A stretch of 64,000 nucleotides of DNA from Tribonema minus (Eukaryota > Sar > Xanthophyceae > Tribonematales > Tribonemataceae), in assembly GCA_017506865.1 (NCBI GenBank), contig JAFCMP010000445.1, forward strand, positions 496,001 to 560,000. The letters are read 5' to 3'. The position numbers and the translations under genes are program-made. The notes under the pieces are model-generated. The model did not search any database, was not told where the DNA came from, and saw only the letters and a program-made list of their open reading frames with translations. Positions 1-64,000 of the stretch are shown piece after piece (positions within the stretch are counted from its first letter, which is position 1; each line of letters starts with the position of its first letter).

Positions 1-9
1 TCCTGCAAG

Positions 10-31
10 TAGGGTTAGGGTTAGGGTTAGG
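10..31. repeat. Short interstitial TTAGGG tract
   Basis: About three consecutive TTAGGG units lie next to the window edge. The flanking sequence is unique and not telomeric, so this is an interstitial tract, not a chromosome end. Similar tracts recur through the window, mostly in introns and intergenic DNA. Confidence 0.85.
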
Positions 32-599
32 TCACAGGGCACGCATCAAGGTTGACAACAGAGCGTCAGTGCGCTTCTGTTCGTGTGCTAATCTTCCTTT
101 CGTGGGCAAAACAGCCCCAGTGATTGTCGGAACAGCAGGCTCTCAGGGGGGACTGCTGTGAGCTGGCTCCTGCAGGATCAAGACTGGCCAGCGGGTAGTG
201 TCGATGTTAGGCCAGGGAATGCACGAGTCAGCAACACAGCATCAGTGCACTTCAGTTCTTGCGCTGATCTTTGTATCGTGAGCAAAACAGGGAACGCAAG
301 GAATCAGCGGCAGAGCATTACCAATGCGCTCTTGTTTTTTTTCAGACCAATTGGACTAAATTCGTGTTCATGTGCAAAGCAGCCCCAGTGACTTGTAAGG
401 AACAGCAGGCTCTCAGGGTCTGTCTGCTGTTAGCTGGGTCTTGCAGGGTCTAACAGGCTAAAGTAATATTGCAGGGTCTACCTAAGAGCGCACTCATGAG
501 AACCTGCTACAAACTGTTACATGATAGGCATGATGCTAAAGGTGCAGATGGGATATTGAAATGACGCAGTATGGTTGCCGCGCGTCAGCGGCGCGCGTC

Positions 600-1530
600 T
601 GTACATCTTCCTGATTCTTGCAAACGGCGTAGAAAGCCCACCAGGCAAACATTGCAGAATCTAACTTAACAGCAGACTCTTGACAACCTGCTACACATTC
701 TGACATGGGCATGATACTGGAGGTGTAGATGGGATATTGAAGTGTCGTGTGTTGCCGCGCGTCAGCGGTGCGCTACATGTACTTTTCCATATATTGATGC
801 TCGCTCGCTCAGGGCGCGAAAAAGCCCTGAGCTTACGGAATCTGCATGTCACGTGTCGGTTTGGAAGTGTCTCGATGGCAATCGCTTTCTGTATTTCTCG
901 CTGGTTCTCGCCAACGGCGTAAACAGCCCATGAGACAGACAGTACAGCTCGTGGGCAAGCACGTGTACTTTGAAGTACATTGCGCATACGAGGCATGAGT
1001 TTTTTGCAAACGGCGTAAAAAGCCCACCAGACAGGCAGTGCAGCTCATAGGCACGCACGTGTACTTTGGTGTACTTGGCGCATACGAACCATGAGTTAAG
1101 GTTAGGGTGAGGGTTACGGTGGTGGTTTGGGTTGGGGTGAAGTCAACCAGCACACGCAGGCTCACGCACTGCACTGCTGTGTCAGCCTGCAGCAATGTTG
1201 CCTCGCGCACCGCAAACTTCAAGTTGCCTCGCACACACACAAGTTGCGGCCTGCTCAGATGAGAGATGTGGCGGTTCAAGTTGCGTCGCACAGACACACA
1301 CGTTACCGTCACACAGTGCCCTTCTTAAATTAAGAGATGTGGCAAGCGGTGAGCGTCCCTAGTCAGCTCTCTCTCGCCACCGGCAAGTGCTCAACGCGCG
1401 CGTGCTGGCTCGCGTCTCGCAGCGCAGCCAGCTCAGCCATCGCGCACCGCAGTCTGCAAGATGGCTAGCAATTTGATCAACTTTAAATTTGTTTATTTCT
1501 TTTCGCGAGGGACGCGAAAAGCCCTCTGTG
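600..1530. repeat. Cluster of diverged family-A short repeats
   Basis: Diverged copies of a core reading roughly CTCGCTCAGGGCGCGAAAAA followed by GCCC occur near 618-642, 803-826, 905-930, 1003-1026 and 1497-1525. The 905 and 1003 copies continue into matching flanks (an ACAGACAGTRCAGCTC-like string and a GTGTACTTTG string), so they arose by local duplication. No gene is visible in 1-1829. The leftward end of the neighbouring minus-strand gene may lie here, but I could not find its last exon. Confidence 0.6.
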
Positions 1531-1829
1531 TGAATGTGCACTCAATGCACCACTCTTTTCTCCGAAGAGAGACTCAAACAACAGCAGGCACCCTCTCAGC
1601 ACTGCCGCGAAACCCCCTCAACCAAACCCTACTGAGGGTTGCCCAGCTGCGAGGCACACATGCCCCGTCCTGAGACAGGTTTATGCAGGCCTAGGTGACC
1701 TTTGACAGTGCCCAGAACTGAGGACCACGGTGACTTCTGATTGATCAACTTCAAATGCTTCTTGAAGTAGGCAAATTTGAAGTACATGAGCGAGGTGTGA
1801 GCGACTCCGCCGAACGGTACGGCGCTCAC

Positions 1830-4800
1830 CTCGTTGGAGACCACCCTGGCGTGCAGCTCGGTCAGCTGCGAATTGAAGTTCGTGCCCATGTCCGCGATCC
1901 GGTTCTTGAGGTCCTGCGTGGCGCAGCGCCGCGGCACGTATATGCGAATTGGGACAAGCAGCAGCTGAGGCGATGGCACCAGTGTGGTGTATGCCGGCTG
2001 TTTTGAGTACGTACAAACTTACGAATCTAATACTAGCCGGAATACTGTTACCATGCGGTACTACCGGCTAGGCTTTAGGGTTGGGGTGTTGTTGAAGTTC
2101 ACAAGAAAGGTTGAAGTGTTTAACTAGGGTTAAGGGCAATAAAACATGTTTTCGCAGCAGCACAGTGATGTGCTGGGTTTTCGTGCGGCTTCTTGAAGGA
2201 GCTGCCTCGAGTGCTAGAAAGCTTGCACACACAAGTCTTTTGGCTACTGTGGATATGATGGCACTGTTTGACTCGCGGCCAATGACTGCAGCGGCGGCGA
2301 CCACAAGTATTGGTGGAAGGCACTTGCGGCTAACCACTCCTTGTCACCTAGAGCTCGACAATCTTTTGATTCGTTTCCATGAGGTTTGTGCACACGCGTC
2401 AACGCCCAGCGCCACATTGCATTCATCATCACGATTGATTGCGCGCGTTGCCAGCCTCCGCTCCATTGAGTAGGCGGCCCTGTCACAATGTACTTCGCGT
2501 GAAGTACTTCACAATCCGCCTCTTCGATCCGCCACCCAACTTCAAGTGACGCACACACAGTGCGCACTGCTTCGCACTGCGTCATCTGTGCTCAAGCAGC
2601 AGCCCGCCGAGCGTTGTCAGCGACGCGCTAACGGTTCAGATCAACTTCAAACTTGAAAATCTACTTGAGGTGCGGCCTGGCCGCAAGCTGCAGCGCTCAC
2701 CTCCTTCACGTCTACCCTGGAGCGCAGGTTGGTCAACTGCAAGTTGAAGTTCTTGCGCATGGTCGCGACCTGGTCCTTGAGGTCCTGCGGCGCAGTACGT
2801 ATGTTACATACGGTATGTACTGAACACCCATGCTCGAACGCTCGAAAGCTTGCACACGGACGTCTTTTTGCTACTGTGGATATGGTGGCACTGTTTGACT
2901 CGGCCGATTGCTGCAGCAGCAGCGACCACGGGCATTGGTGGAAGGCATTCAATGTGACGGCTCACCACACCGTGTCGCCTAGAGCTCGACGATCTTTTGA
3001 TTTGGTTTCATGGACGTATCAGGGTACACCCATGCAGGCAAAGGCTCGAGAGAGACGTTCCAATGCGCTTACAACGCGATGCCAGAAAATGCCATCCACA
3101 GAGCGCGTTGGCTACAGGACCAATGCGGTCATCAGCATAGAAGCTACAAAAACCTTAGATCACTGGTGGACTCGTGGCCAATTGCTGACCACGGTTATTG
3201 GTGAAAGGCACTGGCGGCTAACCACAACTTGTCACCTGGAGCCACGATCTATCGATTCGTTTCCAGATATAGGTTTTAGTATCTCACCTTCTCCCCAGAC
3301 TGCAGACTGGTCAGCTGCTCGTCAAAGTTGACGGCTATGGTCTCAAGGTTCTGCGGCACAGCGACGATATGTATGCACGTATCAGGACAAAAGCAGATCA
3401 GACGATGGCGCACATGGCATTTCGGTTGATCGAGGTCGTGGCATCCGCACGTTAGTGCCATCTGCAGAGCGTAACAGCTGCAAGGAACGACACCGTCACC
3501 ATTCAGGATCTGCCTCCTGTGACTTCAATTTGTAGTGGGCTGCCTTTGAGGCACAGCAGGGGCGTCACCCCCGGCGACATAGCGACGACAGGCAATGTCA
3601 AAAACCGCCACGCACTGCTACATGCGGCGGCGTGTGCGGCGGGCAGTGGACCGCAGCGCGCGAGTAGCTGTGCAGGCTAGCAGCTGAATAAGGCGAATGC
3701 TGGGGCTGAAATGAGGCGAAGATGCACGTGTGGCACAGCCCGAGAACAGTGCCTTTGCACATAGGTCAGTACATGTATTCCTATAGTACGCATGCTGCGC
3801 TCGCAGGATTTGACCTGCCCCATGCATTGCTCTGTAAGTCAACAAGATGAGATCTGCGCAAATGCGGCAAAGCTGGGCATCGTGTCCTGCGGTCATGATG
3901 TAAGTGCTCTTGCACATGGGGCTGCCAGTACATCTACATGTATAACATATGCTAGGCACGCAGGAAGTATTTGCGCATCGCGCGAGCAGGCAGAGCCCGT
4001 GCACCACTCTTGGTGTCAGCAAGATGCCGTCTGCATAAGTGCGTCAACGCTGGGCAATGCGTCGCGTGCATCACGGTGTTTGGTCGCACTTGTCGCTGGC
4101 GTCCGCTCCATAAACCAGATGGGGCCTGTCATCCCGTACTTCAATTCAACTACTTCAAGTTTGCTTCAATCTGCAGCATCGCTCCAACGCCCCCTCCACC
4201 GGTGACACGCAGGCGATGGCTCAGCACATCTCATCAGGTCCGGATGATCAGAGCAGACATGTGCCTGCCATTACCCCTTGCCTACTACATACTACTATCT
4301 ACCTTGGGATTAGGTTTACCCGAAATAAACCTACTTGCCCGCAGCCAACATTGCGCACACGATGCCTTCCTCAGCTAGCAACAGCTGCTGACGTTGCATG
4401 TGGCAGCAGTGGTAGGGCAACGCCTGGTCACACGTTACTCAACGCCGCCAAGCAGCCACAAGAAACTACGATCAAACATGGCCACAACTATTCAACCATA
4501 CCTCAATGATATCCGCCTGCTCTGCCAGCCGCTTCTCGATCGCGCAGAGGCGCTTCTGCCGCCTGAAGCCGCCGTTGCCGCCGCCGCCGTTGCCACCGCT
4601 GCCGCCGCCGCCGCCACCCAAGGCCCTGCCGCCGCCGTGCATGGGGCCCCTACCGACTCCCATGGGGACTCCGAGCACCCAGAGCGTTGAGACCGTCATC
4701 AGCACATGTAGGGCCGTCATGAAGATGAACCGCAGCACGGCGTGCGCGCTGATGCTGCGCCGTGCTGCGGAGGCGGCAGCGGCGACGCGTTCGCGCAGCG

Positions 4801-5026
4801 GAGGACCGGTCTGGTTCCCCTCCGTGTCAGCGCCGGAGTCCGCGACACCATCAGTGGCTGGCGACGACACCGTGGAGGCAGGCGCCACGGTCGGAGCATA
4901 AGCCGCTTCCTCTGTGGACTTTGGTGCATCGGCTTGGCGGATTTCCGAGAGCTGGGGAGAGGTAGAGTCGCCAGCAGCAGGGCTGGATGCGTCGGGTGCG
5001 CCATCAGCCTCCTCCTCTGGGCGCAT
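1830..5026 (-). CDS. Single-pass membrane protein with duplicated coiled-coil exons (partial)
   Basis: Four exons can be joined in phase 0: 5026-4502, 3350-3288, 2784-2701 and 1913-1830. The first codes for an acidic, Ala/Ser-rich N-terminal part, one hydrophobic helix (residues about 105-130, around FIFMTALHVLMTVSTLWVLG), a glycine-rich linker and the start of a helix (RRQKRLCAIEKRLAEQADIIE). It ends at a GTATGG donor; read-through stops nine codons later. The next three exons (21, 28 and 28 codons) are homologous to one another, with the pattern (D/N)LK-x5-M-x-NFN-x-QLT-x-L, and each ends in a GTGAG donor. ATG 5026 follows a strong pyrimidine tract and CAG, so it may be an internal codon of a spliced exon and not the start. 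The last exon, left of 1830, was not found. The family is not recognised. A membrane-anchored helical scaffold is the cautious reading. Confidence 0.6.
2207..2392. repeat. Family-B dispersed repeat, copy 1
   Basis: It contains the strings GCTACTGTGGATATG, GCACTGTTTGACTCG and ATCTTTTGATTCGTTTC. Related copies lie at 2835-3010, 3165-3265, 10925-11065 and 27840-27955. The first three sit in the introns of the membrane coiled-coil gene. Copies 1 and 2 also share the adjoining AAAGCTTGCACAC segment, as expected if an exon plus its intron was duplicated together. Confidence 0.75.
2835..3010. repeat. Family-B dispersed repeat, copy 2
   Basis: The segment is closely similar to 2207-2392, including the upstream AAAGCTTGCACAC and CTACTGTGGATATG blocks. 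It lies between the 28-codon exon at 2784-2701 and the 21-codon exon at 3350-3288. Confidence 0.75.
3165..3265. repeat. Family-B dispersed repeat, copy 3 (shorter)
   Basis: It keeps only the central and 3' part (GACTCGTGGCCAATTGCTG through GGCTAACCACAACTTGTCAC) and abuts the 3' side of the exon at 3350-3288. Confidence 0.65.
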
Positions 5027-6278
5027 CTGCGAGCCAAGATTGCAGGAGAGATGAGAAACTACATTTGAGTGAAGAAGAAAGGAAATGCGACCTGACAATC
5101 GCGGCAGGTGGCTCGATCCACTAAAGAAATGGCAACATGGGTTGATGTTCAGCATGCCAGCACATCATGTAGCACAGACGCGCTGCAACAGCGCCTTTCA
5201 CCTGCTCCAGCAGGGCCCAGTCTTCAGTGCTGTCTCCCAGCGCATCCGTGGCCTCAGCTGTCACGAAGACATCATCGTCGCGCACTCTCATGCTGTGCTT
5301 TGATTTGTTTGTTCAACCTGGTTCAGATTTGACCCGAGCTCCAGTTACCGTCGCAGCCAGAGGCAGCGCAGCTGATGTCCAGAGCACTCGGTTTTAAAGT
5401 GCTTCCGGTTAACAGCGCCTCTCTCCAGGACAGTGAGTGTGCCACCTGGAAGCTGCCTCCAAACACGTGCACGTGCGTGTAGGATCTCAAAACCCAAGAG
5501 TCCGAGTCCTGTGCACTGTGGGCAGGGGGAGTTGTTGTGGTAGCATTGAGCTCGGCAAGACATACCTCACCATATGTCCAAGTACTAGACACTTGAAAAA
5601 ATGCGCACGCTGTGACTTGCGAGCATCGACTGCAGACTGTTGACCATCAGAAGCAGCCTGAGGCTTCAGTAGTGCAGCACCCATAAATTTTTGGCCTCTT
5701 GACCATGGCACCAGACGCATCCCAACACTTGTTTGGACAGCATCGAACTCGTCAGCCACAACGAGCACAGAGATGGCCGCCGACTAATCAATTTGTGTGT
5801 GTGCATCACAAGGCATTGTGCATTGCGTACAGCTGGCCCGTCTGCCCAGTAGACTTGGCTGTGCCTAACCAGCACACAAAATCGGTCATGTCACAGCATC
5901 TGCTGAGTGGAGCCCCAACATATGCCTCTGTCGCCATCACATTATTTGAACACGTATCCTCATTTGTAAGATGCCCTGCAGCATGGGCCCATGGGTGCAC
6001 CCTACCAGAGACGTGGCGATTGCACAGGTATCTTTTCAATCCAAGGCGCCATGCCTGGGGTACACTCTGGCGCACCCATTGTAACACGTGCAGATGACAC
6101 AGGGACAGGCGGTGTAACAGCACGCTTTTAAGCGCCAGTGGACAGGTGCCCACGGCAGCAACTCCGAAGGTAGCATGATGATGCATGCTGTCTGCATGCT
6201 GCCTGTCCCACTAGCACCTAGTGGACCATGCCTACTGCAGCAGATGGCGTCCACCAGTGCACTGCCGAGCCTGCATAG
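5027..6278. other. Stretch with no gene recognised
   Basis: Only short overlapping reading frames without recognisable protein motifs are present, and several open frames on opposite strands overlap one another. The first 60 bases hold a purine-rich run that reads on the minus strand as a strong pyrimidine tract before the CAG at 5027. An upstream exon of the membrane coiled-coil gene may therefore lie further right, but I could not place it. Confidence 0.5.
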
Positions 6279-7865
6279 CTATGGTGCGCATGTCGTGCGG
6301 CTCTGGTGGAACAACCAATGCAGCAGGGGCAGGTGCTCATAGAGGCCATGGGTCCCATGGCAGCGCACAAGCTTCCTCATTCTTGCCGCGAATGAAATCA
6401 TATCCGCACGCTGGGTCTCTGCTGGCCGCCTCGGCTTGACATGTGCTGCTGGGCACCCACCCATATAGAGATCAATTAACGCTGTAAGGTGGCCGAATGA
6501 ACTGGGCAAGCTGCTCAGCGCTGAGCATGTCCGCAGGGTTAGGAAAGTCAAGGCTGTCAGGTTGCCGAAGGATTCTGGCAGACTCGTGAGTGGCTCGCAT
6601 CCCCACAACTCGAGTGCTGTCAACGCTGTCAGGTTGCCGAAGGACTCGGGCAGACTTTTAAGTGACTCGCAGCTCCCAAGACTGAGTGAGGTCAACGCTG
6701 TCAGGTTGCCGAATGAGTCTGGCAGGCTGCTGAGCGCTGAGCAGAACATCAGGGAGGTCAACGCTGTCAGATTGCCGAAGGACTCTGGCAGACTTATGAG
6801 TGACTCGCATCCCTGCAAGTCGAGTTCAATCAACGCTGTCAGGTTGCCAAACGAGTCTGGCAGGCTCTGAAGCTCTGTGTTTGATAAATGGAGGTTCTGG
6901 ACAGCGATTCGCGCATCTTGTGGCCCAGGAATGTTGGCCTCATGGACTTTCGCAATATCTGATATGGCCCGCATGCTGGCCGCGTGGTCCTTTTTACTGA
7001 TGCCAGTACCCCACAGGTACTTTGCATAGTCCGCAAACCACACCGCATTCCTCCTAGCTTGATCTGCCCTCGTCTGACTGCTTGAGCATGGTGTATATAA
7101 CATCTGGAGCAGCGTCTACGAGGCGCAGCTCGGCGCGCGCCGGAATCTCTTGCCACGACTCTCTCGCCTCTACACACCTCGTGATGACTGAGAACAGAGA
7201 ACGCGCAACGTTGAACGCGCCGTATGTGCTTAGCCCCCCCGAAAAAGCAGTGTCCAAGATAGAAAGAATCACCTGCGGAATGTCTTCGAGGCACATGTTG
7301 AATGCCAAGATGAATCCAACAGGAACTCGCCATTCCGAAGTGTGCGCGGCGGACGGCATCCGCCACCTCGTGATTCGCTCCAGTGCGGTCGCCACCGGGT
7401 GAAACTCGCTCAGGACCAGCAGTCATATCAGCTTGCCAACCACGGTGAACGCCAGCGCTGCTTGTACATGCGCGCGATGTGCGGGTAGGCAGCGCTGCCC
7501 GAGCGATGCCGCAGGTCGTAGACGAACGCCCAGTCGGAAGCGGCGTCCAAGTCAGCAGCGAAGGAGGCAATGACGGTCAGCGGGTCCATCTTCCTGTTGA
7601 TGATCTGCTCCTTCGTCTGCTTGGCGCTGAGGTCGTTCGGTCGGATCGCATCGCCGTCATATTGAGCCTGGCCGGCCTCCGAGCGCGCACTTTTGCCACC
7701 TGGCACATTCGATATCGGTGCCGTCTTCTGGGCGCTAGCGATGACACGTGTACTGGCGCCGCCACTGCCACTGCCAGCATCAGCTCCACTGGTAATGATG
7801 TCGCCATGAGCCTTGAGCTTTTTCAAGCCCAGAAGGTAAAGGATATGGAACACCAAGGGCCAAGC
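6279..7865 (-). pseudogene. Broken leucine-rich-repeat membrane protein gene
   Basis: Reading right to left, an exon opens at 7865 after a clean TTATTTCAG acceptor and runs through FHILYLLGLKKLK and ASDWAFVYDLR to 7428. The protein then continues in another frame: a hydrophobic stretch LAFTVVGKLI, an in-frame TGA near 7420, LLVLSEFHP, then FNMCLEDIPQVILSILDTAF and ARSLFSVITRCVEARESWQ to about 7060. A second frame change leads to ADQARRNAVWFADYAKYLWG and about six leucine-rich repeats of 22-24 residues (SLPESFGNLTALTSL type), stopping at 6279. The LRRs suggest ligand or partner binding, and the DWAF and EDIPQ segments suggest membrane helices. Two frame breaks plus a stop inside conserved sequence point to a pseudogene or assembly errors; tiny introns are less likely. 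An upstream hydrophobic exon may lie in 7980-8318. Confidence 0.72.
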
Positions 7866-7979
7866 CTGAAATAAGAGCGTACCCGCAAAATGGACACCTG
7901 GTTAGCAAAGAAGCTTCCAGAAGGCTTAGCGTAGATTATCTAGTGCTCACATGACTGCCACTCAGTCAATGTGCTTCAA

Positions 7980-8318
7980 CTACTGCAACAGGCGGATGCG
8001 TGGCTGCATGAAGATATTGTGCACCTTGCAGTACATGTGGCAACTGTTACAGTAGAGCGTGGTGAACTCCACGGATAATTCGATCAGCCCCACATAATGA
8101 ATGGCACATAGGTTGTCTTTAAAATGTCCCAAGAGAACGTGAAGCAACACAAGTGCACACACTGCCCACAGCGCCAGACACCAGCGCAGTGCGACACATC
8201 CGACTTCTAAGAGCGCCGGTGACAAGTGCTGACAACGGATGATTAGATTATTCATTGAACAGTTACTCGTAACGGTTGACAAACGCGAACTTGAAGTAAC
8301 GCCTGCTTCCGTGCACAA
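7980..8318 (-). CDS. Possible upstream transmembrane exon of the LRR gene
   Basis: The minus-strand open frame includes a long hydrophobic stretch (WCLALWAVCALVLLHVLLG) followed by a Cys- and Tyr-rich tail. It lies directly upstream of the acceptor at 7865 that opens the LRR gene. I could not fix a donor that joins the two in frame, so it may be chance or another decayed part of the same pseudogene. Confidence 0.25.
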   Translation of the reverse strand: MCTEAGVTSSSRLSTVTSNCSMNNLIIRCQHLSPALLEVGCVALRWCLALWAVCALVLLHVLLGHFKDNLCAIHYVGLIELSVEFTTLYCNSCHMYCKVHNIFMQPRIRLLQ

Positions 8319-9434
8319 ATGATGCTGCTTGCCTGCGTGCTGCTAGAGGTTATGCTAGGCCCTGCTAATCCTGCTGCCGCGCGCTGCACTGCTATTTCTG
8401 CGATGGTCAATGACTAATCATGCAGCTGATGGCGTTGCGTTCACCGGTTACCATCGATGCCTTCTAAAGATCGGCAACTATCACCAAGCTGAACGCTTGG
8501 TGCAACATCAGCACAGCTCTCTATCGTCTGCGTCGTCGTCCGAAGGTGGCCCTTCACTCGAGGCAAGGCACAATCTCCGGCTGCACACGATCTTATCTAT
8601 ACCTGAGCTAACTGCGCATGCTGCAGGCTGCGGAGATGGCATGTCTGAGCGTAACTGATGTGCTGCGGCCCCTGCACCTTGGACCAACCTTGTCTCGCAA
8701 AACCTTCAATGTGCAGGAACTGCAGTGTCAGTACAGCTGTGGCCCTCTTGCTGCTGCTCTCGCCACAACCAGCGATGAGTTGCCACTGAGGAAACATCTG
8801 CGAAAAAGTGACCTGGAAAGTGCGAGGATGCCATATTGGCAATGGGCCTGCCACATGCACGCGGCTCCGCAGCCTTCGGTTCTAGCTCTTTTAACGTGTT
8901 CTTCAACTGCAACTTGAAGAACACATTGAATATAGGAGCATTGAATGGGAGCACATTGAATGGGAGCAGCGATGCGCTACGTAGCCATGCGCGACCGCAC
9001 CCGCAGAGTCTCAGGTGGGCTCTGCCTCTGTGCTGCAGCTGGGAGCACCAACGCATTCATGGCGTGCCGGCTGGCGAGCTCTGTGTGCCACAACGTGGCT
9101 CTTGAGATTGGAGGCAGCACAGGTCGCAGGGTAAGCAGGGCTAGCTGTTGGTGCATGAGGAAGACACTGCAATAGCAATCATCTTGTAACTAATAAAGCT
9201 GCCCTGTCTCACTTACAAGAGCTGTGTGTGACTACTTGCTAGTGATCACAGCAAACTTGACTGTCTGCCTTGAAGGATTATCCTACGCCGTGAAGGAGCT
9301 TCTGCGCCACCACGACACAACCCCACCAGCATGCCATCAACCTTGTTGCTCTCTGCGCATGCGCTACAAAATACAGGCAGTGGGGCAACCCTGCAGGGTC
9401 TGCGTCCTGCCGTCAAACGCTCTAGCTTCTGCAG
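8319..9434. other. Upstream region of the SET gene; no exon assigned
   Basis: Several short plus-strand frames are open, for example 8618-8917 and 8960-9175, but none shows a recognisable motif. Upstream exons of the SET-domain gene must lie here or in an unseen part of the gene, because its visible part starts inside the protein. A perfect 11-bp-arm hairpin lies at 8896-8924 and a short GCATTGAATGGGA repeat follows it. Confidence 0.45.
8896..8924. repeat. Perfect 11-bp inverted repeat
   Basis: The arms GTGTTCTTCAA (8896-8906) and TTGAAGAACAC (8914-8924) flank a 7-base loop. The arms contain the CTTCAA/TTGAAG motif that is very frequent in this window. Confidence 0.8.
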
Positions 9435-11227
9435 CAGCGACCGATGACCTGCCGCCGGATCGTGTGCCCTGCATGGTTTCCGAAGGGGTAGTGGTCATAG
9501 CGCCAGCAGGTGAAAAAGGGCAGGGAGCGTTTGCTGCGGTGCGCATAGCCTCGGGGACGTGGCTGGGGCCATACAGTGGGGAAGTGCTCAGCGAAGAGGA
9601 GCTGGACGAACGGTACCCCCCGGGCGTCAGGTCAGCGGGGTCATTGCACTGAAGTCTGAGGTGCCTTTGATGTGTACAGGAGGGGTGCTGAAGTTTCGTG
9701 TTGTTGATCATTCGGGTGTATGTCTTGTGGTTGAGTCGCGGGAGGGCGTCACTTGCGCTCGTTGCAGCTGGTGCTGGTGGCAGCGAGGGTTGTCATTCAA
9801 CACGCCTCAGGCACGCACAGTGTGCACGTCGCTGCACATCAGGATTAATCATTGCAACGCAGCTCGTGACCGATGTGGTGAAGTCCCTATGTTCGCGCTG
9901 CAGACCAGCTGCGTGGTGTGTGAAAGCTGTGCGCACCACACCGATGTATTGTACACCTCGCAAAACTTGACCCATCCCCCACTGCGTCTCGGTGCGCTGC
10001 GAGAGTCGGTCGAGAAACGTCTTTCAGGCGGGCGAGAGCGTGTACATCGACGCGCGTAATGTGGCCAAGCCGTGGTGGTGCACCCGCTTGCCTGCACCAC
10101 ACGGCTACAGCACTATTATGCTATCTCGGCAATTCTGCATGCACAACACCATGTAATGTGTATGTACACCTTGCGTTGCGGTGCGCTGTGGTGTGTGTTA
10201 TAGCAGATTGGATAACGTTTTTACGTCATGTACTCCTTGCATTTCGGCGTGCTGTGCGTGAGACCAGGTCGGAGTACATCTTCGAAGCCGCGACGGCGTG
10301 TACATTGTGACGGGGCAGCCTGACGCTGACGTTTGGCCAAGTCGTGGCTTGACTTTACCACACGCCTGCGGCGTCCGCACTCTGCGCTCTCGGGAAGCTG
10401 CGTACGCAACGCCAACGTCATGTACACCGTGCGCTTCGGTGCGCTGTGTGTTAGAGCAGGTCGAAGTACGTCTTGACGCCATGTACACCTTGCGCTTCGG
10501 CGTGCTGTGCGTGAGGGCAGGTTGGCGTACGTCTTAATGTCATGTACTCCTTGCTTTCGGTGCGCTGTGTGCTGGAGCAGGTCGGAGTACGTCTTTGAAG
10601 CCGGCGGCGGCGTGTACATTGACGCGCGCGACGCCGCGCTCTCGTCCTGGCACCGCTACATGAACCACTCGCGGCGCGGGTTCAACGTGCACGTGGGCGC
10701 CATCGTCGAGCCGCCTCCGTTCAGTGGTGAGCGGTGGCACCGTGTGTACTGTTAGTGTACTACTGTACTTTGCCAGTGTTGCCTGCATGTCGGCGTCATC
10801 GCCGCGCCGCCTTCGTCTTGCATTGAGCACACAAATAAACTTGATGCGTACCTCCACCCCCCCCTTCCCCCCTTTCAGCAGAATCATGCAACCTCATTGA
10901 AGAAGCATTCGCGTCTGGGCAACTAACTTTACGGTGGTACTGTTTGACTCGTGGCCAATCGCTGCAGCAGCGGCGACCATGGTTATTGGTGGAAGAAGGT
11001 TGTGGCTAACCATCCCATGTCACCTCTAGAGCTCCACGATCTTTTGATTCGTTTTCATTATGTTCTGCCCTCCCCCCCTCCCCCCTCCACCAGAACGCCC
11101 AATGCCACAAGTGCAGCTCCGGACCGTCGCCGCCATATCGCCGGGACAGGAGCTCCTGCTCAACTACGGCGACAGTTACTGGGACCCTGATGATGCGGTG
11201 ATGGACGACTTTGGAGCGGCTGGCTAA
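9435..11227 (+). CDS. SET-domain protein methyltransferase (N-terminus not found)
   Basis: Three exons join with consistent phases: about 9435-9630 (ends phase 2), 10581-10726 and 11094-11227 (TAA). The product contains the N-terminal SET block GQGAFAAVRIASGTWLGPYSG-E, the central SEYVFEAGG-VYIDARD and RYMNHS segments, and the C-terminal ISPGQELLLNYGDSYWD. This is the usual order of SET motifs, with the NHS and NYGDSY elements forming the S-adenosylmethionine and substrate pocket. SET enzymes methylate lysines of histones or other proteins. The usual NHSC reads NHSR here, and no post-SET cysteine cluster follows before the stop, so the substrate cannot be predicted. The acceptor at 9434 is my best choice; the start codon must lie in an upstream exon. 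Intron 2 carries five degraded copies of the exon 2 start. Confidence 0.87.
10005..10580 (+). repeat. Tandem copies of the SET exon 2 acceptor edge
   Basis: The exon start (GTCGGAGTACGTCTTTGAAG, with its upstream GCTGTGTGCTGGAGCAG) is echoed near 10007, 10200, 10270, 10455 and 10527. The 10270 copy keeps CCAG followed by GTCGGAGTAC and the downstream GCGTGTACATTG. The 10007 copy keeps GTGTACATCGACGCGCG. Copies are separated by a shared intron segment reading CTTGCGCTTCGGCGTGCTGTGCGTGAG. This is one case of the exon-edge duplication described in the findings. Confidence 0.8.
10925..11065. repeat. Family-B dispersed repeat, copy 4
   Basis: It runs from GGTACTGTTTGACTCGTGGC to ATCTTTTGATTCG in the last intron of the SET gene, ending just before the C-rich pyrimidine tract of the final acceptor. 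It is homologous to the copies at 2.2-3.3 kb and 27.9 kb. Confidence 0.75.
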
Positions 11228-12540
11228 ACCGCGACTGCAATGTTGAAGCACAGCAAATCCTGCAACAGCGCTCGGCTTGTCGGCTCGAAGTGGCACGCTC
11301 TTGCTGAGCGATGATGCGGCTGGACGCCGGTGTGCCCCAACGACATGCGGCGACGATACGCGCTTTCTGCTGAGCCGTGCTAACAAGGTTGCCATGCAGT
11401 GAAGGCAGAATGGAGCACGACTGCGCAGCGGCGCTTCCGGACGCGCGACATATGCTTCCGGCGCCAGAGCTCAAACTGCGGGCTCTGCGCACCACCGCCG
11501 TCAAGTCGCACTGCGCTCGGCCTGGAACCTTTGTGTGCGCATGGCGGTTGCCGAGGCGCATACACAGCAAGCGTCTTTGCATGTGCGCTAAACCGGCGAC
11601 AGCGCGTGCGCCGCACGCACACCACGCTAGGGGTTGTGCCTGCGACTTCAATGTTGACGCTCCCTCTGGTAGACGGGACGCGAAGGGCCAGGAGTGTTGC
11701 TGCGTGACCCTGGCGCGCACATGCCTTCATGCAGGGAGGGCTGACTCACTATTCCGGCGCGCGGTGGAAGGGTAGCTTACAGTCGTCACACTCATACAAC
11801 GCCGTCACTACACACAAGGAGGTGCTCACAACTGGCGTACAGTGCTGGCTTTCAACGACTTAGCATGGTGGATTGGTAATGACCTGCCGCCTACACAGAC
11901 TTGACAATGATGCTTCCCCAAGCAACTGCAAGTTACCTTGCTCAAGCACCAGCTGTAATGAACGCGCCGCAGGCCTGTAGCGCCTCTCATCTGCATGGTA
12001 TTGTTGTCTGTTCTACTGGCTGCACATGCCTCCAGTCATCATGCCAGTGACCTAGAGAAAAACAATGGCAGTATCATACTGCTTATGATAAGTACTGCTC
12101 AGCGATATGAGCTGCATTTCGCCACTCTATGATCACTTTCATATTCAGAGGCAAGCCTGATGGCAGACAAAGAGCCTTGTTCATTTTGAAGCCAGCAAAG
12201 GACACTGAGCCAGATGCAACTGCAAGTCGGCTCACTCGTTGTGAGTAAAAAAAAGTGCCTGTAGTGTGGCCCGCCCGTTCCCACGCACAGACCCGACACA
12301 ACGCGACAGGAAGTGAACGAATGCATAGATGTTGACCGGGCAGCCATTGGTCCTTGCATGGCATGAGCAGAACAGCAACACAGATCACATGCCACAAAAG
12401 CGAAATGAGAGCACAACAGTACAAAACAGCACAAAGAAACACAGAAATTCGCACAGGATGGCGGGCACTCGTATGCGCGTTGAGCGGGCGTGGGCGGCCT
12501 ACTCAGACTGCGAGTCGGGACTCGCGACTTGGCGCGTGAC
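11228..12540. other. Convergent intergenic region
   Basis: This lies between the stop codons of the SET gene (plus) and the ubiquitin gene (minus). Open frames around 11377-11775 are open in three frames at once and look like GC-rich noise. No RNA gene or repeat was recognised apart from TTCAA-type motifs. Confidence 0.5.
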
Positions 12541-15685
<3,145 letters not shown>

Positions 15686-15808
15686 GGTGACGCCGCGCCA
15701 ACAGGCCTCCCTGTCCTTGCGCAGCACGAGTTGTGCAGGCCACAAAGCCTGTCTCCATACCCATACCCACATCGGCATACCCCCCGCGTGGGAAAAAAAA
15801 GGTGAGAA

Positions 15809-15858
<50 letters not shown>

Positions 15859-16149
15859 CGTTGGGCGGCGGTGGGCAGTGGCGTAGCGGCAGACCGGAAG
15901 CGCCAAGCTCTGCTGGTCGCAGCTGAAGCATTGCTGCACAAGCAGGCACAGTTTGGAGCTTGAACATCAAACGTCAACTCTAGCACAAGGACGGGCATCC
16001 TCCACCAGCAGTGGCGAGTGGGAGCAATTGGCGGTGCGGACAGCGGCAGGGACGTCAGAAGAGAGCGCGTACTCAATTCAAGTGGAAGAGCAGCTTAGGA
16101 GGGGCGCCACGCAACACACAGCAGCGGCAACAAATATTACATTCCAAAC
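15686..16149. promoter_or_regulatory. Shared divergent promoter region
   Basis: This is the 464-bp gap between the ubiquitin-S27a ATG (minus) and the acyltransferase ATG (plus). It must hold both 5' untranslated regions and both promoters. I see no clear TATA box. The most obvious element is the AG microsatellite at 15813-15853. Confidence 0.55.
15813..15853. repeat. (AG)n microsatellite
   Basis: An uninterrupted run of about 20 AG units lies 128 bp upstream of the ubiquitin start codon, within the divergent promoter region. GA/CT runs are known promoter elements in other eukaryotes. A regulatory role here is only inferred from position. Confidence 0.9.
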
Positions 16150-19100
16150 ATGGGCTCGGCAGCAGGAGAGCTGCTGCAGTCCGCAGGGGACGTCCTGCTA
16201 GCCAAGCTGCAGGATCCCGCCACCTACACCGCACTAGGCGCCGTCGTCGCAGTTCTAGTGGCTCTCTGGATGCTAGTGTTCTCCACGGGCATGTACCTTC
16301 AAGAGATCAAGTCCATGGGCTACGTGACCATGTTGAAGGCGTACACCTTCACCCTCACGTGGATGACGCTCAGCTTCCTGGGCTCCCTGCCAGCGATACC
16401 GCTGCTGCTCATCGGCCAGCGCAAGCGCGCGCGGGAGCTCACCCACTACAACGGCGGCGTCATCGCCCGCACCCTGCAGCGCATCTGCTTCTACCCCAGC
16501 GTCATCACGGGCATGGAAAACCTGCCACCGCCTGAGACCGCATGCGTATACGTGGCGAACCACCAGAGCACCGTGGACATTGCGGTGTTCTTTGCGATAC
16601 GGCGGAACTACGCCTGGGTCAGCAAGGCGAGCGTGTTCTTAGTGCCGGGGGTGGGGCTGCTGATGAGGCTGGCGGGGTATGTGAGCCTGCAGCGGGGAAG
16701 CAAGGAGAGCGGAAAGAAGATGATGGAGGACTGCAGGTCAGTCAAGGTTAAGCCTATGTGTAGGGGTATAGTAGGGTCAGGGTTAGGTTAGGGTTAGGAC
16801 TAGGGTTAGGGTTAGTACCTTATCACATGTCTAGCCGCTGCGCGCATGCTTTCATGGTGCAGCTGGACCTTCTATGTAGCGACAGCCATGATGATGTTTT
16901 GAAGGTATCCATTCATGCCGTGGCAGGGAGGGCTGCAGAGCAGCATGCACCTCTCATAGCTCTAGCTGACCGCACCTGGTTCTGTGTGCATTAGGAACTT
17001 TGATGCAACGATGATGACAAAGAGTCGTGCAGTGTCAGGCATCGCAATGCAATCGTACGATCACCACGCTGGCACTGGGTTGGCCTCTTCATCGCAGTGC
17101 ACGTGCTGGCGTGGTGCATGATTTGACCTTGCCAACAATGTCAAGTCTGCACAGCGGCGGTCATGTCAGCAGAGCAGTACATAGTTGGATGACTGCGCGG
17201 GTCAGAAACGCGTTCAAAGGCGTCATGACCGCTGCTCAAAAGCAACGAGCTCCGCCTGCAGAGCTCTTCAGCGGTCTAAACGCATGACAGCGATGCCGCC
17301 ATAGCCTCATCCCCCGCTCATGAAGTTCGCCTCAGCCACAGACTTGAAGTGCGCATGAACCATAGCCGTACCAACCGTCCTTGTGAACTTCAACTGTAGT
17401 GTGAATACGCCTTAAACGGAGAACGGGGCGCATCGTGCGCTCCGCCCCTGTGTTGGTCCCTCAAGCCCCCACATGCAGCAGGTAGGTATGTATATATATA
17501 CACAACTGGAGCGTCACTAGGTTCCTAGGGAGCTCCTTTGGTAGCCCCGTGTTATGGACAGGGGCCCGCATTGAACCTGAACAGCAGCTCACATGCGCAT
17601 TGCACATGTACTTGCGTTTGCCATTGCCGCGATCTCCACAAGCCGTCAGCGCGGTTAATTGAGGACTGCTGCACCTGCGGCACGTATTCAGACGCCTTTA
17701 CACAGTTATGCATGGTGCAAATGGCGGAATGCGCTGCGCTTTGCACAGCAGTTGCGCGTTGCTTGTCATATCTGCACAACGCTACTGCTGAGGGTCTGAG
17801 CTGCGCACAGACTAGTACCGACCAAACGTATCTTAGTCCAGCATTTCAAGCAACTCACAGCATTGCGGGACAGAGCTGTGACTGTCGCGGGTTGCTTTTG
17901 CGCGAGTGCTGACGACCCTGGACCTTGCTTTTGAAGTTTGCTTGCAGACGCCTACTGCCATACATACCATGCTGCCATGACGATGCATGTTGAAGTTTGC
18001 ATAGCGGGGCGTCATAGTGATGCTTGAAGACTGCAGGCCCCCCCACTGCCGACCGGTTCTTAGGAAGGACTGCCTGAAGACATGGCGGCGTCGTCATATT
18101 CAATGCATGTTGAAGTATGCACAGCGGAGCGTCACAGTGGTGCAGAAGCCCAGGAAGTAACTCATGTCAATTCCATGCGTCTTCAAGTGCACGCGTCACA
18201 GTGATGCAGAAGCCTGCCCCCCCCCCCCCTTCCCCTGCCCATCGGTTCTCAGGAAGGACCCTGGAGAAAGGATGGAGCGTTGTCATATTCAATGAGGTGT
18301 TGAAGTATGCACAGCAGAGCGTCACAACCATTGGAGATGCAAAGGAAGGAGCGCCGTCATCTTCTGTGCATGTCGAAGTACGCCCACAGTGATGCAGAAG
18401 CATGCTTACCCCCCCATTGCCAACCTATTCTCAGGAAGGACTGCCTGGAGAAGGGGTGGAGCGTCGTCATATTCCCCCAGGGCACGCGGCGGCGGCACAA
18501 GATCCTGGACTTCAAAATGGGGGCGTTCAAGCTGGCGCAGGAGGCGCGCGTGCCAATAGTGCCTGTCACCATCGAGTTGCCTGAAAAGATGTACGGTATC
18601 GGGTGCAAGGTGAGGTTGTGTCATGTGTATACTTGAAGCTATCAGCATGCATGCTTCCAAGTATGCCTATGTGCCTAATCGTGCCTGTCGCTTTGACCCG
18701 CAGCGGCACGTTTGGACGCAGGGCGCTGTGCCATCGCGTGCGCATAGGGCAGCGGCGACTACGATGACATGTGTTTGCGACTGTACCTTGGGGCTAGAAT
18801 TAGGGTTAGGGGTTGCGTCAGTACATCCCAATGCCCGACCTTCAAGCATACACATATACATGCATACTACCCCCCCCCCCCCCCCCCCCTGTCTGCAGTA
18901 CCTCTGTGTCAGTGCGCTTTCCAACCGCCCGAACCTTGAGCCCATGCACTCACATGCATACATACTGTGGTCCCCCGTTGCGCCCTCCAGTTCCCCTGCC
19001 GCCTGAGCATTGCTGCAAGTCTAGCAGCACTGCCCGCCCACGTACCGCGCTGCTGTGAGACCGCAGCAGCAGCTCTCTCTTTGAACGCCCCCTGCCATTG

Positions 19101-19736
19101 CCTTCACCCTCGAGCATTGTCCCACAGCACCCTAACAGTTTGAGGCTGACTTCAAGCGCGCGTCGCTTTCGTCTCCTTCGTGCATGCCATAGTGCGCTGC
19201 TTAGGGTTAGGGTTAGGGATAGGCGGTGTCAGTCTCTATCTCCTAGGGCGCAGCCATCTTCACATTCATCATTGTTGTTTAGCCGCGCATACATACGCAC
19301 CCCTCAGGACCGCTCATGCACCATCCCTCACCAGCCCATTCACCCCCGACAACCCCGTTGTTCAATGACAGCCAGACGTCATCAGTCAGTCGTGTAATGG
19401 TGCCTGCATTGTGGGCCTGCTCCCCTGGCTCGAGGAAGAGAACAATCAGCCTCCATTTTCTAGGGCGCCGCCATCCTCACATTCGTGATTGTCGTTTTGC
19501 CGCGCAAACCTACGTCTCAGGACCGCCCGCGCCTCATCATCCACAAGCCCATAGCGCCCGACGACCCGCTCTTCCAAGACCGCGACGCGCTGCTCGCGCA
19601 CACCTTCGGCACCATAGTCGGCGCCCTCAGCTACGGCCCGGCGATGCTGCAGCGGCAGCGCGCGGACGCGGCGGCGGCGGCGCGACTCACGGCGGCGGCG
19701 GCGGAAGTTGCGCCGGATGCTAAGAAGGAGGCGTAG
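16150..19736 (+). CDS. 1-acyl-sn-glycerol-3-phosphate acyltransferase (PlsC/LPAAT)
   Basis: Exons 16150-16736, 18435-18609 and 19521-19736 (TAG) join in phases 2 and 0 to give 325 residues. Two hydrophobic segments (about 28-47 and 70-87) precede the acyltransferase core. The catalytic NHQSTVD motif (His138, Asp143) is present, as is FPQGTRR (about 209-215), matching the conserved FPEGTR block with Gln for Glu. VPIVPVTIE follows. The enzyme adds the second acyl chain to lysophosphatidic acid, giving phosphatidic acid for glycerolipid synthesis, probably in the endoplasmic reticulum or plastid envelope. The ATG lies at the start of the first long open frame after the divergent promoter. The exon 2-3 junction (GCK to DRPRLIIHKPI) is a little short against the family, so a small extra exon in 18610-19520 is possible. 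Both introns carry tandem copies of exon edges. Confidence 0.92.
16766..16817. repeat. Interstitial telomere-like tract
   Basis: A run of about six TTAGGG-like units with small deviations (TAGGGTCAGGGTTAGG, GGACTAGGGTTAGGG) lies just inside intron 1 of the acyltransferase, 30 bases after the donor. Confidence 0.85.
17975..18474 (+). repeat. Tandem copies of the acyltransferase exon 2 acceptor edge
   Basis: Three units (about 17980-18100, 18101-18297 and 18298-18474) each run from a GTTGAAGTATGCACAGC / GCGTCACAGTG block through a C-rich tract and TTCT(C/T)AG GAAGGAC to GTCGTCATATTC. The last unit holds the true acceptor (AG at 18433-18434) and first 40 coding bases. The two upstream units keep an acceptor AG but break the reading frame. 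Confidence 0.85.
18793..18812. repeat. Interstitial TTAGGG motif
   Basis: Two TTAGGG-like units lie in intron 2 of the acyltransferase. Confidence 0.75.
18870..18889. repeat. Poly(C) run
   Basis: A 20-base run of C lies in intron 2 of the acyltransferase, followed by TGTCTGCAG. It could act as the pyrimidine tract of an unused or alternative acceptor. Confidence 0.85.
19200..19540 (+). repeat. Duplicated acceptor edge of acyltransferase exon 3
   Basis: The stretch CTAGGGCGC(A/C)GCCATC(T/C)TCACATTC through CTCAG GACCGC occurs at about 19243-19330 and again at 19460-19530, an offset of 217 bases. The second holds the true acceptor (19519-19520). Homology continues into coding sequence (CCCATAGCGCCCGACGACCC against CCCATTCACCCCCGACAACC). 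A TTAGGG tract sits at 19201-19219, at the left end of the first copy. Confidence 0.8.
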
Positions 19737-22700
19737 CAGCGCCCTTCTAGCATCAGCGCTCAGGCATAAGTTTTGGCCAGTAGACTTTGCGAGCAAGTAG
19801 TTTTAAGAGAGGCGCAGTCCGATACGGGTGTACAGGGACGGTTTTGCCACCCGCCGTTTTTGAGATGACGATACAGGAATGAGAGCGCGTGGCTGTCGCG
19901 ATGGGTTGTAGGCAATGCCGCTGTCGTTCTGGTGATGTGCGGCGGCGGCAGCGGCGCGCTGCGGCAGCGCTGCGGTGCGGCGCGGCGGCGCCGTTGCGCG
20001 CTACATACAGTTACCTACACCGCTGTGCTACATACGGTACTGCCATGCACCCTGGGGGCGCGGTTTGCTGGGGGGGCTGGTGCACAGGCGCGATTGTGTG
20101 TTGAGCCATGCTGCGTGCGCGTGTTGCTTGGGCCCTGCTGACATGGCAGCTTTCAGATGAGCATGTCATGAAGAAGAAGTCGAGTGTTCTGAAAAGAAGT
20201 GCGCTTCAAGTGTGACGTTCCAAAGAATAAAGCGTAAATCAGCGAGATCGCGTCAGCTGCTGCTCTCTGCACTTCATGGTTGCACAATACGGCCAGTACA
20301 GTCGCTGTGGTAGACATAGCAGCGCATGCCACTATGTTAGCGTGCCAAAGCGCGCGTTATTGTGATGCCTGATGACCAGTTCACATGGAGCTGAGGATCA
20401 GTAGCGAACTCATCATGGGTGCAGTGTTTGGCCATTAGTGAAGGGCTTCAGAACCGTTGTTGCGCATGGTGGACGTTGTGTTTTGGACAAGTGATATTCG
20501 TGCGTGTGCAAGTTAGTCCAGAGAGAGGTCACTTGAGACCAAACTACTCACACTTTTTGAATCACACTTGATAATGAAAGCAAGTGCACCACACAAATGA
20601 CACAAAGAATGTCGTTTGTATTTGGTACAGTAATACAGTATGTGTTCACACGAGAGGGGAGGGGGGGGGAAGCAGGTACTATGCTCTCGGTTCCGAAGTC
20701 AGAGGGGCGCATGTCTGCGGCGTTCGTGGTAGCGCCAAAGAAAAGCCATGAGCTACTCACGACATCGGGAACTGCTCAACATGCATCGATGATGCTGACG
20801 CAGTTGAGCTGTTCCTGCGCCATGAGTTGATTGCAACAGAAACGCGGTGCCGCAGCAGGTGACCGAGATGGTGTCTGACAGCTCGCGTTAGCGCTCAGGA
20901 ATAGTGACAGTATCTCAGGTAGTGCTGTAGATGATAGTGGGAGGGGACTGCTGGTCGCCATCCCAATGGCGAGTGCACTGTACTCGGGAACACCATGGGC
21001 AAACATAATTAACAAATGTTCAGCGATGATCACTGCCGAAAAATCAGCATATCAGACTAATGGTGGCATCCGAGCAGTGCCACAATGAGTGACAAAGGTG
21101 AGCAGGAGTGACCTAGGTGTATCACACCCTCTGCGACAACGATGCATTTGAGACGTGAAAGAAGGTGCAAGTGGCCGCGCAACACAAAAACAATGCATGG
21201 AACATCATGGCCTATTCTGGCAAGGCAGTAGCACAGGCAAATGCAGATTACTAACAAAGGCAATTTGTTGGCGTGTTGAGGTTGGTCGCAGGAATTGTCC
21301 TGTTGCCCGAAGATAGGGTCACTGGCAGCGTCCGCAGGTGAGCAATCTGCACCAGTGCCAGTACATACGAACAGCTAGCAAATTGGCACCTAGCAACTGC
21401 ACACGGAAGCTGTCTCACGGTGCCACATGTTTATATTTGTGCAAACCTTTTGCTTTTTTCAAACTCTAGTGCCAAGCCAATCCTCCGCGTGACTGAGTCA
21501 TAGTGGCGCAGTGTTCGCTCCGCACTCAGGGCGATGGCTGCCGCTGCTCTTTCGATGTAAGTTGCAGGTTTCTGGTATCTATGGAGGACCCCCGCCCCCC
21601 CCAGCGCCGCCGCCGCCGCCCGTCCAAAGCAGCCAGCACGATGGTGTGTGATGACAGAACCCCGGTCAGTTAAAGGCACCTCTGGTGCCACATACCTGGT
21701 GTGGTGCGTAGTTGCTGGCGAGGCGCCGCTTGCAGCGGCGCATGCTGCGGATGCTGGTCGCAGCGCAAGTATGGACCGCCGCCCCCGGCCCTGCTATGCC
21801 GACATCACCAATGCGGCGCATAGCTCCTGCTCAGCAACACCAGCGACTCGGAGGGCTGGCTGGTCTGGCCTGCTAGCAGCTGCGGAAGCATCCTGCCCTG
21901 CGCCAGCGGCAGCAAGGCGGTCTTACCACCCCCGCACGACGGTAACCCCCCTGAAAGCACACCACTGAATTGCTGTCTGGCAACTGGCCATCGCTGCCGC
22001 GGGAGCGCACGCGCCAGACAAAGCGGTTGGCGTGCGGTGCGCTCAGGGCGGCAATGCGATGGTGCTGCTGCCAACAGCACTGCAGCTCCTGCTCTGGCCG
22101 AACTCTGAGCGGGCGCTTGGAGATGGCGGAGGCGCCTCTATGGTCCAATTAAGCCAAGTGTGCGTGCTGCGGACCGCTGTGATGCCGTCGCTGACCCGCA
22201 TGGCAGGAGGGCAGATGCGCCGCTGCTGCTGCCGCCGCCCGCGCCGCTCGCCGCCGTGGCTGACGCAGCGCTGCCATCATGAACACACGCCCCTTCCAAA
22301 CCCCAGTAGCAACTGGGCTCAAGGGACTGCCTGATCATCATACCTGCACATTGGGGGACCTAGTCTGACACCCGCAGCCAGCTGATGTCCCCAAAACCGT
22401 TGCGAGCCGGAGCCGCAGACCTCCTGGCGTGTGGATTGATCCCTGCCTCTAGCCCTTTGGCTACCATGGAACGACTGGCAATGGCATGCGCCCGCGCCGC
22501 GGCACTGGCACGCTGGCCCGCATTGCATGACACCGCTTTTCTGATGACCTGAGGGCTCAGCATCACGCCCCGGAGACCGGCGGTGGAAGCCTTAGAGGGG
22601 GCTGGCCCCGGGCACAACTGCCAGCCCCTATGCGCCGCCGCTGTTGCTGTCGCTGCTGTTGCCTCCAGCCCTGCAGCCTACAGGGGACATCTTTCAGCCC

Positions 22701-22989
22701 CTGCGTGGCACCGCTTCAAGACCATGCCGAAGCAACAAGCTGCGCCACACGGGCTGCCCCGAAGTAGCGCCGGCTCAAGCGGCGAGCCTTTCTACCCACG
22801 ACCTCACGCTCTATCGTGCACATGTTCAAGCCTCTGCCAGCCTGAGGTTTGACTCCCTACACGGGCTGCCCGGAGTAGCGCCGGCACAGCTGCCAGGAAG
22901 CGGCGGCGGCTGCGCCTTTGAGCTCACAGCCAAAATATTGTGTGCACAAGTTCAAGCCCGAAATAGCCTAGGTCCACTGACGATTCCCC
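19737..22989. other. Convergent intergenic region
   Basis: This separates the acyltransferase stop from the carrier-gene stop. Frames on both strands between 21430 and 22620 are open, for example 22360-22617 and 21431-21691 minus, without recognisable motifs. A short unplaced gene cannot be excluded. Its right end (22740-22989) holds copies of the last carrier exon's 3' end. Confidence 0.45.
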
Positions 22990-23030
22990 CTACACGGGCT
23001 GCCCCGAGTAGCGCCGGCACAGCTGCGCCG
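22740..23030 (-). repeat. Tandem copies of the 3' end of the last carrier exon
   Basis: The string ACACGGGCTGCCCCGAGTAG plus CGCCGGCACAGCTG at the true end (22991-23027) recurs at about 22745 (CCCCGAAGTAGCGCCGGCTC) and 22860 (CCCGGAGTAGCGCCGGCACA), each followed by a TGCACA(A/T)GTTCAAGCC block. The period is about 118-130 bases. The repeated edge here contains a stop codon, not a splice site. Confidence 0.8.
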
Positions 23031-26000
23031 CCGCGGCGAGCTCCTGGCGCACGCTCTCCGGCACCGCCTCCGCGGGCTTGCGGCTCACGCGCTTGATGTA
23101 CTCGTACGTCGTCACCACGAGCACCGACGCGGGCGCGACGGAGATCATGCGCGGGCCGAGCCCCTTCATGAGCGCGCGCGCGCCCGCCGCGGCCCACAGC
23201 GCGCGCGCCTCGGAGAGCATCGTCGCGCCGGCGGCGGCGGCGCCGCGGCGCACTTGCAGGCGCGTGCGGATCACGTCCAGGGGGTTGGTCAGCACGACCT
23301 GGGGGGGGGGGGGCATCGGGGCATTGGCGGGGGGGCGGGGGGGGGGGAGGCGTCAGAAATGGCGGGCATTGCTGCGCTGTGTAATGCGGTCAGTCAGCAC
23401 GGCCTGGGGGGGGGGGAGGTACAGGCAACGGCCAGATGTGCGTGCAGGGGGGGGGGGCAAACACAGCAAGTGGCGCTACGCTGTGGAATGGGGTTCATCG
23501 CAGACATCGGCCGAAGGGGGGGGGGGGGAGGGTGGGGGGGCTGTGTGAGCGACGGGCGGTGTTGCGATGCGGTATGCTGCCGCCACTGCTGCGCTGCTGC
23601 GCCATGATCATAAGCAAGCAACATGTACCCGTTTGTGTGCATGCATGCGTGAAGGCATCCGGGCCGTGCCAGCAAGCTTATGTCCACTGGCGCATGGAGC
23701 TCTGAGGGTACGCGTGCATGTCACAGCGGCGCATGCATGCCACAATGAGGCCACCATTGTGGCATGACTGCTCGTGGCCCTGGCAATTCAAGGTGTGCGG
23801 CACATGGATGCTCAGAAGGGTAGGTATGTATGCTTACCGTTGTCGCGCCGGCGAGGTACCCCGCGGTCGCCTGCACCAGTATCTGCCGCGCCTCCTCAGA
23901 GAGGTTCAGCGGCAGCGCGTCTATCCTGGCCGCCAGTGGCTCCTGGTGAAGCACAAGACAAGACTTTGTGAAGAAGCTGCTTTTGAGGATTGCTTGGAAT
24001 GACAACACGGGAAGACAAGAGCATGTGCAATGTCAAAATGAGAACAGCTGATACGCCTGAGGCCTGCTGCGTTCCAAATTTGAGCGTGTAACTCCCTGCT
24101 TTGCTCTTTGCGCCGCCACCAACCCCGTGCAGCACGATAACCTGCGTGTGGTGACAGGCTGAGCACCCAATCGCCAGCTAGCTGCCGCTGAGGCGCCCAC
24201 TGCAGGAGAAGTTCAAGTTGGCGCCCAGCCGCTCTCCTATTGTGCAACTTCAACACAGTCTGACCATCAGCTGAGTCAGTGTAATCAGGAATGCAGGCCT
24301 ATGAGCTGCAGAGGTCGAAGGCCACATTATCAAGAAGAGAGAATGTGGCCGTGCATGACGATATTGATATATGTACAGAAGTACGAGTATGTGTTACCAT
24401 GTAGAGTCCAAGGGCACTCCACCACGCCGCGGACATGGTGTGCAAACTGCATCACAGCCAGGCCTAGCAGACTAGTGCACAAGCACATGCTCAGTAGTAC
24501 TCAAACTCAATTGTGCTCGTGACAGGCACACCTTGTAGACAATGCACAAATGTATATTCAGCAGTATGTGTGGCTCTATATACACATGCATAGTTTGTAG
24601 CGTCCGCAGACGCTCCAGAACACCGCCGACATGGGGTGCAAACTGTGTCACATGCTGATCTTGTAGACAAGGGCAGACACATATGCTCAACAGCACTCGG
24701 GCTCAATAGTGCTCGTGACAGGCACACTTTGTACACAATGCACACACGTACGCTCAACAGTACGGCTCTATATTAGCATACTACTAAATACTTTAGTAGC
24801 GTCCGTCGGCGCTCCAAAACGCCGCAGATGAAGGCTCAGACTGCATCACCATTGCCGCAACACCCCTGTAAAAGCAGTACTTATGACTCTCTGAATGTAT
24901 ATGCACACATTGTAGAGGCCATAGGCGCTCAGACACGGGCGCAAGCTGCATCACCGCCGCCGCTTTTTTTTTATACAGCATAGCATCAGTATGCCCAGTA
25001 GTAGCTGTGACAACACAGGTACATACATACCTTGTAGAGACCAAGGCGCTCCACCACGCCGCGGACGTGGGCGCAAACTGCATGACTGCCACCGCAATAC
25101 ATTATAGCATCAGTATGCGCATTGCTCAGTAGTTGTGACACTACAAGTACATACATACCTTGTAGAGCCCATAGGCGCTCCACCAGGCTGCAGACGTGGG
25201 CGCGAACTGCATCATAATTGGCGTAAACCTCCCTGATGTGAAGAACTTCATAATAGCATGAGTATATATACTTGCAGTGCTTTGAAGTGTACACACCTTG
25301 TAGAGCCCATAGGCGCTCCACCAAGCCGCAGATGTGGGCGCAAACTGCATCACAATCAGGCCTTGTACACAAGTGCACAAACATGTGCTCACAAGTACTC
25401 AAGCTCAATGGTGCTCGTGACAGGTACACCTGGTAGACAATTGCACATGTGTATATTCAACAGTATTTGTGACTCTATACATACATACCTTGTAGAGCCC
25501 ATAGGCGCTCCACCAGGCCGCAGATGTGGGCGCAAACTGCATCACCGCCGCCGCAAACCCCCTGTAAAAACCCCTCACGCCGCCCGTCGCGTACACCTCC
25601 CGCGCTATCGCCGCAGCCGTCGTGGGGCCGCCCTCTCCGCCCGCGATTCCCGCCACCATTCTGTGCCATATATGGGGGGAGAGAGAAAGGGGGGGGGGGG
25701 GGCACCAGCGCATCAGGCGGCCATGTCTTCACCGTATGTAAACAACAGTTGAAAGATGACCTTGAACGTGTGCCTTCGTGCCTGTTGGAGGTCGAGCTGG
25801 CGAGCTTGTAGTCGGAGTATTGTGTAGGTATGTAGGTGACGTCACACTGCAAATTCGGCGCCTAGCGCACATGGGACAGCAGCGGCGAGCGTGTACGCGG
25901 CGCAAGAAGGGTTAGGGGTACGGCTAACCCTGACCCTAACCCAAACTAAGTCGTAAATGCCCACGGCAGCGCAGTCGTTGAGCGCTGAGGCCGTTGCTGA

Positions 26001-29000
26001 GCGCTGCGATAGCCTGCAGCACAGTGCTCAGCAATGGCCTGCATTTGATATGTGCAAGGGGCAGGGCAGGTGTGACCTGGGCTGCGTCCCTGTCGTGCAC
26101 AAGGGTGCACAGAGAGAGGAGTATGTCACAGTGACCGCCGGCTCGGACTGTACGCCCAAATGTTGTCGATACAACGCATCTCGGTCCTGTACGATACTAG
26201 GTACCGAGATGCGTTGTATCGACAATACCTGGGCGCACAGGACTGTGCAGCCCCAGGTCCATGCAAAGACACCACTGCTGCGTGCAAGGTGCATTCAGCA
26301 CATCACGACCGGCAATATCTTTGAAGGTTGCAATATGCTTGCAGCAGTTCATGGTGTACACATTACTATAACTTAGTAGCTGCCTACATCCAGTGCATTT
26401 GAAAGATGCAAACTGTCCTGACAGCAGCTTGTCTAGGCATGTCCAAGTGACTCAGACTTGGCGACGGCACGAGTCAAGCTTCCGGAAAGAGTCTCTGAAA
26501 GTTGACACTGCTCGCAGCGGTCGATGGTGTGCACATCAATACCTACCTACCCACATCCAGGGTTAGGGTTAATGGGCCGAGGGTTAGCGTTAAACTTAGT
26601 CGGAGCGACGCAGACTGTGCTGACGACAGCTTGATTCATCAGTGGTACCTACGCATATGACTCTGAACACATTCACGTGAAATGTAAAGCTAGGGTTAAG
26701 GTTTGAGATTAGGTCGAAGCTAATGCTAGCTGCGGAAGCCTTGACTGATGCGCTCCGTCACCTGCTGCCGACATCCCTGGGGCTTGCCGCAGCGACCAAC
26801 CATGCGCACCACAAAATGTGCTTCGCTCAGGTACCGTAGCGCAGGATGCAAACGTCTGGTGCCCACTGTGAGGCCTGACTTGCATAGATGACCAATGACT
26901 CATGACTCTGACTCACAGTCGCTGGCTGACGACGTCAATGGGGACGGTGGCCACCTGCATGGCCACACTGGCACCGGCGCCAGCCACCTGTCGCGCACAG
27001 CGAACATCAACGCACAACAATGAGGTCAGTCGCCATACAAGTCGCCGTACAATCTGCTCTTGCTATACATCTTTGAACCAGGGCTCGCACGGAGTGCTTC
27101 TGTACTGCGCACCTGGGATCAGCGCGCTGCCTAACCCTAAGCCTTGTCCAAATCGTCACCCTCACCCTATGCTGCATCGCATCGGCGGCAGCCTGAATGC
27201 TCTGTATCTTGGCTCCTAGCGGCGCATGATTTGCGAGCTCTCAATTGCGGCTAAAACATGCCTCTACAGCAGGCCCAAAGCACGACAGACTTTGCTGTAT
27301 GCTGCAGACAACATGACCGGGTGCAAGAGCAACACTTTTAAGGTAATGGGTGTCGTAATCTGACAGTTACACAATGGCAGTTACTCATGCGTGCGTCTCA
27401 CCATGTCGCGCACCCGGGCTGCGCGCCGGGCGCACAGTGAGCAACTGACAGTTTCGCATTGACACTACATTTAGAGCTACACTAACTTGCGTCTCACCAT
27501 GCTGCGCACCACCTCCCCCTGCTGCGCAAGCGATGTGTACAGCGAGGCGCTGACAGTTACACATTGGCAGTTACATTGTGTGTCACGCATGTTGCGCACC
27601 ACCTCCCCATGCCGCATGCGAAGCGATGTGTACAGTGTGGCATTGACAGTTACACATTGGCAGTTACACTCGTACGTGCGTCTCACCATGTTGCGCACCA
27701 CCTCCCCCTGCTGCGCGCCCATGGACATGTACAGCGAGGGGCTGCTCTCCGGCCCCAAGTAGCGCCGCAGCAGCTCGTAGATGGTGAAGTAGGCCTGCGC
27801 AAAGGAAAGAGAAGCAGGCTTGTCAGGAAAGATATATACTTGTATATTGATTTGCCGCAGCAGCGGCGACCACGGTTATTGATGGAAGGCATTCAATTTG
27901 ACGGCTAACCACACTTTGTCACCTACAGCTCTACGATCTTTTGATTCAAAGGTACCGCCGCTAGGTGGTGGAGTAGGCTTGCACGAAATTGGCGAGCTGG
28001 TGCACGCCGTTCCTGAGACGCATGGATCGAAGATGAATTCGCTGGGCGTTCACGACGAAGTGATTAGGAAGTCACTCAGCGTTCACGACTGAGCCACGAG
28101 CAAGCAAAAATACTGGTATTGGTGCACCGGTCAAGGCCAGACGTGATGCTGATGGTTTGCAAAAATTAGCGTGCTCACACAGCAGCAGACTAATATTCCA
28201 CTCCATCAGCTGAAGGTACCGCAAGTACCGGGCAAACACACCGCTAGCGGAGACAGCCCCTGCGCTAGACCCATGGGTCTTATAGCACCAGGGGGTCACT
28301 GCAATGTCAAGCCCCCCTACATGGTAAAAGACCCGGGGTCGTTTGCCACATGATGCTATTGTCGCAGCCTATATCCATGTCACCACAATAATGCCAAAGT
28401 ACCTTAAGTGACGTATGCTGATGGGTGCGCATGTTATGTCACGGGGTTAAAAGCACATGCTGCCCGGAAATACAGACATGTCATATTATTGTTGTGTACA
28501 AACAGTTCCAGGGGCACTAGAAGCCTAAGTAACCAAACCCTGACGCTTCTTCAAGTTCATTGTTGAAGTTTTGCTGACCGTGGAGCCAACTTCACAATGA
28601 TATTACAGGTTGTAGCTAAGTCGTAGCCTTTGCTTGACTTGTCAGGCATGCGCCCGAGAGGGCCATCCATTCTGTAACCACGAAAATGATGCCTGCGGCT
28701 AAGTAGCGCTGGTGACCCTCACGACAGACATGTCAATTCCTTCGAGAACCAAAGAGCAGCACTGCGGGCCATGCCTTCAGTGCTTTCTGCAGGGACGCAG
28801 TTGGTAAACAGCCCGTGCATGGCAAACAGCCCGGGTGTTTTGCCAGGCGCAGATTGCCAGCACGCACATGTGCCAGGCTGAAAGCCCCCCCCTCTTGGTA
28901 AACGCCCCCTGCGCTGTGAACGACCCCTGGGGCTACGGCACCAGAGCACTTTGCCAGCCAACACCCGGGGGTAGTTTACCCGGTACTTTACGGTGCCTGT

Positions 29001-29514
29001 GATTTCAAGGCCATCTGCGATAGCAGAGACATTGCCACTGCCGCCAAGCAGCGAGCGTGGCTCTCGTCCTGGCTGTGCTGAACTGTCCACATGTGACTCA
29101 TCAGATGTGTGAAGATCTCTGACTGTGCAGTGTGCCGTCAAGGCCCGTCTGAGACCTTCTTACACTGCATGCTCTGCCACACCAACCGCTGCAGCTAATG
29201 GTGCGAGCGCTCACCTGTCTCGGCAGCAGGCTCAGGCTCGCCACCCCAAACCCCTTGTACACTCCCCTCATTCCCTCCTGCTTGACGATGTGCCTCACTG
29301 CAGCCACAGTGCCGCTGTACACCTCTCCCGTCGCCTGCATCCGCGTCTTGACCACGAGGGTGGGGTGCAGCAGAACCCGAAGACCCAGAAACGAGGTGAA
29401 AGCCAGGGTGTAGAACTTCGGCTTGTCCAACTCGTCCCATGGCACGTCCGTTATGCTGCTGCTCCTTGTGCTGCTGGCTGCTGGCACCACCGCCGCAGCT
29501 CCTGCTTGGCTCAT
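22990..29514 (-). CDS. Mitochondrial carrier, SLC25A44-like
   Basis: Six exons join cleanly: 29514-29215, 27794-27687, 26987-26917, 25660-25489, 23942-23838 and 23298-22990 (TAG). Intron phases are 0, 0, 2, 0, 0 and the product has 354 residues. Three carrier repeats are visible, each with the signature proline-containing motif: HPTLVVKTRM (about 50-59), PIDVVSQRL (about 152-160) and PLDVIRTRL (about 258-266). The N-terminal WDELDKPKFY and LR-x-LLHP resemble the SLC25A44 group, which in animals imports branched-chain amino acids into mitochondria. That substrate is only an inference here. The protein should span the inner mitochondrial membrane six times. Start ATG 29514 opens the conserved N-terminus. 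Three of the six exons have their 3' edges tandemly duplicated into adjacent DNA. Confidence 0.95.
24399..25560 (-). repeat. Eightfold array of the carrier exon 4 donor edge
   Basis: The last 50-70 coding bases of exon 4 plus its donor and intron start recur at about 25487-25560 (true), 25295-25353, 25157-25215, 25029-25085, 24910-24965, 24790-24870, 24596-24655 and 24399-24460. The edge reads ACCTTGTAGAGCCCATAGGC on the plus strand. The nearest copy differs at one of 59 positions, the second at four and the third at about seven, with a 1-base deletion. The donor GT survives in the three nearest copies, and the coded QFAPTSAAWWSA peptide is unchanged in at least two. Intervening intron pieces (TGCTCGTGACAGG, ATTCAACAGTA) are shared too. 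Confidence 0.92.
25905..25950. repeat. Interstitial telomere-like motifs in opposite orientations
   Basis: AGGGTTAGGGGTACGGC is followed at once by TAACCCTGACCCTAACCC, so TTAGGG-type units face each other across a few bases. They lie in intron 3 of the carrier gene. Confidence 0.8.
26163..26225. repeat. Perfect hairpin with 23-bp arms
   Basis: The arm at 26163-26185 (begins TTGTCGATACAACG, ends CTCGGT) is the exact reverse complement of 26203-26225. A 17-base loop separates them. The element is followed by ACCTGGGCGCACA. A diverged relative lies at 43575-43690. It sits in intron 3 of the carrier gene. Confidence 0.92.
27393..27760 (-). repeat. Tandem copies of the carrier exon 2 donor edge
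   Basis: The true edge at 27684-27760 reads CGTCTCACCATGTTGCGCAC then CACCTCCCC. It is echoed at about 27580-27650, 27486-27575 and 27393-27460 (CGTCTCACCATGTCGCGCAC). Copies are joined by CTGACAGTTACACATTGGCA, giving a period near 95-105 bases. The donor GTGAGACG is intact in the 27486 and 27393 copies. Confidence 0.88.
27840..27955. repeat. Family-B dispersed repeat, copy 5
   Basis: It runs from GCCGCAGCAGCGGCGACCAC to ATCTTTTGATTC, matching the copies at 2.2-3.3 kb and 11 kb. It lies in intron 1 of the carrier gene, about 45 bases upstream of exon 2 in transcription order. Confidence 0.75.
28795..28990. repeat. Cluster of GGTAAAC/GGCAAAC...CCC palindromic boxes
   Basis: Within 200 bases, TGGTAAACAGCCC, TGGCAAACAGCCCGGGTGTT-TTGCC, TTGGTAAACGCCCC and GGGGGTAGTTTACCCGG occur. 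The box at about 28819-28842 is a near-perfect 24-bp palindrome. The cluster lies in intron 1 of the carrier gene. Its function is unknown. Confidence 0.6.
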
Positions 29515-30176
29515 GGTACTGCGACAGAAAAGGCGGCAATGAGAGAGAGCGCGTCATGAATTCCAGGCAGCGGCGGCAGCTGCGTCATTTGAGTGACGCC
29601 TTGCAGGCACAGTGGTGCAGCGAAACAATCGTGAGGTATACCTGATGGTGGCGATCACTTGGAGGCGGTCGGTAGAGCACACACACAGCAGGCGCACACG
29701 CCGCTGGGCTCCGTCCTAAATAAGGGACTTCAGGAGCCCTGAGGCTAACAAGGTACTTCCAGATGCTACTTACCCACGAAGGCGGCGCCGCGGCGGCGGC
29801 GGCGGCGGGCTTGTAATTCTGACAACACACAATGCATGACCCGTCAATAAACACTTTCAAGTGTGCCGCAAATGCTGCAGTTACATCGAAAGCAATAGCG
29901 AAAGCAAAGTGCACAAGAGCCATCGCAGGTTCGAAAAGAAGAGCTTTGTGTACATTTGATAACGTTCAAACCTCGCATGCCACACTCTGAACACATCGAT
30001 GCTCATGAGTGAACCTCAGTAGGGGTCAGACTGCATGAGGTGATGCAGTAATGCAATGTATGCACAAATATATACAGCACCCTGACGGGCAGTATACTTG
30101 GTTACGTTGCAGTGGCCCTGTCGCTCATCACCACAACATAAGGCACGTCAACAACACTGCGCCCCCTTGACAGCTC
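29515..30176. other. Intergenic region between two minus-strand genes
   Basis: It separates the giant coiled-coil gene's stop (30177) from the carrier ATG (29514), so it must hold the carrier promoter and the coiled-coil gene's 3' untranslated region. No TATA-like or other element stands out and no additional gene is visible. Confidence 0.5.
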
Positions 30177-33100
30177 CTAGAACATGCTCCAGTACGGGTA
30201 CGGCACGGGGTCAGGCCTGACCCCCCGCAGCAGATCCGCCCACCGGCGCCCCGCCCCGTCCCTCACCACCAGCACCCGCTGCTGCTGCGGCTCATGATCC
30301 TGCATCGCTGCGGGCGCTGCCGCGCTGCTGACGTAGCCGTCGGACGATGTGCTGCCGCCCAGGTCGAGGACGCCGCTGCGCTGAGCGCTGCTGCCGTCGC
30401 TGGCGCTGCCGGACGAGCCCGGCTGTACGCACAGCACCCCCCTCCTCCCCGCGCTGCCTGCGCTGCGCCGCGCAACGCCGCACCCCTCCGTCCTCTCAGG
30501 AAGCGCGCCGCGTCGCCCGCCCCCCGACCACGCGCGCACGTCCGCTGCCGCAGCACCGCTGCCGCTGTCGCCACTGCCGGCGGCGCCGCGCGGCGGCGTG
30601 TTCGCCGCTGGCAGCACCGGCGGCGGCGGCGGCGCCTGCATCGTACGCAGCGCCGACCCGGAGCGCGAGCGGCGCCGCTTCGAGACCCTGCGCGCGCTGT
30701 CGGGGGTCTCCCGCGGCGAGCGCTGACGCACGCGCGCCATTGGCGACGAGAAGTGCGTCGCGTCGCGCGCCGCGGGAGACGGCCAGGCGCTTGCCGCAGC
30801 GCTCCGCGGCAGGGAGCCCCACGGCGACAGGCCGTCGGTTTCGGGGGTGCGTGCAGGTCGGCCGCGGCACGCGCCGCCGCCGCCGCCGCTGCTGCTGCTG
30901 CCGCTGCTGCTTGGGCTTTTGTCCGCTTCGGAGCGCTGTGACGCGCGCTGCTGCTGCTCTGCCGCGGTGAGAAGCGGCAGCGCTCCCTCGCGACGTTCGC
31001 GCGGCGCCGCAGTCGCTGCTGCCGTGCCTCCTGCCCGATCGTAAGCGATGTCAACGGCATAGGGTCGATCATCATCGGACTCGTCGATCGGGTACAGGCC
31101 CCAGCACGCGTGGCGCGGGGCCAGCATCGGGGATGCAGCATGATGAGAAAGCCTATGATAGAGCCCGGTGCCCCAGCCCCACACGCCACGTCCCCCCGAG
31201 ACCCCCTGCAGTGCCACCATCCCGCTGTCAGCGGCAGCGACCAGTGCTCTCGCGTTCACGACGCTGCCCCCTGGCCCATCGTCACTGTCAGCGGGCAACT
31301 GCGGCGCCAGCTGCATCTGCGGCGGTGACGACACGAGCGGACTCCGCTCAGGCAGCAGCAGCACCGGCGGCGGCGGCGGCTGTCGCGCCGTGTGGTAGCC
31401 GCCCGATCCCGTGGAACGCTCCGAGCGCGCCTCCGTGCTCGCACGCCGCCCCATTCCGCGCTGCGAGCGCCGCATCGGCGACGCAGCGGCATCAGGTGAT
31501 GCCGACGCTGCTGCCGCCACCGCTGCTGCGCGGTGCGCGTGCCGGAGCGGTGCGGCGGCGGCAGGCGCGCTGCTGCGGCGCCTGCTGGCGGCGCGCGCCG
31601 GCGACGCGGGCGGTGGCAGCGGCGTGCGCAGGTCCGTGCGGCTGGCGAGCTCCGCCTGCAGCTCCGCGCGCGCGGCGTCCAGCTCCACGAGCGCGTCGTG
31701 CTGATGTGGGTATGTATGTATGGCAATGAAATGGGGGTGGGGGGAGGGAGTGAGCTACTGGCAGAGCTGCTGCCGACGGTTCGTGGCGCATGAATGGTAC
31801 AATCGAGTGCTGGTTGCAGAGCTCAGTGTGGGATTGGCTGTGCACTGTAGCGCAATGCGGTTATAAGGTGCGCAGGACAAAGGTTTCATGTGCGTACATG
31901 TGTTTCAACAACCAGCATCAGCTGCCCTCTGTATGTAAGTCAGTGAGGTAGTTTGCGGAAGGTGGCTCGCTGCGACCTGTACATAGTGTCTAACATACGC
32001 AAAGAATGTGAATTCTGTTCCTCAGGATGTATCGTCCTTCAGTACTTCTGAAGTTTGTTCGCAGCAGCTTGCTTTCGCGTATTGGTACCTGCAGGACAGA
32101 TGGTGCAGGTACCGTGGACACGCAAGCTGGCAATCTAAAAGGGTGAGAGATTGACAGTGGAATGGGCGCACGAAGGACTCACCAAGCGCTGCTCCGCCGC
32201 GGTGGCGCGCTCCCTCTCCTCCGCGAGCCGTTCCACAGCGGCGGCAGCAGCCGCAGCCGCGCTCCTGCGCGCCTCTCGCCCCGCCCGCACAGCACGCGAC
32301 TCCGCGCCGCGCAGCCGCGACCGCAGCGCCGCCAGCGCGCCGGCCGCCGCCGCCGCCGCAGCCGCCGCCGCCGCCTCGCTCGAGGCAGCAGCGGCGCCGA
32401 GCTCCGCGCGCAGCCGCGCGCTCTCGCAGCACTCGCGCTGCAGCCGCGCGCCGAGCTGCTGCGCGAGCGCGGCGGCGCCGTCGAGCTGCGTGCCATCCGC
32501 CGCCGCTGCCGCCTCGGCCGCCGTCGCGCGCAGCGAGCGCCGCAGCGCGCGCTCCGCCGCGCGCTCGCGCTGCGCCGCGGCCAGCGACGCGCTGCGGTCG
32601 CGCAGCGGCGGCGACAGGCTGCGCGTCCTCCGCGCTGCCCCTGCATCGGCGGCGGCGGCGACGAGCGCTGAGGGCGGCGGCGCTTCCGCCCACAGTTCAC
32701 TGAGGCGCGGCTGCGACGTGAGCGGATGCTCCGAAGCCGCGGCGGCCCACGCGCGATTGCCGAGCGGCGGCGATGGGCTGCGTGCACCGGCGCCCGTGGT
32801 CTCTAGGCCTTCGTCCAGCGGCAACAGCAGGCTGCTGTCGCCGCCGCCGCCGCCAATCGGCAGCGAAGCGGGGGGCAGCTGCAGAGCAGCGCTATGCGCA
32901 CACGACGCTGGTCCCGATGGCGCCGCCTCTGCTGTCGGGACAGGCGGCAAGCGCGCTTGAGGGCTCACGGGGGCGGACCCGCAGCCGGTGCGCAGCAGAT
33001 GCGCCGGCACACCTTCTGCCAACGGCCACAGCGCCGCCAGCCGCTGCCGCGCCTGCGGCCGCAGCGGCGCGGCGTCCCCGCCGTCAACACTCGCCGCTGC

Positions 33101-36100
33101 CGCATTGAGGCTATGCTGGTGATGGCCGTGCTCGGCAGTGGGTGGCGCATCGTGCGGCTGAAGCGTTCGCTGCGCTTCCAGCTCCGCCGCCTGCTGCCTG
33201 AGCACTTCAATTTCCTCCTCCGCTGCGGCTCTGGCTGCAGCAGCTTCAGCTGGCGACGTGCCATAGGAGGAGGAGGCCTCATTGGCATGCTGCGCTGCCT
33301 CCGCCATCCGCGATGCTGCCTCAATCTGCTGCAGGTGCTTGCGCTCAAGCACCAGATCGCTGTCACCCTGCCGCTCGCGCATTGCCACATCCTGCAATTC
33401 AACGCCACCGCTCAGTACCGCATCAGCGTCTCCTTCATGGTCAGGTGCAGAAGGGCTGCGCTCAGCAGCAGCGATGTCGGCCAGCTGCTTCGCCTGATTG
33501 TCACATCGCTCCGCCAGCGCTGCGACCTTCGCGGCGGCGCCGGACAGTTGCAGCTTCAGTGCTGCGCGCTGCCGCCGCTGCGCCGCAGCCGTCGCCGCCT
33601 TCATAGAAGACCGCTGGCGGTGCTCAGCAATCACAGCGCTCAGCTCTTGCGCCTGCATGTGGCACTGCTCTGTCAGCCTGGCGCTCTGCGCATCGGCGTC
33701 CGACAGCTGGGACCGCAGCGCCGCAATGTGCAGTTCGTATGCCGCCGCCGCCGATGCGGCGCGCTCCGACTGCGCGTGCACTTCCGCTGCTGCCGCCGCC
33801 GCTGCCACAGCCGCCGACGCGTCCGCCTCTGCAGTGTGCACCAACTCTGCTCCCGCCGCCGCTGCCGTTGCTGCAGCCGTTGATGCAGCCTGCTGCTGCT
33901 CGCGTGACGCCGACACCGACGTCGCCGCCGCCGCCGCCGCCGCCACCGCCGCTGCCAGCTGCTGCTCCAGCGCGCCGCATCGCTCAGTCAGTCGGCCGAC
34001 GTCCGCATCTGCGCCCGCCAGTTGCAAATGAAGCTCTGCGATCCGCTGCTCGTAAGCTGATGCTGCCCGCTCCGGCGGCGGCGCACGCGCGTCATCGCTG
34101 ACTCGAACCGATAAGACCTCTGCTGGCGGTTCGCCGAGCGATGTTGGCAATGGCGCCGCCGGCTGCCGCGCCTGCGCATCGCAACGCTCAGTCTGCGCAA
34201 TGATGCAGGAAGCTGTGCTGGGCGATTCGGAGGGGACCGCCGCGACTTGCTCTCTGCACGCCAGTGCTGCCGTCTGCTGCCCACGCGCACGCGCAGCACT
34301 GGCTGCCTCCTGTGGTGGCGCGTCGCGCGCCGCAGCGGAGAGCGCATCGAGCTGGTCGGCCTGGGCATCGCAGCGCTCAGCGAGAGCGCTGACGCGCGTG
34401 TAGGCCTTCGCCAGCTCGCACTGCAGCGCCGCGACGCGCTCCTCGTGTCGAAGTTCATTGTGTTGAAGTTCAGCTGCTGAGCGCTGCGCACGCGCCTCCT
34501 CCGCCGCCTGCGCCGCCGCCGCCGCCGCTGCCGCCGCCGCCGCCTGCTGCGCGTGCGCCGCTGAGAGCTCGGCGCGCTCCTGAACCAAAGCCTGGAAGCG
34601 TTCTGCCAGCTCGCTGACCTCTGCGTTTGCGGCAGACAGTTCGCTTTCAACCGCCGCCACCTGCCTGCTGCTCTCCGCAGTTGACCGATCCAGCTGCACA
34701 CGCGCCTCGGCTGCCGCCTGTGCCCGTAGTTCTGCCGATTGTTGATCATGCAAGGCTGTGAGACCTGATAGCTGCTGCGTCAGCTCACCGACTCGCGCGT
34801 TGGCGGCGGCCAAGTCAGCGTTGAGCGCTGCCACCTGCGCACAGTGCTCAGCAGCAAGAGCCACCAGGGCCGCCGACTTCTCGTCATGTGAGGCTGCAAG
34901 GCCGGAGAGCCGCTGCGTCAGCTCACCGACTCGCGCGTTGGCGGCGGCCAAGTCAGCGTTGAGCGCTGCCACCTGCTCGCAGTGCGCAGCCGCCTGCGCC
35001 GCCAGCGCCGCCGCCGCCTGCTGCTCGTGCAGGGCTGGCAGGCCCGACAGCCGCTGCGTCAGCTCGTCGACACCAGCATTGGCAGCGGCCAGATCAGTGC
35101 TGAGCGCTGTCACTTGCGCACAGTGCGCAGCCGCCTGCGCCGCCAGCGCCGCCGCCTCCTGCTGCTCGTGCAGGGCTGAGAGGCCCGACAGCCGCTGCGC
35201 CAGCTCATCGACGCGTGCTTCAGCAGCCGCCAGATCGGTGCTGAGCGCTGATACTTGTGCACAGTGCTCCGCCGCCTGCGCCGCCAGCGCCGCCGCCGAC
35301 CGCGTGTCATGCTCGGCCAAGAATTCGTCGCGCTCCCGCGCCACAGAGCTGCAACGGTCGGTCAGCGCACTGACCTCCGCCTGCGCTGCAGCCAGTTCCC
35401 TGTTCCGACCGCTGAGCTCTGCCACCGCGGCCGCGAGTTCACGGTCGAGCGCTGCCACCTGCGTGCTGTGCTCCAACATTGACCAATTTAGCTGAGCATG
35501 CGCCTCGTCCGCCTGCGCCGCGAGAGCCGCCGTTCGCTGTCCGTGCGAGGCTACAAGGCCTGATAGCCGCTGCGTCAGCTCGTCCATTTGCGTATTGGCG
35601 GCGGCCAGGTCAGTGTTGAGCGATGCCACCTGTGCACAGTGCTCAGCCGCCTGCGCCGCTGAATGCGCGTCGTGCTGCTCCGACAGGCTGGACAGCCGCT
35701 GCGTCAGCTCGGTGACTTGTGCGTTAGCAGCAGCTGAATCAGTGTTGAGCGATGCCATCTGTGCACAGTGCTCAGCAGCAAGGGCCGCCAACTTCTCATC
35801 ATGCGAGGCTTCGAGGCTGGACAAGCGCTGTGTCAGCTCACTGACGTGAGCATTGGCGGCGGCCGCGTCAGCGGTGAGCGCTGCCACTTGTGCACAGTGC
35901 CCCGCTGCCTGCGCCGCCAGCGCCGCCGCCAGCTGCTCATCATGCAGCGCCGACAGGTGCATCAGCGCATCGATTTGCGCATGAGCAGCAGCCAGGTCAG
36001 CATCGAGCGCTGCCATGTGTGCGCAGTGCTCAGTCGCCTGCCCCGCCAGCGCCGCCGCCAGCTGCTCATCGTGCAGCGCAGCCGCAGCGGACAGCTGCTG

Positions 36101-39100
36101 CGCCTGCGCGGCGCATGCCTCCTCCGCGGCGGCGGCGCTCGCGCGCGCCTGCAACGACTCCGACTCGAGACCCGTGACTCGTGACTCGAATTCTGCTGCT
36201 GAGCGCTGCTGCTGGTGATGCTCCGCGGCGACCTCGCGCACCAGGCGCTCGACGCGCGTCTCGTAGGCCGCCAGCTCTGCGTGGAGCGCTGCTGCCTGCG
36301 CTGCGTGCTGCGTCGCGGACACCGCCGATGCCTGCCGCAGGGCTTCGACCTGCGCGGTGGAGGTTAAGTCAGGTGTGAGGAACGGCGCGGCGCGCGCATG
36401 GCAACACCACGGCAATTACTGCAAGCGCGCGCTGCAGCACGATGATGGCGTGCGGGGCGGCGGCAATTGCCATGCTTGTTTCCAGCGTCGCGCACCAAAC
36501 AGGGCAATTGCCATGCGTGTTTTGTGCTGCGCCGCGGACATCGCTGATGACTGCCGCAGCATCTCAGCCTGCGCGCGGGACGGCGGTTTCGTCATCCGGT
36601 GCGAGGGCGGGCACATCTTGACTGCGGTGCACTCGCCGCGATGGCAGTGCGCTGCAAACAAAGTGTGCCGCTGTGATACGCTGATGGTGTGCGCTGATGC
36701 GTTGATGGTGTGCGCTGCGGTCGAGAGTCAGTGTAATCAGGGTTAGCTAGCATTAGGGTTGAGGCGGCGATTGCGGTGCGTATTCCAGCGTCACGCGCCG
36801 AACAGCACGAGTGGGAGTGAAAGCCCACCGAACCGCATCGATTCGAGCTATGCCGAGGAGGCATTGGATCATCGTGCTGGTGCTTGCAGCACTGGCAGCA
36901 GAGGTCGCCTTTCGCGCCGCTCGAGTCCCGCTGGCGCGAGATGATGTATAGCCATTGGCATCGATTCGAGCCATGCCTCGGAGGACTTGGATCATCGTGC
37001 TGATGCTTGGAGCACTGGCAGCAGAGGTCGCCTTTCGCCCCGCTCGAGTCCCGATGGCGCGGGATGATGTAGCCATTGACTTTGCGTACGATGGGTGTAC
37101 AAATATTTCAGTTTTATCGCAAGTTGGCTTCCTGTGGCAGGGTGCTCACGCGTCGCCCTGTCCCACTCATTTTAAAAGCATTGGAGTCACCTGCACAGCA
37201 GCTCCAACTTGATCTTCAACTCTTAAGCAGTCCCACTGACAATTAGCGGAGCGCCGCACGTGGACTTCGGGTTAGGGTTAGGGTTGGGGCTAGGAGGTGG
37301 GGTTACCTGGGCTGACGACGCTGCAAGCGCAGCTTCCAGTTCGCACACGCGCTGCTGCTGCGATGCGGTCAACTCGGCCAGGTGCTCATCACTAGTCTCC
37401 GCCTGGAAGGGCAAGCGATTGACACGCGAAGGCAACGGGCAGAGGCGGGTTGAGCTGCGGTGACAGGAGCGGTGCGCGTCAACTGAGCAATGCTGACATG
37501 GCCATGGCGCTAACCGTAGCCCTATACCTAGACCTACGCCTATCCCTGGCCCCCTGCAGCTCTAACCCTTGTGCTATGAGGGGGGTGCTGCTCACAACTA
37601 GCTACGAGGTAATGAGCTGAGCACTGCCCGTTTGGGGTGAAGGCGAGGGTTGGGGAGGGTCAGGGCTAGTCAGCCCTGCTATGACAGTCGCAAGTGTGAC
37701 ACTGGGCGAACGTGTGGTATCAAGCTGTAGTTACAGCGATTTTGTGGTGCTGATGATCGGTCGTTTTGAGCAGCATTGTGTCAGCCCGCCAGACTCTGGG
37801 TGAGACACAAGCCAACCTTGACCCTCATACGGACCGCAATCTTAGCCCTGACCCCAACCTTACCCCGACGCTTCGTCAAAACGCTAGAGTGTCCGCTAAC
37901 ATATGGCCTTGGCGTTGTGACCAAAATGCTTGCAGTTTGATAGTGCCTGAGGGACCGATACGGCAGCGGCGGGGATGAGTGTGGTCGCTGCCACACTACA
38001 GTCCGAACTACTGCAGGACTAGTTCTGTGGCACACGGACGTCAGCGAATTCGAACTGACTTGGAGTTATATTGTGCTGTGTGGCCTCGTCTCAGCAGTGC
38101 ACACTCGCAGGAGAGCCTCATGCAGTTACGCAAGACCCGGACGCAGACGGGTGCGCGTCTGCGAGCACATCCCATGGTGTCACGAAACAATATGAGTGGC
38201 GCGGGTAGCGCTGAGCGCTGTCACGCTGATGGCTGCCACGGCAAATCCTCCATCCAGATTGGCGCTCCTCTGGACACATGTAGGCAGTGCATACCGCACT
38301 GCCTACACTGCTTTGCGCGTCATGCGCACCGCGTCTGCCCCCCAGAGTAATTAGGCTCAAGGGTGGAAGGCAAACTGGGGCCGGGGTTTGGATGTGCGTG
38401 GATGCGCCGCGGCATGCGATACATACATGCCTCAGGTGTGATGCGAGGATGCTAGTGTTTGCCTCCAAGTGACCCGGCCGGTGCTCATCGATGTCATCTC
38501 AGTGCACAGCGGTGATGCTGTGCGTGCCATGGCGCGGGTGAGCTATGCCCAAGTCTGCAAGTACTTAGGTAGAGTATGCCAGGAGGTTGTATGCTGGCTG
38601 TCCACTGCAGACCGTTCCACAGACCGTCCCACACATGCTACACGATCGCCACCCATCATTCAGCCGCTGGAGGAGTGAAACTGACAGTCTTCGCCTACTC
38701 TACTTGGAGGCCAGCTTCCCGCAGCTGCACCTGAGCGCTGCATGCGCGGTCATTGGCGGCGACAACCCAAGTGCGGGCTTGGGGAGCGGGCACGCCCCTT
38801 GAGCTACACAGCAGTGCTCAGTATTCGCTGCAGCGCTCCGAGCGCGTGGCCGCCACCGGCGCACGATGCTAGTACCTGCAGGAGCATCTTCACGCGTACC
38901 GCAGAGCCAAACAACACACAGACATATGCTGCATGTGCCTATGTGCTGCCCCGCTTAGATACGCTAAAGAGCTTGCAGGCCCGCCAGAGGTGCGCAGATT
39001 GCGGGTACGGAACCCCCGTGGTGTGGGGAGGGGGGGGGGGGGGGAGGAGCGGTGGCGGTTTCTCAGCACCTGTGCTGATGATAATCCATCATCAACCGCT

Positions 39101-42100
39101 CTCTCTTGCTTGAAGTTCTCTGCTGCAGAGCGTCAGCAGACGCCTTATGAAATGGTACAGCCGCTTTGAGTGCTTCCAAGTAAATTACTCAGTTACTACA
39201 TATTCATGTACTACGCTCATGTCTATTTAGGGTTGGGCAAGCGCTGCTGATCGTCACCGTCCGTGCGTTGCCTGCGCCGTGGCTGCTCTGCTCTGAGCCT
39301 CTAGCGACTGGCTCAGCCCGCAGAAGGCTTCCAGGATCGCTAGAGCACACCCCCACCGCCATAGGTATGCAGGTATATAACAGCCACGCCACAGAGTAGC
39401 CCATAGGGGGGAGGGGGGGGGGGGAGGGGGGGGGCGTCAAGGTCAGGGGCTGGCGCAGGTTGCCAAGCTCAGGGGCTGCTTGAGTCACGGTGTCACAGAG
39501 CCTACCCATTGTGGAAACAGCTGCTTTGTGAGCGTGAACCCATCGTCAGCATTGGCAAACGTACACGAATCGGCGACAGCGATCAGGCATCTGGAGGCCG
39601 AGCGCATGTGAAGCATCACATTCGGAGGAAGACTTGGTGCTACGCTGACCTCAAGACGCCGATGCGCATATCTGCTGACCCTAAGGAGACTCTCGGATGT
39701 CCTCTGATGCCACAAGCAAGGAGGGGGGCAGTTGCCATACAATCTGCGTGCCGTTGAGCACTGCTTTTTCCTGCTTTCACTGTATTGCTTCATGTTGGCC
39801 AAAAGGTGACTGTACGTCGTACGACACGACGACGACAACAACTTTTTTGTCCTTTTTTTGAAAAAAAAAAATTTTAAAAGTCTGTCTGCCAGAAGGCCTT
39901 TAACAGCAGGCAAGCAGAAAAATATCTCATCACCGTTGCGGATTTGAGCACGTGCTCGTGCTCATATGGCGGCGAGAATGGCGTATCCTTCACCAGCAGC
40001 AATTCTGTCACGGGGGCGCTGCTTCGCAGTCACTTCGGCACATTGAATTGCTTAAGATATCGTTGAGCTCGGAGACCAGAAGCATTGCTAGTCATGTGAG
40101 TGGCATCAGCCGTGGGACGCTCGCCGACCATGTTGGCTACCTGCAAATGCAGCAAGCTTCGGCTGATGGGCAGCATCGCATCAGCAGCAGTGGTGGTGAC
40201 TGCAGCATCAGCAAATGCAGCAACAGCAGCGGAGAACGCTACTTCACAAGCAGCAGCAGCGGCGACAGCGGCGACGGCAGCATCCCGAAGCAGGGAGTCG
40301 TGAGCCCTCACAAAGAAGACGAGCTCTCACAAGAGCAGCACAACGAGCTGCAACACTTCAGGCGCACCCTGCGGGATGCCGCTGCGCGAGGGGACCATGA
40401 GGCAGCGCTCAAAGTCGTGCACCGGATGCGCGCCGCCGGCCTCGCGACCACGCGGGACTGGAGCGACCACGTGCGCGCGCTGGTCGTCGTGGGCAGCCTC
40501 CACGCCGCGGTGTTCGCTCTGGCAGGCCTCGTGAGGCACGGGCACCGGCCCGACGTTAAGCTCTTCCACCTCGTCCTGAGGGCGCTCAGCCACGGCAGGG
40601 ACGTGGCCATGTCCGCCGCGCTGCACGTCGTGGAGCTCATGCGGCGGTGCGGTGCGCGCCCCGACGCCAGGGCGTACGGCTACGCGCTCCGCGTCTGCCG
40701 CGGCGGCGGCAGGGAGGCCGCGCGCGGCGCCGCCGCGCTGCTGCGCGGCATGGAGGCCGACGGCGTGCCCCCCGACGCGCACACGCTCTCGGCGGCGCTC
40801 GAGGCGTGCTTCTCCGCGAGCGACTGGCGGCGCGCGCTTGCGCTCTTCGAGCAGGCAGAGGCCGACCACCCCAGTCTCATCACCGTGCACACGTGGAACC
40901 GCCTCCTGGGCGTGCTCGTCTCCGCGGCGGCGCGGAGATGGCGCGGCGCGGCGTCCCGCGCGACGCCGTGACGTACAGCCGCCTCCTGGAGGCGCACGCG
41001 CTGCGCGGCGACGAGGGCGGCGTCGCGGCGCTCGTCGCAGACATGCGCGCCGCGGGCATGGAGCTCGCTGCGCGGCACTGCTATCAGACCATACGCGGCT
41101 ACGCTGAAGGCGGCCACGCGCGGCTGGCGGAGGCGGCGCTGGAGGCGGCCGTCGAGAGCGGCGGCGCCGAGGCGTTCATGTTCATGCCGGTTCTGGCGGA
41201 GTGCAGGCGCGCGCGCGACGCGCCGCGCGCGCGGCGCTGGCTGCGGCGCGCGCTGTCCCTGGGCCTCGTGCGCGCGCCGCAGATGTGAAGCGCGGCGATG
41301 GAGGCGGCGCACGCGGCGGGCGACGACGGCGCGGCGGACGCGCTGTGGCGCGACGCTCAGGCGGCGGGCGCGGACGCGGGCGCGCCGTGCCGGTACAAGG
41401 CCATGCGGCGCAGCGGCGGCGGCGACGGCGGCAGCGGCGGCGCCGCCGAGCGCCACCTGCTCCTCGTGGACGTCGACGCGCCCGCGCCACTGCGCGGCGC
41501 GCGCGACTCGGCGCTGGACGTGAGCCGCTGCGGCCGCGGGATGACGCGCGCGGCGCTGCGCGCGGAGGCGGCGGCGCTGCGCGCCGCGCCGCCGCCGGCG
41601 CTGCGCTACGTCTTCACGGGCGCGGCGACGCAGCAGCAGCGCGAGACGGCGGAGGCGGATGTCGCGATCCTGCGCAGCGCCGGCGCGCACGTGTCGGTGG
41701 TGGGGCGCGGCGGCGCCCTGTGGAAGGCGGTGGTGCCGGCGCGCCGCGCCCCGCCGCGCGCCGCGCCGCGCCGCGCGCCGCGGCGGCGCCCGCAGCCTCG
41801 AAACCGGACCTTGGGTGAAGGTACTTCTGTGTGAGTATGTGGAGTGCGGCGGCGCAGCGCTTCGAAGTCTGCGCCCAGACGCAGCACCGGAAAAGCGCGC
41901 GTGCGACGGGGAGACTGCCGCGAGCCGCGAGCCGCCGCGCCTCGCTCCAGCTGAACTCCAGAGTGATAGCGGCCGACGTAACTAGCGTCACCGCGTCTCC
42001 GATGGGCCGCTGTAGCCATGTCAGGCCCCGGCCAGCGGCCACATCAGGCTGAATACAGCTTGCCACCTACTGGGACAGAAGTGCCTATGTATGGCCTGGC

Positions 42101-45100
42101 GGGCTGCTTCTCGTCGCGTGACGCGCGGGCGCGAAGGCTGCGCTGCAAAATCGCCGACCTTGCCGCCGCCTCGGGAGGCTCGCTCTACTTCTGTTGCTGT
42201 TGCTGGGATGCAGTCAGCGTGCAACTCTGTCCCTGCCGTTCGCTTACAAGCCTGCCACGCTGTACACCCGGCGTCACAACATGCGCTGCTCCTGGTTCCA
42301 CCTCACTCATGTGCCTTTGGGCACAGGGTGCCTTGTGGCATCAGTGGATGTGCTTCCACACTTGCACTACTTTGTATTTGAAAATTTCGCTTAGGGCGCG
42401 ATTCACCACAGATTGTGGACGTCCGGCAATCGCTACCAGAATTTACATGCACCTGGTTAACGCCTTGAGAGTGTCTCAATGCACGCTGATGATCACCTCT
42501 AAACAACATCACCAAACTCCGTTGATTCTCGCTTTGGGATGGCCTATGTCCAGCTTGCTACCGGAATCTACACCTTGAAAGTGTCTCGCACTGACGATCG
42601 CTTCTAAATAACATCGCCAAGTGGCATTCCCCCCCCCCACACTGCGTCCATATCCCCCCCCCCCCACACACACACACACACGGCTGTACCAGCCTCTCCA
42701 TGGAAGGCCGGCAATAGGCTATTGCATTTGCTGACAAACTTGAAGTTCTCAGCTGAGCCCCGGCCGTTTCAAGTTCTAACTATTTCTAACTATTGTCAGT
42801 TGTTCACACAGATGTACAAAAAATGCTAAACCCGCAATTCCAAACCCAGGCGTAGATTAGCTCCCCAGGTTAACACCTTCGTGAGCAGGTCATTGTGTCT
42901 TGTCGTACAAGGACTTTGGACACATTCACATGTAGTGGCACAGCCACGCTTCATTAGAATATTGAGCTGGGCCATAATCGTCGTCGCCTGTACCTTGAGA
43001 TCAGAAGTGACCATTGACGTCTCAGAGTGTGAGATTTGAGCGCCTGTGCGGAAGTCATACGACATGTAGATTCCTTACAGCTAGATGGCAATCATCTGGG
43101 CTTTTTCGCGCCCTGAGCGAGAATTAATAAAAAGTACTAATTAATAAAAAGTACTAACAGGAGTGGTGCGCGCTGCCTGCATCGCTCACGACGGCGAGCG
43201 CTGCCACTCCTGAGGTGGTGACGCTCATGCTGCGCGCGTGCCGGCGGCTCAGACAGCACCTACATGCACCACGAAACCACTTCAAGTACTTGAAATGCCA
43301 ACCACCTCAAGAAACCACTTCAAGTACTCGGAGGGCCACTGCCACTTCAAGTACTTGAAGTGCCAACCACTTCAAGTACTTGAATTACTTGAAGTGCCAC
43401 AAGTCACAACGCTTAGGCTCTTTTTGACGGCGCCCAACGCCAGCCCGGTGTGCCTTGCACTCAGCTTGAGACCTTTCTGCAGCGCTCACCGCTAGCCTGG
43501 CGCGTGCGTTTGTGCTGCCCGCCCGCCCCAACAGCTGCACTACACGCTGTGCGCCCCTGGAGGTGTTGTCAATACAGTGCGCATCTCGGTACCTGAACGG
43601 CAAATACGACGTTTACCAAGATGTGCATTATATCGACATCACCTGGGCGCACAACAGGTACCGAGATGCATCTTATCGTCGACACCTGGGCGCACAACGC
43701 TGGCGGCGGTGTGTTGTACATTGATGATCGCTGTCCGCCGCCGGCATGTAGTGCAGTCGAAGCACCAAGGCGCACGCCGGGCTAGCGCTAAACGCTGCCG
43801 AAAATTGAGCTGGAAAGAGGCACACCGGGCTGGCGGTGAGCGCCGCCGAAGGCTCTCGAACGTGTGCTGGGGCAGCCACCGTAACCAGAAAACAGCCCGC
43901 GCAACATATGTGTCCGGTCCGGGCTTTCGCCAGCGTCGTGAGTGCACCCGCTGGGTGAAGTCGTCTATGGGCAAATGACTCGAACCTGAACTCAAAGCGG
44001 TGACTCGGGACAGATCTGTACACGTGTTCGTGATGGCCATTGCATCGCTTTGAGGCACTGTTGCAATCGCTACAGCACCAGTTCCCAGCCTGTACTGGAA
44101 GTTCGGTTGCAAAGCCAGGGGGGCAGCGTCAGGCCTACCTGCTTTGGTGTCAAGTCCAAAACGATCAACGTCACCTGATCTGTTGCTCGCTCAAGAAGTT
44201 CACATGGGGCACGTTGAGCACACCAATAAGCACTGCCTGACCCTGGATGTGTCTGTGACTCTGGATTTGTCTGGCTTGTTGCACATGCCACCGGCAATCC
44301 CTGTATGACATAGGCCTGGCAGTCATCTTTCTTCTGAGCACGGTCGCCGGCCCAATAGTGTGTGCTGTCCTGAACAGAACCGGTGGTTCAGGGGTGCAGA
44401 GGAGATTTACTACTGCAATGTGCGTATGCGCGTTCAGCAGCGTGACAAGACTCAGAATAAGCGCAGAGTACAGTCAAACTTCAAATTGGCCCTCACCTGC
44501 GCCGCAGCCTCCGCCGCCTCCGCCTCCGCAGCAGCCGCCCGCGCCGCGAGCTTGCGTCGCAGCGCCTCAACTTCAACATGACGCTCCTCCAGAACTTCAA
44601 CGCTGTGCGCAGTGGCAACGCCCAGCTCAGCCTGCAGCGCCGCCACTTGCTCCACATGTTCAGAGGCGAGGCGCACCAGCTGCGCACGCTCGGCGGCGAG
44701 CGCGCTGCCAAGCTGAGCGCTGCCTTCAGTGACTTCAACTCTGTAAACTTCAAGTTGTGCCTCCAGCGCGGCGAGCGCCTCGTCGCGCTGCGCGAGCAGG
44801 TGCTCGAGCTGCTGCCTCTGCGCCTCCGCCTGCAGCGGATAGTTTGCGCGCAATAAATATTCAGATTTTTGGATTCTGTCAGCGGCTTTGCTTCAGTAGG
44901 TTAGCAACAACTCTTTTTGCTGCAATGCCATGGGGCACTGCGCTTGTAAGGCTAGACGCCGATCCCCTCGCGTTGCCAGGCATGTGGGATGCTGATTGTT
45001 CCAGCAACCTGGCAGCCTACCACATCGTTCCAGTACGCAACAGACTGAAATGTTTATCTGTAAAGAAAACCTGGTGCGTCCCACGCCGGGATGCTCGTGA

Positions 45101-48100
45101 GAGCCTCAACTTCTCACTTCAAGAGGCTCATGCGACAGCACGCAGCTGCGCAGGTGGACTCAAGCTGAAGGCGTCATTACGCCCTGATATCAGGCACCCA
45201 CAACAACTGCCATGTCGCCGCCAACGCACCTCAACATCTGCGGCAGCAAGCTGAGCCCGCAGCGCCGCCACCTGCGCGTCGTGCCGCGCCGCCGCCGCGG
45301 CGAGCTGCTCCCGCTGCACGCGAATCTCTGCCGTCAGCGCCGCGACGCGAGAGTCTGCGGCCTTCGCAGCAGCGCTCAGCTCTGTCACCTCAGTGCTCAG
45401 CGCTGCCGCCTGCTGGTCGCGCTCCGCCACTGTCGAGTTGGCGGCTGTTACCTCAGCGCTCAATGCTGTAGCATCAGTGCTCAGCTCTGCGATTTCAGCG
45501 CGTAGCAATGCCAGCTGCTGGTCGTGCTGCGCCACCGCCGAGTTGGCGGCTGTTACCGCAGCGCTCAACGCTGTAGCTTCAGCGCTCAGCACAGCTATCT
45601 CCGCGGTCAGCGCTGCTGTCTGCTTGTCGCGCTCGGCCACCGCCAAGTTGGCAGCGGCCACGGCAGTGTTCAGCTCTGCGACTTGTTGTTCGCGCTCCGC
45701 TGCCGTCGAGTTGGCAGCTGCCAAGGCGGCGCTTGACGCTGCCACCTCAGTGCTCAATGCTTCTGCCTCATTGCTCAGCTCTGACACCTGCCGGTCGCGC
45801 TCGGCCACCGTCAAGTTGCCAGCGGCCACGGCAGTGTTCAGCTGTGCTACTTGCTGTTCGCGCCGCGCCATCGCCGAGTTGGCAGCTGTTACCGCAGCGT
45901 TCGACGCTGTAGCAGCAGTGCTCAGCTGTGCGATCTCAGCGCGGAGCGACGCCAACTGCCGATCGTGCTCCGCCACCGTCTCCGCCAGCTGCTGCCGCGC
46001 TGCAGACTGCAACCGATGACGCAGTACGAAAGCGATGATGCTGAAAATTGCTTCTCAACCTCAGCATGCATCGCATGCATTAAGCACGGCATGCATGAAG
46101 CGCTGCAGCGACGATGACTGACGTCAGCCCTGAGGGCTAGGGTTAGGGTCAAAAGCGCGGCGACAGCAGCTCTCACTGGCAGCGCTGTAATCTCAGCGCT
46201 CGACGTTGCTACAAGCGGGCCTCGCTCTGCAGTCACCGCTGTGCCGCAGTCGTTCACGAAGCAGCTGCAAACACACAGCGCGATCGTCAACTCGCTGCGC
46301 CTCAGCACGCCTGGGGCGCTGCAGCGGCGATGAACAGTTTATGAGCACTGTCACAGCGGCGCTGCCTGGTACAGTAGCGCTGAGCACTGCTATTCCCCAG
46401 TCGCGCTGTGCCACCGTTTATATTCCGAAACGTTGAAAAGAAATCACGCATACACACTGCGTCCCCTGCTCACCTCCGCCGCCGCTGCCGCTGCCAGCTG
46501 ACTTTCCAGCGCCGCCACATCTGTGGCGTGCCGCGAGTCACCGACAGAGTCGTTGGCCAGGTCTTCAACTGAGTCACGACCCGAGCCATTGTCCGAGTCG
46601 TCAGTGCTCTCGGCGCGCGGCGCGCGTTCTTGGAGAACCGCGCCGTTCTGTTGCAGCGCCGCGACCTGCGCGTGCAGCAGCAGCAGTGGGGATGCGCTGT
46701 CAGACACATGGTATACTTAGCAGAAGGGCAGACACCTGTTATGCTTGAGTGCCAACAGATGCTATCGATAGGCGATGCTTTGTGACCACGCAACGAGACA
46801 GGCGGTTGAAGAAACACATGCATACATACGGTGTGCGCGTAGTACCATGCGGTTGACGTTGGCAAGCTCGGCGTCCGCCGGGCCTCTGCGCGTATTGTGT
46901 GACATACAGTGCTCAGCTCCGCATACAGCTACGGTAAGCTGTTTTGAAGTGGATTGTACACCCAAAGCCCAAGATCTTCCCATCCAAAGACGTGAACACG
47001 AAGGCATCATGCTCACCTGAGCAGTCGTCTCCGCCAGCAGCCGAGGCACAATTTTGTTCGAGCCACAAGCACTCCTCGCCTTCAGCAACAATTGGCGCAG
47101 AGAGCGTTGTCAGAGGGTTAAAGCGCACCTGAGCAGTTGCCTCCGCCAGCTGCGCCTCGAGCGCTGCCACCTGCTGGCCGCGCCGCAGCGCCAGCCGCGT
47201 CAGCGCCTCGAGCTCCGCCGCCGCCGCCTCCGCCGCTGCAGCATCGCTCGTCGCTGTGGCAGCAGCGCTCGGCGCTGCTGCAGCATCAGCGCTCACCGCC
47301 ACTGCAGCCTCAGTGCTTGCTGCCACTTCAGCATCAGCGGTCGTTGCCGCCGAGGGATCGGCCGTCGCTGCTGCAGCATCGCTCGTCACCGTGGCAGCAG
47401 CGCTTGGCGCAGCAACATTGCTCGTCGTTGCCGGCGCAACATCGCTCAGCATTGCTGCCGCAGCACCGCTTGACATTGCCGCTGCCGCAGCGTTTGTCGT
47501 CACAGCGGCATCAGCGCCCGTCGCCGCCGCGGAATCGACATCGCTCGATGTCGCCGCCGCAGCACCGCTCGTCGCCGCCGCAGCATCACGCGCTGCCGCC
47601 GCCGCGGCGTCGATCGTCACTGCCGCAGCGTCGCTTAATGTTGCAGCTGCAGCACTGCTCGTTGCTGCCGCATCATCGCTCAGCAGCACTGCAGCAGCGC
47701 ACGTCCCCGTTGCGGCATCGCGCGTCGGCGGTGACGCAGCGCCCTCAGCGGCCGCGGCGAGCCTCGTTTGGAGCGTTGCCACTTGCGTGTCGTGCTCGAG
47801 CGCGAGCTCCTGGAACCGCTGCCGCTGTGCATCGGCCTGCGCACGACAGGGCACATAGGTGCGTTTGGCAGGCGTCAGGCAGGCAGGTATGTATGTATGC
47901 AGCGTCATGGCTACGCTTGAAACAGTCAGGCAGGGGGGGAGGTTGTATCTTCTGCAAGTGTCAGGGCAGGCTTGAATGCACGGTGTTGATTGCTGAGGGG
48001 GGGCATCGTCATCGGCGGTCGGGCGTGCGCTGCAGGCGTGCGCGGCAGAGGCATTGCGAACAACAGGTATGTATGTATGTACATTGCTGATGCACGTGTG

Positions 48101-51100
48101 CTCCATGTGGGACGCAGGCGTCCGCAGTAGCCCTAACCCTAGCCCTTGCCCTGACCCTGCCGCCGCAGCCTGCTCGCGACGCTGCACTTCTGATTTTTCA
48201 GGGCACGTAGGCATGTACCGGTGCGCTTGCCAGCATGCACAGCAGCGTACAGAAGAGGAACAACGCGGTGCGTGCAGGCCTGCGGCTCCCGGCGCTCCTG
48301 GGCCCGTGTGTGTGCAGCAACTTCTAGGGTTAGGGTGAGGATCAGGGTGAACGCTGTCGGTGTGCATGGATGCTGGGCTGCGTCGCGGCGCCAGCGTCCG
48401 AGCTCTTGGGGTGCAGCGCAGATAACCCTAGGGTTGTGCTAGTTCGGTTGAAGGGTGGGGCTAACGTTGGCAAACTCAGGCACAGTAGCGCACACTGGAC
48501 ATTCTGCCTCTCTGCAAGCCGGCGCCACGGGCTGGCGGAAGTACCAAATTGATAATTCCAATTGGAATACAGAGCGAGGATTAATAAACAGTACCATACT
48601 GGCAGTATTGCCTCTCACTTGCCAGAGTGCGACGGGTGCAGGCACCGCACGCACTACACGGGGCAGCTGCCGCAACAAGCTTCAAGCACTGCGTTATCAG
48701 CGGTACTGCCTATCACGTGCAAGCATGTGATATGCTGCCTTCTCTTGCGAGCACGCTTCGCTTGCAAGCACGAGAGCAGGCGCCAATGCCGCACACATGC
48801 CTGAGCAGCTACCGCAACCAGCTTCCAGAACTGCCATAGTAACAGCGCTGCCTATTGCCTGCGAGCACACACCGCTTTCACATCAGAATGGCGCCGGTGC
48901 CACACACACTACCTGGGCAACTGCGGCATCAAGTTGACACTGCAGATCTGCGGCGCGCGTTGCCGCGGTGGATCCAACGTCGTTTAGCTGGCGCTGCGCG
49001 GCCACAAGCTTGCTGGAGATGGCGCCGGCGTGAGCTTCGCTTGCGCCAAGGCGTGCTTTGAGGGCAGCGATCTGCTCCTCCCGCTGCGCCAGCGCGTGCG
49101 ACGCTTCCTCCCCCTGCAGTGCGGCGACAGAGACGGTATAGGTATGTCCTGATGTCAGTTGGCATGCCACGCACCGCCTACTTCCCATGGTTAAGCTGCT
49201 TACATGCACGAGGCAGGCGCGACTTCCCGTCCATAGCACAGCACATCAATTGTACAGCTATGATTCATAGCCCCTGGTGACCATCGTGCCCTGGGCAGCT
49301 GGCTCACGTGCGCCGCCGCCGCTGCCGCCGCCGCCGCTGCCTCCGCCGTCGCTGCCGCTGCCGCCGTCGCTGTCGCGCGCTCCTCCGCCTCCGCGCACCG
49401 CTGCAGCGCGCGCTGCTGCTGCGCGCCGGCGGCGGCAGCGGCAGCGGCCTCCAGCGCGGCGATCTGCGCGGCGCGCTGCAGGCACAGCCGCGCCAGGCGC
49501 TCGTGCTCGGCGCCGCTGTCGCGTGCAGTGGCGGCGGCGGCAGCAGCGACGGCGTCGCGCTGCGCTTCCGTGGCAGCGGCGGCGGCAGCTGCGGCAGCGG
49601 CGACGGCTGTGAGCGCTGCCACGTCGTCGGCGTGCCGCGCGGCGAGGGTGCAGGCCTGCTCCGCCAGCGCGGCTGACAGCGCCTGCAGCATGGAAGCATT
49701 TTCAACATGACCAGAAGTGCGGTGTGAAACCTGCATCATCACCTTTGTTAAGGTGCGATTCAATGCAACTGGACGTTAGCGGCCAGCCCCGGGTGGGCTG
49801 TGGCCCAGCCCTGGCGCTGACATCAGCAAGGGGGCGAAATATTGCATTCTCCGGTGTGGCTGCGTGACTGCCAGAGGATGGTTTTGCACGACGCACGTCG
49901 TCATCAACTGTACGCAATCGATTGAGTCATTCATGGTGAAGCAATGTGATACAAACGATGACAGTGCCGCTGCTGCCGCTGTCTGGGCCAGAGCGCGACG
50001 TGATTGTCATGCGATCGCTCCGTGCGCGTGCCGCGCAGCGCATGTACATATACGAGTCACTAGCAGAGGATGCGGCGTCGCGCTGCACTGATGAGTACCT
50101 TGAGATATATAAAACTTCAAAAAGCTTTTTTTGTCATCCACCAGAAGCTGCTTTCAGGCCTCCCACCGCAGCAGCAGCAGCCACCACCAACTCTACTACA
50201 ATTTGCGCCTGCAGCAATGCCTGCGTCATCAACCCACCTGCGTCGCCGCCTCCGCTGCCGCCTTCGCCTCCGCCGCCGCCTCCGCTGCTGCTGCCGCCAG
50301 CTCCTCCGCGTGACGCGACGACACATTGCTCAGCTGCGCCCTACACGCGGCGAGCTCGCCTTCCAGCGCGGCGACGCGCGCGCGCGCAGCGTCCGCACCC
50401 TCCTGCAGAACTTCAACTTGCCGGTCGCGCCGCAGCGCCGCGGCGCCGCGCTGCTGCCGCTGCGCAGCAGACTCGGCGGCGGCGCTGGCAGCGCGCGCGT
50501 CGCGCTCCGATAGCGCGAATCGCAGCTGCTGCAGCTGCTGCGCGTGCTGCGCAGACGCTTCCGCCGTGCGCGCCTCCGCACAAGCCAGGTCTTGGCGGAG
50601 CGTCTCCACTTCAACTTTCAGCTCTGCCGCCGCCGCGCGCGCCAGCCGCGCCTCATGCTCTGCCACCGCTGCCGCGCTCTCCGCGCGCGCAAGCGCTGCG
50701 GCGAGATCAGCCTGCAGCGCCGCGACTATCATATCGCGCTCTGCGGCCAGCGCGTTGAGCTGCTCCCGCTGTGCAGCAAGCTCTGCGGCGGCGTCAGCGG
50801 CATGCTCATCTCGCTCCGCTAGCGCAAGCCGCAGCTGTTCCAGCCGCTGCGCGTGCTCGACAGACGCCGCCGCCTCCGCCGCGCGTGCCGCGGCGGCGGC
50901 CTCCTCCAGTTCTGCACGGATCGTCTCCGCTTCAGCTGCCGCCGCGCGCGCCGCCTGCACCTCCTGCGCCATCGCTGTTGCCACTGCCGCCGCGCTTTCC
51001 CCACGCGCCTGCGCAGCAGCGAGGTCAGCCTGCAGCGCCGCGACCTGCGCATGGCGCTCCGCCGCCAGCGCGCCAAGCTGCTCTTGCTGCGCAGCAAGCT

Positions 51101-53191
51101 CGGCAGCGGCGGTAACGGCCCGCTCATCTCGCTCCGCTAGCGCGAGCCGCAGCTCCTCCAGCCGCTGCGCGTGCTCGGCGGACGCCGCTTCCGCCGCGCG
51201 CGCGCTGGCGGAGGCCAGTTCCAATTCAGTGCGGAGCGTCTCCGCTTCAACTTCAAGCTCTGCTGCAGACGCGCGCGCCGCCTGCACTTCCTGCGCCGCC
51301 GCCGTCGCCGCCGCCGTTGCGCTCTCTGCGTGCGCGTGTGCTGCGCCAAGGTCGGCGTGCAGCGCCGCGACGTGCGCATTGCGTTTTGTGGCCAGCGCAC
51401 CAAGCTGCTCCCGCTGCGCCGCAAGCTCAGCGGCAGCGCTAGCGGCCCGGTCATCTCGCTCGGCCAGCGCGAGCCGCAGCTCCTCCAGCTGTTGCGCGTG
51501 CTCGGCGGGCGCCGCCGCCTCGGCTGCGCCTGCCGCGGCGGCGGTCGCTTCCAGTTCCGCACGGAGCGTCTCCACTTCAACTTCCAGCGCCGCCGCTGAG
51601 CTCTCTGCGCACGCCCGCGCCGCCGCGAGGTCGCCCTGCAGCGCTGCCGCCGCCTGTGCGTCACGTTGCGCGGCGAGCGCTGCCGCATCGCGCTCCGTCG
51701 CCGCCGCCTCCCGAGCGTCGTCGCGCGCCGCCAGTAGCAGCGCTATTAGCTGCTGACGTTCCGCGGCGTGCGCCTCCGCCGCCGCCGCCGCTGCTGCCGC
51801 CGCCGCCGCCGCAGTGTGCGCGCCGCCGTCCTCAGCCAGACGCTGCTGCTGCTGCTGAGCACTGACGTCCGCCGCCAGCGCCTCCGCGCGCGCCTCCGCC
51901 GCAGCCAGCTGCCGCTGCAACACCGCCACGTCATCATCCCTGGCGGCCAGCTGCGCCGCCGCGTTGCGCGTCTGCCGCTGCAGCGCCGCCGCCGCCGCGA
52001 CGACCGCCGCCTCTGCCGCCGCAAGCTGCGCGCGCAGCGGAGCCGCCGCCTTGGCTTCGTGCAGCGCGCCGCCGCCGCCATCCACCTGCTGATGAGCGCT
52101 GCTGCCTAGTTGCAGCGCTGCGACCAGCATCTGCAGCTGCGCCAGCTCTGGCGGTGTTTCTGCGTCGCCACCGGCGTCCGCTGTTGCCGGTGGCAGGGGC
52201 GCGCCTGCCGCTGCTGCTGCAGCAGCGCTGAGCTCCCGCAGCAGCTGCGCATTGTCGCCGCGCAGGCGCGCCAGCTCCTCCTGCAACGCACGCAGCCCCA
52301 CCAGGAGCTGGTGGTCCTGACGCTGATCGCGGCCGTCGCAACTCCCGCTGAGCGCTGCTGCAGATGACGCCTCGCGCGGCGGCGACCCGCCCAAGGTGGA
52401 CGGCGCAAGCTCTGCTGCCGCCATGCCGCCACCGCTGCCGCCAACGTGGAGCGCTACTGCATGTGCTGCTGCGGGATTCTGCACGACAAACTGCCCAGGT
52501 GCAGCGCGTGGCACTGCCGCCGCCGCCTGCGCCGCAGCAGCACCGCGCGCTGGCGGCTCTCGCGCACGCGCCGACGCCTGCGCTGCTGCGCTGCCGCGAT
52601 GCGCCGCCGTCGCGTCCGCGCCCGCGTCAGCCGGCTCCGGTTGCTGAGCGCCGAGCTGCAGCAGCGCCGCGCGCAGCGCAGCACGCGTGCCCCTGTCCTC
52701 CTCCGCCTGCGCCGCCAGCGCCGCGGCGTCTGCCTCGAGGCGCGTCAGCTCGCGCGCGAGGTGGATGTTGTCGCCCGCGAGCGTGTCGTTCTCGCGCGCT
52801 AGCGCCGCCACCTCCTTCCGCAGGTGCCGCTCCACATGCTTCAGCGCGCGTAGCTCCTCCGCCGCTGCCGCCGCCGCGCCGACGGCGCTGCTCCCGCTGC
52901 CGCCATCGCCGTCGCTGCTGCCGCGATGTGCGCGCAGCTCTGCCGACTCGTCAGCGCGGGGCGCAGCGCTTTCAGGCGCTGCTGTGCCAATGAGCGGTGC
53001 TGCGGCGTTGCGCTGCGCACCATCACCAAGGCGTGCTGCGAGCGCGGCCTTCTCACGTGCCAGCTGCTGCACGCCCGCCACCTGGCGCTCCAGGCGGCGC
53101 AGCTGCGCGCGCAGCCGCTCGTTCTGCGTGCGCAGGCTCTGCTCTGCCGCAGCGCCGCCGTCATCGCCGCCGCCGCCGCCGCCGCCGCCGT

Positions 53192-53226
<35 letters not shown>

Positions 53227-55912
53227 CTGCCGCCGCCGCCGCTGCCGCCGCCGCCGCTGTCGCCGCCATCACCGTCGTCCGCGCGGGCGGCTCTGCAATG
53301 CGCGCACGCATTGCGGCGCGATCTACTCGTCTCAGCAGCGAGGGACTGGGCTGAGCGCCGCAGCGCGACGTTCTCCGCGCGCAGCGCCGCCGCCTTGGCA
53401 AACGCCGCCGCCAGCGCCGCGGCGGCGTCGCAGCACAGCGGCGGCGGCGCCGCCGCGGTCGCGCTGGACGTGCCGTCAGGCTGCTGCCTGCGCGTCGCCG
53501 GCTCCTCTGGTGCTGCTGCTGCCTCGCAAAGCTGCTGAGCACTGGGGAATTCCACGGATCTCTCCGGCCCCGTTCCGTCAGGGCACTGTTCCGAGGAGCG
53601 CTCCCCGAGCGCCAGCTCCTTCTGGCGCGGCTGCTCATTTGCGCATTGCAGCTGCTGCGCCAGCTCCCTGTTCTGAGCGGCGAGAATCTCGATGCGTGGC
53701 AGCATATCATCTGCTGAGGGCTGTGCGCCGGTGGCTGCTGCGGCTGCTGCCGCCGCTGCCGCCGCTGCCGCTGCGCCGCCGCCGCCGCCACGCTCTCGCG
53801 CCGGCCCCGCCGCTGCTGCTGCCGCTGCCGCCGCTGCCGGGCGCTGCGGCGCCTGCTCCTGCTGCAGCGTCTGCTCCTGCTGCAGTGACTTGAGGCGCTT
53901 GTGCACGTGGGACAGCGCCCTCGCCAGCTCTTCCTGCGCCGCGTCACGAATGAGTGTGCAGTGGCAGAGGGGACGAGGTCGGCTCAAGTTCAAACTTGAG
54001 GTTGCGTGGCGGGTCAGGGCGTGCCACCCTTTTGCGTGTTCGGCAGCAGTGGCGGTCCTCCATCAAACGCGCGCTGCAATGCCACCCGTCTGACATGTAT
54101 TTACAATGAAGAGCACCAGCGCATGCACATGCACGCACTTTCTCATTTGTGAAGAGAAAAGTGGGCACCAAGTTGAAGCTTAAAGTCCACTTCGTCGCGT
54201 GTGACGCACCATGTCCTGCACCACCGCGCCTCCTTCCTGCGACAGAACCGCAACGTCACGCCGCCCTGAGTGTTGAAGTGAAAGCTGCACTTCCACGTGT
54301 GGCGCACCATGCCCTGCAGCGCCGCGCTCTGCGTTCGACAGCAGCGCGCCATTGCGCCGCGCTCTGCGTTCGACAGCAGCGCGCCATTGCGCCGCGCAGC
54401 CGCTAGCGCTGTGCCCGCTTCCACGTCGTGCCGCACCAGCAAGTTGAAGTTCAACGTGCACTTCCACGTGTGACGCACCTTGCCCTGCAGCGCCGCGCCC
54501 CTCTCTTGCGACAGCAGCGCAGCATCCCGCCGCGCCAGCAAGTTGAAGTTCAAGGTGCACCAGCAAATTGAGGTTCAAGGTGCACTTGCGCGTGTGACGC
54601 ACCTCGCCCTGCAGCGCCGCGCCCCTGTCTTGCAACGGGACCGCGACATCACGCCGCACCCGCATATTGAAGCTCAAGGCGCACCAGCAAGTTGAAGTTC
54701 AAGGCCTACTTTCGTGAGTGACGCACCTTGCCCTGCAGCGCCGCGCCTCTCTCGTGCGACAGCAGCGCAGCGTCACGTTGCGCCGTCTCCAGCGCCGCCT
54801 CCGCCTTAATGGCGCGCTTCTGGAAGGAGCGCGCCAGCGCCTCGCTCCGCACGCACGCGTCCGCCAGGTTGGCCACCAGAGCCTGCACTGACAGTTACGT
54901 ATTTGTTGTTTCTGAGATTCTCGCTCAGGGCGTGAAACAGCCCAGATGGCTGATGACAAGCTTGTTGCCGCTTGTATTTGTGGCAAGGTGGGAGTGTCTC
55001 ATTAACGGTCACTTCTGAACAATATCACAGCGGTCGCGTGCATAACCCTACCGAATGATGTATTCGTGACTTGCATCCTGTGCCGCTGCGGCGTGCCGCG
55101 CGATGCACGTTACACCACAAACGGCACCCACGCCAAGTGAGCACTTGCAGCAGCCGCCTCTGCAGCACAATTGTGCGCGTGCCAAACCCTAAACCTACCC
55201 CGAAGCCCAACCCTAACCCCACCGCCCTGACCCTCACATACTATTAGTTATCGCGCATGCACGTGCATCCGCGCCGGCGGCGGCGGCACTGCCACCTCGT
55301 GCTGCCGCGCGACAGGCGCGCCCCCTGCGGCGGCCGCGCTGAACGCTGCCGGCATGAGCCTCGGCATGCTAGTCTGGTGGTGGTTGGGGGCCTGCTTCTG
55401 GCACGCGGCGTGCGCGCGCTCACCTCGTGCAGCAGCAGCGCGTGCCCTGCCTTCGCCCTGACCTGAACGCTAGCCCTAGCCCTTACAAAAGTGCGCACGC
55501 ATGCGCGCATCTGCGCCTCCCTCGGCGCCCGCTCTCACCTCGTGTTGCATGTGCGTGCGCGCCAGCTCTGCCTCCAGCCGCGCGTTCTCATCGAGCACTG
55601 CTGCAAGCTCCACCTCCGCCAGCGGCGCCAGCAGCTCGCCGCCGCCGCCGCGCCCCCCGCCGCCCGCGTGCTCCGGGCTGCTGCCGCCGCCGCCGCCCCC
55701 GCCGCCGCCGCGCGCCGCTGCCGCCGCCGCCGCCGCCAGCAGCGCGTTCTCGCGCGCGAGCCGCGCGTTGGCAGCGCTCAGCTCCGCGTTCTCGCCCTGC
55801 GCGCGCTTGAGCGCGGCGAGCGCACCGGCGTTCACCCGCTGCAGCGCCGCCGCGAGCGCCTGCATCTGCGCAAACTCGCCGGCGCCGCTGCTGCCGCCGC
55901 CGCCGCTGCCGC

Positions 55913-55943
<31 letters not shown>

Positions 55944-56009
55944 GCTGCCGCCAGCACCGTCTGCTTTTTCGCTGCCCGTGCTACAGTCGCCCCTGCCTGC
56001 GGCGACATT

Positions 56010-56050
<41 letters not shown>

Positions 56051-56474
56051 TGCCGCTCGCCCGCCTGCTGCTGCTGCTGCGTCCGCCTCCGCCGGTGCTG
56101 CCGCCTCCACTGCCACCATTGTTGACGCTGTTATCCAACTGACTACTGCTGCTGTTACAAACGCTGTTGCTGGCATCATCGGCTGTCGGGCCGCTAAATT
56201 CGTTATTGTACCTTCGTTGGCTGTCGCCGCCGCCGCCGCGTCTGCAAGTATGCCTGCTCTGACTCTCAGGGGGGGCGCCTGCATCCCTTTCAGAGTGTAG
56301 CTGTAAGGGCTTAGAACGGGCTCGCGAATTTACTGCTGCTGAACTGACTGCGTGTGCGTGATCTACTGTGCGCGATGCAGGCCCTTGCTGCGGAGCACTG
56401 TGTGCTGCGGTACGACGGCTGTGTCGCATCGGCAATGGCGTGGCTGCGCCACTGGAATCGGTGGTGCTGATCAT
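30177..56474 (-). CDS. Giant coiled-coil protein gene (about 4,390 residues)
   Basis: Twelve exons chain on one strand, all in phase 0: 56474-55539, 54882-54727, 53933-50238, 49682-49308, 49113-48913, 47836-47129, 46665-46474, 46006-45230, 44829-44497, 37402-37307, 36349-32183 and 31700-30177 (stop). Each internal exon has CAG before it and GTGAG, GTGCG, GTAAC, GTGGG or GTAGT after it. The product starts with a Ser/Gly-rich low-complexity part, continues as Ala/Glu/Gln/Leu heptads almost throughout, and ends in a basic, Pro/Ser-rich tail finishing PYPYWSMF. Repeats within exons have different lengths: about 107 residues in exon 3, 35 in exon 8 and 47 in exon 11. The organisation fits long structural coiled-coil proteins (golgin, centrosomal, rootlet or nuclear-pore types), but no family signature is visible. 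The 7.1-kb intron at 37403-44496 hosts a PPR gene, so two separate genes remain possible. ATG 56474 is the first Met that leads into the low-complexity region. Confidence 0.72.
32183..36349 (-). CDS. Exon 11 of the giant coiled-coil gene, 47-residue repeats
   Basis: A 1,389-codon exon. Its first half is a series of roughly 47-residue units (VDELTQRLSGL ... AAHCAQV-ALSTDLAAANA), each with one Cys in the same HCAQV position. The second half is less regular and becomes Pro/Ser-rich near 32,700-33,100 before a final helical stretch. The regular single cysteines could form inter-chain contacts, which is inference. It ends at a GTGAG donor. Confidence 0.8.
36523..36578 (-). repeat. Decayed copy of the exon 11 acceptor edge
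   Basis: On the minus strand CGCGCAG is followed by GCTGAGATGCTGCGGCAGTC, which mirrors CGCGCAG GTCGAAGCCCTGCGGCAGGC at the true exon start (36349). The coded peptide (AEMLRQSSAMSAAQH against VEALRQASAVSATQH) is still readable 174 bases upstream. Confidence 0.8.
36834..37080 (+). repeat. Two tandem copies of a 123-bp unit
   Basis: Units at about 36834-36957 and 36958-37080 share CATCGATTCGAG, GGATCATCGTGCTG and GCAGCAGAGGTCGCCTTTCG with few differences. The second unit opens a plus-strand frame whose start (MPRRTWIIVLMLGALAAEVA) resembles a signal peptide, but it stops after 85 residues. Confidence 0.85.
37269..37292. repeat. Interstitial TTAGGG tract
   Basis: Three TTAGGG-like units lie directly after the donor of exon 10 of the giant coiled-coil gene. 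Confidence 0.85.
40147..41834 (+). pseudogene. Pentatricopeptide-repeat (PPR) gene with two disruptions
   Basis: One open frame (first ATG 40147, frame open from 39952) codes for a Ser-rich leader, perhaps a transit peptide, and about five PPR units (for example HTLSAALEACFSASDWRRAL). At about 40,930 the frame changes and the next unit resumes with EMARRGVPRDAVTYSRLLEA. The distance between equivalent repeat positions there is 80 bases where 105 is expected, so 25 bases of one repeat are missing. A TGA at 41286-41288 then interrupts another unit at a position where a Tyr or Cys codon is expected, and the same frame continues to 41834. The C-terminal block (LDVSRCGRGMTRAALRAEAA) may be SMR-like. 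PPR proteins bind organellar RNA. It lies antisense inside the largest intron of the giant coiled-coil gene. Decay or assembly error are both possible. Confidence 0.75.
43055..43157. repeat. Family-A repeat with its longer flank
   Basis: It carries GTCATACGACATGTAGATTC, CTTACAGCTAGATGGCAATC, ATCTGGGCTTTTTCGCGCCC, TGAGCGAGAATTAATAAAAA and GTAC. The last 16-17 bases (TTAATAAAAAGTAC) are repeated once in tandem. The same roughly 85-base block occurs at 58271-58355 and 58465-58550. Confidence 0.88.
43274..43400. repeat. Local array of CTTCAAGTACTTGAAG palindromes
   Basis: At least four boxes of the type CCACTTCAAGTACTTGAA(A/G)TGCC occur within 127 bases. Each box is self-complementary around GTAC. 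Confidence 0.85.
43575..43690. repeat. Diverged relative of the 26-kb hairpin element
   Basis: GCGCATCTCGGTACCTG and CAGGTACCGAGATGCAT face each other, with inner ATATCGACATCACCTGGGCG and outer TCGTCGACACCTGGGCGCAC strings that also flank the hairpin at 26163-26225. The arms are longer apart and imperfect. Confidence 0.7.
45230..46006 (-). CDS. Exon 8 of the giant coiled-coil gene, 35-residue repeats
   Basis: A 259-codon exon. It consists of repeats of 35 residues, exactly five heptads, typified by AVAQHDQQLALLRAEIAELS followed by TDATALSAEVTAANS. Diverged, non-coding copies of the same DNA appear beyond its acceptor at 46190-46430. It ends at a GTGCGT donor. Confidence 0.75.
46135..46150. 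repeat. Interstitial TTAGGG motif
   Basis: Two TAGGG units (CTAGGGTTAGGGTC) lie in intron 7 of the giant coiled-coil gene, next to decayed copies of exon 8 sequence. Confidence 0.7.
46190..46430 (-). repeat. Decayed copies of exon 8 repeat DNA in the intron
   Basis: Strings such as TCAGCGCTCGACGTTGCTAC, CAGTAGCGCTGAGCACTGCT and CAGTCGCGCTGTGCCACCG resemble the 105-base DNA unit of exon 8 (CAGCGCTCAACGCTGTAGC, CGTGCTGCGCCACCG). Stop codons and indels break the frame. Confidence 0.55.
47018..47045 (-). repeat. Copy of the exon 6 donor edge
   Basis: CACCTGAGCAGTCGTCTCCG-CCAGCAG mirrors CACCTGAGCAGTTGCCTCCG-CCAGCTG at the true exon 6 end (47127-47153). The peptide LAETTAQ, followed by a GTGAG donor, echoes LAEATAQ. 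The true edge has a GTGCG donor. Confidence 0.75.
48125..48345. repeat. Telomere-like motifs
   Basis: CCCTAACCCTAGCCC lies near 48130 and CTAGGGTTAGGGTGAGG near 48327, in opposite orientation, inside intron 5 of the giant coiled-coil gene. Confidence 0.65.
50238..53933 (-). CDS. Exon 3 of the giant coiled-coil gene
   Basis: A single 1,232-codon exon, bounded by CAG at its start and GTGGGT at its end. After an N-terminal poly-Ala/Gly segment it reads as continuous heptads. Between about 50,490 and 51,480 it contains three to four tandem repeats of 106-109 residues, each with ELRLALAERD followed by AAELAAQREQLGAL. Near 53161-53260 a run of GCC/CCG triplets codes for poly-Gly. Long open frames on the plus strand here are shadows caused by the GC-rich codons. 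Confidence 0.8.
54200..54782 (-). repeat. Tandem copies of the coiled-coil exon 2 donor edge
   Basis: The true edge (54720-54782: GACGCACCTTGCCCTGCAGC-GCCGCGCC) recurs at about 54594-54655, 54472-54535, 54300-54400 (itself doubled) and 54202-54262. Units are linked by AAGTTGAAGTTCAAGGTGCA. The peptide RDAALLSxERGAALQGK followed by a GT donor is still legible in the copy at 54472. Confidence 0.88.
54918..54955. repeat. Family-A repeat, reverse orientation
   Basis: GATTCTCGCTCAGGGCGTGA-AACAGCCCAGATGGC is the reverse complement of the family-A core with two changes. It sits in intron 1 of the giant coiled-coil gene. Confidence 0.75.
55180..55230. repeat. Telomere-like CCCTAA-type tract
   Basis: CCCTAAACCTACCCCGAAGC-CCAACCCTAACCCCACC forms a degenerate CCCTAA run in intron 1 of the giant coiled-coil gene. 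Confidence 0.65.
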
Positions 56475-57565
56475 CGTGACCCTCACTGCAGCTGTGGGGC
56501 TGAGAGCGGTGACGTCATCATGCGTGACACGGGCCCTGGTCACAGCACTGCAGCAGCAGGGAGTGATCGCTGGTGAGATGTATGCATGCATCAATGTGTG
56601 TTTGGTGCGAAGCTTGCCTGGCGGGCAACAAGCCGAGTCAGGTGAGCATAGAAGGCAGCCTGAGGTTGCAGCAGCGGGCCGTTGCAAGCGCAACACTGGC
56701 AATCAAAAACGCAATAGTCCAGCGCATTTATTTGTAATACGCTCACCGAGGCACGGAATTGCTGTTCGGTGGCGTTAGGCCTTCATCTATGCCTTGTGCG
56801 CCAGGCAAAACCCAGTAGCGTGGCTTGAAGGGTGGATCCGATACATGCCACTCCATGTTGACGCAGCTATAAAGCGCCGGTATCGAAGCAACCAGCCATA
56901 AGCGTACATCAACTTGCTAAAACCCAAAGCTCAACTGTTACATCTCAACGGTTCAGAATTCATGAATCACGTTGTGTGCTTATCCTCCCCGCAGCGTGGG
57001 GGCCTGGCGGCAACATACTTCGACAGCTCACAGCTACTCACTAGCATTTGACATGTCAATCAGTTTCACTTGCAAGTGCAGCCATACTTCATAAATGCTG
57101 GCAGCGCTGCATCTACACGTTGCGGCAGGCCAGCTGAACAGCCCCAAGCAACGCTCCATGCAGACTTTCTTCTGCAGGCACACCCTGTCAAGCCTACCCT
57201 GTCAAGCCTACCCTGCCAAGCCTAAATTCGGCTGCACTGCATTCCTCAGCACCGCCGACCCTACATGACCACCCACTGCACTCAATGCTTCGGCTTGAAG
57301 TGTGAAGTGGGCATGTGAAGATGTGTCTGTATTTGACCATGTACGCAAGCAACTTAGCAAACCGCAGCGGCAGAGAGTTCATTAATGTGTGTGTGTTCGA
57401 GCGTGTGCAGATCCGTTCATTCCAGTCAGAGGTGATGTGATGTGTTGCGCCTGTGTATACAGCACTGTAATTGCCCCCCGCCCCCCAGCATGACCCCTGG
57501 TTCAACTTGAAGTTCACGCGTATATCAGCGCGCGCACAAACGTACAGCTCCTCCACCCTCTAGCT
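56475..57565. other. Upstream region of the giant coiled-coil gene
   Basis: The frame of exon 1 stays open to 56702, so an earlier start or upstream exon is possible. Beyond that the base composition becomes AT-richer and no coding motif is seen. The promoter of the coiled-coil gene should lie here. Confidence 0.4.
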
Positions 57566-57862
57566 CTACTGCTTGCCAAACAGCTTCTCGGCCGTCTCTA
57601 TCGATTCTACGTCGGGATAGAACTCTAGCAGGCACGCGTCGCCGCCGCCGCGCTCAAACTTCAAGTTGAACGAAGCAGCAGACAGTATACGGAAGCTCGC
57701 GGTGTACGCTTTGTGATCAGGGGCTGATGCGACCCAAAGTATATGCTGTACCTTCAGAAATTTGCATCTGACTGATTTTTCTGGTCAGCCGTCATTGGAG
57801 CAGAGCTGCTGCTTACGCTCGTCCACGAGCTGTCGAGGTAGACGGCCTCAAAACCCACACAT
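57566..57862 (-). CDS. 3' end of an unrecognised gene (two tentative exons)
   Basis: The terminal exon 57723-57566 follows a CAG and reads PDHKAYTASFRILSAASFNL, then KFERGGGDACLLEFYPD and VESIETAEKLFGKQ, before TAG at 57566-57568. An upstream piece ending at GAGC followed by GTAAGC (donor just below 57815) reads RLPRQLVDE in the matching phase 1. The C-terminal tail is charged and amphipathic. I do not recognise the family. The start and further exons lie to the right, perhaps among the repeats of 58-59 kb, and were not found. Confidence 0.35.
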
Positions 57863-58136
57863 GCAATGCTAAGTCTACCCCTCCTCCCCCTGCTATGGTC
57901 GTCATAAATCCTGCGTGATTGGCGACGTCAAGCATCACTGCCACGACCGTCACCACAGCAGCAAAGATCATCAACATAGAGGTGTAAAGGCCACAATATG
58001 CATGCAGAGCAATGCCGCCCAAAGCTTCCCTGCAAGTCACGCTGTAACGCCACTCCACAGACCACACTACCTAAGTACACAACCAGAAGTCACACGACAT
58101 GCAGATTCCGTACAGCAGCATCAGGTTAGACCATCA

Positions 58137-58560
58137 TCTGGGCTTTTTCGCGCCCTGAGCGAGAATTAATAAAAAGTACATAACCACATGGAGGAGGATG
58201 TAGGGGAGGACCCCGAGATGCCATTTGGCGGCGGCGGCGTTTGAGTGGTTGTCGTTGCGACACTTTCAGACTGTCATACGACATGTAGATTCCTTACAGC
58301 TAGATGCCAATCATCTGGGCTTTTTCGCGCCCTGAGCGAGAATCAATACAAAGTACATACACACACAGGGGGGGGGGGCACATGGAGGAGGACGTAGGGG
58401 AGGACCCCGAGATGCCATTTGGCGGCGGCGGCGTTTGAGTGGTTGTCGTTGCGACACTTTCAGACTGTCATACGACATGTAGATTCCTTACAGCTAGATG
58501 CCAATCATCTGGGCTTTTTCGCGCCCTGAGCGAGAATTAATAAAAAGTACATACACACAC
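58137..58560. repeat. Family-A repeat array with a 194-bp tandem unit
   Basis: A family-A core ends near 58178. Two near-identical units then follow, 58185-58378 and 58379 to about 58560. Each holds CACATGGAGGAGGA(T/C)GTAGGG, GGCGGCGGCGGCGTTTGAG, GTCATACGACATGTAGATTC and the core ATCTGGGCTTTTTCGCGCCC-TGAGCGAGAAT ending in AAAGTACATA. A G-run of variable length separates the two. Confidence 0.92.
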
Positions 58561-60650
58561 TCTTTCAGAGTCTTGTCCGTGGGGAGGGTCAGCGATGCGG
58601 CGACGGCGCAGGCAGGTGGCGGCTTCGCCTGCTTGGTGGCCTACGCCGACGCAGCGACCGAGTGTCAAGCCTGCTGCCTGCTGCGCCAAGATCATCAACG
58701 CGAACACCAACACCTGCAACCACACCGTCGAAGACCGGAGCCTACCCGCCGCCGTCCCTGCCGCCGGCGATGGCGCACGCCATCAACTCACAACCGACAC
58801 AAGGACACTATCTTGGGGCCTCGCGGCACCCTTGATTGTTAGTCATACAACTCTGCGGAGTGTTGTCCAAGGCATGTGGTTAGAGAGCGGCGCCTGTGCG
58901 CGGCGACGGGGCAGGCGGCGGCAGCTGCTTGGTGGGAGCGGCGCGGAGGAGCAGGAGCAGGAGCAGCAGGAGGAAGGAGTTCGCAGCAGGGGTTCCAGTG
59001 TGCGGCCGGGGACACCGGGGGGGGTAACACTAGCAAATAGAAGGGCGGGTTTTAGTAGATATGCTTGCTGGAGTGACAGCATCAGCCTTTGCAGCACCAG
59101 TGCCTGGCACTTAGTGATCCATGACCATTGTCCTCAGTTCTGGGCGCTGCTACCAGTAGCCCAGGCCTGCACAAAGCTGTTCACGGTTAGGACCATTTTG
59201 GCAGAGACACGGGAGGCCTCAAAGTGGGTCTGGTCGTGTAGAGGCAGTAGCTTAGGCACTTTGGTGCAGATAGTGGGAACCGATCGGGGTTTGGGTGGGG
59301 TTTGTTGGGGTTGGGTTGGACTCTTCGTAGCAACAGCATTGATACCCTTAGCACCAGTGCCTGGTGCCCAGTGATCATTTCGCCTAGAGGCGTGATTCAG
59401 ACGTGTCAGCATGGTCCTCAGTTCTGGGCGCTGTCAAAGGCGACCCAGGCCTGCATAAATCTTTTTCAAGACGGGACAAGTGTGCCTCACGGCTGGGCAA
59501 CCCTAAGTAGGGTTTGGTTGTGGGGTGTTGGTGGTAGTGTGAAGAGGGGGAAGCTTGTTTGCGGTTGAGTCTCTCTTCGGAGAAGGAATGTTGCATTGAG
59601 TGCACATCCAAAGAGAGCGCTTTTCGCGCCCCTTGCGAAGCGAAATTAATAAAAGTACATAACCATACATTTCTCGCTTTTGGTGCTGATCACGCCTGCT
59701 GACGTGTGTTGCATGAAGGTATACGTATACGGATGTGCAGAGTGAGTGACAACCCAATGTCTAAAACAGCTGCTTTGCACACAGCTTCTACCAGCGAATG
59801 ACCGCACATGCCATGCTAATGCAGCTCAATGAGGCTACCCCCTCCCCCCCCCCTCTGTTGTGGTCCTTACAAAACATGCTTCAACCACCAGTGCCAAGAC
59901 CGTCACAATTAGCGATGACTTGCGTAAATGTTAGTAGTAGAAGCGCACGATGTACGCGATCAGAGCACTGCAGCCCAATGGTTTCCTGTACGCCACTCCA
60001 CGGGACCACAATGCATACCGGAACTTGGCCCTCAGCCGCTGCTGCATCGTCCTACCTCAAGTGCGTAGTATTACCCCAGCTGCAGGCGTACTGGCAGACG
60101 CTGCTGGTATTGTCAGAAATGCCATCATTGGCCACTGCCGGTCGCGAATTCGCATCTCATCAATGTGAAGAGAGGGGGGGCGGCGCAACTGCAACCGTTG
60201 TGACAGTCCTCGGGCAGGAACAGCCAAATGAGGGGCGCTGCGGAGGAGCTTCGTTGGCACGTCAGGCACACACAGACTCGAGTCGGAATTGTTGTGGGCG
60301 CTCTCAGTAGTACACCTTGCGAAGCGAAATTAATAAAAGTACACCTGGCCATAACGGCTGTTTGTGGGGCCCTCTAGGAAGGCATTGTCCTGGAGACAGT
60401 GAGGTAGTAGGGTGACTGGGATTTCAACCGCGCAGCGCAACCGGTGACCAAGTATCTGCACCTGGACAAATACCAGCCCACACACGTTCAAGGTGCCCTG
60501 TTTCACAGCATATAAAACGCATGGTAGTGAACCAGCAATCTTGCCGCTGTCACAGTGTGAGACACTGTGGCACAATGAAACGCACCATGCGAAATGAAAC
60601 GCACCATGTACAACATATAATGTAGTGAGCAGTTTTCGCATCACATTCTG
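58561..60650. other. Repeat-rich stretch without a firm gene
   Basis: The plus frame 58595-59374 is open for 259 codons but looks like low-complexity Arg/Gln/Glu coding noise. Two 257-bp-offset duplicate blocks occur at about 59080-59190 and 59355-59475. Family-A tails (GCGAAATTAATAAAAGTAC) occur at 59635 and 60320. Confidence 0.4.
59080..59475. repeat. Duplicated block, one copy with a family-A-like insertion
   Basis: The blocks share AGCACCAGTGCCTGG, AGTGATC, TCCTCAGTTCTGGGCGCTG and CCCAGGCCTGCA. Between AGTGATC and TTCTGGG the first has 25 bases and the second 52. The extra sequence reads TTTCGCCTAGAGGCGTGATT, a short relative of the family-A core. Confidence 0.75.
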
Positions 60651-61079
60651 TTGCACGATAACTTCTCACAGCGCAGGCCAAAGTGGGGGGCAAGCTCTGT
60701 TCGCAATGACTGCATCTCACACATCTTCAAGTTCAAAGTGGTGCATGCCAAGGAGGCAAACGGCATGGCCGCGGAATACCTGCTGGTCAACATTATGTAC
60801 GACATACACATGGATGGCAACGCATATCTTACCCAAGTACCGCCAATTGAGGCCTGGGGTGTGCAGCACATCAGCATCAACGATCATGGCGGTGGCGGTA
60901 GCGGGGGCGGTGGTGGTAGATCCAGCGGACCGAATGATTTGCGTTTTTTTGTGCAGATAAAGTTTTTGTGTAGTGCAGGAGAGGTGGCGCACCCGCTGCC
61001 ACCACTGCTAATCTGGTCAAAAGTCAGGCCGAAGGTTCAGACGCTGCCAAACCTGGGTACATGCCCACATATTGTGTAA
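60651..61079 (+). CDS. Possible exon of unknown gene
   Basis: The frame reads FKFKVVHAKEANGMAAEYLL, VNIMYDIHMDGNAYLTQ and VPPIEAWGVQHISINDHGGG. Wobble positions between 60720 and 60900 favour C and G as in the certain exons, and no such bias is seen on the reverse strand. No family is recognised, and the tail after the Gly run looks random. It could be a spurious open frame. Confidence 0.22.
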   Translation: MHDNFSQRRPKWGASSVRNDCISHIFKFKVVHAKEANGMAAEYLLVNIMYDIHMDGNAYLTQVPPIEAWGVQHISINDHGGGGSGGGGGRSSGPNDLRFFVQIKFLCSAGEVAHPLPPLLIWSKVRPKVQTLPNLGTCPHIV

Positions 61080-63122
61080 GGTGTGACAATGAGCTGTCTC
61101 TTTGCAAGCCTTAGGTTCAAAGTCTCTCATATTTCAGCAGCGTAACGAGCTGGCAGCTTGCCACATCAACCTACGAGCCACAGCACAGGGGGTGAGGTGC
61201 ACGACACCCTCATGCACTGCTAAGCGTTACGCTCTCCTCAAGCATTGGCCATACCACCATCCACAGCTGACACTGAATATTCGTTGGAAATTACAGAAAT
61301 CAGAGAGCGCCGTACACGCGCGTTTTTGCTTTCGTGCTGTAGAAAGTATTTCTGGCCAAAAGATCCGAGGATGGCACAGTTGAAGTTGAGTTTGCGAAAC
61401 ACCTTCTTGCACTGCTAAGGGCTACTCGCCGTCTTCAATCATAGACCAAAACCTCACTTAAAAGTTGACACTGAGTGCTCAAGCGGAGCAACAGAGAGAG
61501 TGAAGGCGCGGCGCCTTGCCCGGGTGCACGGGGTCAACAAATGCATAAGATATACGTGCTGTGCTTGTAGGTCATCGCTAACTAAAGCCTTACAGCCAGA
61601 GTTCCACAGGCATGTCCCTCCTGTGTCAGCAGAGGCGCAAGATCTCATCCACTCCAACCTCGGAATCTGTGCGTAAACACCTGTGTGGCTCAAAACGGCG
61701 CGTCTCCTTCTATTGTGAGACGGTGTTTCCTACTGCGCACAGCAGCGACACAGTCTGCATCGGCGCGTGGTTCTAGTGCTGCGCCCCCGGGGCCCTCCTT
61801 GTACTTTACGGCAAGCCGCAGACTGCAATAACCCTGGCAAGGCCGGTCGCCAGCACCCATGAAAATATTGTGCTTGACAAGACTTAGTACTTTAGAAAAG
61901 TTTGAAGAACTTTGCGACCTCTGAGCGTCGGGACCTTCGCAGAAAAAATGCCTTTTGCAAATGGGCGGAAGTCCACCGGGCGCCGAGACTTGCAAGGAAA
62001 GTTGCGTGCAGTCCTGATCCTTCCATCAGGACCGTGATAGCTCGAGATGCCGGTATCTGCGCATGCGATCAGGGGACAGCACGCGGGCGGGGGGGGGGGG
62101 CGTTAGTGTGTGCAAGATGAACGGTGTGCAAGACCGTATCCTGTAGTGGTAAGTCAAGCGCCGACACAGCGGCTGCCAATGGAACCACCGATCGACACCG
62201 AGCCCCTGCTCCCAGGCACCAGCAGATCCCCTATCGTGCTGCTGTTTGTTGAAAGAACGCAAATTTCACACGTGCGGGCCTTCGGGACCGCTGCCCGCTT
62301 TCGACACTGTAACAGTTGTGCCTCCCACGGGTGCGGGCCTGGCGCGGCAGGCGTGCAGACAGCAGCAGCACGGCGCACTCTGCATGTACACCCACAGCAG
62401 CGCGCACACGCCAGGAGTTGTTGCAACTGTGCTGCTGTGCGCGTGAGGGAGGCATCCTCACAGAACGAAGTCGCCATTTGTGAGCATTATATGTTGACAC
62501 ACGCACAAACACACACGCAACACACGCGAGCACTCGAAGACCCAGGAGCTTTTGCAAAGTGTGCTGCAGTGCACTGCAGGCAGGCATCCTCCGTATGTAG
62601 AGCACACGTGAGCCTTTTCCTTTCACGCGCCAGCATGCCAGCGCTCCCCGCATTGCATGTGGCAGGGTGCTGCTGCCACTCAGGTGGGCAGATCATAGCA
62701 AGGGGAGTCTGTAAGACTTCAGCCGAGGTGAGCGCACGCACACGGGTTGAGATAGTCACAGCAACACACAAAGCAAGCCTGCGTGCCTGCGCACAGCGAC
62801 TCGGCATGCAGCGTTCCAGCTAAACTGGCCGGCGTCGGCTTGCGCGCTATCGCCTCGAGGCGCACCTCGCATGCATGCGTGCATGCCATCTGCCCGCCGA
62901 CTACACGCGCGCATCGCCGGCATCATCGCAGCGACACCACCGCTTACTCTCCGGAGCCTACTCACAAGCAAGCAGTGAGCGATGACGGAAGCGGCGAGGC
63001 TGCCCGTGATGTGAGATGGCCTGTCTCAATGCGGACGGCCGTTTCTGAACCGCGCGCGACGCCGGCGCACGGCGACAGAGGCACGTGCCGGACCGCCGCA
63101 GCAGCAGCAGCAGCTCACTCAC
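61080..63122. other. No gene recognised
   Basis: Several short frames occur (61690-61995 minus, 62110-62823 plus), rich in Ala, Arg and Cys and without recognisable motifs. A G-run at 62090-62100 is the only low-complexity element. Confidence 0.45.
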
Positions 63123-63564
63123 CAGTTCCCGCAGATGAAGCCCAAGTTGTCGGCGGCCGCGAGGGTGGGGTGCTTGGACGCGCGCACGCCGATGAAGACC
63201 GCCCCCGCGGGGCACGCCGCGCTCGCCACCACCGTCCCCGCCGTCGTCGCGGTGCCGTACGGCCCGGACACGGCGCCGCCGCTGGCCGTGATGAGCACGG
63301 CGGACGTGGCGCCCGCGTTGCTGCCCGCACTGAGCGCTCTGAAGCCGGCGGCGGACGCCGGTGTGTAGACCGTGCCGCCGGCGCCCCCGGCGCCCGCCGT
63401 GGTGAGGATGACCGCGGCGGTGGTGACGGTGTTGGTGCAGGTGATGGAGGCGATGGCGTTGAGGTACGTGCTTGAGCGCAGTTTGATCTGGGTGACGATG
63501 GAGTTGGCGGGGCAGACCCAGGAGGTGATGCCGCTGACGACGAGGTCGGGGCCGAGATCGGCGA
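63123..63564 (-). CDS. Exon of a secreted-type protein with jacalin-like repeats
   Basis: After a pyrimidine-rich tract and CAG (63567-63565) the minus frame reads ADLGPDLVVSGITSWVCPAN, SIVTQIKLRSSTYLNAIASI and TC, then a GAGGAGG spacer, Ala/Thr/Gly-rich sequence, and a second half ACPAGAVFIGVRASKHPTLA followed by ADNLGFICG. The two CP-x(5)-V/F-x-x-I/V-x-x-R-x(5)-L-x-x-I/L-x-x-x-C units resemble the beta-prism repeats of jacalin-like carbohydrate-binding proteins; this is pattern recognition only. The exon ends either in the stop TGA at 63121-63119 or at an ideal GTGAGT donor overlapping that stop (exon end 63123). Upstream exons are not identified. Confidence 0.45.
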
Positions 63565-64000
63565 CTGCGCGGCGGGGAGGCGGTGGGTGGGGCGATGTGG
63601 GCAGTGAACGTCGCGTCCAGCGTTTGTCCTTGTGCGCGGATCGGTTGGTTCCTACTTCTAGTAAGGCAAGCCAACCAACTCGTACTTCATGTGGAGGTAA
63701 GCGTAGGTGCAGTAGTGGTGTTTGTACACAGCTTGCTCCACTGCTCCTACCAGTAGGACCGCACAGTGATCTCACACTTGAAGCATGTGCAGGCAGACAA
63801 AAGGCGGCGCACTTTAATTTTTTGAGCGTGTGCAGCAACGCCGCTAGTGGACGCAAATAAGAGCATTGCGGGATCCCGATGCTTCAGACCAGGAGTAGAC
63901 CAGGGCCATGATTTGAAGCTATAGTGCTGATTAAACTGAGCACATCGAAGTCACTTTTGCAAGCAATGCTGTTGCTGCCTGGTGCTCAAACTGGCATCCT
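63565..64000. other. Right window edge, no further gene assigned
   Basis: The frame of the neighbouring exon stays open to 63856, but the sequence right of 63567 loses the repeat signature and coding bias. This is probably an intron containing a poor open frame. Confidence 0.4.

Follow-up and report, generated by a model that had tools for sequence, protein, structure and literature searches.

Exon-edge arrays in the window

The window, the whole stretch of 64,000 nucleotides analysed here, comes from the assembly of Tribonema minus, class Xanthophyceae (158.18 Mb, 554 contigs), and contains a SET gene, an acyltransferase gene, an SLC25A44-like carrier gene, a ubiquitin-S27a gene and one or more giant coiled-coil genes. 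The original prediction, made from the letters of the window, held that short pieces of coding exon, together with their splice site and the adjoining intron, are tandemly repeated outward into the introns of these genes, and that the pattern recurs throughout the genome. Our analysis partly confirms it: the exon-edge arrays are real and genome-wide, and several of the listed cases fail.

On self-comparison, most of the places named in the prediction show local arrays. The SET gene, whose exon model was derived solely from open frames and splice signals, carries an acceptor-side array at exon 2 (9989–10628, plus strand). In self-comparison this array spans the edge, as predicted, with copies of the real exon start at 10581 located about 313–319 and 568–572 nt upstream, together with 61-nt sub-repeats. 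A weak donor-side repeat at the same exon (10688–10816, plus strand; exon end at 10726), absent from the earlier list, is a 33-nt match of 82% at an offset of 96 that ends short of the junction. In the acyltransferase gene, self-comparison likewise bears out the predicted acceptor-side copies, which span the edges of exon 2 (17983–18474, plus strand; exon start at 18435, copies at −182 and −371) and exon 3 (19229–19567, plus strand; exon start at 19521, offset 217).

The carrier gene features donor-side arrays at exon 2 (27360–27744, minus strand; exon end at 27687) and exon 4 (24395–25569, minus strand; exon end at 25489), the latter with seven copies that are 5–31% diverged from the exon; a further array had been claimed at exon 6, where none is listed. 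The nearest exon-4 copy lies at 25297–25353 (minus strand), and the extra 16 residues of the annotated protein P0001, discussed below, correspond to its final 48 nt. For the coiled-coil gene, three arrays had been claimed, of which one stands: a donor-side array at 54166–54784 (minus strand), read by eye, has four copies, each with a GTGCGYCAC-like donor at its end, and the exon edge at 54727 inferred from the open frame. No exon edge was demonstrated at 36835–37078 or at 45366–45980, and the latter, which lies inside an open frame, is probably a coding repeat. This interval is one of the tracts of tandem repeats found, apart from the exon-edge arrays, in long open reading frames belonging to the giant coiled-coil gene or genes, the others being 34746–36113 and 50426–51596. 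The case claimed at exon 4 of the S27a gene does not hold: the repeat in intron 4 (12980–13407, minus strand) is intronic, and its share of the exon-4 edge is no more than about 9 nt.

Among the 12 valid window introns (SET 2, acyltransferase 2, carrier 5, S27a 3), seven arrays were found, six of which reach across an edge for 20 nt or more, with the weak SET exon 2 donor match included; 14 rows labelled S27a_14600 (intron length 50,513), for which the motif was not found, were dropped from this count. The exon models of the carrier and acyltransferase genes join into open proteins. The carrier model is identical to the NCBI T. minus protein P0001 apart from one inserted 16-residue piece, and the acyltransferase model matches the T. 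minus protein P0241 with 100% identity over 78% of the query; P0241 starts later and shares the modelled splice junctions.

Other repeats are present in the window. Arrays at offsets of 183 and 268 nt occur at 99–773, in a stretch taken as non-genic, which indicates that local duplication is not confined to introns. At 58089–58560, a unit of about 194 nt is present twice with 98% identity and resembles the last part of a coding frame, stop codon included, together with the sequence downstream of it; this duplication is possibly the same process at the 3′ end of a gene. Short telomere-like runs of TTAGGG/CCCTAA reside inside introns at 16772–16815 and at about 26500–26600.

Sampling of introns across the genome

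Genes for the genome-wide sample were picked by family and not by arrays, using CCT/Cpn60 (PF00118) and kinesin (PF00225) at 40 loci. Profile matches used were 56/56 for CCT and 92/132 for kinesin, with the other 40 kinesin matches left out. The protein profile search itself showed decoys, for instance in a CCT gene on contig C51, where one part of the profile was matched three times in tandem. Six profile matches that were decoys themselves were dropped (L009, L016, L025 and L029, and two in L012). The 40 chains contained 102 adjacent exon pairs, 26 of which lay beyond the profile-gap limit. Of the 76 pairs used, 69 (from 32 loci) could be joined at GT and AG with the reading frame continuing, and seven had no acceptable junction; the median length of the 69 sampled introns is 657 nt. 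The overall scope is two gene families, 69 introns and one assembly.

Junctions were assigned in two rounds, the first leaving 11 exon pairs without an acceptable junction (65 introns) and the second seven (69 introns). The 65-intron set is the basis of the 48-array count, the detection simulation, the first pseudo-edge test and the mismatch counts for 91 copies, while the 69-intron set is the basis of the edge counts, the gradient from near to deep intron, the age order, the ratio R and the retention of GT and AG. Copy statistics additionally include seven or nine introns of the window, a set selected by the finding itself; frequency counts exclude window introns. Edge queries were 50 nt long and were judged by one fixed score threshold.

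The first exon of L012 and the last exon of L029, both strong positives, are outside the counts because of the junction and profile filters, and an L036 intron at 5250 with six copies was included in the first round, failed the second and is absent from later counts. In L012, a CCT locus, three tandem copies of one exon's start (101–860) are each placed behind an AG acceptor, with a longest decoy match of 37 residues; the upstream exon was not located, and the array is outside the counts. L016 (6200–6760, minus strand) carries a CCT-theta decoy of about 110 nt that differs from the real exon by a few percent and is absent from the annotated T. minus protein P0121. The CCT-theta model matches P0121 with 100% identity over 100% of the query and has 6 introns.

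Frequency and unit structure of the copies

Copies of an exon edge were found in the adjoining intron at 35/138 edges (donor 20/69, acceptor 15/69), touching 28 of the 69 introns and 15 of the 32 kinesin and CCT/Cpn60 genes. In contrast, control segments located 50–100 nt inside the exon had a copy in the intron in 8/137 cases, and segments deeper in the exon in 2/334; control comparisons with introns of other loci, for which every third intron was used, gave 1/3016. The predicted genome-wide recurrence is therefore borne out in genes chosen by family, and the comparison of edges with exon interiors, which the original prediction had set as its own test, comes out in its favour. Shuffled intron tiles contained no local repeats (0/45). 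Local-repeat coverage was 0.231 of the 45 intron tiles, compared with 0.098 of 14 window tiles taken as non-genic, a small sample.

Across 38 edge arrays, the units are arranged head-to-tail with a median length of 150 nt (IQR 122–172), and the exon part has a median of 57 nt (IQR 42–65) and a maximum of 135. It occupies less than half of the unit in 31/38 of these arrays; in the first-round set this holds for 24/33, against 0.42 simulated with uniform breakpoints. The shortness of the exon part could result from selection against exon-like copies or from a fixed breakpoint. Within an array, the exon breakpoint shows a median deviation of 2.5 nt and the spacing varies more, at 9.5 nt; between arrays, the breakpoint has a standard deviation of 16.3. 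Unit lengths are distributed over the three classes modulo 3 as 11, 12 and 15.

Preference for exon edges

Any tandem duplication across a splice junction puts its extra copy on the intron side. The claim that copies are always found towards the intron, and that the intact exon always terminates the array, thus describes the pattern correctly, but the pattern is forced by geometry and is no evidence for a special process.

Edges were compared with positions inside introns in two versions, both of which are reported. A first, coarser pseudo-edge test, counted by position and before correction for detection, gave 28/123 for real edges (0.228) and 431/2779 for pseudo-edges (0.155); together with the intron profile, it pointed to a weak or absent preference for edges when differences in detection are taken into account. 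In the second version, a copy on the given side was present at 0.144 of intron positions (409/2846) when counted by position, and at 0.104 (260/2495) when each array was counted once, compared with 0.25 (33/132) at real edges. Weighting each array once changed the picture given by the first test.

Detection differs between the two classes of site, with simulated values of 0.835 and 0.871 for edge duplications and 0.653 for internal ones. Part of the edge preference comes from conserved exons keeping copies recognisable for longer, and for the same reason uniform placement predicts that 0.433 of arrays span an edge once this bias is simulated. The observed share in the first-round set is 33/48, with 15/48 spanning no edge, and a formula-based uniform null gives an expectation of 18.6 of 48.

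The bias from exon conservation is removed when only intron sequence is considered. Intron-only 50-mers were duplicated at a frequency of 0.159 in the 60 nt next to an edge and of 0.111, 0.087 and 0.072 further in, corresponding to a near-to-deep ratio of 2.0 (gene-bootstrap CI 1.29–3.29). This gradient is carried by the 31 introns of at least 700 nt (0.250, 0.161, 0.081 and 0.064 from edge to deep), whereas it is absent or reversed in the 38 introns below 700 nt (0.078, 0.066, 0.097 and 0.139). A moderate excess at edges is therefore probable.

Source and age of the copies

Most copies seem to derive from the real exon edge and not from one another, with older copies situated further in. Divergence from the exon rises with distance, with a mean rho of 0.68 over the 15 arrays that have a defined value (of 16 with at least three copies); none of the values is negative and two are zero. 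Such a rise alone is expected in any array that keeps its order. In only 4/47 neighbouring pairs is the far copy nearer in sequence to the near copy than to the exon. The ratio R, defined as the copy-to-copy distance divided by the sum of both distances to the exon at codon positions 1–2, is 0.905 (interval 0.87–0.95; 24 arrays, 55 pairs), and derived states comprise 204 private and 27 shared changes. For the intron parts, alignable in 29/56 pairs, the distances are 0.165 between real and near, 0.182 between real and far, and 0.213 between near and far sequences; the near–far distance is smaller than the real–far distance in 9 pairs and larger in 20. How the copies relate to one another and to the exon supports the earlier claim that the edge itself is re-copied.

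Three models of copy birth were scanned with 12 settings each. Births from the edge only gave, at the best settings with fitting divergence, R of 0.91–0.92 with an age order of 0.74–0.84; other R values for this model were 0.97 in an earlier version and 0.91–0.96 at fitting divergence. Births from any copy gave R of 0.43–0.62 with rho of 0.32–0.53 at fitting divergence and reached R of 0.75–0.91 only when rho was at most 0.17. A homology-anchored exchange model gave R of 0.74 and, at fitting divergence, 0.86 with rho of 0.28 or 0.92 with rho of 0.05. Exon-source births come closest to R, divergence and age order taken together. A one-off burst of copies was also considered and rejected, since copies within one array differ in age and burst-like settings lose age order.

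Decay of the copies

The copies evolve neutrally. Given a constrained exon and unconstrained copies, one branch changes at codon positions 1–2 and two branches change at position 3 and in the intron. Exon-to-copy mismatches at positions 1, 2 and 3 are 127/1482, 108/1488 and 233/1487 (91 copies from 65 sampled and 9 window introns), and the corresponding divergences in the 69-intron set are 0.107, 0.084 and 0.157. Copy-to-copy divergence, in contrast, is nearly equal at the three positions (0.173, 0.160 and 0.196). Intron parts are alignable in 71/91 copies, with a divergence of 0.197 compared with 0.101 in the exon part, and 20/91 copies have no clear intron-part homology. Exon parts are 0–32% diverged and contain gaps in 31/91 copies. 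Splice dinucleotides are retained in 82/100 copies (GT in 43/55 donor copies, AG in 39/45 acceptor copies), close to the 0.82 expected for two sites at about 0.1 divergence. With nearly equal copy-to-copy divergence across codon positions, this rate of GT/AG loss and no frame bias in unit length, no coding use and no selection on frame or for removal of decoys is visible.

Discussion

The best explanation for the arrays, and on balance a probable one, is that introns grow neutrally from copies seeded at their exon edges, by slippage with the youngest copy. The first copy would arise by a rare tandem duplication across a splice junction. Selection would keep the real exon intact, so that the real edge would remain the best-matched partner of its youngest copy, and the pair may then go through repeated slippage, template switching or unequal exchange. 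New copies would land beside the real edge and older ones would be pushed into the intron, while the outermost, real site would mostly still be chosen by the spliceosome. The mechanism is unproven, and our best guess is slippage that pairs the conserved edge with the youngest of its copies. The R and rho of the exchange model are off the observed values, and the slippage step as modelled is therefore a poorer fit than plain re-copying from the edge. Chimaeric copies should have their shared changes concentrated toward the exon-distal end, but only a weak trend of this kind is seen (mean 0.61 compared with 0.54 of the exon part, p = 0.09). The 20/91 copies that have no clear intron-part homology and the lack of an edge gradient in short introns also speak against this explanation. 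The interpretation offered in the original prediction is partly supported, including its proposal that the arrays lengthen introns and seed decoy splice sites.

Tandem duplication may instead occur uniformly anywhere in introns, with the edge pattern reflecting geometry and the longer detectability of conserved-exon copies. Intron-side placement is forced by geometry, internal arrays exist (15/48 spanning no edge), introns below 700 nt lack the gradient, and the first pseudo-edge test (0.155 compared with 0.228) and the intron profile are compatible with no preference; the by-position rate of 0.144 compared with 0.25 at edges, taken together with simulated detection of 0.65 compared with about 0.85, points in the same direction. 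The uniform account nevertheless appears rather unlikely, given an intron rate of 0.104 once collapsed per array, a 2.0-fold duplication of near-edge over deep intron-only 50-mers (CI 1.29–3.29), 33/48 edge-spanning arrays where 0.433 is expected, and any-copy births that never gave the observed R of 0.905 and rho of 0.68 together. We assign a similarly low likelihood to edges acting as dedicated intron generators, at which a boundary-linked process (chromatin, transcription or splicing-coupled) would repeatedly copy about 57 coding and about 90 intronic bases beside the edge; the long introns of this lineage would then be stratified records, ignored by the spliceosome. More doubtful still is a hot spot at the boundary itself, where duplications would recur independently of homology to earlier copies, for example after breakage linked to nucleosomes, R-loops or splicing. 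Such a hot spot would fit copies that resemble separate draws from the edge (R 0.905, compared with 0.97, or 0.91–0.96, for exon-only births), an exon breakpoint near 57 nt (IQR 42–65) with a median unit of 150 nt, and a repeat coverage of 0.231 in 45 intron tiles compared with 0.098 in the small sample of 14 tiles taken as non-genic. However, near-constant breakpoints within an array are explained more simply by inherited homology, and internal arrays exist.

Two further accounts are far less probable. The extra edges might be functional decoys, kept for alternative splicing or stronger splicing, and P0001 includes 16 residues matching a decoy. However, coding and splice positions of the copies decay at neutral rates, unit lengths have no frame preference, gaps in the exon part are common and no decoy sequence is present in P0121 or P0241; functional decoys, which we regard as highly improbable, were rejected on the basis of codon-position and splice-site decay. 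An assembly artefact is scarcely credible: although the arrays are known from one assembly only, the copies carry private substitutions and indels, are 0–32% diverged in the exon part and exhibit a codon-position signature which an artefact would not produce.

For neutral growth seeded at exon edges, annotated proteins provide a view of how the decoys are treated. No decoy sequence from the modelled introns is present in the annotated P0121 and P0241. P0001 features one extra annotated exon, whose 16 residues are encoded by a carrier decoy and which enters at an AG within the copied coding sequence. The nearest and second exon-4 copies (offsets 192 and 330) both encode these residues, so the annotated exon could be either. 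Perhaps it reflects a gene predictor mistaking a decoy for an exon, as gene predictors can do.

Intron lengthening without transposons is poorly understood. In T. minus, the copies are recognisable, can be ordered by age and have a nearly fixed source, so that the rates, order and direction of intron growth become measurable. The arrays also constitute a natural experiment on splice-site choice, with near-identical decoy donors and acceptors beside the real site and no removal by selection visible.

Comparison with known systems

Among the matches listed in a search of the open-access literature (titles and starts of abstracts), there is no report of recurrent exon-edge arrays. Several known systems share individual features with them. 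Introner elements represent one sequence family common to many introns, whereas in T. minus only 1/3016 comparisons of exon edges with introns of other loci gave similar sequence, as did 5/2782 for intron 50-mers. Mutually exclusive or tandem duplicated exons copy a whole exon with both splice sites and are coding-constrained; the T. minus copies, in contrast, have an exon part of median 57 nt and maximum 135 and are neutral. Ordinary intronic minisatellite or satellite arrays also consist of head-to-tail copies, but those copies multiply from each other, unlike the T. minus arrays (R 0.905, rho 0.68; 4/47 pairs).

More distant cases, as outlined in the respective reports, include the intronic tandem repeats of Daphnia pulex, which are likewise head-to-tail, with units of 1–50 bp; the density of those longer than 8 bp is much lower in introns than elsewhere in D. 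pulex (PMC3152781). In T. minus, the units measure about 150 nt and contain coding edges, and the copies are apparently drawn from the exon and not from one another. In Drosophila, also a more distant case, intron sliding and the tandem duplication of coding sequence that contains a proto-splice site are described (PMC2891723), and short local duplication likewise reshapes exon–intron structure. The outline of that work describes new intron positions arising from exonic duplications, whereas none is implied in P0121 or P0241.

The nearest case is a potato gene in which, according to the outline of the report, a single tandem duplication crossing an intron–exon boundary created a new spliced intron (PMC4974935). 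As in T. minus, the duplication crosses the boundary and carries splice signals. The potato case, as outlined there, involves one gene, one duplicate and a new intron, whereas the T. minus copies stay within an existing intron according to the annotation, with up to seven copies per edge and at a quarter of the sampled edges.
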